DNA of 64,000 nucleotides, taken from Aureispira sp. CCB-QB1 (GTDB lineage Bacteria > Bacteroidota > Bacteroidia > Chitinophagales > Saprospiraceae). Location: assembly GCF_000724545.1 (NCBI RefSeq), contig NZ_JHBV01000016.1, positions 124,001 through 188,000 on the forward strand, in the 5' to 3' direction. Positions within the stretch are counted from its first letter, which is position 1. Each line of letters begins with the position of its first letter. The translations under genes and the position numbers were made by a program. Below are positions 1 to 64,000 of the stretch, piece after piece. The notes beneath the pieces are model-generated. The model was not told the origin of the DNA. It saw nothing but the letters and a program-made list of their open reading frames with translations, and made no database searches.

Positions 1-1473
<1,473 letters not shown>

Positions 1474-1512
1474 TTAATTGCAAAGAATTAAGAAGTTTGA
1501 ATCAATTGCGCG

Positions 1513-1520
1513 CAAAACTA
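1513..1520 (-). promoter_or_regulatory. possible Bacteroidota -7 box upstream of pyrG
   Basis: The minus strand reads TAGTTTTG, matching the TAnnTTTG -7 element of Bacteroidota housekeeping promoters, 43 bases before the pyrG ATG. No convincing TTTG -33 element is seen at the expected distance, so this is a weak call. Confidence 0.3.
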
Positions 1521-1648
1521 CCCTTTTTTGAATGAAATTAAGCTATAAAAGGTCATAATTATTAACATTAATTCATAGTTTTCTCTCTATCTCAAAAAGA
1601 TACTTCTTATTTTCTGTTGATATCGCTTTTTATTTTTTCAATAAATAA

Positions 1649-1685
1649 AAAGTGAGTTGCCCACAAAATACGAACAACTCACTTT
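1649..1685 (-). terminator. probable intrinsic terminator after the small lipoprotein gene
   Basis: A perfect 11-bp inverted repeat, AAAGTGAGTTG (1649-1659) and CAACTCACTTT (1675-1685), with a 15-base loop. It lies 70 bases past the stop of the minus-strand lipoprotein gene, and the minus-strand transcript continues into a T-rich run. Confidence 0.65.
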
Positions 1686-1755
1686 AACTAAACACCATCA
1701 ATAAGCTATCTATAAATACTCTAATTTCAAACAACTTAACAGATGTATCTTTGCA

Positions 1756-2139
1756 TTATTCTAATTTATCTTCTACCCAAATGTCAAACTTTTTTTGATC
1801 TTTTGTAGAAACACCACTTCCGCCTGATCGAACAAGTTTCCCTCCAATAGTTGCTTTATATTTTACTGTAATATGGTCTCCATCAAGCATTCCTTTAGCT
1901 CTAACAATTAGATCCGCACCAGAATCCAATTCAAATGTTGTATTCCAATCAGGGGTTAAAGTTTCTGTTTGAAGTTGCCCTGCTTTATCATAATAAGATA
2001 TTGTAGACCAACTCTCTAGATCACCTTCTACTTCAACAGACAAGGCCACCTCCCAAATACCGTTATCCTGTTTTTTACACGAAGAAAAAAAACTTACAGC
2101 AAATAATGAGATCAAAATAAATCGAGATAAATTTTTCAT
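1756..2139 (-). CDS. small lipoprotein with a possible MmpS-like Ig-type fold
   Basis: 127 residues. The N-terminus is a lipoprotein signal peptide: Lys/Arg, a hydrophobic stretch, then SFFSSC with the lipidated Cys at residue 21. The rest is beta-rich, with an aromatic/Gly pattern (ITYxD-like strand, Pro-Asp-Trp, then GDHITVKYK and a GGSG turn) that recalls the Ig-like MmpS fold. That resemblance is by eye and inferred. It is the last gene of a minus-strand set after the ECF sigma and barrel genes, 133 bases downstream, so it may be co-transcribed with them. No enzyme motif is visible and the function is unknown. Confidence 0.75.
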   Translation of the reverse strand: MKNLSRFILISLFAVSFFSSCKKQDNGIWEVALSVEVEGDLESWSTISYYDKAGQLQTETLTPDWNTTFELDSGADLIVRAKGMLDGDHITVKYKATIGGKLVRSGGSGVSTKDQKKFDIWVEDKLE

Positions 2140-2272
2140 TTTTTAATATTTTTTATTTTTTGAAACTTAAGGAATTATTTCAACTCCCTATTATCTAAAT
2201 AGTAAATGTTGTAACCTATCAACACCTCCACAACCTTAATGTATTTGCCAAAGGACCTCTATTCTTTTGTTA

Positions 2273-3589
2273 TCAAAAATTAAATCTCAATCCAAGAGAA
2301 TTAATTAATTCATGTGCATTACTACGGTGGAAATTATTTGAATTATAGGGCTTAAAAATATATTCTGCTTGAACAAAAAGCCTCAACTGTTGGCTCAATT
2401 GATAGTTAATATTTAACCCCATAGCTATTTTAGAATTGAAACGTTCTCTAAGATGTTCTGAAACATCGATCTTATCAATAGATTGTACATCTATGTTAGA
2501 ACTTATTTCAAGGCTATAACTCACATCCAAATCAATTCCTATTTTATTTAGTTGTAATAAATTAAATCGATTCCCCACAGTTAGAGAAAATGATGTAATA
2601 TTAAAGACCGCCTTTATATCGTATAAAATAAATTGATTGCATAAAAGGTCAGAGTCATTGATTTCATCTAAAGGCATTTTATTTCCTTGAATATTATAAG
2701 TAAAATAGCCTTCGTCATCATATAAAGCACTATAATTGAATTCAGCTTGTTTTCTATTATAATTAAAACCTACTATTGGATTTAATAAAGAATTAATTTG
2801 ATAACCAAAACTTATATTTGCATTCAGTCCTGAGGATTTGAATTTTCGATTCGAAAGATCTCCAAAGACAAAAGAGGAATTCCATAAACTCATTTTATAG
2901 CTGGAATAACCAACTTTAGTTTCTATGAAAAATGGCGTTTTTCTAGGTTTATTTTTTCTTGAATCATTTTCTTTTACTACCTCTCCTGTTAACAACATTG
3001 CCAAGTCCTTATTTTCTATAAACATACTGTCAATGCACTCATCTTCTAACAATAATTCCTTAACAATCCTCTCTGCTCCTTCCGCATTCTCTTCCTTCTC
3101 TTCTGGTAACAACAATCCTTTAGATAGATCTTCTACTCCTTTATCTTCCTTTCCTTCTAGTAACAACAATCCTTTAGATAGATCTTCTACTGTAGCAATA
3201 TCAGTGGGTAGATTTTCAGAGATATAGGCTTTCTTTTTATTGACATACTGTTTGTCTATCTTGTTTTGATTTTTCTTTGAATAAATAGTAGTTGGCAATT
3301 CATCAAAACCTGTTGATTTTGGTATTGCATTTGATTCTTTAGAATTAAGGTTTGGTTCAGAGACAATTTCCTCAAAAGATGCCTGCTGCGGCAAATCATC
3401 TATTACCCAGTAAATAAATCCTAAACTTAGCAGGAGAAGCAATATACTTAGCATCTGAAAGAAGAAAAACAACCCTTTTTTACGCTTCTTCTCTTCAATT
3501 TCCTTTTCAATATTATCCCAAACAAAAGAAGGCGTTTCTGCTTTACCATCCTTTAAATTATCCCTAAATAGTTTATCAAATTCTGTCAT
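2273..3589 (-). CDS. ECF-linked protein: cytoplasmic N-terminus, one TM, C-terminal beta-barrel-like domain
   Basis: 438 residues. The first ~40 are charged and contain the W-(D/E)-N-I-E-x-E-I segment seen in Bacteroidota proteins encoded beside ECF sigma factors, which suggests an anti-sigma role. Residues ~42-62 form a single hydrophobic helix. A low-complexity acidic linker follows and holds two near-perfect 18-residue repeats (VEDLSKGLLL...) and a decayed third. From ~225 to the C-terminus, beta-strands alternate and end in a terminal Phe (NSLGLRFNF), as in outer-membrane beta-barrels. The start codon lies inside the sigma gene (14-base overlap), indicating translational coupling. A cytoplasmic/TM N-terminus joined to a barrel-like C-terminus is a puzzling topology. 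The call rests on context and fold pattern. Confidence 0.75.
   Translation of the reverse strand: MTEFDKLFRDNLKDGKAETPSFVWDNIEKEIEEKKRKKGLFFFFQMLSILLLLLSLGFIYWVIDDLPQQASFEEIVSEPNLNSKESNAIPKSTGFDELPTTIYSKKNQNKIDKQYVNKKKAYISENLPTDIATVEDLSKGLLLLEGKEDKGVEDLSKGLLLPEEKEENAEGAERIVKELLLEDECIDSMFIENKDLAMLLTGEVVKENDSRKNKPRKTPFFIETKVGYSSYKMSLWNSSFVFGDLSNRKFKSSGLNANISFGYQINSLLNPIVGFNYNRKQAEFNYSALYDDEGYFTYNIQGNKMPLDEINDSDLLCNQFILYDIKAVFNITSFSLTVGNRFNLLQLNKIGIDLDVSYSLEISSNIDVQSIDKIDVSEHLRERFNSKIAMGLNINYQLSQQLRLFVQAEYIFKPYNSNNFHRSNAHELINSLGLRFNF
3107..3191. repeat. 54-bp tandem duplication inside the ECF-linked barrel gene
   Basis: An identical 31-base segment occurs at 3107-3137 and 3161-3191, with a period of 54 bases (18 codons). 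It encodes the repeated VEDLSKGLLL block of the periplasmic linker. A third, diverged copy lies around 3045-3075. The period is a multiple of three, so the reading frame is kept. Confidence 0.85.
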
Positions 3590-4115
3590 AGTAGTTGTTA
3601 ATTATTTGAACAGATTGATCTGCTGTTAAATATTTTTTAAGCTGAAACCTTGCCCTTACCAATTGGGACCTAGAAGTACTTACGCTAATTCCAATTAATT
3701 CACTAACCTCTTTGTGAGAATAGCCTTCAATAATGACTAAATTCACAATTGTTCTATAGCCATCTGATAATTGATTAATTGCGTTTAGTAGTACTCTTTG
3801 TAGATTTTCATCTCCTTTAGGATAATCAAATTCAAAGGATTGCTCATAAAAATCCTCTACAATATGGCTATTTTCCAGTTCTTCGTAAATCTTCCGACTT
3901 CGTAAGAATTCTAAGCATTTATTTACTATGATTTTTTTTAACCAGCCCTCAAAGGATCCTTTGCCAGAAAATGAGGGTATCTTCTTGTACGCTTGGATGA
4001 ATCCCTCTTGCAAGGCATCACAAGCGTCTGGTCTATTCTTGAGATATCGCAGGCAGACGTAGTATAATTTATCAGCATAATGCTGATAAATTACTTTGAA
4101 AGCGGTACTATCCAC
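3576..4115 (-). CDS. RNA polymerase sigma-70 family ECF sigma factor
   Basis: 179 residues, normal ECF length. Region 2 is at residues ~10-75 (YVCLRYLKNRPDACDALQEG, then FIQAYKKIPSF and the GSFEGWLKKIIVNKCLEFLR stretch). Region 4 is at ~110-165 and has the helix-turn-helix IIEGYSHKEVSELIGISVST. It directs RNA polymerase to a specific regulon. Its 3' end overlaps the barrel/anti-sigma-like gene, the usual pairing of sigma and regulator. Members of this family often control surface or envelope functions, but the target here is unknown. Confidence 0.93.
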   Translation of the reverse strand: MDSTAFKVIYQHYADKLYYVCLRYLKNRPDACDALQEGFIQAYKKIPSFSGKGSFEGWLKKIIVNKCLEFLRSRKIYEELENSHIVEDFYEQSFEFDYPKGDENLQRVLLNAINQLSDGYRTIVNLVIIEGYSHKEVSELIGISVSTSRSQLVRARFQLKKYLTADQSVQIINNYYDRI

Positions 4116-4401
4116 TTTCTTTTGACATCTTTTTATTGCTTCTGTTACTAAGATAATACTTTATTTAATAGAAATTATACATAATATTGATCTGTGCAAT
4201 TAGCTAAACTGCCTACTCCGTCATAGAGACCTATAGCCCATCCCATTCACTATTCGAAACCACTCTTTGTTAGTCTTAGGTAGACCACCTACAATACCTC
4301 TTAACATCCAATAATCAATACCAATCGTTTAGATGTTCTTATCAAAAGTCTAAAACTCCATACGAAATAGCATGACAGCTAATTACTACACACACATCTA
4401 T

Positions 4402-5529
4402 TTAAAGACCATAGACAGATAAGTTATCATATGTCGTATTTTCTGGCAATACAATTGTATTAATAGGACCTTCAATGACAACTCGATAACAAGGTATTCC
4501 ATTTTCAGCATCTCCTAAAGGCATAATAGTATAAGAAATACCAGCAGGAACAGTCCCTAATGAAGCGCCATTTACTCTAAATTCATTGGGAGCGACAAGC
4601 AACATATCATTAGAAACGTCAAAAGAAATATGTTTCTTAGAAATCCTAAGACTTGAAAAATCTATCTCTAAATCACAATCTAGTAATTTTAAAAGACCAC
4701 CAGAAAAATTGCTATTCCTCTCTTTATCAAAAGGGAAACTATCCCCCCATGCGATAAGTCCCTTTTCGCCTCCACCAACAGCACCAGTAGAACCTATATA
4801 TTTAGCTCTAAAATAGACAGAATCTATATTGGTAGGATAAGGTAGGTGTTGTTGGTGCAAGATACGAATTCCCATAGTACGTATTAGTTTATAATCTGTG
4901 TCGGCAGAGTCGATAAATATATTTAGGGAATTATCAAAAACAAATGTACTCGCGTCCCATCCAGTACTATTGCGTGAAAGATCGTTTAGCAATAAGTCAT
5001 CAATTGAAATAGACGCTCCTCCTAACTCTATAGTATTAATTTCTCCTAATAATTTCACCTCACCAAAAGTTTGAGATGCCATATATTCCTCAGGAGAACC
5101 ACCATTTATTTTAAGGTTTCCAGAATGAAGCAAATCATCAGTTTTAAGGATAATTGACTTTAACCTTGTTGAATGGTCTACAGCAGAATAATCAAACAAT
5201 ACATCGGCATCTTTAATATTTAAAACTTTATCGACAAAGTTTGCGTTTGGATTGGGTAGCTCAGAAGCTGAAATAGTCTTTACAGATCCTAAATTTTGTC
5301 CAAGCCCAGAATAATCCTTGTACTTTCCTTGCATCGTAACACTGTTATGAGCATAAAAAACAGGGCTATAAGTGGTAGACGAAAAAGATTCATTAATATT
5401 TACAACATCAAATCCAATATTTGGACATTTTTCAGGAATAGGAACTTCAACATCTTCTTTTTGGCAAGAAACAACAGTCATTAATAAAGCAACTAATACA
5501 CCTACGATATAAAAAATACTCTTACTCAT
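4402..5529 (-). CDS. lipoprotein of unknown function
   Basis: 375 residues with a clear lipoprotein signal: a hydrophobic N-terminus, then MTVVSC with Cys at residue 22, followed by polar QKED. The mature part is beta-rich with many Asn/Asp/Ser and no recognised catalytic motif. It lies 286 bases upstream of the ECF sigma gene on the same strand and could be part of the same surface system or independent. The gap between them shows no obvious terminator. The 5' side is a large block of intergenic repeats. Confidence 0.75.
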   Translation of the reverse strand: MSKSIFYIVGVLVALLMTVVSCQKEDVEVPIPEKCPNIGFDVVNINESFSSTTYSPVFYAHNSVTMQGKYKDYSGLGQNLGSVKTISASELPNPNANFVDKVLNIKDADVLFDYSAVDHSTRLKSIILKTDDLLHSGNLKINGGSPEEYMASQTFGEVKLLGEINTIELGGASISIDDLLLNDLSRNSTGWDASTFVFDNSLNIFIDSADTDYKLIRTMGIRILHQQHLPYPTNIDSVYFRAKYIGSTGAVGGGEKGLIAWGDSFPFDKERNSNFSGGLLKLLDCDLEIDFSSLRISKKHISFDVSNDMLLVAPNEFRVNGASLGTVPAGISYTIMPLGDAENGIPCYRVVIEGPINTIVLPENTTYDNLSVYGL

Positions 5530-5562
5530 CTTTTGATTATTTGATAGTTATTAATTGATTAG

Positions 5563-5647
5563 TAGTTCGTTGACTAGCTTTGTTACTCCCTATGGTCGTG
5601 AGCTCGCATAGCTCGGTTCGCAGCTACTACGTGGTTTCAACGAACTA
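5563..5647. repeat. dispersed palindromic element, copy A (85 bp)
   Basis: Bounded by a perfect 11-bp inverted repeat, TAGTTCGTTGA (5563-5573) and TCAACGAACTA (5637-5647). The interior contains CTCCCTATGGTCGTGAGCTC and GCTACTACGTGG, which recur at other loci in this window (near 20.4, 42.9 and 55.1 kb). It is intergenic and has no ORF. Confidence 0.85.
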
Positions 5648-5668
5648 TTGAATTGATGACATCCGTTA

Positions 5669-5888
5669 AAAAATCAACGGAGTAATAAATTGAGATTATT
5701 TAAGAATAAGGTTATCTAGAATTAATACTCCGTTGATTTTTGAGTTTCCCTACGAACCCGCAGGCTCACGAAGTAAAAACGTAAAAAAGCATCTTGCATT
5801 AGTTTGATTATCAGTCTTTTAGCATAAAGGCTAACAAGGGCACATCTTACTGATAATCAAACTAATACGATTTTTCAACGGAGTAATG
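5669..5888. repeat. dispersed nested-palindrome element, copy 1
   Basis: It starts with a perfect 16-bp inverted repeat, AAAAATCAACGGAGTA (5669-5684) and TACTCCGTTGATTTTT (5726-5741). Next comes a second, 17-bp perfect palindrome, ATTAGTTTGATTATCAG (5798-5814) and CTGATAATCAAACTAAT (5850-5866). It ends with a third CAACGGAGTAAT. A closely related copy lies at 32403-32569. There is no coding capacity. Confidence 0.85.
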
Positions 5889-6051
5889 CTAGAATAGTAG
5901 TTATCAATAAACATCTTCATTATTTATCTCTTAGATGCAGACTTTGTAAAAACGCTGCATGATTTTTTATTTTTTTTAAGTCTGTGTACCAAACAAAAAT
6001 TTTAAAATTGCTACCATAAAAAGTTTAAATTAGTACCCAAAAGAAAATATT

Positions 6052-7185
6052 ATGATTCGTATATTCAGTTTTTTATTCCTTTTCAGCATTCTACTGGCTT
6101 GTAACCCAAGTTCAAAACTAAAAAATAAAGACATTGAAGATTTAGAGGATATTAATCTATTGCTTCAAAAAGTACGTTCAAAATACAATATGCCAGCCAT
6201 GGCAGCAGCAGTTGTTCGCAAAGATGCCATTCAAGCCATAGGTGTAACAGGCGTACGACGTATTTATACCAAAGATAAAGTAAAACTTAGCGACCGTTTT
6301 CATATGGGCTCTACGACCAAGGCAATTACAGCACATTGGGCAGCAAGCTTGGTAGAAAGCGGGTTCATTACTTGGGATAGCAAGATTTTAGACATATTTC
6401 CACATTGGGAAGACGATGCATTAAAAACATACCACAACGTTACTCTATCTGATTTACTTTGCCATAGAGGCAAAATTCAGCCGTTTACAAGTGCAATGGA
6501 CTTGGCTAGTTTGCCTCGATTTGCGGGCAACCCCATGGAAAAACGTCGTGCTTTTGCCAAATGGTTGCTCAAGCAAAACCCAGCAAAAGTTGGTAGTCAA
6601 GAAGGTTACGTTTATTCCAATGCAGGATATTCTATTGCTGCTGCTATGCTCGAAAAAGTAAGTGAAACAACTTGGGAGGAAGCTATTTTAAGCGATGTAC
6701 TGGTTCCTTTAGATATCGATGCGGTTATTGGTTGGCCTACAGATAGCGACGCCAATCAACCTTTTGGGCATCATTCTGTCCATCCTTTAGATTCTAACCT
6801 TCGAGCTGTGACGGCTAGAAATATGTTTCAAATGGAAGACATTATTGCTCCCTCTGGTGACTTGAGTATGTCTATTGAGGATTACGCCAAATTTGTTCAA
6901 GCACATTTACAAGGTGTACAAGGGCAAGATAACTTGTTAAAAGCTGATACGTATAACTATGTGCATTATGGTCGGGAGAACTATGCTATGGGCTGGACTA
7001 GGCTGCTAAAAAATGGCACACACGTTAGCACACACGACGGTAGTGCTGGTACCTTTTATTCTCATACGAGCATTTTGAAAGAAAAAGACTTGGGCATTAT
7101 TATTTTTGTTAATGCTTCCAATATTTACGCTACAAAAGCCGTTTATACTTTAAAAAAACGTTTGCTAGATATTTATGACAAATAA
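6052..7185 (+). CDS. serine hydrolase lipoprotein, beta-lactamase class C/penicillin-binding protein family
   Basis: 377 residues. The lipoprotein signal ends in SILLAC (Cys17). The family motifs are visible: SxxK as STTK at 87-90 (nucleophile Ser87, Lys90), YxN as YSN at 188-190, and a C-terminal HDGSAGTF in place of the KTG/HTG strand. Members are D-Ala-D-Ala carboxypeptidases, esterases or beta-lactamases acting in the periplasm or at the cell surface. Sequence alone does not choose between them, and nothing here argues for true antibiotic resistance. It is monocistronic, with a 270-base gap downstream. Confidence 0.9.
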   Translation: MIRIFSFLFLFSILLACNPSSKLKNKDIEDLEDINLLLQKVRSKYNMPAMAAAVVRKDAIQAIGVTGVRRIYTKDKVKLSDRFHMGSTTKAITAHWAASLVESGFITWDSKILDIFPHWEDDALKTYHNVTLSDLLCHRGKIQPFTSAMDLASLPRFAGNPMEKRRAFAKWLLKQNPAKVGSQEGYVYSNAGYSIAAAMLEKVSETTWEEAILSDVLVPLDIDAVIGWPTDSDANQPFGHHSVHPLDSNLRAVTARNMFQMEDIIAPSGDLSMSIEDYAKFVQAHLQGVQGQDNLLKADTYNYVHYGRENYAMGWTRLLKNGTHVSTHDGSAGTFYSHTSILKEKDLGIIIFVNASNIYATKAVYTLKKRLLDIYDK

Positions 7186-7457
7186 TAATTTCTTTGGCAT
7201 AAAAATTATAGCTATATTAATCATATAAAGGCTATCCCCCAATATAGAATAAATGACAAAGTATTCATTTGGGCTTAGATACAATCCAATTTAAGTCCTT
7301 TTCTATATTTGATTATCTCGTCCTGTTTTTTAAACCCCAAATTTAAATTACATTATTGATCTACTTTTTAATCTATGTAGTATGCCATATACTAGAACTT
7401 ATCTAATTAAAGGAGTTCTTATTCCCAATAAAGGTGCTACATTCAAAATGGCTGGTT

Positions 7458-8477
7458 ATGAAACAAGTTCAACACCTATTTTTTGTTGTCCTTCTTACTG
7501 TTTTTGCAATGACAATGACAAAAGCACAAGATACTCCATTGCCCAACATTAGCTCTCAATATCTAACTCAAGGGAATGATTATGGTGCTGTAGTATTAAA
7601 AATCCAATATGCCAACCCAAAAAGTCATTGGGTTTTGGATGGAAAAACACTCGATTTTACACAACAAAATTTATATCAATTCTTGGATACTCGGTTTGAA
7701 AATTTAGAAGCAGCAGAGATTCAACAACATAATATAAAATTGGAAGCGCCCTCTGATATGCCCATTCACTACTTACAAGATGCTTATGCGTGGGTTCAAA
7801 TTTATGGAAATAAAAGTTTACACCTAGCCATGTATGAAAGCATGCAACCCGATAAAAAACAATACCTTCCGTTAGATATCCTGCCCTTTACTCAACTAGA
7901 AGAAGCCTGCACTTATTACGCTACATCTACGAGAGGTTCCAATTCGGCAGTTGAAGCTTTCTCAACCATCCACCCCAATACCGAACGCTTAACAATGTCT
8001 AAAAAGATAGATTTAAGTTTAGCATCTAAAAAAATTCGTCCTGAACATTATATCCCTCAAAACATTCTACATATTGACCTTCGAGAAGGTAATGAAATAA
8101 TTTTTAAAGGTCGTCAAGCCAATCCTTTGGTTTTGGGTTCTCTTATTCAAAGTGAGTTGGCTGCTAATTATAAGAATAGTTACGAAAAAGCAGCTCCGCA
8201 AAACTACTTGTGGATCAACCTCCGTATGAACAAAAATATTACCTATCAGCAGTATGCTGAAGTATTGGTTGCTCTGCAAGAAGCGTTTCATTTATATTGG
8301 GAAGAATTGGCATTTAACAAATTTCAAAAAGCCTACTTAGATTTAGATGTGCAACAACGCTGGTCTATTCAACAGGCTAGCCCTAAATTAATTGCTCAAT
8401 ATGATGCCATTGAATTATTGTACATAGAAGAAAAGTTATCTTCGGATACTCCTCAAACATGGTTTGAATTAAAATAA
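7458..8477 (+). CDS. exported protein with a C-terminal ExbD/TolR-like periplasmic domain
   Basis: The likely start is the ATG at 7458 (MKQVQHLFF...), which puts a Sec signal peptide ending TMTKAQ at the N-terminus; an upstream in-frame ATG at 7434 would bury it. About 339 residues. The middle has no recognised domain. From ~residue 205, ILHIDLREGNEIIF, then LWINLRMNKNITYQQYAEVL and an ELAFNKFQKAYLDLDVQQRW segment closely follow the periplasmic domain of Bacteroidota ExbD proteins (the pattern NxxTxYxxYxxVLxxLxxAYxxxWEExAxxxFxxxxxxL). The ExbD transmembrane anchor with its Asp is absent. The fold is inferred and the function unknown. Confidence 0.7.
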   Translation: MKQVQHLFFVVLLTVFAMTMTKAQDTPLPNISSQYLTQGNDYGAVVLKIQYANPKSHWVLDGKTLDFTQQNLYQFLDTRFENLEAAEIQQHNIKLEAPSDMPIHYLQDAYAWVQIYGNKSLHLAMYESMQPDKKQYLPLDILPFTQLEEACTYYATSTRGSNSAVEAFSTIHPNTERLTMSKKIDLSLASKKIRPEHYIPQNILHIDLREGNEIIFKGRQANPLVLGSLIQSELAANYKNSYEKAAPQNYLWINLRMNKNITYQQYAEVLVALQEAFHLYWEELAFNKFQKAYLDLDVQQRWSIQQASPKLIAQYDAIELLYIEEKLSSDTPQTWFELK

Positions 8478-8528
8478 AACACCTTATATGCTAAAGTTTT
8501 TTTGATTTATAAAAATTCACGAAAGACC

Positions 8529-8556
8529 AAGCTACCTTTTAAGGGTAGCTTTTTTT
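8529..8556 (+). terminator. intrinsic terminator
   Basis: Perfect 8-bp stem AAGCTACC (8529-8536) and GGTAGCTT (8544-8551), a 7-base loop, then a run of T. It lies about 50 bases after the stop of the ExbD-like gene. Confidence 0.88.
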
Positions 8557-8765
8557 ATGTGATTTAGAAGAATGAATCTTAAGATTAATCGAAAAAATTA
8601 TAAAACATATTCCATTTGCACTTATCTTTACTCCCACAAAAAGAATTCCTATTTATAATATTTTGTACGTGTTTTAAACAACAACTTAAAACAAGAGAAT
8701 AAATCTAATTCTTGATATTGTACAAACTCTAACAAAGAACAACCAAAAAATAAATTAACCAAAGA

Positions 8766-10628
8766 ATGAAAAAATTATTAGTTAGCTTATTAAGTTTAGC
8801 TACCCTACAACTTTCTGCTCAAACATACGAGTATAAAGTAAATTTAAACAACACAGCAAACGATCAATTAGCTGTAGAATTAAAAGTCCCAGCTTTAAAA
8901 CAAAAAGACCTCTATTTTCACTTACCTGCAATGGTTCCTGGCACTTATAGTGTTTATAATTTTGGTCGCTTTATAAGCGACTTTAAAGCTTTTGACCAAG
9001 AAGGAAAAGAACTCTCTGTAGAACATCCAGATGTTAATACTTGGAAAATTGCCAATGCCAAAACAGCTGCCAAAATCACCTACAAAGTAGAAGATACTTG
9101 GGACACCAATAAATCCAATGTTATTTTTGAGCCAGCGGGTACTAATATTGATAAAAATGTATTTGTTTTTAATAACCATGGTATTTTTGGCTATTTCAAA
9201 AAATACGAAAAACTGCCTTACAAAATTGAAGTAGATCGCCCTAAAGAATTGTTTGGAGGAACGGCCATGCCTCGCACAGGGGGAGATGCCGACACCGACA
9301 TTTTTGAAACAGACAGTTACAACTCGTTGGTGGACAATCCAATTATGTTTAGTGCTCCAGACACAGCCATGTTTAAAGTAGGTAAAGCTTCAATCTTAAT
9401 TCATACCTACTCTCCTACGGGTCGTGTCAAATCTAAAGATTTAACAGCAGATATCAAACCTATTTTGGAAGCTCAAAGAGAGTATTTAGGGGGCACATTG
9501 CCTGTTGATCGTTATGCCTTTTTAATCTTTTTAAACAAAGAAGGTGGTTTGTATTTATCAGGTTCGGCAGGAGCTTTAGAGCATTCTTATTCTTCTTTTT
9601 ATTGTCTTTTTGAAGGCGATCCAGCAGGGATTAGCCAAACAGTTAGGGACGTTGCTGCACATGAATTTTTTCATATTGTAACGCCTTTAAACATTCATTC
9701 TAAAGAGATTCATAATTTTGATTTCATCAATCCTGAAATGTCTGCTCACTTATGGCTGTACGAAGGAGGAACAGAATATGCTGCACAACACGTTCAAGTG
9801 AAGCAAAAACTAGTGCCTATTCAACAATTTTTGGCTGCCATGAGTCAAAAGATGCGTCAAGCAGAGATGTTTAACCAATCTATTCCGTTTACGACCATGA
9901 GCAAAACTTGTTTGGATGAAAATAAATCTCAATATGCCAATGTTTACCTAAAAGGGGCACTGATCAATATGTGCTTAGATATGACGCTTCGTAAGTTGTC
10001 TAAAGGTAGTTATGGCACTCAAAATATGATGAACGATTTAGCCAAAAAATATGGCATTGACAAACCATTTAAAGACAAATGCCTATTCAAAGAAATTGGA
10101 AAAGTAACAGGCTTCAAAAAGGAGATGAAAGACTTTTTTGCGCGTTATGTCGATGGAGCAGAACCGCTGCCAATCGCTTCTTTGATGAAAGATTTTGGAA
10201 TTGATTATAAAGAAAAAGGAACGATTACAGAGCTTTCTCCTTTTGGATTTAATATCAATACAGGGGTTACGTTCAATTTTGCAAAGAGTTTGATTGAAAT
10301 TAAAGAAAGTGGTATTGATGCATTTGGTAAAGATATTTTAGGGTTCCAAGGGGGTGATTTGTTGTATAAATGGCAGGGACAAGAATTGACCATGCAAACA
10401 TTGCAAAGTGTATTGGGTCAACACCAAATGGCAGCTAAAGAAGGGCTGGAACTAAGTGTCACCGTTTTGCGTAAAAATGCGGAAGGCGAATACGAAGAAA
10501 AAGAACTTAAGGGTACTCTAAAAAAAGTACCTGTAGAAGTTACACACGCTTTGTTTGTAGATGAGCAAGCTAGTGCCGAAAAGGTGAACCTACGTAAAGC
10601 TTGGTTGGGTGATTACATTTCTGAGTAA
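8766..10628 (+). CDS. M61 family (glycyl aminopeptidase-like) metallopeptidase, exported
   Basis: 620 residues with a Sec signal peptide (MKKLLVSLLSLATLQLSAQT). An N-terminal beta domain (~20-200) carries the family hallmark PAMVPGTYSVYNFGRF. The catalytic domain has the zinc motif HEFFH at 299-303 with Glu300 as general base, and the third ligand is probably Glu333 in LWLYEGGTEY. The C-terminal ~100 residues look like a PDZ domain (GVTFN, then DILGFQGGDLLYKWQGQ). Members are periplasmic aminopeptidases with some preference for N-terminal Gly/Ala. Length and domain order are normal for the family. Confidence 0.93.
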   Translation: MKKLLVSLLSLATLQLSAQTYEYKVNLNNTANDQLAVELKVPALKQKDLYFHLPAMVPGTYSVYNFGRFISDFKAFDQEGKELSVEHPDVNTWKIANAKTAAKITYKVEDTWDTNKSNVIFEPAGTNIDKNVFVFNNHGIFGYFKKYEKLPYKIEVDRPKELFGGTAMPRTGGDADTDIFETDSYNSLVDNPIMFSAPDTAMFKVGKASILIHTYSPTGRVKSKDLTADIKPILEAQREYLGGTLPVDRYAFLIFLNKEGGLYLSGSAGALEHSYSSFYCLFEGDPAGISQTVRDVAAHEFFHIVTPLNIHSKEIHNFDFINPEMSAHLWLYEGGTEYAAQHVQVKQKLVPIQQFLAAMSQKMRQAEMFNQSIPFTTMSKTCLDENKSQYANVYLKGALINMCLDMTLRKLSKGSYGTQNMMNDLAKKYGIDKPFKDKCLFKEIGKVTGFKKEMKDFFARYVDGAEPLPIASLMKDFGIDYKEKGTITELSPFGFNINTGVTFNFAKSLIEIKESGIDAFGKDILGFQGGDLLYKWQGQELTMQTLQSVLGQHQMAAKEGLELSVTVLRKNAEGEYEEKELKGTLKKVPVEVTHALFVDEQASAEKVNLRKAWLGDYISE

Positions 10629-10701
10629 TCAGAAAAACTTTTTCAAATGAATACTTCTTAACAATAGTTCTCTACAAAGTATTGTCAGATAAAAAAAGAC
10701 T

Positions 10702-10739
10702 AAAAAGGTATTGGATTCTTTTCCGATGCCTTTTTTTTT
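10702..10739 (+). terminator. intrinsic terminator after the M61 gene
   Basis: AAAGGTATTGGA pairs with TCCGATGCCTTT (two G-U wobbles in RNA) around a short loop and runs straight into nine or more T. It separates the M61 peptidase gene from the SbcC-like gene. Confidence 0.9.
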
Positions 10740-10804
10740 ATCTTAGTAAAGCTTTAGTAATCGTTCAGAAAAAATGAGTGATCAACAATAACAACAGTAT
10801 TATC

Positions 10805-13800
10805 ATGAAAATCCTTACCATACGCCTAAAAAACCTTAACTCTCTAAAAGGAGAGTATCGCATCAGTTTTGAAGAATCTCCTCTTAGAGATAGCGGCTTA
10901 TTTTTGATTACTGGAAATACTGGGGCTGGTAAATCTACCATTTTGGATGCCATTACTTTGGCTTTGTTTGGTTTGGTGCCAAGGTTTGAGGATATGAATA
11001 TCACAAAAAAAGAAAACCAAGTGTTAACACATGGTAGCAAAAGTTGTTATGCCGAAGTGGAGTTTGAAAGTATGGGAACGATTTATCGCTCAAAATGGAG
11101 TTTACGGAAAACTCGTACAGGTTCTTTTTCTGAGTCCAAACGAGAAATTGCAGAACTTTCTCCTGATAGGCTAAGTAGCAAAATTCTAGCTACCAAAAAG
11201 AAAAAAGTCGATAGCTTGGTAGAAAAATTATTAGGAGGATTAGACTTCAAACGTTTTACTCGTTCTGTTTTGCTTGCCCAAGGTGAATTCGCACAATTTC
11301 TAAAAGGTACTAAAGATAGAAGTACTATTTTAGAGCGAATCACTAATTCTGACCGCTATTCTAAAATATCTATTGCGGCTTTTGAACGTCATAAAGAAGC
11401 GTTATTAGAACTAGAAAAGCTAAAGGAGCAAAATTCCAATATTCAATTATTATCTCCTGAGGAAAAAGCTTTTTTGACAGAACAATTAGGCTTGTTCGAA
11501 CAACAACAACAAGAAAAAGAGCACACCCTCTTACAGCAACAAGAACAATTACAGTTGCTCCAAAAATTGGAAAATTTGCAAGCCGAACAAGAACAGTTCC
11601 AAGCACAATTTGAAACATTGTTATCACAAAAATCAACAGCTCAAGATTCTTTTGACCAACTGGCTTTACATCAAAAAGCAATTGAATTTAAACCTGCCTT
11701 AGATGAATTAGAACAAACCATCCAAAACCAGCAGACGATTTTAGTTGAAATTGAAACCTTACAACAGGCGAATGCGAGCACGACAAAAGAATTAGCAACT
11801 CGTTCTCAGCAACAACAAACACTAGAAAAGCAATTGCAAGTTGCAAAAGAAAATTTCTTAGCTTTTGAGCAAATTTATGATCAAGTTGTAAAATTGGATA
11901 CTCAGCTAGAAAGTGAAGAAAAAGTGGCGCTCGCTTTACAAAAAGAATTAAAAGAAACGTCTCTACTTGTAGAAAATAAAACCATTCTTATACAAAAAAC
12001 TCAAGATGATAAAAAGAAGTTATTAGAAGATCAAACCTCTACAAAAGCATGGTTAGAACAACATCAAATCTATGCTTCTTTGGTGGATTCGGACACTATT
12101 TTTGAATTAAAAAACCAATACAAAGATCTTCAAAAATACGAAGAAGCTTTGTTGGCTATTCAAAAAAAGCAAGTTGCAACCAAAGATAAAATAGAGGCTT
12201 TAAATATACAAGCAAAAAAGCTACAGCTTGCTTTGCAAGAAAACCAAGCTGTTTTAAAAGAAGAAAAAGCAACTTATCTACAATTTTGTAAACAATACAA
12301 GTTAGATGCTTCTTTAAGTTATGAAACACATTTAACAGCGATACAAGAACACAGTGCTAATACCGATCAACTGTTACAAGCCTTAACCAGTGTTGAAGAG
12401 GAGCGTAAAAAACACCAAGAGTTATTACAAGAAGTGATTGAGTTGGATGAAAATATTGATAGCAAACAAACGGAGTTTGAGTTTTTAGATCATCTGTTTT
12501 TGCAATATGAAGAAGCCTTGCAACAAGCTCGAAAGCTCGAAAATTACTATGAATTAGTCTATCAAGAACAACAAGCCAAAAACGATTTGAGTGCTTTTCG
12601 TGGTCAATTAAAAGAGGGGGACGAATGTCCTTTGTGTTTCTCTGTTGAGCAACCTTTTAGAAAGTTGAATGTTGATGTGAGTTACGCCCTAAAAAAAGCC
12701 GATCAAGATCGTACAAAAGCCAAAAGAGAACGGGAAAAAGTAGAGCAAACTTACTCTGAAAATACCAATCATCAACGATTAATTTTTTCTAACATCCAAG
12801 ATTTGCAAAAACGAAAAGCTACTTTGGTTAACGACTTAACCTTGGTGGAAGAGAACATTCGTTTTATTATAGAGCAAAAGCAATTGTTTATTGCTCCTAT
12901 TGTTCATCAAAAAGATGCCTTAAAAGCAAAAATTGAAGATACTTCAGCTTTGGTCAAGGAGTATATAACGTTAGAACGTGCTTTGAGTAAAATTCAGCAG
13001 AAGATTCAAAATAGTGAGAAAGATGAGGAATTACTTCACTCCAAACTTCATCAAAATACCTTGCACCTAAAAGACTTCAATCAACAACAAAATGAACAAG
13101 CTCTAGAACAAGAACATTATCACACAGAGCTACAAAAGGCTCAAGATTTTATAGAAAAACAACTTGCTAATTATCAACTAAAAGACGATCTACCAAAAGC
13201 TATTGAACATTTAGAGCAATCCAAAAATAAATATATAGAACAAACTGAATTGCAACAAAAGCAAGTTACAAAGCTTGAAAATATTGGCTTGCAGTTAAAA
13301 AATCTTCTAGATCAATTGAGCGAAAGCCAAGAATTGCTCAAAGGGAAACAAACGATTTGGGAACAGCATCAAAGAGATTTAGATGCCTTAAAACAGAAGC
13401 GTTTGGATTTATTTGGCGAAGCATCTATACAAGCAACTAAAACGGCTAAAACGCAAGAATTAGAGGAGTTGAATCGTCACTTAGAAGATAACTTAAAAGC
13501 AGTACAACAATTGGAGCAGTTGCAAGCTAAAAATGTTGGTATTTTATCCGAAAAAGAAAAGCAAGCGGTTCTCTTCCGTAATTTGGTGGCAGAAAAACAA
13601 CCATTGCTACTGGATGCCATACAAACAATAGGTTTAAAAGATTTGGAAACTTTGAAAGCAAGTCTTTTGGACAAAGAATTAGCGATTTCTATTGCACAGC
13701 AACAACAAGAATTGCAACAAAATATTGATCATAATACTGAGAAACAACAAACCAATCAGCAACACCAAGCTGCCCTTTTAAAAACTACTACCGTTGAATT

Positions 13801-14500
13801 GCAGGAAAAAGAAACGCTTTTAGAAAACTATCAATTGCAACAAAAGCAAGTTAAAGATTTGCTCCAAGAGATTGGTAGTACAAAAGAAAAATTACGACAC
13901 CAAGCTGCCCAAGAAGAAAAGAACCAAGTGCTTTTAGAAAAAATTAATGCTCATAAAAAAGAAGTAGAGCGTTGGGGGATGCTCAAAGAATTAATTGGTT
14001 CAAGTGATGGTAAAAAGTTCCGTGTCTTTGCACAAAGTATTACCTTAAAAAAACTAATTCACTTAGCCAATCAACATTTGCGCTATTTTATCAATGGACG
14101 ATATTACTTAGAAAAACGCTTGGCAGAATATCAAGATAGACGACCTAATGATATTTTAGAAATTGATATTGTAGATACGTTTCAAGCCAACAACAAACGT
14201 CCTTTGAATACGCTTTCGGGAGGAGAAAGTTTTTTAGCTAGTTTGGCTTTAGCTCTAGGATTGTCGGATTTAGCAGGTGGCAACGCAACCATTGAATCCT
14301 TATTTATTGACGAGGGGTTTGGCACCTTGGATGCCGACACCTTGCAAGTTGCTATTCGTGCCTTGCAAACACTAGAGTCCAAAGGAAAAACCATTGGTGT
14401 TATCTCTCATATCGAGCAACTAAAACAAAATATTCCTACCCAAATTCATGTCGTCAAAAAAGGTGGTGGTTTTAGCCAATTGAAAGTGATGGAAGTTTAA
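10805..14500 (+). CDS. sbcC: SbcC/Rad50-type SMC-like ATPase (nuclease subunit)
   Basis: The start was chosen at the ATG at 10805 (MKILTIRLKNLNSLKG), the conserved family N-terminus; an in-frame ATG at 10778 would add nine Asn-rich residues. 1231 residues. The Walker A GNTGAGKST is at ~37-45. Two very long Gln/Glu/Lys-rich coiled-coil arms flank a zinc-hook CPLC (Cys608, Cys611). The C-terminal lobe has LSGGESFLASLALALGL and the Walker B LFIDEGFGTLDAD. With SbcD it forms an ATP-dependent nuclease that processes hairpins, cruciforms and blocked ends. No sbcD is in this window, so the partner must be encoded elsewhere. The genome's many palindromic repeats would be natural substrates. Confidence 0.93.
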   Translation: MKILTIRLKNLNSLKGEYRISFEESPLRDSGLFLITGNTGAGKSTILDAITLALFGLVPRFEDMNITKKENQVLTHGSKSCYAEVEFESMGTIYRSKWSLRKTRTGSFSESKREIAELSPDRLSSKILATKKKKVDSLVEKLLGGLDFKRFTRSVLLAQGEFAQFLKGTKDRSTILERITNSDRYSKISIAAFERHKEALLELEKLKEQNSNIQLLSPEEKAFLTEQLGLFEQQQQEKEHTLLQQQEQLQLLQKLENLQAEQEQFQAQFETLLSQKSTAQDSFDQLALHQKAIEFKPALDELEQTIQNQQTILVEIETLQQANASTTKELATRSQQQQTLEKQLQVAKENFLAFEQIYDQVVKLDTQLESEEKVALALQKELKETSLLVENKTILIQKTQDDKKKLLEDQTSTKAWLEQHQIYASLVDSDTIFELKNQYKDLQKYEEALLAIQKKQVATKDKIEALNIQAKKLQLALQENQAVLKEEKATYLQFCKQYKLDASLSYETHLTAIQEHSANTDQLLQALTSVEEERKKHQELLQEVIELDENIDSKQTEFEFLDHLFLQYEEALQQARKLENYYELVYQEQQAKNDLSAFRGQLKEGDECPLCFSVEQPFRKLNVDVSYALKKADQDRTKAKREREKVEQTYSENTNHQRLIFSNIQDLQKRKATLVNDLTLVEENIRFIIEQKQLFIAPIVHQKDALKAKIEDTSALVKEYITLERALSKIQQKIQNSEKDEELLHSKLHQNTLHLKDFNQQQNEQALEQEHYHTELQKAQDFIEKQLANYQLKDDLPKAIEHLEQSKNKYIEQTELQQKQVTKLENIGLQLKNLLDQLSESQELLKGKQTIWEQHQRDLDALKQKRLDLFGEASIQATKTAKTQELEELNRHLEDNLKAVQQLEQLQAKNVGILSEKEKQAVLFRNLVAEKQPLLLDAIQTIGLKDLETLKASLLDKELAISIAQQQQELQQNIDHNTEKQQTNQQHQAALLKTTTVELQEKETLLENYQLQQKQVKDLLQEIGSTKEKLRHQAAQEEKNQVLLEKINAHKKEVERWGMLKELIGSSDGKKFRVFAQSITLKKLIHLANQHLRYFINGRYYLEKRLAEYQDRRPNDILEIDIVDTFQANNKRPLNTLSGGESFLASLALALGLSDLAGGNATIESLFIDEGFGTLDADTLQVAIRALQTLESKGKTIGVISHIEQLKQNIPTQIHVVKKGGGFSQLKVMEV

Positions 14501-14505
14501 TAAAA

Positions 14506-14538
14506 ATGGTGTTGTACCAAGAACCTGTACAACACCAT
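14506..14538. terminator. bidirectional terminator between sbcC and the desaturase gene
   Basis: Perfect 12-bp inverted repeat ATGGTGTTGTAC (14506-14517) and GTACAACACCAT (14527-14538) with a 9-base loop. A-rich sequence lies on the left and T-rich on the right. It sits between convergent genes, so it can serve both strands. Confidence 0.88.
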
Positions 14539-14563
14539 CTTTATTCTTATTGTTACAAACAAT

Positions 14564-15583
14564 CTATACTTGTGCTGGTTGTGCTTTTGTTTTCTCCAAT
14601 TCAGGGTTTTTGCGTTTGGTTCGAGAGTACAGACTCACGTTCTTATCGGTTAAGAAACGCCAGTTAACCGCCAACCAAGAATTATACGAGTGTAAATTAT
14701 CATAAAACTCTGGTGCCATTTTTCTTAACTCTGGCAAACGGCTTCCAGGAATACGAGGAAAATCATGGTGCTCATTGTGGTAACCTACATTGAACGTTAC
14801 TAAATTCAAAGGACCATAGTAAGAATACGTTTCTTGTCCTTCTTCAAATACATAATGCTCTGAAATGAAGTGTCCAGATACAGGATTTAGACCACCTGCA
14901 AACACCAATGACAAGCCCAAATAGAGCAAAGCATACAAGGCAGCAGATGTACTAACGTAAATAGCTAACCCTCCAAAAAATAAGGTCATAGCTGTAATTT
15001 GGAAAATAGCATTGTAAATAACCCATTTATTGATTTTCAATTTCTTTACCATCATTGGACGCAAGGCATAAAAGAAAATCTGACTAACAAACCAAATTAC
15101 TTTCCCTATAAAACCTTTAAATAACATTGCTTCACCCAAGGTAGGAATATCCGTATCCTCTCCATCCGTTCCTTGTGACCAGTGATGTACTCCATGGTAG
15201 TATTTAAACGCCATAGCATAAGGGAAGATCATCGGAATATTAGCAAAAAAAGAAAAGTAGTTGTTGTGTGATTTTTTTTCAAATGCCAAGTCGTGTGTAA
15301 TTTCATGCACTGCTAAAAACATAGCATGTACAATTGTTGACCCCACCAAGTAAGTTATTAATAAGAAAAGGATCCAACTGGTTTCGATCAATTGATAACT
15401 TAAAGCGGCTATAGTCATGTGTATGGTTACCCACAACACTGTAAAATATTTCATTTTAGGATTAATTCCAAAAAGCTCTTTGACTTCTGGGTGCGCCTTT
15501 AAAATTTCTTGTCTACGCTGAAAATGCGGTTCTTTATCGTCAGCCCAGTAGTAGTCATTTTTTGATGCTCTATGAATTGCCAT
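14564..15583 (-). CDS. membrane fatty-acid desaturase, dihydroceramide (sphingolipid) delta-4 desaturase type
   Basis: 339 residues. The three histidine boxes are HEITH (93-97), HGVHH (130-134) and HNEHH (269-273), with extra His at SGHFISEHYVF. The whole chain parallels animal DEGS1: an N-terminal W-x(4)-PHxxRRxEIL segment, GxDGxDxDIPT after box 2, ALRP, then NPVSGHFISEHYVF, ETYSYYGPLNLVTFNVGYHN, EHHDFP, YDNLxxYNSW and a SRTKR C-terminal end. Four or five hydrophobic helices lie between the boxes. DEGS enzymes introduce the 4,5-trans double bond of sphingosine into dihydroceramide, in membranes. Bacteroidota commonly make dihydroceramides, so a substrate is plausible. Other sphingolipid genes are not in this window. 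Specificity is inferred from similarity. Confidence 0.88.
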   Translation of the reverse strand: MAIHRASKNDYYWADDKEPHFQRRQEILKAHPEVKELFGINPKMKYFTVLWVTIHMTIAALSYQLIETSWILFLLITYLVGSTIVHAMFLAVHEITHDLAFEKKSHNNYFSFFANIPMIFPYAMAFKYYHGVHHWSQGTDGEDTDIPTLGEAMLFKGFIGKVIWFVSQIFFYALRPMMVKKLKINKWVIYNAIFQITAMTLFFGGLAIYVSTSAALYALLYLGLSLVFAGGLNPVSGHFISEHYVFEEGQETYSYYGPLNLVTFNVGYHNEHHDFPRIPGSRLPELRKMAPEFYDNLHSYNSWLAVNWRFLTDKNVSLYSRTKRKNPELEKTKAQPAQV

Positions 15584-16090
15584 ATTTTATATTTTTTTGT
15601 TTTTTGATTGATACAATCAACTTATAAAATTGCATTACTACGTTGTTGAAAGATTGATTGACAGGCTATTCCTTGAATATTTAGTCAAAATTTAAGCTCC
15701 TCAAGGGCTTTCAACTCGTTTGCGCTGCAAAGATAAGATATGTAGTTTATTCTACACTACGATTGATCATTTTTATTGATGATTTGTATCTTTTTTACAT
15801 TATTATTATTAAGAATAGGTTCATAGATTCTAGCATTTACAAAATACTAAAAACCTAAATCCAGCAACCTTTTTATTCTATTTTACAAGTACAAACTTCT
15901 ATAATATAACTTCTTTTTTTAGATGCATTTTTTAGGGTATTTCCCCTAATAGAAGTTGATCAAATATTTCTATAGCCATCAGTTGCCCCATCCTTGAATC
16001 ACGTGTCGTATAATCATTACTCTGTTGAAACTACGCAGTAGCAGCGCAGCTAACTACTAATAATATAACTTGCAAAAAAAATGGAACCTT
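15584..16090. other. intergenic region upstream of the desaturase gene
   Basis: About 500 AT-rich bases. CAAAGATA at 15728-15735 reads TATCTTTG on the minus strand, a possible -7 box for the desaturase, but no good -33 partner is seen. A minus-oriented fragment of the dispersed repeat lies at 16019-16060. Nothing else is recognisable. Confidence 0.5.
16019..16060 (-). repeat. dispersed intergenic repeat, fragment D (reverse orientation)
   Basis: On the minus strand this reads AGTAGTTAGCTGCGCTGCTA followed by CTGCGTAGTTTCAACAGAG, the same module order as the copy at 55063-55168. Only this arm is present here. Confidence 0.7.
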
Positions 16091-16504
16091 TTAACTATCT
16101 AAAATATCTTCTTTAGACGCCACATCATTTAGCAATGAATAGTATCGGAATGTCGCTTGAATTGCTCGAATGCTGATGTACACCATCAAACCAGCTAAAA
16201 AAATATTCCCACCTCCTTCTGAGGAAATTCCAAATTTATTCATAATTGTCATAATAAAAGCGATAACAGAAAAAAGGAATAAAATTACCGCAACAACTCG
16301 GCTCTTTAATTGTCTCAGTAATAAGCCTAGTACAATTAGAACCACCCCATCTAGTATAATCGCAGGCATTAAAATAATTCCAATTATAATTTGAAGACAG
16401 GCAACGACAAAAAATCCATTAGCTGTTTCTTTGATAACTCCCAAAGCATCTTCTTTTGTTTCAATTTTAGCAAATGCTTTTTTGGGTTCTGTGGTTTTAG
16501 TCAT
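16091..16504 (-). CDS. small integral membrane protein, unknown function
   Basis: 137 residues. After a charged N-terminus (residues 1-25) there are about four hydrophobic segments: FFVVACLQIIIGIIL, the following ILDGVVLIVLGLLL, VVAVILFLFSVIAFI and IFLAGLMVYISIRAI. The C-terminus is polar and probably cytoplasmic. No motif is recognised. It lies 99 bases downstream of the M23 peptidase gene on the same strand, so it may be co-transcribed with it. Confidence 0.7.
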   Translation of the reverse strand: MTKTTEPKKAFAKIETKEDALGVIKETANGFFVVACLQIIIGIILMPAIILDGVVLIVLGLLLRQLKSRVVAVILFLFSVIAFIMTIMNKFGISSEGGGNIFLAGLMVYISIRAIQATFRYYSLLNDVASKEDILDS

Positions 16505-16603
16505 GATGTTTTTTAGTTTTAATATATTAAAGTAGTCTGTGGATAAATTTTTTAATTAAAATCCACAAAGTAATGTAAAATCGAGATATAGAACCAACCC
16601 TAT

Positions 16604-17551
16604 TTAAAGTTCATCTAGAAAAACGACTCCATCAAAAGCTGTTCCACTAAAAGGCATATCCAAACGAGGGCTTCTTAAGTATTTTTTATCGTATACATTA
16701 TGACGCTCATCAAAACGAGTTGGATAATAATTCATTTGAATGATTGTTTGAGTGGCTCTTTCTTTCAAACTGGATATACCTAATAATCGTTCTCGCACAC
16801 TAGCCGTTTTACAAATAGCTATCATCTTAGCTACTTGTTCAGCATCATATACAGAAGGCTCAAAAGGAGTATCATTGCGCTCTGGAGCAGGAATTGGTAG
16901 ATCTCCGTTGCGCCACATCGACGTCTTATCATCATAAGGGAAAGGGTCTATAGGCTCTCCATTTAGCCAAACATTAAAATGAATGTGAGGAATGCCTAAA
17001 GGAAAAAAAATCAATGCGTCCAAACCACTGTACCCCGATAACGCAATTGCTTCCCCTCGTTTCAAAATCGTTCCTACTTGAACCAAAGAACGAGCTAAAT
17101 GAGCATAACACGTCATCAAGCCATTCCCATGATCTATAAATATCTTTAAACCTCCTCGGTTAAATTCTGATTCAATGGCCACTACTTCTCCTGCGGCAGC
17201 AGTACAAACCGTAGAACCAACAGGAATTGCAAAATCAGTTCCATTGTGACTATCATAAGTCAATTGTTTGCCACGAAAATCTCTAATTTGGGTACGCTTG
17301 ACCGACCAACCATTTTCAATGGGTGTTTGGATGTGATTGACTAAGTTGGATAAAATGGCCTTTCGGTCTATGTAAAATTTTCCTCGCCATAAGGTAGGAG
17401 AAATTTTAGGGTGTAATTGCGATAAGCTTGATAAGCCAAACTTTGATCCTGGCACATCTTCTTGTCCAAATAAAGCGATTTTGGTTTGGCGCATCCGCTC
17501 CTTAAATGGAGAAAGACCTAATACTTCTCCAAAAAATTTTAATTTTTCCAT
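16604..17551 (-). CDS. M23 family (LytM-like) metallopeptidase domain protein lacking a signal peptide
   Basis: 315 residues. The M23 zinc motifs are present: HxxxD at His102/Asp106 (SHNGTDFAIP), His151 in CYAHLARS, and HIH at 189-191 (GIPHIHFNVW), embedded in the usual LytM fold (GEVVAI, IFIDHGNGLMTCYAHL). The family cleaves peptidoglycan cross-links (Gly-Gly or D-Ala-DAP). Unusually, the N-terminus (MEKLKFFGEVLGLSPFKERM) is charged and shows no signal peptide, lipobox or TM helix, and no LysM or coiled-coil domain is present. The protein may be exported by a non-Sec route, act in the cytoplasm, or the true start may differ. The last ~100 residues are specific to this protein. Confidence 0.85.
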   Translation of the reverse strand: MEKLKFFGEVLGLSPFKERMRQTKIALFGQEDVPGSKFGLSSLSQLHPKISPTLWRGKFYIDRKAILSNLVNHIQTPIENGWSVKRTQIRDFRGKQLTYDSHNGTDFAIPVGSTVCTAAAGEVVAIESEFNRGGLKIFIDHGNGLMTCYAHLARSLVQVGTILKRGEAIALSGYSGLDALIFFPLGIPHIHFNVWLNGEPIDPFPYDDKTSMWRNGDLPIPAPERNDTPFEPSVYDAEQVAKMIAICKTASVRERLLGISSLKERATQTIIQMNYYPTRFDERHNVYDKKYLRSPRLDMPFSGTAFDGVVFLDEL

Positions 17552-17685
17552 TTTGTCGGGGGATTAATAAATCTAAAAATAATATTCTACTTCCTTTGTC
17601 CATAACTCTATTGAGTTGTTTCTACCTAACTATAACTATTCTAATGAAAGGTAGTTATTTTTCAGTTGCTGAAGCACAAACAAAA

Positions 17686-17733
17686 TTAGTAAACTTGACC
17701 TAATTTTATTTTTATTTAGTATATTTGACCTAA
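17686..17733. promoter_or_regulatory. phased 18-bp direct repeats in a divergent promoter region
   Basis: TTAGTAAACTTGACCTAA (17686-17703) and TTAGTATATTTGACCTAA (17716-17733) differ at two positions and are spaced exactly 30 bases apart, about three helical turns. They lie between the divergent M23 gene (start 17551) and the membrane protein gene (start 17847), which suggests a regulator-binding site. Confidence 0.45.
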
Positions 17734-17846
17734 ACAACTCTAGAACACTCTAAGAATTTTGTCATCCTAAAACTCTAACTATATCTATACAAGGCTTTTA
17801 GCCTTTTTATCAAGTTTACTAAATTATTCATCTTATAATTATCAAA

Positions 17847-18275
17847 ATGAAAAATTCAGCACTATATCAAAAAATTGGATCATGGGCTTTTATCCTTATT
17901 GGCACATTACATCTTAGTGGGCATTTCTTGATGACACCAACAGAAAAACAACTAATATTAGCAGCACAAATGGAACAATTTACCGTCGCCCCTTTATTTA
18001 TGGAAACCAACATTCTAAATTTTTATAATGGATTTAGTATCCTTATGGCTGTACTAATTATGGGCTATGGAATACTTAATCTTTTATTATCAAAAGCTGG
18101 TACTAACAAGGCTTTAAACATACGTTCAATTTTACTATTAAATAGTTTGGTAGCTAGTATTGCCTGTATTGTTTCTATCCTATACTTTTTTATTCTTCCA
18201 ATTGTATTTACTGGAGTAGCTGCTATTATGTTTGGACTTGCCTACCTAAGCCTTCCTACACCTTCCATTCGATAA
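17847..18275 (+). CDS. small four-helix membrane protein, unknown function
   Basis: 142 residues with four predicted helices at about 12-30, 60-82, 92-115 and 118-137. The N-terminal helix contains LIGTLHLSGHF, with His residues inside the membrane segment. The loop after helix 1 includes an FMETNILNFYNGFS segment that recalls a small bacterial membrane family, but the family is not identified. It is transcribed alone, convergent with the SDR gene 26 bases downstream. Confidence 0.7.
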   Translation: MKNSALYQKIGSWAFILIGTLHLSGHFLMTPTEKQLILAAQMEQFTVAPLFMETNILNFYNGFSILMAVLIMGYGILNLLLSKAGTNKALNIRSILLLNSLVASIACIVSILYFFILPIVFTGVAAIMFGLAYLSLPTPSIR

Positions 18276-18301
18276 TCATTCTAAATCGCTAAACATCATT
18301 A

Positions 18302-19117
18302 CTAGAGATCTTCTTTTAAGCGCTTAATCATTGTTCGTTCGTACAATTGAGGCAAAAACCGATGCAACCAATAAGAAATTTTACCTGTATTGCCAGAAAT
18401 GAGTAAGGGCTTATTTTTTTGACAATATTGGTAAATATCCTGAGCAATCTCTTCCACTGCAACTGTTTTTCCAATTGTTTTTTTCGCTTGATAAATAGAA
18501 TTCTTATCTAAAGAAGCATCCTTAGTCTCCAAGGGGGCTTGAATAAAAGAAGGACAAACCATCAAACAATGCACCCCCTCTTCTTGGAGTTCGCTTCTCA
18601 ACGATTCAAAAAAACCGTGTAAAGCATGTTTGCTAGCGGCATAGGCAGTACGCCCCAATAAAGGGGCAAATCCCGCCACACTTGAAATATTAATAATAAA
18701 GCCTTTGTGTCTCCGAATTTGATCCAAACAAGCTTCTGTGCAATTAACTGACCCAAAAAAATTAACCTCCATTACTCGGCGCGTAATTGCTTTGTTTTTG
18801 TCCATATCGACATAACGTTCAATATGCGTAATGCCTGCATTATTGGCTAGTCCGTCAATTCGTCCCCAATGTTGTAAGACCTTATCCATTGCAGCAAAAC
18901 AGGATGACCGATTGGTAATATCGCAAATGATGGGGAGCACTTCTATCTTTGTTGCTTGAAGTTGGGATTCTAGTTGGTCTAAACTAGCTTGGTTAATATC
19001 TAAGGCTGCTATTTTCATCCCAACATCTGCAAATTGCTTGCAGATTGCCCGACCTAAATTCCCCGAGGCACCTGTCACTACAAGCACTTTATCTTCAAAA
19101 TTTCGTTTCATTGGCAT
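18302..19117 (-). CDS. classical short-chain dehydrogenase/reductase (SDR)
   Basis: 271 residues. The Rossmann cofactor motif TGASGNLG is at 15-22, NNAG at 92-95, catalytic Ser145/146, and YAASK with Tyr159 and Lys163. The acidic/basic pattern after beta-2 (ALDINQ) favours NAD(H). The C-terminal ~60 residues (SGNTGKISYWLHRFLPQLYE) resemble SDRs acting on lipid-like substrates. An in-frame ATG two codons in (MKRNFED) is an equally good start. The substrate cannot be read from sequence. Confidence 0.9.
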   Translation of the reverse strand: MPMKRNFEDKVLVVTGASGNLGRAICKQFADVGMKIAALDINQASLDQLESQLQATKIEVLPIICDITNRSSCFAAMDKVLQHWGRIDGLANNAGITHIERYVDMDKNKAITRRVMEVNFFGSVNCTEACLDQIRRHKGFIINISSVAGFAPLLGRTAYAASKHALHGFFESLRSELQEEGVHCLMVCPSFIQAPLETKDASLDKNSIYQAKKTIGKTVAVEEIAQDIYQYCQKNKPLLISGNTGKISYWLHRFLPQLYERTMIKRLKEDL

Positions 19118-19495
19118 TTATTTTTTAATAGTTAGCGGCACTGCTACTAGGTGGTTCTTAAAAAACTTTGTCAACTCGAATTAATAGTTCATTCGTTAGC
19201 AACATTCAATTTAAGAATACTTTATCGCTTTTTCACCTCTATATCTAAAAAAACAAGAATACACGCATAACAAACTTATTATCAAATAAAATTAAACCTA
19301 CCCAAATCATAAAATCTACTCTATGGATAGTTAACGTTGCCCCCCTCTCGAGTCAAACAATGCATTTTTTTAGAGAAGTAGAGGATGTTGAATCAAATGG
19401 CAAAACACCAACTGCATTCAATTTATTTATTCCTAAGCATAAGAATCAACAACTATTCTTTGTACTTTTACACCTCACTATAACAACAATATCAA
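19118..19495. other. intergenic region with a decayed repeat fragment
   Basis: About 380 bases between divergent genes. The stretch 19130-19195 (TTAGCGGCACTGCTACTAGG, then AATAGTTCATTCG) looks like a degenerate piece of the dispersed repeat. The rest is AT-rich, with no clear promoter pair or hairpin. Confidence 0.4.
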
Positions 19496-20230
19496 ATGAA
19501 AGACGAACAAACTATTGTGATTGGAATTCCTGGTAAATGGAAAAATAGAGATGCTATCGTGGAAGCAATTGCGAAAAATAGTGGCGGATATACTTTTGCA
19601 GGGATGATGCTCATTCACGACCAAACTCAAGAGAGTTTTGGTTTAGAAATTTATGAAAAAGATTCCAATTTACGTCAAGCATTTGAATTTGCGGGCATGG
19701 GGCAACTCTCTGAGGAATTCCTTCAGTCAATAGACGAACATACGTTCACGGTATACATCATTGGAGAAGGAGGAAACTTAGAGTTAGCTCAGAAAATGAT
19801 GACTGTAAGCCAAGCTTTGTTAAAAATTGGTGGCTTGGGTGTCAAAATAGAAACGACAGGAAAAGCTTTTAGTCCAGAAACATGGAATAACATCTGCAAT
19901 TTGCAAGAAGACGCTAAGTATTATGATGCTTTTGTGACAAAGTTGCGCGCACAAGATGATGTTTATTATACTTGTGGGATGCATAATCTAGGACTTCGAG
20001 ATGCTGTTATTGGTGCCGTTGATATGAATACCGCTATTTATACCTTGGATGTTTTTTCTATTTATCAAATTGTTGAGCAACCGACAATTCAAGCAGGCGA
20101 AACTTTTTCAGCTATTGAGGATAGTCCTCATTTCGAAATCTTAGAAGAAAAAGACACTCGTTATCCAGAAGGAGATGGATTCCACAACAAATATGGCATG
20201 TGGATTTTGCGCCCTCAACATTTGAGTTGA
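19496..20230 (+). CDS. DUF4261-like protein
   Basis: 244 residues, soluble, with no signal peptide. The C-terminal part contains DDVYYTCGMHNLGLRDAVI and ends in a FHNKYGMWIL segment, a pattern that fits the DUF4261 domain. The N-terminal half (TIVIGIPGKWKNRDAIVEAI) is a typical leader for these proteins in cells that use them as house-keeping or immunity-type proteins. No catalytic residues can be assigned. It is transcribed alone. Confidence 0.65.
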   Translation: MKDEQTIVIGIPGKWKNRDAIVEAIAKNSGGYTFAGMMLIHDQTQESFGLEIYEKDSNLRQAFEFAGMGQLSEEFLQSIDEHTFTVYIIGEGGNLELAQKMMTVSQALLKIGGLGVKIETTGKAFSPETWNNICNLQEDAKYYDAFVTKLRAQDDVYYTCGMHNLGLRDAVIGAVDMNTAIYTLDVFSIYQIVEQPTIQAGETFSAIEDSPHFEILEEKDTRYPEGDGFHNKYGMWILRPQHLS

Positions 20231-20269
20231 TAAGTAACATCTAAGTAATCGTTCAAAAAAATAACAAGT

Positions 20270-20293
20270 ACCACGCAGTAGCAGCGTAGCTAA
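20270..20293 (-). repeat. dispersed intergenic repeat, fragment F1
   Basis: The minus strand reads TTAGCTACGCTGCTACTGCG followed by TGGT, the conserved core of the dispersed element. It lies 40 bases after the DUF4261-like gene. Confidence 0.7.
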
Positions 20294-20400
20294 AACAGCC
20301 TTCTTTTTGCGCTACACTTCATCAGAAAAACTTGTCTTAGCTCGCTAAGCCTTCCTTTTTCTTCTTGGATTAGCAAAAAATAATCCCATTTTTTGTTCTT

Positions 20401-20422
20401 ATTTTTTCTGACCTCTTACTTA
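20401..20422. repeat. 22-bp exact repeat, copy 1
   Basis: Identical to 30720-30741 (core TTTTCTGACCTCTTACTTA). Both copies are intergenic; this one directly precedes composite repeat F2. Confidence 0.7.
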
Positions 20423-20429
20423 TTTATAG

Positions 20430-20672
20430 TAGTTCGTTGATTACCTGCGGTGCTACTTCGTGGTAGCTCCCTGCGGTCGTGAGATCGCTATCGCTTAGTT
20501 GTTTACTTTTTTACCAAAAAGATAAAAAACCACACTTATATTAGCTTGATAATCAAAGCTTTAATGCAAAATGCAATAAAAATCATAACTTATTAATTAT
20601 CAACTGCGCAGCACTCACGAAGTAAACTAATAAAGTTTAGCTGCGCTGCTACTCCGTGGTTTCAACAAACTA
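20430..20672. repeat. dispersed palindromic element, composite copy F2 (243 bp)
   Basis: Ends are TAGTTCGTTGA (20430-20440) and TCAACAAACTA (20662-20672), an inverted repeat with one mismatch. The interior contains CTCCCTGCGGTCGTGAG, a TTAGTTGTTTACTTTTTT module followed by ACCAAAAAGA (shared with 49350-49380), the ATTAGCTTGATAATCAA palindrome arm, and GCTGCGCTGCTACTCCGTGG. It abuts the stop codon of the DUF2459-like gene. Confidence 0.85.
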
Positions 20673-20675
20673 TTG

Positions 20676-21338
20676 TTATTTAGATAAGTGGCGTAAAATT
20701 CCTCGATCAAAAGGCGACCAAATTGCTGTCTTTACAGATGCCTTTTTTAAGGCTTGGTTGACCCAAATATTGCAGGTATATAGACAAGTATAGTTTCCTT
20801 TGGCTTCGTAAAAAAAGTCATTGTCTCGATAGCCCGTTCCTTCTAATATCTGGATCGTTCCTTTTTTGTCGTATTTAAACGATTCATAAACAAATTTTTT
20901 CATGGCTGCTAATTGCTCGTCACACAGTTCGATAGATTTCCATTTTGAATTGAGGTACTTGTAGTGGGTCAAATGCATCAGCGTTTTACTAGGCAAAAAA
21001 CCTGCTGCAATTGCTGTACTAATCTTTAACTCAGCCCAACTTGGTGTATGTAAATAAAATCCTTTGTCACCCCACCCTATGGCAATATAATCGCCTTCTA
21101 TTGGTTGTAACTGAACTAAAAAAGCCTCGTCTAGTAAACTTTTGTGGAAGATTAAATCCATGTGAACGCCATTGCTAGTAGCATAAACCGTGTATGGTTT
21201 ATCACATTTATAGTCCTTGGGTGTTGTGGTCAATCTAGATAAAAACCAAGCAAAGAAAATATAGTTGAGAACAAAAACGAGGCAAACTACCAAGAAAATG
21301 AGCAAGTACTTAGTTAGTCGGAAAAGTATAATTTTCAT
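20676..21338 (-). CDS. DUF2459 (TIGR02117-type) membrane-anchored protein
   Basis: 220 residues. One N-terminal TM helix at ~8-30, then a periplasmic domain with YATSNGVHMDLIFH and, further on, the IAIGWGDKGFYLHTPSWAEL and CNIWVNQALKKA segments, all hallmarks of DUF2459. The His and Cys in this family suggest a cysteine-hydrolase-like (NlpC/P60-type) fold, but activity is unproven. The name 'urease-associated' used for some homologues does not apply here, since no urease genes are present. Confidence 0.82.
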   Translation of the reverse strand: MKIILFRLTKYLLIFLVVCLVFVLNYIFFAWFLSRLTTTPKDYKCDKPYTVYATSNGVHMDLIFHKSLLDEAFLVQLQPIEGDYIAIGWGDKGFYLHTPSWAELKISTAIAAGFLPSKTLMHLTHYKYLNSKWKSIELCDEQLAAMKKFVYESFKYDKKGTIQILEGTGYRDNDFFYEAKGNYTCLYTCNIWVNQALKKASVKTAIWSPFDRGILRHLSK

Positions 21339-21707
21339 GTTTTTAGGTTTAAAGTATATCGTCTAAGATTTTGGAGGTTCTATACAAATCGTCATTTTTT
21401 TTATGATAACCCCAAACCTTTACAAGGTAACAAGTTTACGATCATTTTTCTAACAATCAATTGAATTCAATTTTTACAAAAAAATGAAAGACAACTCAAA
21501 GAAATAATATAGCTCAAATGTGGCGATTTCTCGCCTATCCATATAACTTTGTGAAGTACTAAAATAAAAGAAATTGTTTATAAAGTTAAAAAGAGTTAAA
21601 ATCATTTTTTTTCAAAAAAAAAACTAGTTCTTCGGAACAAATCTTAATAAAACTAGTATATTAGATAGCATTACTATCACTAAAAAAAATTAAGACATAC
21701 TAAAGGA
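21339..21707. other. intergenic region between divergent genes
   Basis: About 370 very AT-rich bases. No hairpin, repeat or convincing promoter pair was found. Confidence 0.4.
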
Positions 21708-22070
21708 ATGATAAAACCTTGGGCTATAGACAATAAATTCAACTTATATGATTTACTTCGGTATATCACCATATGTACTATTGCCTTTTTTTTTGTTGCA
21801 CAACCTACAATTGAAGTTGTCTTCAATTTAGTCGAGACAGAATACGAACTGTGTGAATCTTTGGAGGATGATGACGTTGAAGAGAAAGAGGAATTAAAAG
21901 AAGAACAAAAAAAAGAATCTGAGTTTTTGACGCCTAAACACGCAACTTATCTCGCCATTAATAATATAGCTGTCCATTTACGGGTAGCCACCAATTTACT
22001 TTGTCAATCACATTATATTAGAGAATTCTTCTTAGAAATTCTCCTCCCTCCTCCTGAACAGGTTGGATAA
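21708..22070 (+). CDS. small single-TM protein upstream of the SulP transporter
   Basis: 120 residues. One hydrophobic helix at ~17-32 (YITICTIAFFFVAQPTIEVV). A highly acidic/Lys-rich stretch (DDDVEEKEELKEEQKK) follows at ~50-70, then an amphipathic segment, and the C-terminus ends LLPPPEQVG. No family is recognised. It lies 299 bases upstream of the SulP gene on the same strand with a hairpin between them, so it is probably a separate transcript. The coding call rests on the intact frame and composition. Confidence 0.6.
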   Translation: MIKPWAIDNKFNLYDLLRYITICTIAFFFVAQPTIEVVFNLVETEYELCESLEDDDVEEKEELKEEQKKESEFLTPKHATYLAINNIAVHLRVATNLLCQSHYIREFFLEILLPPPEQVG

Positions 22071-22238
22071 CCAAAAATCAATCAAATGCAAATACATTAA
22101 ATTATCATTTAATATATTTTTGCTTTATTCTTCTATGACTTATAGTCTATGAATGACTATTGATTTAATAGCAACAACCTAGTTGAGTACGGCTAATTCC
22201 CTTAGACAAACCGTTCTTAACACTACCATTAAATATAA

Positions 22239-22264
22239 AGATGCCGTTCGATCAACGGCATTTC
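22239..22264 (+). terminator. probable terminator before the SulP gene
   Basis: Stem ATGCCGTT (22241-22248) and AACGGCAT (22254-22261) with a 5-base loop, extended by an A-T and a G-T pair. The T tract that follows is short. Confidence 0.6.
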
Positions 22265-22369
22265 TATCAATATAAAAAACTGTATTGAATTTGCCTTCAA
22301 AACACAATACCCCGAAATGTATTGTTCTTTTGTTTTAAGTATCAATACTTTATTCAAGTTATAAATAAA

Positions 22370-24019
22370 ATGAAATCTACAGATAATTTATTAGATGACT
22401 TTCCTCAAGCAGAAAATCCTCAACAAGGAGTTCCTCAACAAGGAAATGATTTAAGCCCATTCAAAAACTTCAAACACGATTTTCCAGCCAGTATTATTGT
22501 ATTTTTAGTCGCAATGCCTTTGTGTCTAGGAATTGCATTGGCTTCTGGCGCCCCACTTTATTCGGGATTGATTAGTGGAATTGTCGGAGGAATTGTAGTA
22601 GGAGCCTTAAGTGGTTCTCCTCTTGGAGTAAGTGGACCCGCTGCTGGTTTGGCAGTGATTGTCTTAAGTGCCATTACAGAATTGGGCAGCTTTAACATAT
22701 TTTTGGTGGCTGTTGTTTTAGCTGGTATTCTTCAGTTGATTATGGGATATGCCAAAGCAGGAGTTATTGCCTACTATTTCCCTTCTTCAGTTATACATGG
22801 AATGTTGGCAGGAATTGGGATTCTCATCTTTCTAAAACAAATTCCTCATGCTGTTGGCTATGATCCTGTCAACGAAGCCGATTGGGGTTTTTCTCAAGCT
22901 GATGGTCAGAATACTTTTTCAGAATTGATTAATATGCTCAACTATATGAGTTTCAGCATCATTGTAATTTCTGTGATTTCTTTGGCTCTATTAATCCTTT
23001 GGGAAACACCATTTTTCAAAAAAAATCAAGTGACCAAATTAATTCAAGGACCTTTGGTCGTCGTTGTTTTAGGAGTATTGCTAAACGTTGCATTTGCCTC
23101 CAACCCTGAATGGGCAATTAGTAGCGATCATTTGGTTAATATACCTGTTGCTAGCAACGCCAATGAATTTCTTAGCAACTTTGCTTTTCCAGATTTTAGT
23201 GCCTTGACCAATCCCAGAATATATGTCATTGCAATTATTTTGGCTGTTGTTGGTAGTTTGGAAACACTTCTTTGTACAGAAGCTTCTGACAAACAAGATA
23301 CCTTAAAACGTGTTACGCCTGTTAACCGAGAGTTAAAAGCACAAGGGGTTGGTAATATTGTTTGTGGTTTGATTGGTGGAATTCCGATTACACAAGTTAT
23401 CGTTAGAAGTTCTGTCAATCAACAATCAGGTGGGAAAACCAAAGCTTCTGCTGTCATACATGGTGTGTTAATCTTATTGAGTATTATCATTATTCCTAAC
23501 ATACTCAACCTAATCCCATTAGCAACCTTAGCTGCTATTTTGATGGTCGTTGGTTTCAAATTAGCCAAACCTTCTTTATTTATGAAAATGTATAAGCAAG
23601 GATTAAGTCAATTTATTCCTTTTGTTGCTACGATTTTAGGTATTTTATTTACCAACTTATTGGTTGGAATTGGAATCGGAATGGCTGTTGCCATTTTCAT
23701 TATCTTGCGCAACAATTATAGAGTAGCTACTCGCGTTGAACAAGGCAAAGGTTCTAATATTCGTTTGGTTCTGTCAGAAGATGTAACATTCTTAAATAAA
23801 GCCTCTATTCAGGGTACTTTAGCGCAGATTCCAAACGGAACGCACCTAGAAATTGATGCTAGCAACACCTATTTTATTCACCATGATGTGATAGAAATCA
23901 TTGAGGATTTTAAGATCAATGCTGCTAGTCGAAATATTACAGTTACAACAATTGATTTGACCCCCGAAAAGGAAAAAGAAGTGCGGGCTTTGAATCATTT
24001 TGAACTTATTTCAGAATAA
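22370..24019 (+). CDS. SulP (SLC26) family anion transporter
   Basis: The start was chosen at the ATG at 22370 (MKSTDNLLDDF); an upstream TTG would add a spurious leader. About 549 residues. Ten or more hydrophobic helices from residue ~35 to 440, with FPASIIVFLVAMPLCLGIAL, ASGAPLYSGLISGIVGGIVV and SGPAAGLAVI, the SulP signature. A C-terminal STAS-like domain (~455-549, IRLVLSEDVTFLNKASIQGT, then LEIDASNTYFI) follows. In Bacteroidota such proteins are sulfate or bicarbonate carriers. No carbonic anhydrase or sulfur-assimilation gene is next to it to decide. Confidence 0.92.
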   Translation: MKSTDNLLDDFPQAENPQQGVPQQGNDLSPFKNFKHDFPASIIVFLVAMPLCLGIALASGAPLYSGLISGIVGGIVVGALSGSPLGVSGPAAGLAVIVLSAITELGSFNIFLVAVVLAGILQLIMGYAKAGVIAYYFPSSVIHGMLAGIGILIFLKQIPHAVGYDPVNEADWGFSQADGQNTFSELINMLNYMSFSIIVISVISLALLILWETPFFKKNQVTKLIQGPLVVVVLGVLLNVAFASNPEWAISSDHLVNIPVASNANEFLSNFAFPDFSALTNPRIYVIAIILAVVGSLETLLCTEASDKQDTLKRVTPVNRELKAQGVGNIVCGLIGGIPITQVIVRSSVNQQSGGKTKASAVIHGVLILLSIIIIPNILNLIPLATLAAILMVVGFKLAKPSLFMKMYKQGLSQFIPFVATILGILFTNLLVGIGIGMAVAIFIILRNNYRVATRVEQGKGSNIRLVLSEDVTFLNKASIQGTLAQIPNGTHLEIDASNTYFIHHDVIEIIEDFKINAASRNITVTTIDLTPEKEKEVRALNHFELISE

Positions 24020-24046
24020 AATTTTGCTCATAACAATTACTTAAAG

Positions 24047-24077
24047 AGGTCATTTACTTATTGGTAAATGGCCTTTT
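24047..24077 (+). terminator. intrinsic terminator after the SulP gene
   Basis: AGGTCATTTAC (24047-24057) pairs with GTAAATGGCCT (24064-24074, one wobble), then TTT. Confidence 0.75.
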
Positions 24078-24123
24078 AAATATACAAAGTCATTGTTCAA
24101 ACAACTTACACCCCAACTAATCT

Positions 24124-24774
24124 ATGTTTATTCATCTTACAAAAGCCAAACATTGGCAAATCTTCTTCATTCTATTTGTTATCCCTTGCAGCATTCATTT
24201 CCTTTCCTTTCGGTTTCTTGTAGGAAGTCCTCCTTTCCTTAACCGACAAATGTTAGATTATCACATTACCTATATCAGTCCTTTTATAGTTCTTTATTTT
24301 TTATCAAGCTTGATGCTTTGGTTTCGAACGGTTGGTATTCTTTTGCAACGTTCCATTCCTATAGAGTTAAGATTGAATATCAAACGATTCCAATTCTTTA
24401 TTTTTATTCCTATTGCTTATGGTTTATACTTGGAAGGTGTCTTATTTCAATTGACGGGTATTTCCTTCTTTGCCCCTTCTTTTGAACACCATCCCATCAA
24501 AATATTTCTATATATCCTTCCATTTCACTTGTGTGCTCTATATGGTATTTTGCACACTATTTTTTTTGTAGCTAAAACAATAAAGACCGCTGAATTACAG
24601 CGACAAGTCTACTTTAAGGAATGTATTATAACATTCTTTCTCTTGTATTTTCTTCCCATAGGTATTTGGTTTATTCAACCCAAAATCAATCGTATCATTC
24701 ACATTTTACCTTCTTCTTCCCAAGCCATCAACCATAATCTTTTATTATTAGATGATGACAACTTTGAGGTATAG
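24124..24774 (+). CDS. multi-pass membrane protein, unknown function
   Basis: 216 residues. Hydrophobic helices at about 12-30, 52-72, 92-110, 128-150 and 165-185, rich in Phe/Leu/Tyr. The C-terminus is a short polar tail (LLLLDDDNFEV). No conserved motif is recognised. It follows the SulP gene by 104 bases, but a terminator lies between them, so it is probably transcribed alone. Confidence 0.65.
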   Translation: MFIHLTKAKHWQIFFILFVIPCSIHFLSFRFLVGSPPFLNRQMLDYHITYISPFIVLYFLSSLMLWFRTVGILLQRSIPIELRLNIKRFQFFIFIPIAYGLYLEGVLFQLTGISFFAPSFEHHPIKIFLYILPFHLCALYGILHTIFFVAKTIKTAELQRQVYFKECIITFFLLYFLPIGIWFIQPKINRIIHILPSSSQAINHNLLLLDDDNFEV

Positions 24775-25120
24775 TTTTTTATCCATGATGAAATATTACC
24801 TAAATAGCGGGATTACCACTATATCTAAAACAGACCTACAAATAAACTCATAAAAACCTACCAATCAAACACATAGCACTCAAAACATATCTACCAACAA
24901 AATAATATGTACTTTTATTCCATATGTCCATCATCTACTTTTGAATAAAACGCAGGCATATGATCTATCAGCAGTGCTATCGCGTACACTAAAAGTTAAT
25001 TCTACTAGTAAAATATTTTCTCCCCACCAGAATCTTGTTCTGTCGTATCCGACTAAACAAGAAGGAATGATTTCCTAATTTTTACACTACGATTTTTTAG
25101 TCTCAAAATCTATTATAATC
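24775..25120. other. intergenic region before the T9SS/Omp28 gene
   Basis: About 345 AT-rich bases. No repeat, hairpin or recognisable promoter was found. Confidence 0.4.
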
Positions 25121-27535
25121 ATGAAGCTTAACTTTTTAATTTATTTTTGGGTGGGCAGTTTTTTATCTTTACAAGCTCAAACCATTCTTTTTTCTGAGGA
25201 CTTTGAAAGTGGCACCTTGCCAACAGGCTGGTCTAGACAACAGGCAATAAGCTCTACTGGTTGGCAAGTCGGGATTTACACTTCTCTATCCAGCACCAAT
25301 TTTCAAATTCCTCCACATTCCAACTTTGCCGTTTCTAATGACGATGCTTGTAACTGTGATATGAGTAATGATTTACTCATTAGCCCTGCGATTGATTTGA
25401 GCGCAGCCTCAATGCCCCAATTGACTTTTTCTACCTTCATTAATGGAAGTTATAACTCAAAGGGAAGTATTTTAGTGAGTACAGATGGAACCACTTGGAA
25501 TACACTTCAAGACATTGCAACGAATCCTGCATGGAAAACCTATCAAGTTAATTTGATGCAATATGCTGGAGCATCTACCGTGTACCTTGCTTTTAAACAC
25601 GATGATAACGGTTTTTATGCTAGTGGCGTGGCAATTGACGATATAGTTGTTTTTGAGCCTGCATTTGTTGGCAATACGATTTTATTTGAAGGTTTTGATG
25701 CTTGTACACTGCCAAGTGGCTGGGGAACTATTGAACATTTGGGAGGCGTAGGGTTTGAATTTGGCACTCCCAGTGCTTTATCTGGGAATACCGTAGCTAT
25801 TCCCCCACATAGTGGGTGTGTAGCAGCTATTAATGATGCCAAACACGATGGCGTAAATGGAACGCCTAACAATGTAGACGATTTTTTGCATACGCCTAGT
25901 TTAGATTTAAGTAACTATAGTAGCGTATTTTTAGAATTTGATACTTGGGTGGCTTCGGATAGGAGATTTTACATGGACGTCGTTGTTAGTACAGACTCTA
26001 TCAATTGGAATTATGTGAAAGGAATTTATTCTATAGATGGGTGGCGTTCTTTTCAAATCGATCTAACAAATTGGGCTGGTCTACCTAAAGTATATATTGG
26101 CTTTAGAGCAAGGGATTTCAACTTTACATACGATCAAGGAGGTGGAGCTATTGATAACATCCATATTTACGAACCACCGACACATGACTTAGAACTAAAT
26201 CATGTTTTTCCTTATCAATACATGGCCGTTGGCAAAAGTCCTGTAAAAGGAAAAATTAAAAATTTAGGAAGCGATGTAATTAACTCTATAAATATCCATT
26301 GGCAAGTCGATAACGGTACAATTAACTCTGAAACACTTACTGGTTTAACATACGATCCTTTAAGTAGCAATGATTTTTTATTTAGTGACTCTATAGGAAT
26401 TTATACAACTGGAACACATACATTAAAGATTTGGATTTCAGCACCTAATGGTTCTCCTGATTTAAATTTATCCAATGATAGTATTACTAAAACAATAGAA
26501 GTCCTTCCTTACCTTCCCAAAAAACGAGTAGTATTAGAAGAACATACAGCGACTTGGTGTACCTCTTGTCCAGAAGGACTGGACTCGACCATTGCTTTTT
26601 CAGATCGAAACCCTGATCTTATTGTCACAGCTATTCATAATGGTGACATTATGTCCTATACAGATGGAAATATAGTAGCGGGTGGCATGGGTTTGAGGGG
26701 ACTGCCAAGTTTGACCATTGATCGCCGCCAATCCCCAAGTACCCAAAGTTTGTGGTTTAGTCCTTATAATAACTTGGAAGCTCCTTACCAAGAACATCGA
26801 GATTTGATAGAACCTATAGAAATTACATTCTTACAAAAAGCCTACGATACTTTAACCCACGAATTAACGGTTGAGGTAAATGCTGAGTTTTTTGTTGCCT
26901 ACCCGCACGATGACCTTCGAATCAACGTCATCATTACAGAAGATAGTATCTCCAACGAATTTGATGCCAATTATAACCAAGCAAACGCCAATACATTTCC
27001 TTATTATCACCGCCATGTAGCTAGAGCCAACCTTGATGGTGCTTGGGGAACTCAAGGTAGTCTTCCTACTTCGGTAGCTGTTGGCAACTACTCCAAACTA
27101 TTTACTTGGACAGTTCCTGATAGTTTTAACCTAGACCAATTAGAAATCATAGGCTTAGTGCAACGACATTCTGCCGACAGGTATAATCGAGCAATTCTCA
27201 ATGCGAATAAGATTGGGTTTAATGAAAATTTATCTCCCACCTCCACCCAAGCAATTCAGCTCCTTACTAGCCCTAATATCAATATCTATCCCAATCCTTT
27301 TTCGGATAACTTGACCGTTGCTTTTAATTTAGCTACTACTGCTAATGTTAGCATAGAAATCGTGGATATGATAGGGCAACAGGTTGGCTTTTGGCAGAAC
27401 AAGACCACTCCTGCTGGTCGTCAATTCGTAACAATGAGACCACATTTGAGTACGAGTTTAGTACAGGGCGTTTATTTTCTAACCATTCAACTTGGAGAAG
27501 AACTCTTCACCCAAGAAATCATCTATCAAAACTAA
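25121..27535 (+). CDS. T9SS-secreted protein: two MAM/cleaved-adhesin-like domains plus an Omp28-like domain
   Basis: 804 residues with signal peptide MKLNFLIYFWVGSFLSLQAQ. Two homologous domains of ~165-180 residues follow, each opening with a FSEDFESGTLPTGW or FEGFDACTLPSGW motif and ending in AIDDIVVFEP or AIDNIHIYEP; this is the jelly-roll type of cleaved adhesin/MAM domains. A CARDB-like beta domain lies at ~355-465. Then comes an Omp28-related region with EEHTATWCTSCPEG (CxxC, thioredoxin-like) and RGLPSLTIDR. The C-terminal ~75 residues are a T9SS sorting domain (INIYPNPFSDNLTVAF ... GVYFLTIQLGEE). The protein is a cell-surface or secreted adhesin-like protein. Confidence 0.88.
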   Translation: MKLNFLIYFWVGSFLSLQAQTILFSEDFESGTLPTGWSRQQAISSTGWQVGIYTSLSSTNFQIPPHSNFAVSNDDACNCDMSNDLLISPAIDLSAASMPQLTFSTFINGSYNSKGSILVSTDGTTWNTLQDIATNPAWKTYQVNLMQYAGASTVYLAFKHDDNGFYASGVAIDDIVVFEPAFVGNTILFEGFDACTLPSGWGTIEHLGGVGFEFGTPSALSGNTVAIPPHSGCVAAINDAKHDGVNGTPNNVDDFLHTPSLDLSNYSSVFLEFDTWVASDRRFYMDVVVSTDSINWNYVKGIYSIDGWRSFQIDLTNWAGLPKVYIGFRARDFNFTYDQGGGAIDNIHIYEPPTHDLELNHVFPYQYMAVGKSPVKGKIKNLGSDVINSINIHWQVDNGTINSETLTGLTYDPLSSNDFLFSDSIGIYTTGTHTLKIWISAPNGSPDLNLSNDSITKTIEVLPYLPKKRVVLEEHTATWCTSCPEGLDSTIAFSDRNPDLIVTAIHNGDIMSYTDGNIVAGGMGLRGLPSLTIDRRQSPSTQSLWFSPYNNLEAPYQEHRDLIEPIEITFLQKAYDTLTHELTVEVNAEFFVAYPHDDLRINVIITEDSISNEFDANYNQANANTFPYYHRHVARANLDGAWGTQGSLPTSVAVGNYSKLFTWTVPDSFNLDQLEIIGLVQRHSADRYNRAILNANKIGFNENLSPTSTQAIQLLTSPNINIYPNPFSDNLTVAFNLATTANVSIEIVDMIGQQVGFWQNKTTPAGRQFVTMRPHLSTSLVQGVYFLTIQLGEELFTQEIIYQN

Positions 27536-27540
27536 ATTTT

Positions 27541-28131
27541 ATGAAAACGATTTGCATTATCTTAATGGGGTTGGGATTAGCAGCAAGTATCACTGCTCAA
27601 ACTTCTTTTTCTTTAAATTTCACAGATACTTGTTTTACAACAGGAACCAATAGCTATGTTGCTATAGAAGGAACGTTAAGAAACAAAAACGCCTCTCCTT
27701 TACAAATGAGTTTATTGCTAAAAAATGTCCACACACCCAGTGATTGGTCTGTTGTCGCTTGCGACCCTCAGCAATGCCTCCCTCTAGGAATTGTTTTTTC
27801 TACTTTCACAATGAGTCCCAATCAAGTTGCTCCTATTTTTGTAGACTTTACAGTTGGAAATACAGCAGGTGTTGGAACAGCAGAAATTGAACTTACCGAT
27901 TTAAACAATTCAGAAACATCTCTTTGGACGCTAAAAGTTACGGCATCGACAACCACCAATACAGTAACCTATCAATTAGAGGAACAAAAGCCTATTCTTG
28001 TAGAATGGTTTAACTTTCAAGGACAACGTATCCAGAATATAAAAACTGTTCCTTCGGGTATTTATATTCGGCGGTTGAGTTTTGAGCGACAAGCGGCTTC
28101 TTCCACTCAAGTTTATGTCAATAATAATTAG
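27541..28131 (+). CDS. exported protein, probable partner of the upstream T9SS protein
   Basis: The start is the ATG at 27541, six bases past the stop of the previous gene, with signal peptide MKTICIILMGLGLAASITAQ; 196 residues. An upstream in-frame extension overlaps the previous gene and is rejected. The mature part is a beta-sandwich-like domain with several Cys (DTCFTTG, VACDPQQC). The C-terminus (VEWFNFQGQRI ... SGIYIRRLSF) resembles a shortened T9SS-type sorting strand pattern. Tight spacing implies an operon with the adhesin-like protein. Function unknown. Confidence 0.78.
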   Translation: MKTICIILMGLGLAASITAQTSFSLNFTDTCFTTGTNSYVAIEGTLRNKNASPLQMSLLLKNVHTPSDWSVVACDPQQCLPLGIVFSTFTMSPNQVAPIFVDFTVGNTAGVGTAEIELTDLNNSETSLWTLKVTASTTTNTVTYQLEEQKPILVEWFNFQGQRIQNIKTVPSGIYIRRLSFERQAASSTQVYVNNN

Positions 28132-28152
28132 TCTCTTTTTAAAATTTATGAC

Positions 28153-28215
28153 AGGTCAAATTCACAACAAGAACTATGTGTTGCAAAATGCTAGCTCCTT
28201 TTGTGAATTTGACCT
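28153..28215. repeat. 15-bp perfect inverted repeat (large stem-loop)
   Basis: AGGTCAAATTCACAA (28153-28167) and TTGTGAATTTGACCT (28201-28215) with a 33-base spacer, just after the 25121-28131 operon. The missing T tract makes a simple intrinsic terminator less likely. Confidence 0.75.
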
Positions 28216-28408
28216 AAAAATTATGGTTATCAACCATTTTATCTTAGAAACCAATAACAATCATAACTTTTTAGCGTAAATTTTACATTTTCATAACTTT
28301 TATGCTAATTTAGTTTTAAATTAGATCTCAATGATTCTACATCCAATATTTTGATTATCAAAAACAATTGGTAGAAGACTCACTCAAACACAACACAAAA
28401 ATTTAAAA

Positions 28409-28927
28409 ATGGGGTTATTAGATTGGTTTAAAAAACAGACTAAGAAGGATGCCATAGAACTAAAAGAAGAAGGCAACCAAAGATCTATTTATGCTACCTT
28501 AAACAAAGCACAAGGTGAAGGGATTTCGCATAAAGAAGCACAAGCCATGCAAGCAGAAATTTTAGAGCTATTGAGCAAAGAAGATAAAAATTCTGCCATC
28601 AATTTTGCTTGTCAATTGCTAGCAAAAGGACAATACGAAGCTTGTATAAAAGCCTTCGAGAAAATCATGGAACAGGAACCATCCGAAAAAGGCACTTGTG
28701 AAAATCAAATTGGAGCGGCTTACTTTTTTCTAGGAAAATATCCAGAGGCAATAGCACACTACCTTTTGTCTTTACAAAATGGATTTGATACCGAAATGCT
28801 CGATTATAATATATGGGAGGCTGCTGAGGAACATTACAAGGCAACTGGTGATAACACCTTTGTTAAGACTTACTTACAACACTTTCCAGAAGGAGAAGCA
28901 AGAGCTGCTGCCGTGAAGTTATTATAA
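28409..28927 (+). CDS. TPR-like cytoplasmic protein
   Basis: 172 residues, soluble. The N-terminus (MGLLDWFKKQTKK) is amphipathic and basic. Helical repeats follow with the TPR pattern: AINFACQLLAKGQYEACIKA, then ENQIGAAYFFLGKYPEAIAH. It is rich in Ala/Glu/Lys. Such proteins mediate protein-protein contacts; the partner is not evident. It is transcribed alone, 125 bases before the next plus-strand gene. Confidence 0.72.
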   Translation: MGLLDWFKKQTKKDAIELKEEGNQRSIYATLNKAQGEGISHKEAQAMQAEILELLSKEDKNSAINFACQLLAKGQYEACIKAFEKIMEQEPSEKGTCENQIGAAYFFLGKYPEAIAHYLLSLQNGFDTEMLDYNIWEAAEEHYKATGDNTFVKTYLQHFPEGEARAAAVKLL

Positions 28928-29051
28928 ATAGGAACTATTTCCTGCCATACAAAACAAAAGCTTGCTTTTGAAAACATTTTGTTGTATATTTATCTTCTGC
29001 AAGATAGAAAAATCAAGTTTTTGTTTTATAGTTTATACAACTTCATATATC

Positions 29052-29546
29052 ATGTCAACTACCCCTGCTATTAGTTTGGATGTTTCGGTCGTCATTACCA
29101 ACAAAAACCACAAAAATTCTTTGGAATCTTTTGCCCATGCGCTTGGTTTGGCAGTAGAAATTTTGGAGGAAGTCCCCTTTCAAGACATCTATACTCCTAC
29201 TAAAGATTTTGCCCATGCTTTCTTCTCCAACCAAGGAACCTTGTTTTTTATTCCTTCAGGAGAATACAATATAGCTGCTGCATCTAGAGCTAGTGAAGTT
29301 GCTTTTTTAGATATTGCACAAAGCACGGCTTCTTTTAATTTAGAATATGCCAAAGATGGTTCTATGCAACGCATTTATACCAATTTTAACGGTACCGTTC
29401 GTCGTAACATCAAAGCTCCATTGGAATGGGAGTCTAGTAGTAAATCTTATGTTGAAATAATGTCTGATGCGATACAGGCACTGACAGGGCAATCATTGGA
29501 ATTGTATCAACAAGATAAAGCTGCTCGTTATCATATTATCAAGTAA
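29052..29546 (+). CDS. conserved-type hypothetical protein
   Basis: The start is the ATG at 29052 (MSTTPAISLDVSVVITNKNH), giving 164 residues; the longer in-frame extension is Cys/Phe-rich and not protein-like. Soluble alpha/beta composition with no signal peptide and no recognised motif. It is followed after 14 bases by a membrane protein gene, so the two are likely co-transcribed. Confidence 0.68.
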   Translation: MSTTPAISLDVSVVITNKNHKNSLESFAHALGLAVEILEEVPFQDIYTPTKDFAHAFFSNQGTLFFIPSGEYNIAAASRASEVAFLDIAQSTASFNLEYAKDGSMQRIYTNFNGTVRRNIKAPLEWESSSKSYVEIMSDAIQALTGQSLELYQQDKAARYHIIK

Positions 29547-29560
29547 ACAGCTTTTTAGTC

Positions 29561-30082
29561 ATGAGCCGTTTCATTCAAGAAAATAAGCTTGTTATTTTTC
29601 CTCCTGCTCAATACGAAGCCGATCATTTCATCAATCCTCATTTAGGGTGGCGATGGCTTTATATCTTTCTAGCTTGGTTGCTTATCTCTATTTTATTAGG
29701 ATATTATGGCGAGTTGTTGGTTCCTGTTGTTCCTGACCAAGGCTTTTATAGAGAGTTTTTTATGAGTGCAGGACAACTAATCTTTCAAACAGTTGTTATT
29801 GGGCATCTTACCAAAAATCGACTGATTCATTATTTAGGAAACATGATGACAGTCTCTCTTATTGGTGCATTACTTTTGATGCCTGTTTTGTTATTGGCTT
29901 GGTGGACAGGTTGGGATGCCCCTTGGTGGTATACGACTTACTTTTTGGTCATCGTTGGGGTTATTATTTTAATCCACAAAGATAGAGTAGAACGACTAAA
30001 GTTGCATTGGAGTATTACGCTTTCTTGGATTGCCTATCGAGTTTTGCTATTAATCATTATTTATGGTATTGGTCCTTTATAA
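29561..30082 (+). CDS. four-helix membrane protein
   Basis: 173 residues. Hydrophobic helices at ~30-48, 62-82, 100-120, 124-140 and possibly 150-170, with Trp-rich turns (LLAWWTGWDAPWWYTTYF). The Arg/Lys/His-containing loop HKDRVERLKLHW is probably cytoplasmic. It is the second gene of a two-gene unit with 29052-29546. The family is not recognised. Confidence 0.7.
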   Translation: MSRFIQENKLVIFPPAQYEADHFINPHLGWRWLYIFLAWLLISILLGYYGELLVPVVPDQGFYREFFMSAGQLIFQTVVIGHLTKNRLIHYLGNMMTVSLIGALLLMPVLLLAWWTGWDAPWWYTTYFLVIVGVIILIHKDRVERLKLHWSITLSWIAYRVLLLIIIYGIGPL

Positions 30083-30107
30083 TAACTATTGCTACATGAC
30101 CTTAACT

Positions 30108-30707
30108 CTACTGTTCCATCATCAAAAGTTTTATTTCTTTTTCTCCCCCTCTCATATATTCCCCTCCTGTATTGATATAATATAGTTTCTTTCCTTCCAA
30201 AAAGAAGGCATAAGGCTCATAACTTACTAAAACCCAAATCTTTTTATTTTGACTCAATTCTTTTATGAACTTAAAAGCCTTTTTTGCATTAGTGGTGTTT
30301 GTAAAAATATATTCAGCAATTTTTGCTCTATAGCGATATTTGACAGGAAGTTCACTTTTAACAAAAACTTCTCTAGCTTCAGAGATATTATCGACAATCT
30401 CCAATAAGGAGTCTTTGTCTATTTTATTAGACAGGTGTAATTTTTCCAATCTACTAAATAAACGTGTTTTGAATACATTAAGACTATCAAGTGATTTTAT
30501 GCGGTATCGTTTTTTTGATTGGTATAACTTCTCGGCTTTTTCTTTTAACTTAGATTCCTCTTTTTTTACGTTATTGCTATTGTCTAATGTATCCAATTGA
30601 ACACGTTCACGAACCGTTGGTTGATTTTTGCTTTCAGATTTTTCACTTTCTATAGAACAAGAAAAAATTAGTATAGAAAAGAAGGCATAGTATAATATAG
30701 GTTTCAT
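30108..30707 (-). CDS. lipoprotein of unknown function
   Basis: 199 residues. The lipoprotein signal ends in LIFSC (Cys17) with SIESEKSESK after it. The mature protein is Lys/Glu/Ser-rich and largely helical (a long charged stretch at ~40-110), with a beta-rich end (IWVLVSYEPYAFFLEGKKLY). No motif is recognised. It is convergent with the membrane protein gene, 25 bases away. Confidence 0.7.
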   Translation of the reverse strand: MKPILYYAFFSILIFSCSIESEKSESKNQPTVRERVQLDTLDNSNNVKKEESKLKEKAEKLYQSKKRYRIKSLDSLNVFKTRLFSRLEKLHLSNKIDKDSLLEIVDNISEAREVFVKSELPVKYRYRAKIAEYIFTNTTNAKKAFKFIKELSQNKKIWVLVSYEPYAFFLEGKKLYYINTGGEYMRGGEKEIKLLMMEQ

Positions 30708-30719
30708 GTTTTACTTGTT

Positions 30720-30741
30720 ATTTTTTCTGACCTCTTACTTA
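30720..30741. repeat. 22-bp exact repeat, copy 2
   Basis: Identical to 20401-20422. It lies just upstream of the lipoprotein gene start and before the terminator of the SKYDAD-repeat gene. Confidence 0.7.
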
Positions 30742-30762
30742 CAACTATTAAGAAAATAAAAA

Positions 30763-30824
30763 ATCGCTTCGAATTTAGGCCTATTAAACTCTTAGCCAAT
30801 AGTACTGCCCAAAATCGAAGCGAT
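30763..30824 (-). terminator. probable terminator of the SKYDAD-repeat gene
   Basis: A 10-bp inverted repeat, ATCGCTTCGA (30763-30772) and TCGAAGCGAT (30815-30824), with a long 42-base loop. Read on the minus strand it is followed by a T run, 20 bases past the stop codon. Confidence 0.6.
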
Positions 30825-30843
30825 GTAATAATTGTATTATTTT

Positions 30844-31185
30844 TTAGTGCATGATATGCTTCTTACCACTTTCACGCCAGCCTGCATCGTATTTTGAACT
30901 TGCGTAATAGATTTTCAGGTCAGCATCGTATTTTGAATCTACAAAATAGATTTTTTTGTCTGCATCATACTTTGAATCGACAAAAAACCATCGACCTGCT
31001 TTGTCGGTATCATATTTAGAATCTACTTTGTAAACGACTAAATCTGCATCGTATTTTGAATCTACAACATATACCTTTACATCGGCATCGTACTTGCTAC
31101 TTGCTTCCCAAACTTTTTGGGCATTACTTTGTGTCGACATTGTCATAAAAATAACAAAGGCACATAAGAAGAATAATTGCTTCAT
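30844..31185 (-). CDS. small secreted SKYDAD-repeat protein (DUF6150-like)
   Basis: 113 residues. The signal peptide MKQLFFLCAFVIFMTMSTQSNAQ is followed by six copies of a ~13-residue repeat with the core SKYDAD (variants SKYDTD, SKYDAG) and an intervening V-Y-x-V strand pattern. The basic C-terminus is WRESGKKHIMH. The repeat register is strict except for one four-residue insertion (KAGRW). The pattern resembles DUF6150, whose function is unknown. The regular Tyr/Asp spacing suggests a repetitive beta-solenoid or beta-arch, which is inference. Confidence 0.82.
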   Translation of the reverse strand: MKQLFFLCAFVIFMTMSTQSNAQKVWEASSKYDADVKVYVVDSKYDADLVVYKVDSKYDTDKAGRWFFVDSKYDADKKIYFVDSKYDADLKIYYASSKYDAGWRESGKKHIMH

Positions 31186-31471
31186 GTTTTTTTATTTTGT
31201 TTGATAAAAATCTAATTACCTAAGATAGGTATTTTTATGTAATTATAACCATAGAAAGAAGAAGAAAGTGCCCTGTAATATCAAAAATTAAGACATTATT
31301 TACAGCACCACTTCCTTTCTAAACAAGTAAGAGTAACCTCCCCACAACAAATAGATTATCAACTCTCTAAAAAACCCACAGCAACAAGTCATTCAAGAAA
31401 TCAGCTTTTTTTTGTAACTTACAATATCAGGTATTATAAATAAATGATTCCTTTGAACATAAGCGTACAAT

Positions 31472-32278
31472 ATGGACAAATACGACCGACAACTTGAGTT
31501 TCTAATTCAAACATTTCCTCATCATGCCAAAGAACATTGCCAAACTGTTTTTTTATCTGTTGCTAAAAGAGATTTACGCAAAGCTTTGTTTTATTTACTT
31601 CAACCCAATACAGAACTAGAAGAATTATTAGCCCTATTGTGGCACAATCCATCTGAATTGCCAGCTCAACAAATAGAATGGATTAATGATCTAATGCATT
31701 GGTATTGCCCCAATGCTTCCTACAAAAAAATAGTCCATCAAGCCTCTAAGAAAAAGCCTCTACTCTTAGAAAAAGAAACTATTCGTCGACTCAAATCTTT
31801 TCGTAGAGCTCCCAGGAAAGACATGTTCAAGCGGTGGTTTGAATTAATGGACAATCGCTCGGATACAGTGAGTTTGCATTTCTTGAAGTGTTTGCGCTCT
31901 TTCGACCGAGAATTAGAGCCTTTTTGGGCATATATCGATGCTTATGCTCGGTCTTCAAACCCTGATATTATCAAAGCAGCTTTGTCCTTACTGGCACAAA
32001 TGCCTACAGGAATACAAAAATCTATCTTAACGATTGGAGGTTATTTAAAAGACCCCAAAATGCGTTTTTACGCTTTGGTTGCGATGCAAAACACCACACA
32101 ATTATCCCCTGCCCTACTAAACAGCTTGCTCCATCCAATTGTTACAGAATATAGGCAACTTATGAACACACAAGGTCGTATAAATGATTTATGGGAAGAA
32201 TTTAGAATAGTGCAAACCATTCTAAAAAATAATGGCATCCGTTTATCGATTCCAGACATTGGTTTGGGGCGTTTTTAA
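31472..32278 (+). CDS. alpha-helical repeat-like hypothetical protein
   Basis: 268 residues, soluble, rich in Leu/Lys/Arg/His. The helix-turn-helix pattern from ~110 to 230 (PDIIKAALSLLAQMPTGIQK, then LKDPKMRFYALVAMQNT) resembles HEAT/armadillo-type repeats. There is no signal peptide or TM segment. The function is not recognised. It lies upstream of the repeat block and the six-gene PspB-like array but is separated from them by 370 bases. Confidence 0.65.
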   Translation: MDKYDRQLEFLIQTFPHHAKEHCQTVFLSVAKRDLRKALFYLLQPNTELEELLALLWHNPSELPAQQIEWINDLMHWYCPNASYKKIVHQASKKKPLLLEKETIRRLKSFRRAPRKDMFKRWFELMDNRSDTVSLHFLKCLRSFDRELEPFWAYIDAYARSSNPDIIKAALSLLAQMPTGIQKSILTIGGYLKDPKMRFYALVAMQNTTQLSPALLNSLLHPIVTEYRQLMNTQGRINDLWEEFRIVQTILKNNGIRLSIPDIGLGRF

Positions 32279-32360
32279 GGGCGTAAGTCGATTTCTAGAT
32301 AACTACTTATTCATTTTAGGAACTCTGAAACTTCTTCTAATGGTTAATATAAGTATACGA

Positions 32361-32402
32361 GCTAACATTACTTCGTTGAAACCATGCAGTAGCAACAAAG
32401 TT
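32361..32402 (-). repeat. dispersed intergenic repeat, fragment C (reverse orientation)
   Basis: On the minus strand this contains TTGCTACTGCATGGTTTCAA followed by CGAAGTAATG, the GCTACTGCGTGGTTTCAACG module. It directly precedes the nested-palindrome copy 2, the same side-by-side order as at 5563-5888. Confidence 0.7.
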
Positions 32403-32569
32403 AATCAATGGAGTATTAAACTAATAATACTCCGTTGATTTTTTAGTTTTCTTACGAAAAACGTAAAAAAGCATCTTGCATTAGTTTGATTATCAATCTT
32501 TTAGCACAAAAGCCAACAAAGATACATCTTGCTGATAATCAAACTAATACGATTTTTCAACGGAGTAAT
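32403..32569. repeat. dispersed nested-palindrome element, copy 2
   Basis: AATCAATGGAGTATTA (32403-32418) and TAATACTCCGTTGATT (32425-32440) form one arm pair. ATTAGTTTGATTATCA (32480-32495) and TGATAATCAAACTAAT (32533-32548) form the second. It ends TTTTTCAACGGAGTAAT. From 32428 it matches 5726-5888 almost base for base, with one ~20-base deletion. Confidence 0.85.
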
Positions 32570-32650
32570 GAAACTAACAAATGTGTGCTATTAAAAACAG
32601 CTCTAGGCGCAATAATTATAATATTAAATCATAAAAAATAAAAGAATCAG

Positions 32651-32917
32651 ATGTTCTGGACAGCAATTGCAATAATGGTTATTGGAGGGTATTATTTCGA
32701 CCTTCAAAAACAAAAACTAAAACAAGAAAAACGTGGTGGTGCCAATTCTAAAGAAGTCAAACTCCAATTAGGTCGTTTGATGGCAGAAAATGAAGAAATG
32801 AAGGAGCGCATACGAAATTTGGAATACCTAATGACAGATCGAAAAGATTATATTGATATAGATTACGAGAAAGAGCAAATGAGATTGGACAACAATAACA
32901 ATAAGTTTGAATACTAA
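32651..32917 (+). CDS. PspB-like small membrane coiled-coil protein, array member 1
   Basis: 88 residues. A single N-terminal helix (~2-17) is followed by a basic stretch and a coiled coil with LMAENEEMKERIRNLEYLMT at ~47-66, then the shared tail DYEKEQMRLD. This is the architecture of phage-shock protein PspB (one TM, then a short charged coiled coil ending in RxLExIL), but the identity is low and the tail motif is extra. It is the first of six consecutive paralogue-like genes, 55 bases before the second. The protein is predicted to sit in the inner membrane with the coil in the cytoplasm. Confidence 0.75.
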   Translation: MFWTAIAIMVIGGYYFDLQKQKLKQEKRGGANSKEVKLQLGRLMAENEEMKERIRNLEYLMTDRKDYIDIDYEKEQMRLDNNNNKFEY

Positions 32918-32972
32918 ACCACCGAACCTTATTTAATTACTTCATCTCTTTTCACTAAAACAACAACCAACT

Positions 32973-33284
32973 ATGGACGAGTTTTTTCTGTTTATGCTTA
33001 CCGTGATAGGTGTCCCTATGGGATTTTATTTCCTTGGAGCTTACCTAAAAATCAAGCTTCAAAGCTTGCGACAAAAACACAACTTAATAGAACCCAATGC
33101 CAATACTAAAAATATGCAACAACAAATGGAGTACTTAATGCATGAAAATGAAGAAATAAAAGAGGAGCTCCACAACATTAAGTATTTACTAAGTCGACAG
33201 GACAAACGAGAACGCATTGATTTAGATTATGAAAAAGAGCAAATGAGATTGGATTATGATGCCAAAGGTTCTTTATCCCTTTAA
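32973..33284 (+). CDS. PspB-like small membrane coiled-coil protein, array member 2
   Basis: 103 residues. The TM helix is at ~3-25. The coil contains YLMHENEEIKEELHNIKYLL, and the tail IDLDYEKEQMRLD is almost identical to members 1 and 3. A basic KIKLQSLRQKH segment follows the TM, consistent with a cytoplasmic coil. The last eight residues (AKGSLSL) differ from the NKFxx ending of its neighbours. Confidence 0.75.
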   Translation: MDEFFLFMLTVIGVPMGFYFLGAYLKIKLQSLRQKHNLIEPNANTKNMQQQMEYLMHENEEIKEELHNIKYLLSRQDKRERIDLDYEKEQMRLDYDAKGSLSL

Positions 33285-33330
33285 ATCTTATTATCTTAAT
33301 TGTATTTCTTAATCTTTGCAAATTTATATT

Positions 33331-33624
33331 ATGGAAATTCTTGTTCCCATTATTGCCATTATCATGATCTTTTCTATTCCACTGGTTGCCTTATCCAATG
33401 CCCATAAATTAAAACTTGAAAAGCTAAAGGCAACCCAAAATGGTGGCAATGAAGCGGTTTCTGATTTGCGCAAACAAGTTGGTCATTTGATGGCTGAAAA
33501 TGACGAAATCAAAGAACGGCTTAAAAATCTAGAATATTTATTGACCAATGACTCCAAGCGCATTGACTTAGATTATGAAAAAGAACAAATCCGAATTGAT
33601 CAACAGAATAAATTTAATTCATAA
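33331..33624 (+). CDS. PspB-like small membrane coiled-coil protein, array member 3
   Basis: 97 residues from the ATG at 33331; an in-frame TTG at 33316 was not used. The TM helix is at ~4-24. A basic linker precedes the coil HLMAENDEIKERLKNLEYLL, and the tail is IDLDYEKEQIRIDQQNKFNS. The stop codon overlaps the next start by one base (TAATG), indicating coupled translation with member 4. Confidence 0.75.
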   Translation: MEILVPIIAIIMIFSIPLVALSNAHKLKLEKLKATQNGGNEAVSDLRKQVGHLMAENDEIKERLKNLEYLLTNDSKRIDLDYEKEQIRIDQQNKFNS

Positions 33625-33941
33625 TGGAAGTCATAATTGAACTTGCAATTGTTTTTGGTTTTGGGGCTGTTTTTGTAACTTTATTTTTCTTTCTGTTTCA
33701 GATCTTGCGACTAAAACTAAAAAAACTAAAGCGAGAATTTGCAGAAGAAAAGGAGTTGAGTCAAGTTGATGTTCTAAAAAAAGATATTGGCTATTTGATG
33801 GCTGAAAATGAGGAAATGAAAGAGGAATTGCGAAACATCAAATATTTACTTAGTGGAGAAATCAGCAAACAGGCTATTGACTTAAAAGCGTACGAGAAGC
33901 AACAAATTGAAATTGATAAAAGAAATAAATTTGAATTATAA
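33624..33941 (+). CDS. PspB-like small membrane coiled-coil protein, array member 4
   Basis: 105 residues. A longer, Phe-rich TM helix (~8-30) is followed by the basic RLKLKKLKRE. The coil has YLMAENEEMKEELRNIKYLL and the tail IDLKAYEKQQIEIDKRNKFEL, with one extra residue before YEK, as in member 5. The gap to the next gene is two bases. Confidence 0.75.
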   Translation: MEVIIELAIVFGFGAVFVTLFFFLFQILRLKLKKLKREFAEEKELSQVDVLKKDIGYLMAENEEMKEELRNIKYLLSGEISKQAIDLKAYEKQQIEIDKRNKFEL

Positions 33942-33943
33942 TT

Positions 33944-34237
33944 ATGCTAGCAGAAATAGCCCTCTTTATTTGTGTTTCAACAGTTATTTTAGTTTTTATC
34001 TTAACTCGTTTTTACCTCAAATTACAAGAGTTAAAATACAAACATAATTCTCATTCTAATCAAAGCGCCTCAGAAATAAAGCAACAACTGGGACACGTAA
34101 TGGCCGAAAATGAGGAAATGAAAGAAGAGTTATCCAATATCAAATACCTATTAAGTCAAGACAAACGATTTATTGATATTGAAGCTTACGAAAAAGAACA
34201 AATCCGAATTGATCAAGAAAATAAAATGAACTCGTAA
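33944..34237 (+). CDS. PspB-like small membrane coiled-coil protein, array member 5
   Basis: 97 residues. The TM helix is at ~5-23. The coil has HVMAENEEMKEELSNIKYLL, and the tail is IDIEAYEKEQIRIDQENKMNS. It is closest to member 4 in the tail (DxxAYEK) and to member 3 in the final IRIDQ. A 90-base gap separates it from member 6. Confidence 0.75.
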   Translation: MLAEIALFICVSTVILVFILTRFYLKLQELKYKHNSHSNQSASEIKQQLGHVMAENEEMKEELSNIKYLLSQDKRFIDIEAYEKEQIRIDQENKMNS

Positions 34238-34327
34238 CTTTATTCGTAGATTACTGCACTGATACACTCTTCATATTCAATCCGTGCTTAAACGGACTAT
34301 TTTGTTTATTCAATTGATCATACTATT

Positions 34328-34624
34328 ATGCCTGTATTAGCTGGATTATTAGCCCTTTGTTTGTTGCTGGTTATTGGTTATACCTTGACTACTTCTAACA
34401 AAGCATTCAAAGAAAAAATGGAACAAGAAAAGCAACAAAAAGCCCTTGCTGAACAATTACAAGCTGTACAAAATCAAATTTCTAATTTAGAACAACGATT
34501 GGGCAATGTAGAAGTGATTTTGACAGATAGTCAATTTATGGATCCTCCTACCAATGGGCGTGAAGCAATTGATTTAAAAGCAGAGATTAATGAACTAAAA
34601 TCCATTATTAAAAACTTGAGGTGA
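34328..34624 (+). CDS. diverged PspB-like small membrane coiled-coil protein, array member 6
   Basis: 98 residues. Same plan (TM at ~4-20, basic/Gln-rich coil), but the MAENEE core is replaced by QISNLEQRLGNVEVILTD and the YEKEQ tail by AIDLKAEINELKSIIKN. Only IDLKA and the coil heptads still recall the others. Its stop overlaps the GTG start of the glycosyltransferase gene (GTGA), so it is translationally linked to that gene. Confidence 0.72.
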   Translation: MPVLAGLLALCLLLVIGYTLTTSNKAFKEKMEQEKQQKALAEQLQAVQNQISNLEQRLGNVEVILTDSQFMDPPTNGREAIDLKAEINELKSIIKNLR

Positions 34625-36384
34625 ACAACAGCATTTTACGTATCCAACGACTCTTAAACATTTCCATTGTATTAATAACGGTCATCGTTATTTTAGGGTG
34701 TCTTGGTCTGTGGATCGTGAATTACGAAACATTAACAAGTTTTATTCTAAAAATGGTGCACAAAGAGTCTTGGCGCACCTATTTTGAGCAAGAAGTATTT
34801 CCCCCTAGCCGCTTCCATCTATTGCAATACTTGGTCCTGATACTAAGTCTATTTTGGGCTTTTATTGGTTATCGGCTTTATACTCAAACACAATACTTAG
34901 CAACGAGCTTTGCTTATTTTGGGCGACAATCCAAAAATATTCTTCATCGCCAGATTCAACAATTTGAAAAGCAAGAAACCTTTTTTTTCCTTTCCATTTT
35001 ATTGCTTTTTTCCCTCCGAGGAATCCTCCAAATATACCGTTACGAACTTCAATACGATGAAGCATGGACCTATAACCATTTCATTTCTAATGGCTTTTTT
35101 GTTTCCGCAATTAGCCCCAACAACAACCACATTCTCTATACCTTAATTGCTTGTTGGTTTGATTACTTGCCCTTTGAAGCCAAATATTGTTTGCGTTTTC
35201 CTGCTTATTTGGGAGGTATAGCTACCTGCATCCTTTTTTACGGTATGGTTCGAAGCTTATTAGGACAGCGGGAATGGGCATTAATCGCCTTAGCATGGTT
35301 TGCATTTTCACCAGCAATTTGCTTCTATTCTATGTACGCAAGAGGATATATCTTTCAGATATTTTTCACTATTTTGACGTTGTGGACAAGTTTAAAACTA
35401 AGCACTCCACGCACTTCGATTTCCTCGAATTACCTTTGGGGCGTATGGATTATTGCTAGTATTTTAGGATTTTACAGCGTTCCGACCTATGCCTACATTT
35501 GGCTGGTGATCAATTCATTTTTAGGCATTCATTTTTTCACCCAATCTGGTCAGTATAAAAAATGGTTAATAAGCTTATTGAGTGTTCTTTTGGTAACAAC
35601 TCTTTTATACTTTCCCTTTCTAATCACCAATGGTTTTAATACCCTGATTGCAGTTGCTTCTACTGAAGCCCCCCAAGGTGAACATTTTGTCTCTTATCAA
35701 GACAAAGTAGCCGATTGGATACTTTTTGGAGGAGGACGTGGCACCTCTGTCTATTGGTTTTGGCTGTTGTTAACCTGCTGCACCCTCTCTATATGGTGGA
35801 AAGCAACGGCTCAACGAATCAAAAGGACGATAGAACTGGTTATCCTTTTTTTACTATTTCCTTCCCTCTTGAACCTTTTGATAGGTACGCAACCTCCTTA
35901 TCGTGTTTGGTGTTTTTTGAGTATTGCGGTGGGACTATCTCTGGGAATAATAGGTTCTCATTATACCCAGAAACTAACATCCTCTGTTGTATTCATCCTA
36001 ATAGGTCTTAGTTTAAGCTTTTTTAGCATTTGGCGAACAGAAGTACACTATGCCATTCGTTGGAGTGCAACACTAGATCAAAATGTAAAAACAATATCAA
36101 ACGTACTCCTACAACATAATTTTTCTGAAGTTTATCTGTTTTCCAACTATGACAAGCCTTTATTGGAGTATTATTATTTAATAAAAGAAAAACGTTTAAA
36201 GGTATTTATGGAAGCTAAAGCCAGTAAAAACCATGCTCCGTTTATCAATACTCGTCTTTATCCTGTTGTCTTATGGGACAAAGAAGATCGAGTGGCATCT
36301 TTAGAGGAAAAACAGTGGTTAGAGCAATACTACCCTATCACTTTGTACGAAGATGCCCGTGTTGCCTTGCGAAAACCTCTATAA
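34621..36384 (+). CDS. multi-pass membrane protein, GT-C (GT39-like) glycosyltransferase
   Basis: 587 residues from a GTG start at 34621 that overlaps the previous stop. About 11-13 hydrophobic helices. The first large periplasmic-type loop carries LQYDEAWTYNHF (Asp146-Glu147), the acidic pair typical of GT-C enzymes, with NNNHILYTLI after it. The C-terminal ~90 residues form a soluble domain. GT-C enzymes transfer sugar from polyprenyl-phosphate carriers to protein or glycolipid acceptors on the outer face of the inner membrane. Family assignment is by topology and the DE motif. Linkage to the six coiled-coil genes is by overlap only. Confidence 0.82.
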   Translation: MNNSILRIQRLLNISIVLITVIVILGCLGLWIVNYETLTSFILKMVHKESWRTYFEQEVFPPSRFHLLQYLVLILSLFWAFIGYRLYTQTQYLATSFAYFGRQSKNILHRQIQQFEKQETFFFLSILLLFSLRGILQIYRYELQYDEAWTYNHFISNGFFVSAISPNNNHILYTLIACWFDYLPFEAKYCLRFPAYLGGIATCILFYGMVRSLLGQREWALIALAWFAFSPAICFYSMYARGYIFQIFFTILTLWTSLKLSTPRTSISSNYLWGVWIIASILGFYSVPTYAYIWLVINSFLGIHFFTQSGQYKKWLISLLSVLLVTTLLYFPFLITNGFNTLIAVASTEAPQGEHFVSYQDKVADWILFGGGRGTSVYWFWLLLTCCTLSIWWKATAQRIKRTIELVILFLLFPSLLNLLIGTQPPYRVWCFLSIAVGLSLGIIGSHYTQKLTSSVVFILIGLSLSFFSIWRTEVHYAIRWSATLDQNVKTISNVLLQHNFSEVYLFSNYDKPLLEYYYLIKEKRLKVFMEAKASKNHAPFINTRLYPVVLWDKEDRVASLEEKQWLEQYYPITLYEDARVALRKPL

Positions 36385-36403
36385 TACCAAGCTTCTCTTC
36401 TTG

Positions 36404-37378
36404 TTAACTGACATCTTTAAACCTCAAAGCACGAACAGCACGTTCAAAGGCATTCATATTCGGCTCAACATCCTTGGCACAGGTTCCTATAAACAATAAA
36501 GAAGATTCTTCCCCCAAAATAATAGTTTGATACAAGTAAGAAACTTGACCTTCCATTTCTATCGTAGCTTTGAGTACTAGGGCAGTTTGGTCCGCTAATT
36601 CAAGTTCTGTGATTTCTTCAGATAAGAATGTCGCTCTCTGTTGAGTTTCATAACGCTGAATTAATTCATTGGTATAATTTTGAGCGGCATCTTTAGACAT
36701 AAAAGGCAATGGAGCAATTGTTATTCCTGGAACTTCCTTATGCTCTATGGTATCTGCCGCACCATTCGGACTAAAGATAAACATGGTATTTATCTTAGTA
36801 TTGAATTCAAAATCAAAACTATCTTTATTAAAAGTAAAATTCGCTAATTCAAAGGGATCTAATTCAAACGCTTCGTCATAAAAAACAGTTCTTATAATCT
36901 GAATCAACTCCTCCTTGCCTTCTGCATCAGAGTTTTTGCATACGCCCACCATCGATGCCACAACAGTTTCATTTCCAAACCAAATACCAAGTTTGGTTTC
37001 TCCTGGATATTTAGACGGACCTTCAAAGTAGATTGCATCGTAGTTATTGACCTTTATTTCTTGATAAACATCTACTTGTGCTCCTTGCGCTTCAATCGCT
37101 TCTCTTGACAGATTAGCTTTTGCTTCTTCAAAAGAAGCGGGCATTTCCATGACTTGAAAATACAACTTTTCTTTCTTCTGATATCGGGCTAACTCTTCCA
37201 CATGCTCATATTCTTCAGGAGCAACAACCCATACTTTTGTTCCTGCTACTCGAATATGTTGTTTGGTTTTAGACGTTTGAATGGATGTAAAATCCTCTCT
37301 CTTGGGCTCCGTACAAGAAAAAAAGATATTGAATAATAAGAATGGTAATAATAATTGAATGGTTTTAGGCAGCTTCAT
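36404..37378 (-). CDS. lipoprotein of unknown function
   Basis: 324 residues. The lipoprotein signal ends NIFFSC (Cys22). The mature region looks like two similar halves of ~130 residues, each with an IxVAGTKVWVVAPEEYE-like or VPGITIAPLPFM-like strand, a helix and an IIRTVFYD or RAVRALRF end. This could be a duplicated PsbP/Mog1-like fold, which is inferred. No catalytic motif is seen. It is 55 bases downstream of the epimerase gene on the same strand and may belong to that transcript. Confidence 0.7.
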   Translation of the reverse strand: MKLPKTIQLLLPFLLFNIFFSCTEPKREDFTSIQTSKTKQHIRVAGTKVWVVAPEEYEHVEELARYQKKEKLYFQVMEMPASFEEAKANLSREAIEAQGAQVDVYQEIKVNNYDAIYFEGPSKYPGETKLGIWFGNETVVASMVGVCKNSDAEGKEELIQIIRTVFYDEAFELDPFELANFTFNKDSFDFEFNTKINTMFIFSPNGAADTIEHKEVPGITIAPLPFMSKDAAQNYTNELIQRYETQQRATFLSEEITELELADQTALVLKATIEMEGQVSYLYQTIILGEESSLLFIGTCAKDVEPNMNAFERAVRALRFKDVS

Positions 37379-37433
37379 TTTTAATCAGTTCTCAATATTT
37401 ATAATTCGATACCATCACAAGATAAATCTATTT

Positions 37434-38435
37434 TTAGGAATTAGGAAACAGCACCTTTATTTCATCTATACTACCCTTACGCATTTTTTTAGCCTCCAAG
37501 TAATACAAAAAAGTTTCTAACGATGTTTTTTGAGGAATATAACCAAACTCTTCCTTCAACTTTCTATTATCTAGAACGGGTCGATACTGAATGAATAAAA
37601 TCTGATCGGGACCATACTTCGTCCAGCCCAATCGACGCCCCATCTTCAATCCCAACCTTAACCAACGGGCAGGAATTGCCCAATAGGGCTTGCCTAAAAT
37701 TTTTGCTAAATCAGCATTTGTAATAGCTCCATCACCCGCTAAATTATAAATACCCGTTTGAGTAGAAAAAACAGCTTTGTGCATACAAGTTGCTACATCC
37801 TCATCCCATACGAAGACATAAGGACTAAGGTGGTTCTTGATCCCCAATATTCGTTTCTTATCAAAAAGATTGGTAATCAAATTTTGAGTACTTGCGCCCA
37901 AAATCGTACAAACCCTAAATACGACCTGTTCCAAATTGGGGTGTCGCTGCCTATATTCTGCTAACATTGCTTCTACTTGCCTTTTGTGAGCAGAATAGGC
38001 AAAAATTTCATTGCCTCGAAGGGGATCACTTTCTTTTAGCCAACTAGGATTATCGGCATGATAACCATATGCCGCACCACTCGAACTAATAACAATTCGT
38101 TGAGCACCAACTTTTAGACAGGCATCTAAAATATTTTGAGTTCCCAAAACATCTACTTCGTATTGAAATGCTCTAGAACTAGCTTGAGAATCAATAATTG
38201 CAGCCAAGTGAATAACACTAGTAATCTTTGTTGTCGCCAAATGTTTCCAGAGATCTTTGTCCCTAATATCTGCTTGAATATACACAACACCTTTCAACCG
38301 TTGTTTAGGATTAGCTTCTTTGACATCCATTGCAACCAATGCCTCTATGTTCCCTTTCTTTAAATCACTGTGAAGACGCTTTAATACAATCTGACCTAGA
38401 TAGCCCAAAGCCCCTGTGATAAGTATTCGCTGCAT
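37434..38435 (-). CDS. NAD-dependent epimerase/dehydratase (extended SDR)
   Basis: 333 residues. GxxGxxG at Gly8, Gly11 and Gly14 (ITGALGYLGQ), Asp37 after beta-2 for NAD, ADIRD at ~55-59, catalytic Ser118/119 (ISSSGAAYG) and YSAHK with Tyr147/Lys151. The substrate could be a nucleotide sugar or a sterol/lipid-like alcohol. It is the third gene of a tight minus-strand unit (11-13 base gaps) with a BASS transporter and a flavin monooxygenase, which points away from cell-wall sugar synthesis. Confidence 0.87.
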   Translation of the reverse strand: MQRILITGALGYLGQIVLKRLHSDLKKGNIEALVAMDVKEANPKQRLKGVVYIQADIRDKDLWKHLATTKITSVIHLAAIIDSQASSRAFQYEVDVLGTQNILDACLKVGAQRIVISSSGAAYGYHADNPSWLKESDPLRGNEIFAYSAHKRQVEAMLAEYRQRHPNLEQVVFRVCTILGASTQNLITNLFDKKRILGIKNHLSPYVFVWDEDVATCMHKAVFSTQTGIYNLAGDGAITNADLAKILGKPYWAIPARWLRLGLKMGRRLGWTKYGPDQILFIQYRPVLDNRKLKEEFGYIPQKTSLETFLYYLEAKKMRKGSIDEIKVLFPNS

Positions 38436-38446
38436 CTTATTCTTAT

Positions 38447-39397
38447 TTAGTTTGTTTGATTTAATCTAGTTAATGCGTCCAATTCCTTCCTCGATTTTCT
38501 TTGCCAATACCATGCTAGCGTCAAGCCTGAAATCATATGCCATACGCCCCACCATGCTACAATAATTCCCATTCCTCCAAGATGCTCAAAATATTGAAAA
38601 AACAAAATTAGCCCCAAACCAGAATTTTGAATACCAACTTCTAACGATACTGTTTTACTATCATCGTGACTTAATCCTGCACCTTTAGCGCCCCAATACC
38701 CCAATGTCAACGCCAAGCTATTCTGTATAAAAACAACAATAGCAAATGTTCCAATATAGTTGATAAAGGTTTCAAAATTAGCCAATAAAGCGCCAATGAT
38801 TAGAACGACAAAAAATAGAATAGAAAAATACTTCATTGGCTTTTTGATACGGCTTGCCAACTCTTTTTTATAATGAGCGATGAGCATTCCCACCGTTAAC
38901 GGGATGCCCAGCAACAATGTAATGGTCATTAACATATCCAACGGATCAATAGACAATTCTGATAACAACGTATGGGTACTTGGAAGTAAGGCACCCCAAA
39001 AAGAAAAATTAAACGGAGTCATTATCAAAGCTGCTATGGTAGAAATAGCAGACATGCTTACAGATAGAGCTGTATTGCCTTTTGCTAAATGTGTAAAGAA
39101 ATTAGACATATTTCCTCCAGGGCAAGCTGCCAGCAGTAACATCCCCAAAGCCACACTTGGATAGAAGATTGTTGGAGCAAATTGACTCGTTCCCCATATC
39201 ATTAAAAACGTTAGTGCAGGAAAAGCGACAAACTGCAAACTCAAACCGATTAACACTGCTTTGGGATTCTTTAGAACACGTTTAAAATCGATCACCTTAA
39301 TATCAAGTGCCACTCCAAATATAATAAAACCCAAAACGAGTTTTAATATAAATTGTGTGTTGTCATCAAAGGTTATTTGTACGCTATCAATCCCCAT
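38447..39397 (-). CDS. bile acid:sodium symporter (BASS) family transporter
   Basis: 316 residues with about nine or ten TM helices. The family motif AACPGGNMSNFFTHLAKGNT and the following LSVSMSAISTIAALIMTPF are clear, as is the EVGIQNSGLGL segment of the second half. Members are sodium-coupled importers of bile acids, sulfated steroids, pantoate, pyruvate or similar organic acids. The start lies 13 bases from the stop of the upstream monooxygenase gene, so the genes are co-transcribed. Confidence 0.92.
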   Translation of the reverse strand: MGIDSVQITFDDNTQFILKLVLGFIIFGVALDIKVIDFKRVLKNPKAVLIGLSLQFVAFPALTFLMIWGTSQFAPTIFYPSVALGMLLLAACPGGNMSNFFTHLAKGNTALSVSMSAISTIAALIMTPFNFSFWGALLPSTHTLLSELSIDPLDMLMTITLLLGIPLTVGMLIAHYKKELASRIKKPMKYFSILFFVVLIIGALLANFETFINYIGTFAIVVFIQNSLALTLGYWGAKGAGLSHDDSKTVSLEVGIQNSGLGLILFFQYFEHLGGMGIIVAWWGVWHMISGLTLAWYWQRKSRKELDALTRLNQTN

Positions 39398-39410
39398 ACA
39401 TTTTTAATTT

Positions 39411-40745
39411 CTATCCTTTTTGTAATGCTTTTGTTTCTTTATTCACCAAATTTCTATAGGTATCTTTATGGACATAAAAAGACATCCGTTCTAATTTTAA
39501 GTAGTTGTACCCTCCACTCAAATCGGGCTGTTTGCCACGCTTCTTCTTTTTAAACGCCAAAGCTTTAGAACTTTTCTCTTCCATTCCTTTGATATAATGT
39601 GCCATTAGACGAGCTTGCTCATAACGCCCTTCCCACCCCAAACCTGTTGCTTCGATCATTCCTAACACAAACAAATTATCATACTCTGGATGAAAAATCT
39701 TAAGGTAAAGCTCTGGTGCCATTCCCGACCAGTTAAGGTGTTTTTTATCAATAAAAGGATAATGCAACTTATAACCTGTTGCCAACACAATTAAATCATA
39801 TTGCTCCGAATGCCCATCTTTAAAATAAACCTCCTTGTTCTTCATATAATCAATATCCTTCTGCACCTTTACATCCCCTTGACCAATGTGATGCAAAATC
39901 AAGGTATTCACGACAGGATGAGATTCGTACATCTTATAAGTTGGTTTTGGAAACCCAAATCGTTCAGGATCTCCTGTAAACCACTTTAGCAATTTATTAT
40001 CAAACGATTGTTTTAACCGACGAGGAAGCTTGATTTTTCCTCCAATGGTATCCGAAGGTTTCCCAAACACATATTTAGGGACAAAATAATACCCTCTACG
40101 TACACTAATATCTATCTTATCTGCGTAATGTACCGCATCTACTACGATATCGCAACCACTATTACCCGCCCCAATGACCAACACATTTTTTCCTTTGAAT
40201 ATAGAAGCTTTTTTATAAGCTGCCGAATGCATCATTTCTCCCGTGTAGTTGCCCTTAAATGTTGGGACATTCGGCTCAGACAAAGTTCCATTGGCCAAGA
40301 TAACGCCTTTGTATTGGTACGTCTTGCTTCCCCATTCAGGATTGCTCAATGTGATCGCCCATTGCGCTCCATTTTTTTCTACTCGCTCTACTTTGGTATG
40401 AAAATAATAATGATCGTATAGTTTAAAATGGGTAGCATAGTCTATAAAATACTGACGCATTAATTGATGGCTCGGATAATCAGGTGTACCTTCTGGCATG
40501 GGGAAATCTAAAAACTGAGTGGTTGTTTTAGACGAAATCAAATGCGCAGATTCATACATGGTACTTCGTGGGTTGGTAATATTCCACAAGCCTCCAAAAT
40601 CATTGCCCATTTCAAAACCATCAAAAGCAATTCCTAACTCCTTTAAAGCCTTTGCACCAGACAAGCCTGCTGGTCCCCCTCCAATAATAGCATATTTTTC
40701 TTCTGTTTGCTGTGGGTATGCTGATCGTTTTTTAGAATTTCCCAT
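39411..40745 (-). CDS. flavin-containing monooxygenase (FMO-like, class B)
   Basis: 444 residues. FAD-binding GxGxxG (AIIGGGPAGLSGAKAL, ~20-35), the FxGxxxHxxx-type fingerprint FKGNYTGEMMHSAAYK, and the NADPH-binding VIGAGNSGCDIV. C-terminal ATG motif IVLATGYKLHYPF. Such enzymes oxygenate N- or S-containing compounds or perform Baeyer-Villiger reactions. First gene of the FMO-BASS-epimerase unit. The C-terminal ~60 residues are basic (KKKKRGKQPD). The substrate is unknown. Confidence 0.9.
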   Translation of the reverse strand: MGNSKKRSAYPQQTEEKYAIIGGGPAGLSGAKALKELGIAFDGFEMGNDFGGLWNITNPRSTMYESAHLISSKTTTQFLDFPMPEGTPDYPSHQLMRQYFIDYATHFKLYDHYYFHTKVERVEKNGAQWAITLSNPEWGSKTYQYKGVILANGTLSEPNVPTFKGNYTGEMMHSAAYKKASIFKGKNVLVIGAGNSGCDIVVDAVHYADKIDISVRRGYYFVPKYVFGKPSDTIGGKIKLPRRLKQSFDNKLLKWFTGDPERFGFPKPTYKMYESHPVVNTLILHHIGQGDVKVQKDIDYMKNKEVYFKDGHSEQYDLIVLATGYKLHYPFIDKKHLNWSGMAPELYLKIFHPEYDNLFVLGMIEATGLGWEGRYEQARLMAHYIKGMEEKSSKALAFKKKKRGKQPDLSGGYNYLKLERMSFYVHKDTYRNLVNKETKALQKG

Positions 40746-41082
40746 TGTTGGTTGATTTTTGTATGGTCAATAGTATGAATGCCGACTATACAAATTACGG
40801 TTAAAACGATTGCTTTTTCATCCGTATACTGTATCAACAATAAGCTCAAATTACATTTCTAACTTACCCAATTCAGAGCTAGAGTTCTTATATTAAGCAC
40901 TAAATCAAGCATAAAATATAGCTTACCTCCCAAACCACCAACCAAGTCCATTCACTATTAAATGGCTATACTAAATAGCTACAACATTATTTCAAAATTC
41001 TTAAAGGTGCATAAGCTTTATACAATCCATAGGAATAGCTTAAGTTACTCCAATAGATTACTATAAATAAAAACTTACATTT
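40746..41082. other. intergenic region between the FMO and amidase genes
   Basis: About 335 AT-rich bases. No hairpin, repeat module or clear promoter is recognised. Confidence 0.4.
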
Positions 41083-42513
41083 CTAACTTTTAATAGAATG
41101 GTTTGCTTGAATTATTTTTGTCCAATCCATCAATCCACCTTTTTCTTCTATTTCCCATGCTAATTCTAATAATTGGCGATCATCGCCCAATTTTCCAGCC
41201 AACTGCACCCCCAAAGGCAAGCCATTTTTACATTGTCCCATTGGCAAAGAAATGGCAGGGGCTCCTGTTACATTCTGAAACGTTGTATAATTTACATATT
41301 GGCTCAGTTTTTCTATACTAGCAAAGAAGTTGTTCTCTGGGCTAAAATACCCAATCTCAGGTACAGGATGGGACAAGACAGGACTCAGCAAGACATCGTA
41401 TTGATCATATAGACTATTATAATAATTCGTAAATTTTTTCAAACGTTTAATACTCTTAGCAGTGCTAAACATCACTTTAGGATAAACCTTTGCCATTTGA
41501 GTTGTAAAAACCTCCAATTTCGAATTATTAAAACCTATTCCATAAGAAACCTTTCCAAATCGATACAGCATATAGGTAATAAAACTCCAATAAGCCAAGA
41601 AATCAATTTTGGTTTCTTGTGTAAATGGATTTGAAATTAACTCTACCTGATGCCCCAAACTTTCACAAAATCTTCCTGCCGATAAAGTAACATCATCGAC
41701 TTCTGGATGGCTTTTGATTTGGGTTGGTGTTTCTGTAAAGACACCTATTTTTAATCGCTTTTGAAGCGGGCGATCAATCCAGCCAATCTTAGGCAATTGA
41801 GGATTGGCATAATAAGTTTCAGCTGCTGCATAGTAATTAGCAGAGTCTCGAACTGTTCTAGAAACAATTCCTTGACAAACAATATCAATAGGCAACATAG
41901 AAGTAGGCGATTCCATATCTCGCCCTCTACTTGGTTTTAGCCCAACAAGCCCACAACAAGCAGCAGGAATTCGAATAGAGCCGCCACCATCTGCGGCATG
42001 TGCAAACGGTACAATTCCAGATGCGACTAAAGCTCCTGCTCCTCCAGACGAACCTCCTGTCGAATAACTTAAGTGGATTGGATTAAGTGTTGTTCCTTGC
42101 TGTAAGGTTTCTACTGCTGGCAAAAGTCCAAATTCCGAAGTACTTGATTTACCTAAAACAACACATCCAGTAGATAATACCTGTTGAGTATTTTTTTCAT
42201 TTTTTTTCTGAGGTACCGCAGGTACTCCCAAAGAGCCATGTAAGGTTGGTAAACCTTCTACATGTGTCAAATCTTTGATAAAAGTAGGCACTCCTTTAAA
42301 ATAAGCATCCTTCTCTTCTTTTTGAACAACAGGCTTTTCAAAACAATCCGTTACAATTGCATTGAGCGTTGGATTTAGTGCTTGGGCACGTTCTATAACA
42401 CAATGAACCGCTTCTTTAGAACTAATGGCACCTTTCTTAATTTGCTCGGCTATTTCTGTAGCATCCATTGTTCCTAAAATACCAATATCAAAAGCATGCA
42501 TTTTCTGTTTCAT
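41083..42513 (-). CDS. amidase signature family enzyme
   Basis: 476 residues. The Ser-cisSer-Lys triad is visible: Lys80 (TFIKDLTH), cis-Ser155 in [16 protein letters not shown], and nucleophile Ser179 in [10 protein letters not shown]. The length is normal for the family, which hydrolyses amide bonds (fatty amides, small amides) and includes GatA. It is probably not GatA, because no gatB or gatC is nearby and the C-terminal half differs. No signal peptide, so cytoplasmic. It is transcribed alone. Confidence 0.92.
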
Positions 42514-43064
42514 AAGATTGTTTTGTTGTTGTTGAGTGGAGATGATTACATCTTAAACATGTCTATTTAAGTACTTGCCCCTATTGAACCAATAGAATTA
42601 ACGATTAATATAGGTAGAGACTCTTTATACCTACGCCATCTAGTCAAAACAATCTATTAAATTATCATCACTATTCTATCAAATAATTCAATTTAATCAA
42701 AAAATTAAAATTTTATTCTAAAAAAATGAACAATACTGTTTTTTTAGTGTTAAAATAGTAGTTGGTCTTCTAAGCGATACCTTCTCAATAATTTCTATCT
42801 AAATTATTGTCTCTCTCTACTAGAACTTCCTTTCTTCAGTTGACGGTATCCCTTGCTGGTAATCTAAATTTTGCTTATCCCACTAAACATCATTGATGAA
42901 CTATACCAAACATCAATACTACGTTGATTTGCTTTGTTACTCCCTATGGTACGATTGCGTGACTTCAACGAACTATTGACGAAATATAGTTCAAGCATTT
43001 TATTCAATTTGTCTTTTATCAATGATAAGATGACTGACACATTCTTTAATTAAAAAACATAATT
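42514..43064. other. intergenic region with repeat G
   Basis: About 550 bases between divergent genes. The first 400 are AT-rich without recognised features. A dispersed-repeat copy occupies 42917-42978. Confidence 0.5.
42917..42978 (+). repeat. dispersed intergenic repeat, copy G
   Basis: TACTACGTTGA, then GCTTTGTTACTCCCTATGG (shared exactly with copy A), then GTGACTTCAACGAACTATTG. It is a shortened copy of element A with a damaged left end. Confidence 0.8.
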
Positions 43065-43520
43065 ATGAAATTTCTATTATCAATAGCCATATTAATATTC
43101 ACGTTTAGCTCGGTCTTTGCCATAGATGCACCTACTCAAGAAGATAAAATGGTAGCTGTTATTCTTATAATGGACGACGGAGAGGATGATCAACAAGTTG
43201 TGGCAACTCTATACACCTCTTTAATGGCAGCTGAAAAAGTTGCTAAGGTATTAGACATCGAAATGCAGGCAGAAGACGAAGTCAACGATGATGTATTCGT
43301 TTTTGCATTAAAATCAGAGGAACAAAAAAATCTGACCATGAAGATGTTTGATGAAGAAGGGTATCAACTGGCTGCCAATCGTAATATACAAGTCCAAGAC
43401 GGCAACAATTATAATGCGTTAAATGTAAAAACGCTAGAGGACGGAACCTATCAATTTATATTAATGGATGAAAATGGTGCAGAAAAGAAAAAAACAATAA
43501 CTATTAATCGAAATAAATAG
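43065..43520 (+). CDS. small exported protein, unknown function
   Basis: 151 residues. Signal peptide MKFLLSIAILIFTFSSVFA. The mature part is acidic (DDGEDDQQ, EDEVNDDVF) and beta-rich, ending with a YNALNVKTLEDGTYQFILMD strand pair that resembles the end of secreted Ig-like/T9SS-associated domains, but it is too short to call. It is followed by a strong terminator, so monocistronic. Confidence 0.72.
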   Translation: MKFLLSIAILIFTFSSVFAIDAPTQEDKMVAVILIMDDGEDDQQVVATLYTSLMAAEKVAKVLDIEMQAEDEVNDDVFVFALKSEEQKNLTMKMFDEEGYQLAANRNIQVQDGNNYNALNVKTLEDGTYQFILMDENGAEKKKTITINRNK

Positions 43521-43587
43521 TTGCTACATCATGTAGCAAATTAATGTGCTATATCTATAATCAATAGATTAATCTATTGTCCTCTAG

Positions 43588-43622
43588 AAGCGCTACACCT
43601 CAATGGTGTAGCGCTTTTTTTT
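43588..43622 (+). terminator. strong intrinsic terminator
   Basis: Perfect 12-bp stem AAGCGCTACACC (43588-43599) and GGTGTAGCGCTT (43605-43616), a 5-base loop, then eight T. A smaller hairpin (TTGCTACAT/ATGTAGCAA, 43521-43539) lies just after the stop codon. Confidence 0.93.
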
Positions 43623-43827
43623 GGTTTTAATTAAAATTATTATTATATTATAATACCTGAACCGTTTCTATTTTTTTGTTCAAAAATGAAAACAAATTCT
43701 AAAAAAACAAAACATATAAAAAACAGTAATCCAAAGATTTAAAAACATGGTCTATTTTTTTCGCCTCTAAGTTTAGCCAAACTTAGTATCGCGCGCCACA
43801 TTTGCTATCATAATTAAATGGGAAACA

Positions 43828-44361
43828 ATGCTACATAAAAACATCCTACTATCATTCTTATTTTTATTCATTACGTTTCAATACAGCTTTTCTCAAAGTC
43901 ACGTTTCTCAGTACTTGCACCAAATACTAGCAACAGAGCAAGATCCTGAAACCCCTCCTTCTACTATGTATTTAAAACTCCATACATCAAGAGTTGAAAT
44001 TCAACAAATGAAGGGAACACGCTTGATGGTAACAGGAAAAGTTTTGCTGGGTATTCCAAATGTTTTTTTTCTAGACGTTTTAATTGAAAAAGGACGCTAC
44101 GAATTATTTCTTTCTGCGGATGGTGGAAGCGGTCTCCGTTTGGAGGACAAATCTAGGCAACCAATGATACTTCAAGGCGAACAATGTAGAGAAGAAGTTT
44201 CTTATGTTATTTATATTCCTGAAACAGTAACAACCGTTGCTTTTGAAGATGCCGTCACAGGAGAGACAAGGGTACTTCCTATCAAGAAAAGAGAACAACC
44301 GCTTGCTTCTTCGGCACCTCCAGCTAGTGCTGCTCCTCAAGTTTTCATAAAAGATAAATAA
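43828..44361 (+). CDS. exported protein, unknown function
   Basis: 177 residues. Signal peptide MLHKNILLSFLFLFITFQYSFSQ. The mature region has short beta-strands (VEIQQMKGTRLMVTGKVLLG, then VIYIPETVTTVAFEDAVTGE) and a low-complexity Ala/Pro/Ser C-terminus (SSAPPASAAPQ). No family is recognised. It is convergent with the 1177-residue gene; an imperfect hairpin (AATAAAGAAT/ATTCTTTATT, 44357-44400) between them may be the terminator. Confidence 0.68.
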   Translation: MLHKNILLSFLFLFITFQYSFSQSHVSQYLHQILATEQDPETPPSTMYLKLHTSRVEIQQMKGTRLMVTGKVLLGIPNVFFLDVLIEKGRYELFLSADGGSGLRLEDKSRQPMILQGEQCREEVSYVIYIPETVTTVAFEDAVTGETRVLPIKKREQPLASSAPPASAAPQVFIKDK

Positions 44362-44415
44362 AGAATAAGCCGTATGTTGCACAATGATACATTCTTTATT
44401 CCTATTTTATCAATT

Positions 44416-44500
44416 AGTATTAGCTACGCTCGTGCGATCACAAAATTATTCATATTAGCTTGATAATTAATAAAATTCAGCTACACTACTATTCATTGCA
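44416..44500. repeat. dispersed intergenic repeat, fragment H
   Basis: TAGTATTAGCTACGCTCGTG, then ATATTAGCTTGATAATTAA (shared with F2), then CAGCTACACTACTATTCATT. It is degenerate but keeps the module order. Confidence 0.6.
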
Positions 44501-44506
44501 CTATTT

Positions 44507-47500
44507 TTAAAAATCGGAGCCTATTGACAAATATAAAATAGGATTTTGAACTTGTCCTGTTTCTACTCCCCAAGCATAATCCAAGCGGAAATAATGCCCT
44601 AGTAAAACCGTTCTAATTCCAAATCCATAACCAAACAAAATTGGTCGTCTAAAATAATTCACGGTCACCTTTACAGGAGAAATCGACCCAGGACCATTAT
44701 TGTCAATGACAGTTGTGTTTAATGGATTGTCTGTAGAAAATGGCGAAGCTCCTTGCCATGCAGTTCCTACGTCAAAAAACGCAACTAATTGTAAGCTCCT
44801 TAACATAGCATTTCTTGGCGGATTTTTTGAGATATAATCTATAATTGGAATACGCATTTCAACATTTCCAAGTGCATACGAACTACCATTTCTAGCATTA
44901 TTATTAAAACCTCTCATATTAGCTCCTAATGTCTGCAAGCCATAACTACCAGCTTCTGGCAATGTAACTGTTGTACTAGTTGTTGGGAACATCCAATTTT
45001 CAACTCCACCTAAAGAGTATAAGATTTTTTGTTGACCAAACGAACTTGCTGCTGCCAAACGAAATGCAAAGATAGTTTTGTTGTCAAAAGTTAAATAATG
45101 TCTAGCGTCAAATCCTATCGCTGTCGTCAAACCACCTTCAAAACCAACCTTGAATTCATCTTGAGTTTGAACTGAAAAAGGCTTGTAAAAATCTAAATAA
45201 CCTTTAAACTTCGTTCCTTTTCTAGCGTTCAAGCGCAATTCTAAAGTGTTATCAAATACATACTCTAATCTCAACCCCAATCTATTTTCATGATAAACAG
45301 GAACTTGAAGACTATTTAACTCTTCAGCTAAGATAGCCACTTTATCCAATTGCAAACTAAAAATGCCTCGCAAGCTTTGAAATTTAGACAAAGGATACTT
45401 CAATTCTGTCTGCAACAAATGCTTTACAGTACGCCCTCTAGCCTCTATGGAAACATTAGTAACAGTATCTACGACTACGTAGTTATATATGCGCCCACGT
45501 CTATAAAAGGAATAGCGTTGATCAATTAATCCTTTTTTATTTTCTACATTAATAAAATATTCCATGCCATTAAAATCAAATGGCACTCGAAGACCGAGCT
45601 CTAAATAGAAGTTCTCAAAAACATCTACAAATCCAGTTTTAAGAGCAAAGCTTAAAGGTTGGAATTGATAATAGTTTCCTAAATACATATCCATACCATT
45701 GTACAATGGAGTATTATCCATCTGAAACGTCACCTTATCTACCCGAAACAAGCTCTTATATTTATTAGCATGGGTTTCGTTCCAAGCCACCACTTTTGTC
45801 TCTGAGTTTGTCAAGACAGTTTTAGTTTTTTTCTTATTATTGGGGGTAGCCCTGATATCTTCACCATCCTCTACTAAAATCGTTGGAGTAACATTTTTAT
45901 CTTCTTCTTTGTCAACTCTAGGCTCTTCAACATCTTCAAATTCGCTTTGGAATTCGTAATTGTCAATATCAATCTTGCCCGTATCTACTGGTGGGTTCGT
46001 ATCCTTTAGCACAGGACTAGGTTCCTCCAGTTCTAATTGCTTTGGCAAAACGGTCTCTTTGGGTTGTTTGGTAGACTTTTTAAACGCAACCGTACTTTTT
46101 TCCCCTTTATACAAACCACTCATTTTTTCTATGATATGGCGGTAAACTGTTTTTTGAACATCTTCCATCTTGCGTTCGGGCTTGGCATCGCGAACAAATA
46201 CTTGGTAAGCCCCATCTCTATAAATCAGATCGGCTATTTTGCTAGAACTACCATCGTGTTCTAAGATGTTTCTACTATAATCTGTATTTGCATGCCCTAC
46301 TCCCGTCAACGTATATATTGGACGAATATAGGTACTGTCAACAGGCAAATGGCTATAAACAGTATCCAATGCTACTACCAGCTCTGTTCCATCTTCTAAG
46401 ATCAGTACACGCTCTTCTCTCAGTAATACTGTATCAATCTTGGCTACATATCGGTTGTAAAAACCATTCTCGTCACTTAAATAGGTAAAATGGTCGCCTT
46501 TTCCCATTGCAATAGGATGCGTTTCATTTGCCAAAGGTGTTCGTGTCAACTGAATTAAATCCTTAGACTTTGTTTCTAAATTATAAAAATACAGATCAAA
46601 ATTATTCGGAGGCAATTGGTCTGTAAACCGCATAGAATTGATTCGAGCTGATGTACGATTAGAAGAAAATACAATCCCTTTTTGTCCTCTCAAAGTAATA
46701 ATCGCCAACTCCTTTTCGTCCCAAAAATCATTTGTAATTGCCTTTGGAAGCCCTCCATTGTACATATACAAATCAGAATGTCCCCCTTGAATTGCTGTGA
46801 ATACTAAACTGGAACTACTTAATACATCAAAATCAATGATTCGCTCAATGCCTTCTATGGGTCGATCTTTTGCTGCCTTTTTATTAATTGGCTGGTATCG
46901 GATTTTTATTTTATCTCTTTTTTCATGAATAATAATAACCTTATCACTTGTCTTCGACCATGCAATTAATGGATAATTAGATTCATAATCGCCAGAATAA
47001 TCTCGTTCTCCTTGTTTAAATAAAACTGTTTTTTCTTCCGTTTTTAAATCATAAACAATTACTTTTCGTACGCCCTGATTGTGCTCTGTATACGCTATAT
47101 AGTTTGAATTAGGGCTAATTTTTAGATTTTTAACAATCCCCTTAGGAGGAATATCCAAAGCCACCTGTCCTTTATTGGGAAATCGACGCTGCTTGTTATC
47201 TGCATTATAACGCTCACTATAATAGTTAAACCAGTCAGCTCCTACTACTTGATAATACGTCTTGCCAAAAACATATAAAAATCCATTTTCTACACTTCTA
47301 TTGATTCTTGTCAAATACAATAAATTAGAAACGGTTGACTTGCTATGCTCTTGCGACACAAAATGAAATAGAGATTGACCAGCCAATAAAGGTTCTTTTT
47401 TTGCTAGCTCTACAAAGTTTTCATATTTACCACTCAACAACACATCTCTCAGCTTGTTATCCATTTCTGTATTCCAATCCTCTGTTGCATGAGCAATAGC

Positions 47501-48040
47501 TCCTTTAACAAACCACTGAGGAAGGTTCATCAACACAGAATTTTGTACCATTTCTTGAATGTTGGTTCCCACTAATATTTTACCCAACAAAACCTCCGCA
47601 AGCCCCTTTCGAATTTGTTGACGCAAATCTGCATGACTTCCATTAAAATAGACTTGAACTTTAGGAGTAATAATTTTTGTTGTTCCACCTTGATTCACAG
47701 TATATCTTTTCACTCCAATATTACTTTGGAGGTAATCACTATAGTCGCTATAAATAATAATTTCAATTCGTTTTTTTAATTGATGCTCAAACATTCTAGA
47801 TAACTCTATGTAATCTAGTTCTGCTACAGGCAAAACATACTGAGCCAACTTCTTGTCATTTTCGGCATACGACAATTGAAAATTAGTAGACTCGTATCGA
47901 AACCACTTTTTTTGCTCGTATTGAAGTCTGTTATGACCAAAGTCGGTACTAACTACCTGACTTTTTGCTGTTGACAAAAAAATCATGGTCAAAAATAAGG
48001 CACGAAATCCCGTGATAAGATAATTGCGTTGTTGAATCAT
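44507..48040 (-). CDS. large exported TolB-like propeller plus C-terminal outer-membrane barrel protein
   Basis: 1177 residues. Signal peptide ending TAKSQ. Residues ~60-230 resemble a peptidase-MA-like domain without a clear HExxH (LPQWFVKGAIAHATEDW). From ~300 to 620, WD40/PD40-type propeller blades of TolB kind (GIVKNLKISPNSNYIAYTEH, then LIAWSKTSDKVIIIHE). An acidic linker (~690-790) follows, then alternating beta strands to the C-terminal Phe (ILYLSIGSDF), typical of a BamA/Omp85-like or other 14-16-strand barrel. It is probably an outer-membrane protein with a large periplasmic part. The function is unknown. Confidence 0.82.
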   Translation of the reverse strand: MIQQRNYLITGFRALFLTMIFLSTAKSQVVSTDFGHNRLQYEQKKWFRYESTNFQLSYAENDKKLAQYVLPVAELDYIELSRMFEHQLKKRIEIIIYSDYSDYLQSNIGVKRYTVNQGGTTKIITPKVQVYFNGSHADLRQQIRKGLAEVLLGKILVGTNIQEMVQNSVLMNLPQWFVKGAIAHATEDWNTEMDNKLRDVLLSGKYENFVELAKKEPLLAGQSLFHFVSQEHSKSTVSNLLYLTRINRSVENGFLYVFGKTYYQVVGADWFNYYSERYNADNKQRRFPNKGQVALDIPPKGIVKNLKISPNSNYIAYTEHNQGVRKVIVYDLKTEEKTVLFKQGERDYSGDYESNYPLIAWSKTSDKVIIIHEKRDKIKIRYQPINKKAAKDRPIEGIERIIDFDVLSSSSLVFTAIQGGHSDLYMYNGGLPKAITNDFWDEKELAIITLRGQKGIVFSSNRTSARINSMRFTDQLPPNNFDLYFYNLETKSKDLIQLTRTPLANETHPIAMGKGDHFTYLSDENGFYNRYVAKIDTVLLREERVLILEDGTELVVALDTVYSHLPVDSTYIRPIYTLTGVGHANTDYSRNILEHDGSSSKIADLIYRDGAYQVFVRDAKPERKMEDVQKTVYRHIIEKMSGLYKGEKSTVAFKKSTKQPKETVLPKQLELEEPSPVLKDTNPPVDTGKIDIDNYEFQSEFEDVEEPRVDKEEDKNVTPTILVEDGEDIRATPNNKKKTKTVLTNSETKVVAWNETHANKYKSLFRVDKVTFQMDNTPLYNGMDMYLGNYYQFQPLSFALKTGFVDVFENFYLELGLRVPFDFNGMEYFINVENKKGLIDQRYSFYRRGRIYNYVVVDTVTNVSIEARGRTVKHLLQTELKYPLSKFQSLRGIFSLQLDKVAILAEELNSLQVPVYHENRLGLRLEYVFDNTLELRLNARKGTKFKGYLDFYKPFSVQTQDEFKVGFEGGLTTAIGFDARHYLTFDNKTIFAFRLAAASSFGQQKILYSLGGVENWMFPTTSTTVTLPEAGSYGLQTLGANMRGFNNNARNGSSYALGNVEMRIPIIDYISKNPPRNAMLRSLQLVAFFDVGTAWQGASPFSTDNPLNTTVIDNNGPGSISPVKVTVNYFRRPILFGYGFGIRTVLLGHYFRLDYAWGVETGQVQNPILYLSIGSDF

Positions 48041-48630
48041 AGTTATAAGTCAAGCAATTCTTTTGAAGTGATTGTTCTTCTAAGAATTTTTTATCAAAAA
48101 AAATAGAAAACGAATAAGCTTATGACTGTACCAATCGAACGAACTAAGCTTACTTTATTATGAGATAGAACGAACCTAACATGGCTCTTACTCCCCAGTA
48201 CATCTCTCCTTGTTATTTTCTGCTTTTTATGACAGGAAATTAGACGATTTTCTATACTCCATTGAGGTATTATATTAATAATAACGTATTTTTGTAGTTT
48301 GAGGTTAAATTGAGAACATATTTTTTACAAAAATCTGCCTCTAAATTTTTTATTTGTACTAATAAATGAATCACAAAAATAAAACCAGTTCGTTTCTTAC
48401 GCACAAAATTGTTTGAACAATAATTGGTTCCAAACTTTATTGATTGATATAATTACGTTTTAATGACATCTTTCTGAAGATAGATATTTGACCCAATACT
48501 TTATTTCAATCTATCAATGGATCAATTAGATTGGATTTGTTATACCTACAAAAATAGTTTATAAGGCTGTTTACAAAGCAGACTCCGTTTTTTCTCATGC
48601 ACTTATTAAAAACATAACAATATAATTTAT
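48041..48630. other. intergenic region between divergent genes
   Basis: About 590 AT-rich bases. No repeat module, hairpin or reliable promoter pair was found. Confidence 0.4.
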
Positions 48631-49290
48631 ATGGCACAGGTTCATTTTTTTACATTTAGCCCCTTTGCAGAAAACACATACCTTATTTATGATGAGACTA
48701 AGGAATGTATCCTTATTGATCCAGGATGTTATACAGAAGACGAGCGCAATACACTGAGTTCTTTTATTCAAGAAAATAACCTTACTCCAGTTCGTTTAAT
48801 CAACACACATTGTCATTTAGATCACGTTTTTGGCAACCGTTACGTAGCAGAGAAGTACCAACTTCCTTTAGAAATTCATGAAGGAGAATTGCCTGTTCTA
48901 GAATCGGTTCCTGTAGTTTCTCAGATGTACGGTATCCCGAATGTACAACAATCTCCTGATCCTGACCCAGAGAGATTTATCCAAGAGGGCGATACCATTA
49001 CATTTGGCAATACGACACTACATGTTTTGTTCACCCCTGGGCATTCTCCCGCCTCCGTTTCTTTTTATTGCAAAGAAGATAACTTTATCATTGGTGGAGA
49101 TGTTTTATTTCAAGGTAGCATTGGACGAACTGATTTGCCAGGAGGTAATATGGACACCTTAATGAACAGTATTTTTAAGCACTTCTTGACCTTACCAGAT
49201 AATACAACTGTTTACTCTGGTCATGGAAGCCCAACTACCGTTGGAGCAGAAAAGAAGCATAATCCTTTTATTTTGCAATATGCGAAATAG
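48631..49290 (+). CDS. MBL-fold hydrolase, glyoxalase II-like (YcbL type)
   Basis: 219 residues. The metal motif THCHLDH (His60, His62, Asp64, His65) is followed by FTPGHSPASVSFY, GGDVLFQGSIGRTDLPGG and SGHGSPTTVG, the full set for the glyoxalase II/YcbL group with a two-metal site. It hydrolyses thioesters such as S-lactoylglutathione analogues, in the cytoplasm. It lacks the extra C-terminal helical domain of classical GloB, so a YcbL-like role is more likely. Confidence 0.92.
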   Translation: MAQVHFFTFSPFAENTYLIYDETKECILIDPGCYTEDERNTLSSFIQENNLTPVRLINTHCHLDHVFGNRYVAEKYQLPLEIHEGELPVLESVPVVSQMYGIPNVQQSPDPDPERFIQEGDTITFGNTTLHVLFTPGHSPASVSFYCKEDNFIIGGDVLFQGSIGRTDLPGGNMDTLMNSIFKHFLTLPDNTTVYSGHGSPTTVGAEKKHNPFILQYAK

Positions 49291-49307
49291 ATTGTAGTAG
49301 ATTAAAG

Positions 49308-49398
49308 TAGTAGTTAATAGTAGTTAGCTACGCTCATGAGGGCGCAAGCTTAGTTTTTTACTTTTTCACCAAAAAGACAAAAAAGCAACGAACTATTG
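49308..49398 (+). repeat. dispersed intergenic repeat, copy I
   Basis: Begins TAGTAGTTAATAGTAGTTAG, then CTACGCTCATGAGGGCGCAA, a TTAGTTTTTTACTTTTTCAC module and CCAAAAAGACAAAAAAG (shared with F2), and ends CAACGAACTATTG. It lies immediately upstream of thiL. Confidence 0.75.
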
Positions 49399-49455
49399 AG
49401 TTAACTATGCTGCTAACTATTGTCAAAGAATAGAAATTATAAAATAAGAATAAAC

Positions 49456-50478
49456 ATGGCAAGAACAGAACTTAGCGATTTAGGAGAATTTGGATTGATA
49501 GAATTCTTGACCAAAGACGTCAACCTAAAAAACAAATCATCCATACGAGGTATTGGCGACGATGCCGCTATTGTCGATCATGGAACTCAAAAAACAGTTA
49601 TTTCTACAGACTTGTTGGTAGAAAATATCCACTTTGACTTGGTGTACACACCGCTCAAGCACTTGGGATACAAAGCTGTCGTTGTAAATTTATCGGATAT
49701 TTATGCAATGAATGCCCGACCGACACAAATTACAGTTTCTTTAGCAATTTCCAATCGTTTTTCCGTAGAAGCGGTGCATGAAATCTACAAAGGTATTCAT
49801 GCGGCTTGTGAATTGTATGGTGTGGATTTAATTGGAGGAGACACTACCTCTTCCGTCCAAGGACTAACCATTAGTATTACCGCATTGGGAGTAGCCGATG
49901 AAGACAAATTGGTTTATCGAGATACGGCTCAAGTTGGTGATTTGGTTTGTGTAACAGGCTTTTTAGGAGGTGCTTATGTTGGTTTGCAATTATTGGAGCG
50001 AGAAAAACAAATTTATTTGGAAAATCCTAATATGCAACCAGACTTGGAGAATAAAGATTATATCGTTGGGCGTTTGTTGAAACCAGAGGCTCGAAAAGAC
50101 ATTTTTGAATTTTTCGAAAAAGCTAACTTGCTACCAACCTCCATGATTGATATCTCTGATGGTTTATCTTCTGACTTGTTGCATATTTGTCGCATGTCTG
50201 ATGTTGGTGCTTTTATAGAGGAAAAAAGTTTGCCCATTGCACAAGAAACCTCTGTCAAAGCAATTGATTTCAAACTGCCTCCTACGACTTGTGCTTTGCA
50301 TGGTGGCGAGGACTACGAGCTTCTTTTTACAATCAAACCTGAGGATGCTGAAAAGATTCGATATAATATGGACATTCGCATCATTGGAGAAATTACAAAA
50401 CCTGAAGATGGCATCAATCTACATACATCAGGTGGAAGCATTAAGGAATTGATTGCTCAAGGATGGCGCCATCATTAG
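49456..50478 (+). CDS. thiL: thiamine-monophosphate kinase
   Basis: The start was chosen at the ATG at 49456 (MARTELSDLGEFGLIEFLTK), the conserved family start; about 340 residues. AIR-synthase/PurM-type fold with GIGDDAAI, STDLLVENIHFD, the GHRP-type GGDTTSS, and GGEDYELLFT. Phosphorylates thiamine monophosphate to thiamine diphosphate in the cytoplasm. Length and motif order are normal. No other thiamine gene is in the window. A dispersed repeat fills the 5' region. Confidence 0.93.
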   Translation: MARTELSDLGEFGLIEFLTKDVNLKNKSSIRGIGDDAAIVDHGTQKTVISTDLLVENIHFDLVYTPLKHLGYKAVVVNLSDIYAMNARPTQITVSLAISNRFSVEAVHEIYKGIHAACELYGVDLIGGDTTSSVQGLTISITALGVADEDKLVYRDTAQVGDLVCVTGFLGGAYVGLQLLEREKQIYLENPNMQPDLENKDYIVGRLLKPEARKDIFEFFEKANLLPTSMIDISDGLSSDLLHICRMSDVGAFIEEKSLPIAQETSVKAIDFKLPPTTCALHGGEDYELLFTIKPEDAEKIRYNMDIRIIGEITKPEDGINLHTSGGSIKELIAQGWRHH

Positions 50479-50507
50479 AGTAGTTTTTTAACAAAACCAA
50501 CAAAAAT

Positions 50508-50978
50508 ATGTGTATATTTCATGTGACCAGCAACACGAATTCTTTTAAAGAATTCTTGGAGCAACACCCAGAATTACCTGTTTACCAATCGCATGAGAAA
50601 GGGGACAAACCTAAAATAGCCGCTCAAGACTCTATTCATACCGACTATGGATTTTCTTGCGAAGTTAGCGACCGTTCTTGGGATGATATGGAGGGACAAA
50701 TTGTTGATATGATTAGTTTCTTAGAAGTCTATACTCCTTACTTGGTCAAATTGGGTCAGAGTCATCAAATTGACGACTGGCGCTTTGATCTTCCTTACGA
50801 ATGCGAGTTAGAAGAAACAAAATTTACCCAGTGCAACTATTTACCCCCAAAACTAATTCGTTTAGCGGGTGCGCTCAATATTGGCATTGAACTATCTCTA
50901 TATTGGCCCAGCAATGACAACATAGATGATATAGATGTAGAAGAAGAAGTTTCGGCTAACTCAAATACAGATGATTAA
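50508..50978 (+). CDS. acidic hypothetical protein
   Basis: 156 residues starting MCIFHVTSNTNSFKEFLEQH. Soluble, acidic, with a C-terminal run of Asp/Glu (DNIDDIDVEEEVS). Contains LRLAGALNIGIELSLYWPS-like strands near residues 118-137. No recognised family. It lies 29 bases after thiL and 80 before the TPR gene, so the three are likely co-transcribed. Confidence 0.7.
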   Translation: MCIFHVTSNTNSFKEFLEQHPELPVYQSHEKGDKPKIAAQDSIHTDYGFSCEVSDRSWDDMEGQIVDMISFLEVYTPYLVKLGQSHQIDDWRFDLPYECELEETKFTQCNYLPPKLIRLAGALNIGIELSLYWPSNDNIDDIDVEEEVSANSNTDD

Positions 50979-51058
50979 GTAATTTCATTCAAAATAAAGA
51001 CAGCAAATAAGGTAGTTTCACTTTGTTTGCTGTTTTTTCTTTCACAACTCCACTTCGC

Positions 51059-52240
51059 ATGACAAAGCTCTCTTCTGAAGAAATTTCAAAAATTCCTGAT
51101 TTATTGCTTAGTTTGGATGATAATAACCAAAATATTGCACTTCAACTATTAGAATTACATCCTTATGCCATTCCTAAGCTGTTAATTCCTATCGAAGTTT
51201 TCCTCGCCTTTTATCCTGAATCCCAACTTATCAACCTTGTACAACAAGTACTTCCCAGCTTTCAATTAGAAAAATCGCCTATTTATCTACTTCATTTGAT
51301 TCTAAATAATGGCGATTACACTCATACGGATAAGAATCTATTCAAACGATTTGCCATTAACGAACTTAATTATAGACCATGGCTGCTTAAAACACCCGCT
51401 AGAGCAGCTGTCTATGCAGAAGTTGGTACTATTTTTTGTCAACATAGCGATTTATTTGAAAAAGGACTACACTATTACGAATTGGCGATTAACAACGGTG
51501 CCAAAACTAGCCATATTATGCTCTGTTATTTAGCTTCCTTACAAGAAAAATATACTGCTAACTCAACATTAGAAATACACAAAACACAAATTATTACTCA
51601 TTATAATCAAATTTATCAGGAACAGCCGCATCAAGATATTCTTTACAATTTAGCCTCTTTTTATCAACACGATTTGAATGATAAATTAGCTGCAATAGAA
51701 ACATGGAAACGCTGCATTCAGCTTTACCCTAAGTTTAATCGTGCTATTTTTGCATTGGCTCATTTTCTGTTTGAAGAAAACAAATGGGAAGAAGCCAAAA
51801 ATTTCGCTTTGAAGAGTTTACACCTTACCCTATCTGGTGTTTATTATAATTTAGATGAAACATATTATCTATTAGGAGCTATTGAATGGAAAGGCTTTCA
51901 GAACTTGCCAGCAGCAGAGACTTACTTTGAAAAAGCATTGGAAGAAAATGAATTTTACTACCAACCTCTACAAGCACTGATGGAATTATCCTTAGAAAAT
52001 GAGGAGTATACGAAAGCCGTTCGATGGCACAAACTTGCCTTACAAGAAAGCCCTTTTGATATTCCATTAATGCTACAAATAGCTGAATTATACCTTGAAG
52101 TTTATGATTTGGAACAAGCAAGACTGTACTATTCTGAAATATTGGAACTCAATGCTGCTTATCCGCCCGCTTTAGAAGGTTTGAAAAAAATAGCTAAGTA
52201 CAGGACAAAAAATGGAGAAATTGAAAAATTAGTAAATTAG
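51059..52240 (+). pseudogene. TPR protein gene whose 3' end was replaced by an IS insertion
   Basis: The start was chosen at the ATG at 51059 (MTKLSSEEISKIPDLLL), 393 codons to the present stop. Tetratricopeptide repeats from ~100 to 370 (ILYNLASFYQHDLNDKLAAI, then AIFALAHFLFEENKWEEAKN and further units). The reading frame enters the insertion sequence at 52194, so the last 15 residues (from the Ala of KKIAKYRTKNG) are IS-encoded. Joining the flanks across the 9-bp duplication gives GLKKIEQL and a stop at 53369-53371, so only about three native residues were lost. The protein is probably still functional; 'pseudogene' here means altered end. Partner unknown. Confidence 0.8.
52185..52193. repeat. 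9-bp target-site duplication, left copy
   Basis: AAAAAATAG directly before the left end of the insertion sequence. The same nine bases occur at 53352-53360. Confidence 0.9.
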
Positions 52241-53351
52241 TAGTTGCGAAATCACTATTTACAAACTTCAATAACTCCGAATGAAAGATACAGAAAAAGT
52301 TCTTAAAGATATATTATCTGATCATTTTGCTGGTCAAAGTCAGCGATTGACCATGTTGAGTAAGCTGGTTATTTCCATAATAAAAATGAGCAGCATTAGC
52401 TATGCTCAACTTTCGCTGGTATTGAACCCTTTTGCAAAACGAGAATCTAATTTCAAAAGGATTCAACGTTTCATGAAAGAATACAAATTCTGTCGTAAGT
52501 GCTATATTCAATTAGTTTGGAAACTCATTGTTTTTAGTAATCAGTGGGTAGCTCTGAGCATTGATAGAACCAATTGGAAATTTGGGAAAATCAACATCAA
52601 TATTTTACTAATAGGTATTAGCTATAATGGAACAGCAATACCACTTATTTGGACTCTATTAGACAAAAGAGGTAACTCTTCTCAACAGGAACGGATAGAT
52701 TTAATGCAAAGCTTGATGAGTCATTTAACAATAAAGCAAAAAGGGCAAATCAAATATTTGTTAGCAGACCGTGAGTTTATTGGTAATCAATGGATAAGCT
52801 ATTTAAAATCTTTGCCTTTAATTTTTATTATTAGAATCCGAAGTAACAGTTTGATGCGAAAGTTTGGACAAATAAAAGAAGTAAAAGTTGGCAAATACTT
52901 TAGCCAATCAACTTTTAAAGCTTTGAGAAAACAAAGAATACTTTTCAAGCACCAACTTTATATTGGAGGTCAGAAACTAGGTAAATCTGAATGGCTTATT
53001 TTGATAAGTAACAAACCTATTTCAAAAGGTAAAAGAATTTATCAAGAACGCTGGGGAATCGAAGTTTTTTTCTCAGCTTGTAAAACAAGAGGATTTAATT
53101 TTGAGGATACTCATGTAACAGCACCATCTAGATTATCCAGTCTACTATTTCTTGTTGCAATAGCCTTTGTTTGGTCTTATAAAACAGGAGAATGGTTAAT
53201 CAAAAGAGGGGGTAAAATTCCAATAAAAAAACTAAAAACTCGAAAAGCTAAACTCTTTAGTATTTTTAGATTTGGCTTAGATTATATCAAAGAACGTTTA
53301 CTTAACTTTTTAACTTTATTTCAGGAATTAAAACTTTTGTCCTGTACTTAG
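52194..53351 (+). mobile_element. complete IS4-family insertion sequence (1158 bp)
   Basis: Terminal inverted repeats are perfect over 17 bases: CTAAGTACAGGACAAAA (52194-52210) and TTTTGTCCTGTACTTAG (53335-53351). A 9-bp target duplication (AAAAAATAG) flanks it at 52185-52193 and 53352-53360. The single transposase gene ends in the last three bases of the right repeat. Intact ends, intact target duplication and an uninterrupted transposase frame indicate a recent, probably still active insertion into the TPR gene. The specific IS name cannot be given without a database search. Confidence 0.95.
52281..53351 (+). CDS. IS4-family DDE transposase
   Basis: 356 residues, full length. The catalytic triad is Asp95 (LSIDRTNW), Asp163 (LLADREFIG) and Glu261. 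The YREK signature of the family is exact: Tyr254, Arg257, Glu261, Lys268 (YQERWGIEVFFSACK). The N-terminal ~75 residues form a basic DNA-binding part (NFKRIQRFMKEYKFCRKC). It cuts and joins the IS ends. The stop codon TAG is the last triplet of the right inverted repeat. Confidence 0.95.
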   Translation: MKDTEKVLKDILSDHFAGQSQRLTMLSKLVISIIKMSSISYAQLSLVLNPFAKRESNFKRIQRFMKEYKFCRKCYIQLVWKLIVFSNQWVALSIDRTNWKFGKININILLIGISYNGTAIPLIWTLLDKRGNSSQQERIDLMQSLMSHLTIKQKGQIKYLLADREFIGNQWISYLKSLPLIFIIRIRSNSLMRKFGQIKEVKVGKYFSQSTFKALRKQRILFKHQLYIGGQKLGKSEWLILISNKPISKGKRIYQERWGIEVFFSACKTRGFNFEDTHVTAPSRLSSLLFLVAIAFVWSYKTGEWLIKRGGKIPIKKLKTRKAKLFSIFRFGLDYIKERLLNFLTLFQELKLLSCT

Positions 53352-53360
53352 AAAAAATAG
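53352..53360. repeat. 9-bp target-site duplication, right copy
   Basis: AAAAAATAG directly after the right inverted repeat, identical to 52185-52193. The original TPR gene continues from here as GAACAATTATGA (Glu-Gln-Leu-stop). Confidence 0.9.
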
Positions 53361-53421
53361 AACAATTATGATTTCTGAGTCATAACCCTCAACTGATAGA
53401 AACCTAGTTATTCTAAATGCC

Positions 53422-54189
53422 TTACTCTCCTTCTTTTTTGATAAAATCTGAATTTAAAGGTGGATTTGGGGGGTTATTTTCTATTGCTTTATACTCAATT
53501 AATGATGTGGTGATTAGAACCAGCATTGGGCTTAAAACTAGATTTACTAATATAAAAAGAATGGGTGTTAAAACAATTTCACCAAAATCACTTCCAAAAA
53601 TAAATCGGAAGCTCTCCATCAGACCATAAACAAAAAAGGACTGAAACTCTTGAATTAATGCAAACAAGATAATCGCTAAGAAAAATGCTTCTACCATCAG
53701 TTCAAAAAAAGGAATATTTTTATCCATTAACTGCCTGATTACAAACAACAAAATCAAGGCGACAGAAAAATTGCCCACAATTTCAACAAATCCTCCTACA
53801 GACATAAAAAAAGTATAACTTCCTAATGTATTTTGATAGGCAAATAATACAAAACAACCGACAACAATTAATCCTCCCAACAACAAAAAGACGCCCATAT
53901 TTTGAGCTAATGTTTGCCAAAACTTCAAATTACTACGATGGTCTCTTTTTAAGGTTGCTACACATGGTAAGCTAAGTAGCAGTAAATAAGCATAGATATA
54001 ATGTATGTTATCCAGCTCTGTCAATGTAATTAAAATATGCATATCAAAGAGATAAATTCCTCCTACAATCGACACACCTAAAAATAAACACAGTAATCCA
54101 AAGCTAATATAAAAGGCACTGTTTCCAATGTAACTGTCTTTATAGTTATCAACGACCTCCCTAAAGACATAATTAAGCTTCTTGTTCAT
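53422..54189 (-). CDS. multi-pass membrane protein, unknown function
   Basis: 255 residues with six or seven hydrophobic segments (about 25-48, 62-78, 92-115, 118-145, 150-172, 205-235). The C-terminus is short and polar (NPPNPPLNSDFIKKEGE). No family is recognised. Its start overlaps the end of the upstream membrane protein gene by 17 bases, so the two are translationally coupled and may form one complex. Confidence 0.72.
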   Translation of the reverse strand: MNKKLNYVFREVVDNYKDSYIGNSAFYISFGLLCLFLGVSIVGGIYLFDMHILITLTELDNIHYIYAYLLLLSLPCVATLKRDHRSNLKFWQTLAQNMGVFLLLGGLIVVGCFVLFAYQNTLGSYTFFMSVGGFVEIVGNFSVALILLFVIRQLMDKNIPFFELMVEAFFLAIILFALIQEFQSFFVYGLMESFRFIFGSDFGEIVLTPILFILVNLVLSPMLVLITTSLIEYKAIENNPPNPPLNSDFIKKEGE

Positions 54190-55048
54190 TCTTAAAATAA
54201 ATTAGGGTTTGAGAATAAAAAATACCAATCAATGTCAACCAAAGAAAGCTGTATAACAAAATACTTATAAAACCTAACAAAGCATTTATATTGACAACCT
54301 CTGCAAAAACGGCAATAATAACGGCTAGTACAGTGCGAATAATTCTGCCAACATACCTCCCAATACTAGGAAGAACAATCGCTCCGACAACAATCCCAAT
54401 CCATTTCCCGTTTGCTTGCCAAAACTGTTCAAATGAAAGCCCTAACCATTTTAGGTACAATAACAACAATAATAAATAGGGTACCATTCCTAAAATCCAG
54501 TAATAAGTATACCCTACCAATATTAGTACATCGTACAAGAAGTTGCCAATGAGGTTACCAATTATTTGTATAACAATAAGTAATACAACCATCTGAAAAT
54601 AACGAATGCGGACACTTTTCTCTATATATTGTAATACTTCTGTTAAACGCCCTTGTTTATGTTCTATTGGTACATCTAGTACATTATCCATACTAGGAGT
54701 ACTATTCCTTGTACCTGTTTTTGGCAACCCTGTATGATGCCAATACACGCCTAAAAAGAAACTATTTAAAATCGTTAATTCATAAAAAAAACTTCGAGTC
54801 ATGCCCAACAAGTAGATAATTACACTGTTCTCATTGTCAGAAAAATCTAGTATATCAACATCAACAATAGACTTGAAGCTATAATAATTATTAACATCAA
54901 ACGCTAATAGCAATACACATTCATGTAAAAAGAAACTTTCTAATAAAGTGACTAAAATAATTTTTGCAATCAAACTTCTCGATTCTACAAGTGCTGCTTT
55001 CCAATGTTGAGTTGTTTTATTAAATCCTATTTTTAGGGCTGTTTTCAT
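54173..55048 (-). CDS. multi-pass membrane protein, unknown function
   Basis: 291 residues. An amphipathic basic N-terminus (MKTALKIGFNKTTQHWKAAL) precedes TM helices at ~28-46, 70-100, 140-165, 180-195 and 210-285. A hydrophilic loop around 105-130 (GLPKTGTRNSTPSMDN) is probably cytoplasmic. No motif is recognised. First gene of a coupled pair. A dispersed-repeat copy (55063-55168) sits directly upstream in the likely promoter zone. Confidence 0.72.
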   Translation of the reverse strand: MKTALKIGFNKTTQHWKAALVESRSLIAKIILVTLLESFFLHECVLLLAFDVNNYYSFKSIVDVDILDFSDNENSVIIYLLGMTRSFFYELTILNSFFLGVYWHHTGLPKTGTRNSTPSMDNVLDVPIEHKQGRLTEVLQYIEKSVRIRYFQMVVLLIVIQIIGNLIGNFLYDVLILVGYTYYWILGMVPYLLLLLLYLKWLGLSFEQFWQANGKWIGIVVGAIVLPSIGRYVGRIIRTVLAVIIAVFAEVVNINALLGFISILLYSFLWLTLIGIFYSQTLIYFKNEQEA

Positions 55049-55062
55049 GTATTACTATTAAT

Positions 55063-55168
55063 TTAGTAGTTAGCTACGCTGCTACTTCGTGGTCGTTAAT
55101 TAGCTCCCTACGGTCGTGAACTCGCATAACTCGGTTCGCTGCTACTGCGTGGTTTCAACGAACTATTG
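55063..55168 (+). repeat. dispersed intergenic repeat, copy J (106 bp)
   Basis: Reads TAGTAGTTAGCTACGCTGCT, ACTTCGTGG, then CTCCCTACGGTCGTGAACTC, GCATAACTCGGTTCGCTGCT, ACTGCGTGGTTTCAACGAAC and TATTG. The interior matches copy A with few changes, and the left arm is the reverse-complement partner of D and F1. It is the best-preserved long copy. Confidence 0.85.
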
Positions 55169-55244
55169 TTAATTATAACGTTATGATTTTCCTAATCTTT
55201 AAATTTTCATGGCATTAATTTCCTTATCGAACAGCTTAATAAGC

Positions 55245-57395
55245 CTATTTCAAGACTACTTTTTGCATCATTCTTGTTCCTCCGCCTGCCACCTGTATGT
55301 AGTAAACCCCTGATGTCAAATCAGAAAGGTTTAATTTATAATTTCCACCAATCACATTTTCATCTCGTAGCTGCCCTACTTCTTGTCCTAAAGCATTGTA
55401 CACCGTAATAACAAGAGCTGCTTGTTTGGGCAACTGGATATCAACATTTAATTGACCTGTTGTTGGATTGGGATATATATTTAGGTTGCCTTTAGTTTGG
55501 TTTAAGGTTGTTACGTTTAGTCCAGGCGTATTCGTAATGTTAATATCATCTACGTACAAATTATTTTCATAATCGCAAACATGCTCAAATTGAATTTGAA
55601 CATTAGAGGCATTCTTATAAACCGACAAATCAATGGTTTCCTTCCTCCAATCTCCAGTCGTTGGAACAAATTCCGAGGCTTGCAGATTGGCAACAGTTGC
55701 TAAAGCAGTGCCTGCTTTTTCATAGATTTTCGTCCAAGTCTGCCCACAGTCATCAGAAGCCCAAAGACGCAAAGTATCACTAAAACCAGAGGCAGAATAC
55801 AAGGCATAGGCTAATTCAAACGTCATGGTTACCGTAGATGAATTGCTCATATTAAGAGCAGGCAGTGAAATCCAATCTTTTTCACCATTGGCAGGATAAT
55901 CCCAATTATCCATGAACATAGAAGCACCTCCTGTTTTTGATGCTACTGTTGTTCGTGCCCAAGTAACATCATTGTCAGGGTTAGATGCACTCCAACCTAC
56001 AGCAGGAAAAGTAGCTCCTTCAAAACCTTCTGAAAACGGTAAGGCTAGTCCTCCAACAGAGACCGTAAAAGGCGTTGAGCTTTGGTCGTTATTCGAGTCT
56101 CCATCTGCATTGCCATTGGGCAAGGAAGTCCAAACGGTTATCATATGAGCACCATTTGTTACTGTTTGTTGTGGCAACTGAACCAAAGCCGTTTGTGTTG
56201 TTGGCAAATTTCCTGTCCAGTTTTGAGTCATCACCATGCCCCCATCAATTTGGTAGTTAATTACAGCAGAAGTCAAGGGAGATGCTCCATAATTTTTAAT
56301 GGTCACCTCTGGTACAAAAGAATTCGTACACATTGCTCCACTAGGATGGTTAATGGCAGAAATTCCAGCATCATGGCTAGCAATAACACAAGCTTGTGAT
56401 GTCAATAAGCCAGGTCGAGCAACAGCAATAGCAGCTCTCATCCTAGTTTTTTGTCCAGCAGTAAACGAATTCATACAATTGTCATTCACATAATCCATAA
56501 AGTTCATAAACATATCAGCAGATCCACAAGACGTAGCAGGGTGTGTGGGGCAACCACTGTATGCTTGATCTTGCAAAGGAGTATCGGTCACTCCATCATC
56601 TTGATTGCAGCCTCCATTTCCTGGTCCCCAAACATGTTGCAAATTCAACCAATGTCCTACTTCATGAGTAGTTGTTCGACCTCCATTGTAAGGTGCTGTT
56701 GCTCCTGTTTTACCAAAATATTGATATCCAATAACAACTCCATCGGCACCATTAGGTGCACTTCCGGGCGTGTACGTGAATCCCAAAACTCCACCGCCAA
56801 GTTCGCAAACCCATATATTTAAGTATTTATTGGGGTCCCATATATCGATCCCTCCTGCCGCTGTGGAGTAATAAGCACTACCATTGCCAATATTATTAAC
56901 AGACGTTTGAGTTCGTGTAATCCCTGTTGTTGCATTATTGTTAGGATCTTTGGTCGCTAGACAAAACTCAATCTCTGTATCGGCGACAACCCCAGCAAAG
57001 GTAGTAGGAACATTACTTGCATCGGCGTTTGTTCTTCTATAATCTTCATTCAAAACCTGCAATTGTTCATAAACTCGTTGGTCTGAAATATTCTGTGCCG
57101 CTGTTCGGTATACGATGTGTACCACAACAGGAATAGTATAAACAGGTGGTGCATTTCTCCCTTTAAATGCAAGCTTTTCTTGCTCTATGTAGCGATTGAT
57201 TCTTGCTTCTGTCACAGCCTTTCGTTTTCTAAGAACAGCATTTTTTTGAATAGCTTCTGCTACTTTTTCATTGGTAAAACAACGAGTAACTTTCTTAGAC
57301 TCTGCTGCCAAAGTAGCAACAACATCGTTTGGCTGCCCCCACAATGAGAACGTCTGTAGGAATAGAATGCAAATAACTGGGAATAACTTTTCCAT
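55245..57395 (-). CDS. T9SS-secreted M43 pappalysin-like metalloprotease
   Basis: 716 residues. Signal peptide MEKLFPVICILFLQTFSLWG. The catalytic domain has VVVHIVYRT, then the extended zinc motif HEVGHWLNLQH (His244, Glu245, His248, His254) and the Met-turn NFMDYVNDNCMNSFT. CARDB-like (~345-440) and MAM/cleaved-adhesin-like (~450-640, FSEGFEGATFPAVGW) domains follow. The last ~75 residues are a T9SS sorting domain (LNIYPNPTTGQLNV ... GVYYIQVAGG). Secreted or surface-attached protease. The Gly normally found after HExxHxx is Asn here, as in many Bacteroidota members. Confidence 0.93.
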   Translation of the reverse strand: MEKLFPVICILFLQTFSLWGQPNDVVATLAAESKKVTRCFTNEKVAEAIQKNAVLRKRKAVTEARINRYIEQEKLAFKGRNAPPVYTIPVVVHIVYRTAAQNISDQRVYEQLQVLNEDYRRTNADASNVPTTFAGVVADTEIEFCLATKDPNNNATTGITRTQTSVNNIGNGSAYYSTAAGGIDIWDPNKYLNIWVCELGGGVLGFTYTPGSAPNGADGVVIGYQYFGKTGATAPYNGGRTTTHEVGHWLNLQHVWGPGNGGCNQDDGVTDTPLQDQAYSGCPTHPATSCGSADMFMNFMDYVNDNCMNSFTAGQKTRMRAAIAVARPGLLTSQACVIASHDAGISAINHPSGAMCTNSFVPEVTIKNYGASPLTSAVINYQIDGGMVMTQNWTGNLPTTQTALVQLPQQTVTNGAHMITVWTSLPNGNADGDSNNDQSSTPFTVSVGGLALPFSEGFEGATFPAVGWSASNPDNDVTWARTTVASKTGGASMFMDNWDYPANGEKDWISLPALNMSNSSTVTMTFELAYALYSASGFSDTLRLWASDDCGQTWTKIYEKAGTALATVANLQASEFVPTTGDWRKETIDLSVYKNASNVQIQFEHVCDYENNLYVDDINITNTPGLNVTTLNQTKGNLNIYPNPTTGQLNVDIQLPKQAALVITVYNALGQEVGQLRDENVIGGNYKLNLSDLTSGVYYIQVAGGGTRMMQKVVLK

Positions 57396-57542
57396 AAAAT
57401 GCTCTGTTTAACAGTCGATAAGTAATTAATAAATGGCGGTCTATATATGGTTATTTTTTACAAAATAAGCTTTTTCATTCCAATAGCCTTTCTTTATCAA
57501 GCATTTTTTAACTTTAATACATTCTAAAAAGCTATTTTTTGT

Positions 57543-57580
57543 TCAAAAAAAAAGGTTGCTACCAATTGGCAACAACCTTT
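57543..57580 (-). terminator. intrinsic terminator of sucC
   Basis: On the minus strand AAAGGTTGTTGCC pairs with GGTAGCAACCTTT (two wobbles) around AATT and runs into nine T. It starts 25 bases after the sucC stop. Confidence 0.9.
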
Positions 57581-57604
57581 AATTTTTATTTTATTAGATT
57601 CTTT

Positions 57605-58816
57605 TTAACCTACCAATTCAGTTACTTTATCAGCAGCCTCTTGTAGAGTTACAGCAGAATGTACATCCAGCCCAGAATCGTCGATTAATTGCTTAGCGAT
57701 TTCTGCATTAGTTCCTTGTAAACGTACAATGATTGGAACATTGATATCACCAATATTTTGGTAAGCATCAACAACACCTTGTGCCACACGGTCACAACGA
57801 ACAATTCCACCAAAAATATTAATCAAAATTGCCTTTACATTTTCGTCTTTCAAAATGATACGGAAAGCAGTTTCAACACGCTTGGCATCAGCAGTACCTC
57901 CTACATCTAGGAAGTTAGCAGGCTCGCCACCACATAATTTGATAATATCCATCGTAGACATTGCCAAACCAGCACCATTTACCATACAACCTACGTTTCC
58001 ATCCAACTTAATAAAGCTTAAGCCATGTTCTTTAGCTTCTACCTCAGCAGGATCTTCTTCGTGTACATCACGTAGAGCCGCCAAGTCTGGATGACGGAAC
58101 AATGCATTTTCATCTAGAGAAGCCTTAGAGTCAGCAGCAACAATTTTGTTATCTGAAGTTTTCAAACAAGGATTGATTTCTACCAAAGAAGCATCAGCTC
58201 CTACAAAAGCTTTATATGTTGCCGCAACAAATTTTGTCATTGCTTTGAATGCATCTCCTTCAAGACCTAAATTGCTTGCAATATTACGTGTTTGGTACGC
58301 TTGCAAACCTAAATGAGGGTGAATATATTCTTTATGTACCAAATGTGGCGTTTCTTCTGCTACTTTCTCGATATCCATACCACCTTCCGTAGAATATACG
58401 ATTACATTACATTTACGCTCTCTGTCCATCAAGATAGAATAGTAAAATTCGTTCACATCCATGTTACCATCCGCATCTGGATAATAAACATCCTCTGTAA
58501 TTAGAATCTTGCGAACCAATTTACCCTCACCATCCATTCCACCAGGAGTTTGAGGTGTTTTTAACATCATACCTAAGATATTACCAGCATGTGTTTTTAA
58601 TTCGTCCATGTTTTTGGCCAACTTAACTCCACCGCCTTTTCCGCGTCCTCCAGCGTGGATTTGCGCTTTAACAACACACCAACTAGTGCCTGTTTCTTCT
58701 TTTAATTTAGCAAATGCAGTTTCGATATCGTCTAGATTTTCAACGACAACACCGCGTTGGATAGGCACGCCATAACTAGCTAATAGTTCTTTGGCTTGAT
58801 ATTCATGCAGATTCAT
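57605..58816 (-). CDS. sucC: succinyl-CoA synthetase beta subunit (ADP-forming)
   Basis: 403 residues, slightly above the usual ~390. Starts MNLHEYQAKELLASYGVPIQ; ATP-grasp domain with VVKAQIHAGGRGKGGGVKLA, Mg/nucleotide-binding ALVEINPCL-like segment (DASLVEINPCLKT), and the CoA-ligase domain with FLDVGGTADAKRVETAFRII and INIFGGIVRCDRVAQGV. Catalyses succinyl-CoA + ADP + Pi to succinate + ATP in the TCA cycle together with SucD. No sucD is adjacent, so the two subunits are encoded apart. A well-formed promoter and terminator flank it. Confidence 0.96.
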   Translation of the reverse strand: MNLHEYQAKELLASYGVPIQRGVVVENLDDIETAFAKLKEETGTSWCVVKAQIHAGGRGKGGGVKLAKNMDELKTHAGNILGMMLKTPQTPGGMDGEGKLVRKILITEDVYYPDADGNMDVNEFYYSILMDRERKCNVIVYSTEGGMDIEKVAEETPHLVHKEYIHPHLGLQAYQTRNIASNLGLEGDAFKAMTKFVAATYKAFVGADASLVEINPCLKTSDNKIVAADSKASLDENALFRHPDLAALRDVHEEDPAEVEAKEHGLSFIKLDGNVGCMVNGAGLAMSTMDIIKLCGGEPANFLDVGGTADAKRVETAFRIILKDENVKAILINIFGGIVRCDRVAQGVVDAYQNIGDINVPIIVRLQGTNAEIAKQLIDDSGLDVHSAVTLQEAADKVTELVG

Positions 58817-58858
58817 TGTGTAATGATTGAATGTTATTATAATAATGTTTCAATTGCT

Positions 58859-58890
58859 CAAATCTAAAAGTTTTTCTAAGCTTATTCAAA
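58859..58890 (-). promoter_or_regulatory. Bacteroidota sigma-A type promoter of sucC
   Basis: On the minus strand TTTG (58887-58890) is followed after exactly 20 bases by TAGATTTG (58859-58866), matching the TTTG-N19-21-TAnnTTTG consensus. The sucC ATG is 43 bases downstream. Confidence 0.7.
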
Positions 58891-59067
58891 TTAGTATAAA
58901 GGTTTTTCTAAGAATACTCTATTCATTTTTATTTTTTGGTCATTTATATCCACCTTTCTTTAATTTAAAGCTCTAGCAATCAAACTTCAATCTACTTTTG
59001 TTCCATCTTTTTCCTTTTGCATTCAACATTTCTACGATTTATGAATGTCATTGCATTGAATATAAAA

Positions 59068-59229
59068 AGCCAGCAGTACAAAATATATTTTCAGGATTAT
59101 ACTTGCTGCTGGCTATACGAATAGAATCATTTAAAAATGATTCTAACTAAATTTTAAAGGTCACTACGCTTCAAAATTTAGAAGCAAATTACACATCTTT
59201 AATTTTGGAGTTAAAAGCAAGTGCTTTTA
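59068..59229. ncRNA. candidate structured RNA: four consecutive stem-loops
   Basis: Stem 1 AGCCAGCAG/CTGCTGGCT (59068-59114), stem 2 AGAATCATTT/AAATGATTCT (59123-59144), stem 3 CTAAATTTT/AAAATTTAG (59147-59181) and stem 4 TAAAAGCA/TGCTTTTA (59212-59229), all perfect, in 162 bases of a 1-kb gene-free region. No known RNA family is recognised and strand is undetermined. Confidence 0.35.
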
Positions 59230-59602
59230 TTCCTCAATAATTGATCACTATCTATTCAGTAGTTCAAAGATAGCCTAGCTATTTTACTTTGGTCTTAACA
59301 AAAGATAACGCTGCTCTACTTTTTAGAGATTGTCAAGAAAAAAGCAATTTGTATGGAACGATTCCTTAATATCAGGCTCAAAATTTGGAGAAAAATAGGA
59401 ATAAAGCTAACTTTCATATTAGTCATTCGTAAAATGAATAGAAAGTCATTTACAAATTTTGTACAATACATTCTTTTACAAAAAACATCCTTTAATTAAT
59501 AGGCATAATTAAACAAATGCTCTAATAGTTGAAGATGCTCAACATGGTTTTAGCAGGCTATTGCCATTTTATCAAGCAAAAAAAATACTTTATTAAAAAA
59601 AG
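59230..59602. other. intergenic region between the stem-loop cluster and repeat K
   Basis: About 370 AT-rich bases with no gene, repeat module or hairpin that stands out. Confidence 0.4.
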
Positions 59603-59855
59603 TAATTCGTTGATTGTTTCATAAACAGCTCTGTGGTTTTATTAAAACAAGCCCATTCAGCTATCAATTTAGTTAGATGCAACTGTTGCTGTGTGGTATT
59701 TTAGAAGTGTTGCACAATTGATAATTCAAAGCTTAATATGAATCAAACAAAACTAACTTATTTACCAACGGCGCAGCACTCAAGTAGTAGCAACCTAACT
59801 AACCAAAAGCAAAGCGCTTACGAAGTAAACGAGTAAGATTCCTCAACGAACTATT
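59603..59855. repeat. dispersed palindromic element, copy K (253 bp, diverged)
   Basis: Left end TAATTCGTTGA and right end TCAACGAACTATT (59843-59855) form the family's terminal inverted repeat with one mismatch. The interior is diverged: it keeps TTGATAATTCAAAGCTTAAT, GGCGCAGCACTCAAGTAGTA and TTACGAAGTAAACGAGTAA, resembling parts of F2. It ends 30 bases before the rel start codon. Confidence 0.75.
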
Positions 59856-59884
59856 CTAAAATAGACAACAGGAGTAATATATAC

Positions 59885-62164
59885 ATGGAGACAAATTTTA
59901 ATATAAAATTCCCCTACGAAGAAGACATTACCCAAGAAGAAGACAAACAAATTCATCTAGCTTATCGAAAGATGTGCCGTTCTATTCGAACGCCATTAAA
60001 TGAAGAACACAAAGCTTCTATCAAAAAAGCATACCTATTGGCTCGTCTTGCTCATTCTCAGCAGCGCAGAAAATCGGGCGAGTTGTACATTTTTCATCCC
60101 ATTGAGGTAGCACGAATTTGTGCGGCAGAGTTAGGGCTAGGTCCAACATCCATCAAAGCAGCACTCTTGCACGATGTTGTTGAGGACACGCCTGTTAGTT
60201 TGGAAGATCTAGCCAGTGAATTTGGCGAAAATATAGCCATGATTGTTGATGGATTAACAAAGTTTAGCAGCTTGGCAAATGTCAGTGAAGAAAATATACA
60301 TAGTCCACAAGCCGAAAATTTCAAAAAAATCTTGCTGACCATCTCAAAAGATGTTCGGGTTGTTTTGATCAAAATGGCTGATCGACTACACAATATGCGT
60401 ACATTAGGTTCCATGCCTCAACACAAACAGCTAAAAATAGCTTCCGAAACATCCTTCATTTATGCTCCTTTAGCACATCGACTGGGTTTTTATAATATAA
60501 AAAATGAGATGGAGGACCTCTGTTTAAAAATAAAAGAACCAGAGCATTATGAGTTTATCATTCAAAAATTGCAAGAAACAGCCAACGAGCGGGAGCAATA
60601 TATCACACAATTTTTGAAGCCGATAAAAAAAGCAATCAAGAAAAAACACAACATTCAGAATTTTAGAGTTTTTGGTAGAGCCAAGTCGGTCTCTTCTATT
60701 AGTAATAAACTAAAAACAAAACAGGTTCCTTTTGAAGAAATCTATGATTTGTTTGCCATTCGAATTATTGCTGATGTTCCTATTTCTGAAGAGAAATCAA
60801 TTTGTTGGAGTATGTATTCTATTATAACAGATAGCTATACTCCCGTTCCTGAACGATTGAAAGATTGGATTTCAACACCAAAATCAAATGGTTACGAGTC
60901 CCTGCATACGACTGTAATGGGACCGCAAGGTCGTTTTGTAGAAGTGCAAATCCGAAGTGAAAGAATGGATGAGGTTGCCGAACGTGGTTATGCGGCACAT
61001 TGGCGTTACAAAGGCATCAAACAACAAGAAAATATTTTCGAAAATTGGCTGAGTAAGGCAAGAGAAATGCTAGAAAATCCTGACAATGATGCCATCGACT
61101 TTTTAAATGATTTTAAATCAAGCCTCTTTGCCGAAGAGGTCTATGTTTTTACACCTCAAGGAGAAATGCGTTTCTTCCCCAAAGGGGCTACTGCTTTGGA
61201 TTTTGCTTTTGATATCCACACTGAGGTTGGTTACCATTGTAAATCTATTAAGGTCTCACAACGTATTGTTCCTTTGAGTTACGAGCTAAAAAATGGTGAT
61301 CAACTCTATATTATTACTAGTTCTACTCAAAAACCAACAGAGGATTGGCTCAAAATTGTCAAAACAGGAAAAGCTCGTTCTAAAATTCGACAAGCGCTAA
61401 AAGAAGAGAAACTAAAATGGGGCTCTTTGGGGAAAGAAACATTGGATCGAAAGTTCAAGTCCCTAAAATTAACAGAACACGTAGAGGACAACATTGATAC
61501 TTTGGTCAAATACTTTGGAGCATCCAATCGTTTGGATTTATATTTTGGAATATATTCTGAACAATACAACCTGAACGAAATAAAGTTGTTAAAGTTAGAG
61601 AATGGTAAATTGTTTCCCGAAAAAGCAGAATCTGACGATAAAGCTAATTCTGAACAACAAACCAAAATAAAAACAAAGGTTCCTTTAAGGGCTCGACGAA
61701 ATTTTAAGGGAACGCCCAAACTCTTGATTGACGGTCAAGATGCCAGTAATTTTGTCAATTCTTTGGCTACTTGTTGTAATCCTGTGTTGGGGGATGATAT
61801 TTTTGCTTATGTGACGTCTAAACATGGTATTAAAATTCACCGCACGACTTGTCCCAATGCAGAGTATCTACAAGCTACTTTTGGTTATAGAATCAAACGT
61901 GCCGAATGGGTCGATACAGCCAATACATCGTTTATTGCAGAACTTCTAATTACGGGGATGGATGATATGGGCGTTGTTCAAAGTTTGTCTAGTATTATCA
62001 CGGATAAACACAAACTAAATATGCGTGGATTTTCAATGAATGGAAAAGAAGGGCACTTTGAGGGCAAAGTTACTGTTGTAGTAAAAAATAAAGATCAATT
62101 AAACGAATTGATTATTGAATTAAAAAAGTTAAAACAAGTAAATACTGTCGCTAGAATTCAATAA
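59885..62164 (+). CDS. rel: bifunctional (p)ppGpp synthetase/hydrolase (Rel/SpoT)
   Basis: 759 residues. HD hydrolase domain with HPIEVARICAAELGL and HDVVEDT (His96, Asp97), so hydrolysis is intact. Synthetase domain with IYDLFAIRII and RLKDWISTPKSNGYESLHTT; the RxKD motif marks bifunctional enzymes rather than synthetase-only RelA. TGS domain (VYVFTPQGEMRFFPKGATAL), a CC/zinc-finger-like region with ATCCNPVLGDD, and a C-terminal ACT domain. Makes and degrades the stringent-response alarmone. Full length and standard order. Confidence 0.96.
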   Translation: METNFNIKFPYEEDITQEEDKQIHLAYRKMCRSIRTPLNEEHKASIKKAYLLARLAHSQQRRKSGELYIFHPIEVARICAAELGLGPTSIKAALLHDVVEDTPVSLEDLASEFGENIAMIVDGLTKFSSLANVSEENIHSPQAENFKKILLTISKDVRVVLIKMADRLHNMRTLGSMPQHKQLKIASETSFIYAPLAHRLGFYNIKNEMEDLCLKIKEPEHYEFIIQKLQETANEREQYITQFLKPIKKAIKKKHNIQNFRVFGRAKSVSSISNKLKTKQVPFEEIYDLFAIRIIADVPISEEKSICWSMYSIITDSYTPVPERLKDWISTPKSNGYESLHTTVMGPQGRFVEVQIRSERMDEVAERGYAAHWRYKGIKQQENIFENWLSKAREMLENPDNDAIDFLNDFKSSLFAEEVYVFTPQGEMRFFPKGATALDFAFDIHTEVGYHCKSIKVSQRIVPLSYELKNGDQLYIITSSTQKPTEDWLKIVKTGKARSKIRQALKEEKLKWGSLGKETLDRKFKSLKLTEHVEDNIDTLVKYFGASNRLDLYFGIYSEQYNLNEIKLLKLENGKLFPEKAESDDKANSEQQTKIKTKVPLRARRNFKGTPKLLIDGQDASNFVNSLATCCNPVLGDDIFAYVTSKHGIKIHRTTCPNAEYLQATFGYRIKRAEWVDTANTSFIAELLITGMDDMGVVQSLSSIITDKHKLNMRGFSMNGKEGHFEGKVTVVVKNKDQLNELIIELKKLKQVNTVARIQ

Positions 62165-62392
62165 TACTGACATTTTGTCTATCTTAATCGCAAGTGGTAT
62201 TGTTTTTTAGACAAGAATATGAAATACGCTTGAGCTATATAAACTAGATGCTCTACAAAAATATTTGTAAGGGCACAATTATCATTGTTTGAGTATTTGT
62301 CCAAAAGTTATCATACTAAAAACCTTTGTTCTAGAACATGGTTTCTTTTGAGCAATCACTTAAATATATAGCTTATACCTAAATAAAATATA

Positions 62393-62866
62393 ATGGCTAG
62401 CAATCAAAAAGACTCAAAAATAGTAAAAGAAGTCATCAAGATATTTTCTCAATATCTCGAAAAAAATGGCTTGCGCAAAACACCCGAACGATTTGCAATT
62501 TTGGAAGAGATCTATAAACGGGACGATCACTTCGACGCAGAAGCGCTCTATATCCACATGAAAACCCAAAACTATCGTGTTAGTCGTGCTACGGTTTACA
62601 ACACATTAGAATTATTGGTTTCTTGTGATTTGGTACGCAAACATCAGTTTGGTAAAAATTTAGCTCAATACGAAAAATCCTATGGATCCAAGCAACACGA
62701 CCATGCGGTTTGTATCGAAACAGGGCAAGTTTTTGAGTTTTGTGACCCTAGAATCCAACAAATCAAAGAAATGGTTTCTGAAATTTTGGGCTTTGAAATC
62801 ACGCATCACTCCCTGACTTTTTATGGATACAGCAAAGAGGCAAGAGAAAAACTAAATAGAAAATAA
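62393..62866 (+). CDS. Fur-family transcriptional regulator
   Basis: 157 residues. N-terminal winged helix (LRKTPERFAILEEIYKRDDH, RVSRATVYNTLELLVSCDLV) and dimerisation domain with HDHAVCIETGQVFEFCDP. The His/Asp metal ligands are kept, but the usual CxxC pair is only a single Cys here (CIETG), with another Cys later (FC), so the structural zinc site may be altered or absent. It could sense Fe, Zn or peroxide. It lies 228 bases after rel and probably has its own promoter. Confidence 0.9.
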   Translation: MASNQKDSKIVKEVIKIFSQYLEKNGLRKTPERFAILEEIYKRDDHFDAEALYIHMKTQNYRVSRATVYNTLELLVSCDLVRKHQFGKNLAQYEKSYGSKQHDHAVCIETGQVFEFCDPRIQQIKEMVSEILGFEITHHSLTFYGYSKEAREKLNRK

Positions 62867-63077
62867 ATTATTATTCCGACCTTAGTTCCTTTTAGGGTAA
62901 ATATTGCATCGTTTTTCATAGAGGCTTTCTACTGATTTCCAGACGTTTTATCGTTGTACTCTTAGTACAAGTTGTATCGTTTTCTTGAATAATTAGGATA
63001 CTTTATAAAAAATCAATTTTACATACTATTACAGCTTTAAAAGGAGCTAACTACATACAGAATGCAACAAACAAGAC

Positions 63078-63449
63078 ATGGCATATACTTTTTTAGAAAA
63101 AAATGGCGTACAAATTTTACAAGTAGATAACTTACTAAATCCGTTAGATAATCAAGAAATTATTCGAGCAATTGAGGAAAAAATTGAAGCGAGTTATACA
63201 GAATTTATCGTTGACTTGGAGCAAATGGACTTTATGAATAGCACAGGCTTGACTTTTCTTATTTCAATCCTTACTCGCTCTAGAAGTGCGGGCGGAGACG
63301 TAGCTATCGCTAATCTTTCTGATAACATCAAGAAAATACTCTTGGTTACTCGACTTAACTCAGCTTTTAGTGTGTTTGAAAATGTTGATGATGCATTAAC
63401 CCTGTTTATTAAAGAGAATAAAAATGATAAGAACTATGTTAATGAGTAA
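63078..63449 (+). CDS. STAS-domain protein (anti-sigma factor antagonist type)
   Basis: 123 residues, a single STAS domain. FIVDLEQMDFMNSTGLTFLI contains the conserved loop with Ser55 where SpoIIAA-like proteins are phosphorylated, followed by GGDVAIANLSDNIKKILLVT. Such proteins work in partner-switching with a serine kinase anti-sigma factor, but no kinase or sigma partner is next to it. The C-terminus has an acidic/Asn-rich extension (KENKNDKNYVNE). Confidence 0.9.
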   Translation: MAYTFLEKNGVQILQVDNLLNPLDNQEIIRAIEEKIEASYTEFIVDLEQMDFMNSTGLTFLISILTRSRSAGGDVAIANLSDNIKKILLVTRLNSAFSVFENVDDALTLFIKENKNDKNYVNE

Positions 63450-63462
63450 CTAAATTACACTT

Positions 63463-64000
63463 ATGAATATAAACTTAAAGCTACTAGTCATTAGCAGTCT
63501 CATAGAAGCAAATGAATTAGACTACGAAGAAGAATATTGTGAGGAGGTATTTGATAAAATAGATGAAGACGAAGTTCTTTCTGAAGATATGTATGGACTG
63601 CCTATTCCAGAGTTAGTCGACTATTTTGCCCAACTTGATCTCACATCATACCTTAATAAAGTGAATAAAATATCCTTAGATGGCGGTCGTGCTATTTATA
63701 GCATTGTTTCGTATTCTTGGGACGGAGAAGATGATGCGTTTAATATTACTTCTCTAGACGGTATTGAAGCACTTCAAAACCTTGAGGTTCTAGATGCCAA
63801 CACGATGCTTGGTGCTTCGGTTTCATTACAACCTCTTGCCCAACTTCATAAGTTACGTCAAGTAAGTTTGAATTATAAGAATTTTGTTGATTACGAGGTC
63901 TTACAAGCAATTGAATCTTTGGAAAGTGTTACCTTAACATTTACTGCTGGAGCCGATGTCTCTGCCATTACCAATCCGCTTGTAGCCAAAGGAGTCAATG
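63463..64000 (+). CDS. leucine-rich-repeat-like protein, 5' part only
   Basis: The frame opens at the ATG at 63463 (MNIKLKLLVISSLIEANELD... by codon: M-N-I-N-L-K) 13 bases after the STAS gene and is still open at the window end: 179 codons. No signal peptide. After an acidic segment (DYEEEYCEEVFDKIDEDEV), units such as ITSLDGIEALQNLEVLDANT and LQPLAQLHKLRQVSLNY have leucine-rich-repeat spacing (LxxLxxLxxL). Likely a protein-binding module; close spacing suggests co-transcription with the STAS gene. Confidence 0.7.
   Translation, partial: MNINLKLLVISSLIEANELDYEEEYCEEVFDKIDEDEVLSEDMYGLPIPELVDYFAQLDLTSYLNKVNKISLDGGRAIYSIVSYSWDGEDDAFNITSLDGIEALQNLEVLDANTMLGASVSLQPLAQLHKLRQVSLNYKNFVDYEVLQAIESLESVTLTFTAGADVSAITNPLVAKGVN

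Follow-up and report, generated by a model that had tools for sequence, protein, structure and literature searches.

The window analysed here, a 64,000-nucleotide stretch of the Aureispira sp. CCB-QB1 genome (contig NZ_JHBV01000016.1, positions 124,001 to 188,000), contains 13 copies or traces of short repeats, most of them members of families A and B, two related groups of MITEs with a base of 146 bp. Their scaffolds carry modules, GC-rich units of 20-36 nt that a copy either has or lacks, with exact borders, at fixed sites of the base, mostly after TT. None of the 13 overlaps any of the 50 ORFs of at least 100 aa (56 found minus six nested), about 20% of the window being ORF-free, and the original prediction that the repeats always lie between genes holds within the window. 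The features are listed below by window position.

5560-5650, + strand: A-type MITE, 91 bp; modules replace the middle; 7-bp duplication AATTGAT
5723-5888, + strand: B-type MITE, 166 bp (146-bp base plus a 20-nt module); 7-bp duplication CTAGAAT
16015-16059, - strand: 45-bp copy with an A-type left end, module a and a B-like right end; 5-bp duplication ATAAT
19130-19195, + strand: decayed trace in which AATAGTT precedes a module a bearing 3 mismatches
20242-20422, - strand: family C MITE, 181 bp, unrelated scaffold; ends TAAGTAAG.. and ..CGATTACTTA; TA duplication inferred from other family C copies
20270-20291, - strand: module a, 22 nt, within the family C copy
20427-20675, + strand: A-type MITE, 249 bp; base plus modules f and c (site 14), b (site 116) and a (site 130); 7-bp duplication TTATTTA
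20443-20464, + strand: module f, ACCTGCGGTGCTACTTCGTGGT
20639-20660, + strand: module a at site 130
32366-32418, - strand: small B-type copy enclosing a unit that resembles module a; its 6-bp duplication, read by eye, is imperfect (AGCTAA/AACTAA)
32425-32570, + strand: B-type MITE, full 146-bp base without modules; 7-bp duplication AAACTAA
42914-42978, + strand: 65-bp copy, both ends present; target duplication absent
44412-44504, + strand: decayed copy, limits drawn by eye
49318-49398, + strand: A-type MITE of 81 bp containing module-d sequence; 6-bp duplication AGTTAA
55064-55168, + strand: A-type MITE of 105 bp carrying module a (site 7) and a composite module; 6-bp duplication TTAATT
55072-55093, + strand: module a, AGCTACGCTGCTACTTCGTGGT, which interrupts the terminal repeat (TAGTAGTT^CGTT)
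59600-59856, + strand: decayed A-type copy; no exact duplication

The repeat family that had been proposed from the sequence alone is real and larger than reported. The loci first listed do carry the ends or modules described, some of them in decayed form (those at 44416-44500 and 19130-19195 are absent from the paired ends and look decayed), and two full copies of the B type (5723-5888, 32425-32570) had been overlooked. The module noticed at 20270-20293 is indeed there, but its host is a different MITE, that of family C. Likewise, the proposed ends exist, but the target duplications place the true ends 3 bp further out (TAGTAGTT.. and ..AACTATTG). Copies occur well beyond chance: allowing at most one mismatch, TAGTTCGTTGA has 10 occurrences in the window where 1.11 are expected, a number reached by none of 100 shuffles, and CAACGAACTATTG has 146 exact matches across the whole genome against none for its reversed control. 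The genome-wide search thus did not refute the original prediction.

Families A and B have the end pairs TAGTAGTTCGTTGA/TCAACGAACTATTG and TAATACTCCGTTGA/TCAACGGAGTAATG, and the base A scaffold folds strongly (z -7.37). Of 1001 end pairs examined in 1.24 Mb of the genome, 54 lie no more than 450 bp apart and are flanked by an exact target duplication of 5-7 bp, with a mode of 6 (a count that takes in one composite of two neighbours, C43:68622-68875); duplications of 6 bp were found at 32 of 80 end pairs, some copies being counted on both strands, against a shuffled mean of 0.45 and a maximum of 3. Another five pairs, with ends over 450 bp apart and duplications of 5 bp or longer, were set aside: in four of them each end has 3 mismatches; the fifth (C43:2255-4499) carries 3 mismatches at one end and terminates with a B copy (C43:4354-4499). 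A and B carry both terminal inverted repeats and a target-site duplication, as MITEs do. When filled sites were compared with a second genome of the same species, clean empty sites were found for A-type copies at C30:146707 and C43:75647; some polymorphic MITE sites are not clean (C43:30706, C43:156325, C43:25568). The proposal that the repeats are MITE-like is supported by the inverted ends, the 5-7 bp duplications, the clean empty sites and an IS with matching ends.

This IS is complete (L254:1282-2646), with 22 of 22 terminal bases identical, a 6-bp duplication (TTATGC) and a 429-aa ORF whose product matches Pfam DDE_Tnp_1 (30.5 bits, cut-off 23); its best NCBIfam model is IS701_3, at 92.3 bits and under the cut-off of 170. 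The first 14 bases of the IS differ from the right end of family A at one position. Because of its nearly matching ends and its duplication size, the IS is likely the mover of the A and B MITEs, which would tie the family to one specific candidate element. It was found once in the genome studied, and in the second genome none of its size class appeared among 42 matches, yet A-type insertions differ between the two. Other DDE IS groups were considered as movers: those encoding proteins of 358, 370, 458, 427 and 468 aa have ends that mismatch by eye, and boundaries could not be drawn for the 294- and 269-aa groups.

A and B copies vary in length by exact internal modules, which sets them apart from bacterial IS-derived MITEs; like the MITEs of IS elements, they have inverted ends, target duplications, intergenic positions in the window and an IS with matching ends. 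Module insertions of exact size fall at discrete sites of the base scaffold. TT precedes module a or f in 79 of 91 copies (merged count, 1.24 Mb; background 0.122) and the module in 68 of 73 genome_contigs contexts, which include 35 Aureispira loci and exclude matches less than 40 bases from a locus end; the rule is weaker for the other modules (b, 5/8; b2, 3/7; e, 9/14; c, 5/7). Of 144 entries for modules a and f, which overlap, 126 have an A, B or C end no more than 200 bp away, against 22.4% of random positions. The 22-nt module occurs in 26 flank clusters in this genome, some with one flank in common, as well as in the unrelated, TA-duplicating family C and, among loci other than the 35 of Aureispira, in other repeats of scattered Bacteroidota with unrelated flanks; the same unit is thus found in unrelated contexts, as for small mobile units of the SDR or DHE kind. 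Among 395 evenly sampled genomes of the phylum the exact module was present in its own genome only, and its distribution is therefore patchy; no copy of module a was found in viral contigs. Two sites were rejected: C43:64081 is not a unique site, its context (C43:64050-64140) having other full copies in both genomes, and C30:181694, at first sight an insertion outside a MITE, is not claimed as one, since its flank resembles a decayed B fragment by eye.

Between the two genomes of the species there are 14 allelic differences of single-module size, not polarised as gain or loss, and the presence or absence is precise at allelic sites, as in SDR-like and DHE-like units. Each such difference could be a precise loss, which would speak against module mobility. 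Family C has fixed ends and a TA duplication with empty sites, clean at C16:354550, C30:233375 and C43:170040. Six of its copies, at five loci, are identical except for one 22-nt module, and identical 162-bp C scaffolds occur with and without it. Substitutions between the two genomes number 174/6744 (2.58%) within 45 copies and 108/26108 (0.41%) in their flanks, i.e. about six times denser in the copies (45 of 51 elements on three contigs; six with under 60% of their length aligned were dropped, a composite was omitted so as not to be counted twice, and two C31 elements had no counterpart). They are unevenly spread, 16 of the 45 copies having at least 5 and 18 having 0-1, and for 58 of 84 substitutions both alleles occur in other copies (expected, 38.3). 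Five module changes (C43:110135, C30:316009, C30:34767, C43:284771 and C30:98613) come with 6-13 substitutions, mostly in the copy.

We consider it probable that these observations reflect a two-layer system, in which A and B MITEs are moved by an IS and separate 20-36-nt modules enter or leave their scaffolds. In the first layer, the DDE (IS4/IS701-like) transposase of the IS with nearly the same ends would move the strongly folding 146-bp scaffolds; insertion makes the 5-7 bp target duplications, and the ends and duplication size point to the IS as the mover. In the second, palindromic scaffolds would gain or lose modules with exact borders, in most cases directly behind TT, and no duplication is visible there. 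After one copy of a scaffold has acquired a module, ectopic gene conversion would spread it to the others or remove it, a step supported by the concentration of substitutions inside copies. The first arrival of a module in an unrelated scaffold would need an insertion without flanking homology, in our view by way of a folded single strand, either RNA or lagging-strand DNA, that would be copied or ligated in at TT. Whether the modules are themselves mobile, inserting mostly after TT without target duplication and preferably into palindromic repeats, and spreading between unrelated scaffolds and distant Bacteroidota, is in our judgement evenly poised; the differences within one species suggest that they may still be moving.

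The original prediction held that the family assembles by recombination at shared modules: the modules would not be mobile but inherited segments of old scaffolds, lost by deletion, with homologous recombination or gene conversion among copies of the MITEs as the sole source of shuffling. The dense and uneven substitutions inside copies, the alleles shared with other copies, the module changes accompanied by substitutions and a module swap with clustered substitutions all agree with shuffling among copies of one scaffold, and this part of the proposal stands. The clustering of modules at scaffolds also suits spread by recombination only. The same 22-nt unit, however, sits in scaffolds that share little beyond the border TT, here and in other Bacteroidota, which recombination does not account for on its own, and identical C scaffolds exist with and without it; as a full account we think it possible but rather doubtful. 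It is improbable that the modules serve as functional signals in RNA or DNA (terminators, or sites for RNase or proteins) that selection maintains and whose gain and loss reflect it. The strong fold of the base scaffold and an excess of compensatory changes at 2 of 7 module stem pairs (tested on T-preceded sequences with at most 4 mismatches) would fit such a role, but module presence varies within one species, the window has no Rfam match at the gathering threshold and isolated modules, also considered as stable hairpins, have energies not below those of shuffles. Modules placed in loops formed by their flanks gave a mean of -11.08 against -10.09 with mismatched flanks (lowest of 30 mismatched sets -11.40; not significant), and a second flank-hairpin set gave -8.49 against -8.95. 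Very improbable is the other affinity first proposed, to REP/REPIN units moved by a Y1 (RAYT) transposase: short size, palindromic look, lack of a visible duplication and the GTAG in the reverse complement of module a recall REPs (as described in PMC3116915, PMC3733652 and PMC6006769, the last of which reports Y1 enzymes with atypical REPs from Bacteroidetes), but PF01797 has no match (E <= 0.001) in the two genomes of the species (G000, G040) or in G001 and G003, all module-rich, and one each in G006, with many modules, and G004, with none, so a RAYT was rejected as the mover.

If the modules are themselves mobile, they would rank with the smallest mobile DNAs known, lodged inside transposase-driven MITEs. 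Given known borders and identical scaffolds that either have or lack a module, one could separate insertion, loss and conversion by sequencing and simple assays in a bacterium, and pieces of 20-36 letters that differ within a species provide a natural experiment on the movement of very small mobile DNA. Among the matches listed in the open-licence literature (Bacteroidetes palindromes and MITEs, Aureispira repeats, SDR, MITEs in Saprospiraceae) no paper names this family in its title or the start of its abstract, and the papers listed for two module strings are unrelated by title; both are weak evidence of absence. The closest precedents are cyanobacterial SDRs and mitochondrial hairpin elements, for which, to our knowledge, the spread of units of about 20 nt is unsettled. 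The small dispersed repeats of Nostoc are reportedly units of this size, inserted precisely and nested in mini-transposons, which recalls the modules, and showing compensatory changes, seen here in excess at 2 of 7 stem pairs; the modules differ in phylum, in having hosts with a candidate IS and in their differences within one species. According to PMC4478555 and PMC2800124, yeast GC42, sponge RHE and Allomyces DHE are likewise tiny hairpin-forming or GC-rich units whose loops vary more than their stems, DHE being reported without flanking duplications (PMC2800124). The modules depart from these mitochondrial elements in residing on a bacterial chromosome within IS-linked MITE hosts; GC42 (PMC4478555) shares merger, shuffling and strain polymorphism with them and targets AG, as against mostly TT here.

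The repeat family that the original prediction had described in the window is real: TAGTTCGTTGA, at up to one mismatch, matches 10 times there against 1.11 expected, and the genome-wide search proposed for it returned 146 exact matches of CAACGAACTATTG against 0 for the reversed string. The genome (G000) comprises 184 contigs and 7.37 Mb, the window being C16:124001-188000; a second genome, G040, listed under the same species, is ~99% identical to it over a 20-kb query.

The scaffolds of the family are MITEs inserted with target duplication. Inward-facing ends were paired in 1,237,344 bp of G000, window included, and among 80 pairs end-adjacent duplications measured 5 bp in 10, 6 bp in 32 and 7 bp in 11, where shuffling gave averages of 0.6, 0.45 and 0.22. 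A wider scan of pairs up to 5 kb apart gave duplications of at least 5 bp in 59 of 1001, and 54 of these 59 pairs were at most 450 bp long (10 with 5 bp, 34 with 6 bp and 10 with 7 bp). Two related scaffolds, A and B, each with a 146-bp base, align with most of the longer duplicated copies, and base A has a predicted multi-hairpin fold (z -7.37). Clean empty sites were found for A, and the A-like differences between the two genomes at C43:30706 and C43:25568 are unclean:

C30:146707: 151 bp (146 + TGATT), present in G000 only
C43:75647: 152 bp, present in G040 only

A PF01609 search gave 42 matches in G040 and 3 in G000. One of the latter, on contig C39 (stretch L254), is an IS 1365 bp long, with a 429-aa ORF, a TTATGC duplication and termini of 22 identical bases, CAATACTTCGTTGAAGTATTAA. 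Over its first 14 bases the IS has a single mismatch to the A right end. Its protein passes Pfam DDE_Tnp_1 (30.5 bits vs 23), scores under the cut-offs of its nearest NCBIfam models, IS701 and IS4, and matched 42 records in a plasmid search, every one below 60% identity. Judged by its ends and duplication size, this IS or a close relative is the likely mover of A and B. An A-type MITE with several modules (L254:1031-1254) lies 27 bp from this IS, whose ends match it. The window itself holds an IS4-family transposase gene at 52019-53350 (ORF 52281-53351; NCBIfam IS4_2, 206.9 bits vs a cut-off of 152), where the G040 locus aligns only in fragments and may thus lack the IS.

Aligned to their bases, longer A and B copies prove to be the base with added stretches of exact length, each at one of a few discrete positions, and larger composite insertions also occur. 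The insertions, and three of the GC-rich modules (all written in one orientation), are:

Sites 7, 116, 130 and 138: 22 nt
Site 14: 34 or 36 nt
Near site 32: 20 nt
Module a: AGCTNCGCTGCTACTNCGTGGT
Module f: ACCTNCGGTGCTACTNCGTGGT
Module b: ACTTCGTGAGTGCTGCGCAGTT

All 8 module patterns begin with A, and the reversed control gave 0 for each. TT precedes 79 of 91 copies of a merged a/f pattern in 1.24 Mb (background 0.122), these copies falling into 26 flank clusters, 12 of them with at least two members; it also precedes g in 8/8, d in 8/9, b in 5/8, b2 in 3/7, e in 9/14 and c in 5/7. One module is common to unrelated scaffolds. Family C, with ends TAAGTAAG../..CGATTACTTA, carries modules at two sites and has a TA duplication, as read from empty sites at C16:354550, C30:233375 and C43:170040 (that at C43:156325 is less clear). 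Four of its copies are identical at 162 bp, two in each genome, and two 184-bp copies, both in G000, equal the 162-bp form apart from ACCTGCGGTGCTACTTCGTGGT; these copies represent five loci, because two of the 162-bp copies are positional alleles.

Allowing at most one mismatch, module a numbers 267 copies in G000 and 266 in G040. Three further genomes of the genus have 109 (G001), 92 (G006) and 46 (G003), and four more of its species have none. Across GTDB species genomes the module matched in at least 74 stretches, 35 of those listed being named Aureispira; the titles of the 39 others listed all name groups that we take to belong to Bacteroidota. By our own arithmetic, 20 fixed bases would match by chance ~0.5 times in 257 Gb, two strands. 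Among the matches listed, the flanks form 45 distinct contexts and TT precedes 68 of 73. An Aureispira plasmid gave a match too and, with the module hits in Aureispira MAGs, suggests an Aureispira-like Saprospiraceae as the source of G000. Viral contigs lacked the module, and its exact form was missing from all 394 other genomes of an even phylum sample. Its distribution is thus patchy. At L240 a single repeat (GATTT..CTC..GAAATGAC) exists in forms with and without the module. Another repeat that hosts module a, CCTTGA(T/C)TTTTTT..CTTTTT..TCAAGG..AAAAA, recurs in several Bacteroidota records (L204, L217, L220, L231) and at G000:C43:64050-64140, its two arm pairs interleaved, by eye, like a pseudoknot; a contig end of Saprospiraceae MAG-43 (L227) has a family-C-like stretch in which module a occupies the site it has in family C.

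Between G000 and G040, compared over 393,649 + 684,220 aligned bp, modules are exactly present or absent at allelic sites, with 14 unpolarised differences of single-module size, besides others that are composite or shorter:

22 nt: C30:34767, 98613, 181694, 230246, 316009
22 nt: C43:54949, 64099, 110135, 284771
34-36 nt: C30:45296, C30:230361, C43:284895
20 nt: C30:351322, C43:64081
Composite or rearranged: C16:57145, C16:306894, C30:105331, C43:15716
45-bp copy, 17-nt difference: C16:39297

C43:54949 is empty in G000 and holds exactly 22 nt more in G040; the list may be incomplete, because the motif and identity filter through which C30 and C43 were scanned missed this site.

Substitutions between the two genomes are in excess inside copies: 174/6744 within 45 aligned copies against 108/26,108 in 300-bp flanks and 5836/1,072,594 overall, with 0-1 differences in 18 copies and at least 5 in 16. 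Hypermutation of palindromes could raise this count. In 24 A-like copies, both alleles are found in other copies for 58 of 84 substitutions (38.3 expected for random bases). Because substitutions concentrate in copies and their alleles recur in other copies, conversion probably acts between copies, and would be the main spreader of modules within one scaffold family. Several module changes, among them a d-to-c swap at C43:110135, have 6-13 substitutions over the stretch aligned, most of them within the copy. Conversion is unnecessary for some module changes; those at C43:15716, C30:181694 and C30:230246 come with only 0-1.

Modules may themselves insert after TT, via folded RNA or a single DNA strand. 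Transposase searches gave no enzyme for this step, and a Y1/RAYT route is not supported, as neither genome has a Y1 transposase match. A proposed fold of module a into two mini-hairpins places both N positions in loops. In 82 unique variants, pair 2-8 has 7 compensatory changes (shuffled 0.86, maximum 4) and pair 13-19 also 7 (0.73, maximum 4), whereas counts at the other five stem pairs do not exceed shuffles; kinship among copies can inflate the excess. Isolated modules fold no better than shuffles, and the double hairpin is suggestive only. Cyanobacterial SDRs, reportedly described by Elhai et al. in 2008 and touched on in PMC4390886, are the modules' nearest relatives in kind. Yeast GC42 and the hairpin elements of Allomyces and sponges share variable loops and shuffling (PMC4478555, PMC2800124), and those of Allomyces are likewise reported to lack duplications (PMC2800124).

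Elsewhere in the window, a 54-bp unit stands twice in tandem within an ORF at 3076-3183, where G040 is longer by 54 bp; at 30204-31185, 463 bp are absent from G040, near an ORF with repeats at 39-bp spacing (30881-31095); and 32757-34161 holds five consecutive similar 85-bp segments in short ORFs, spaced ~300-360 bp apart, with 61-72% identity to the reference copy.
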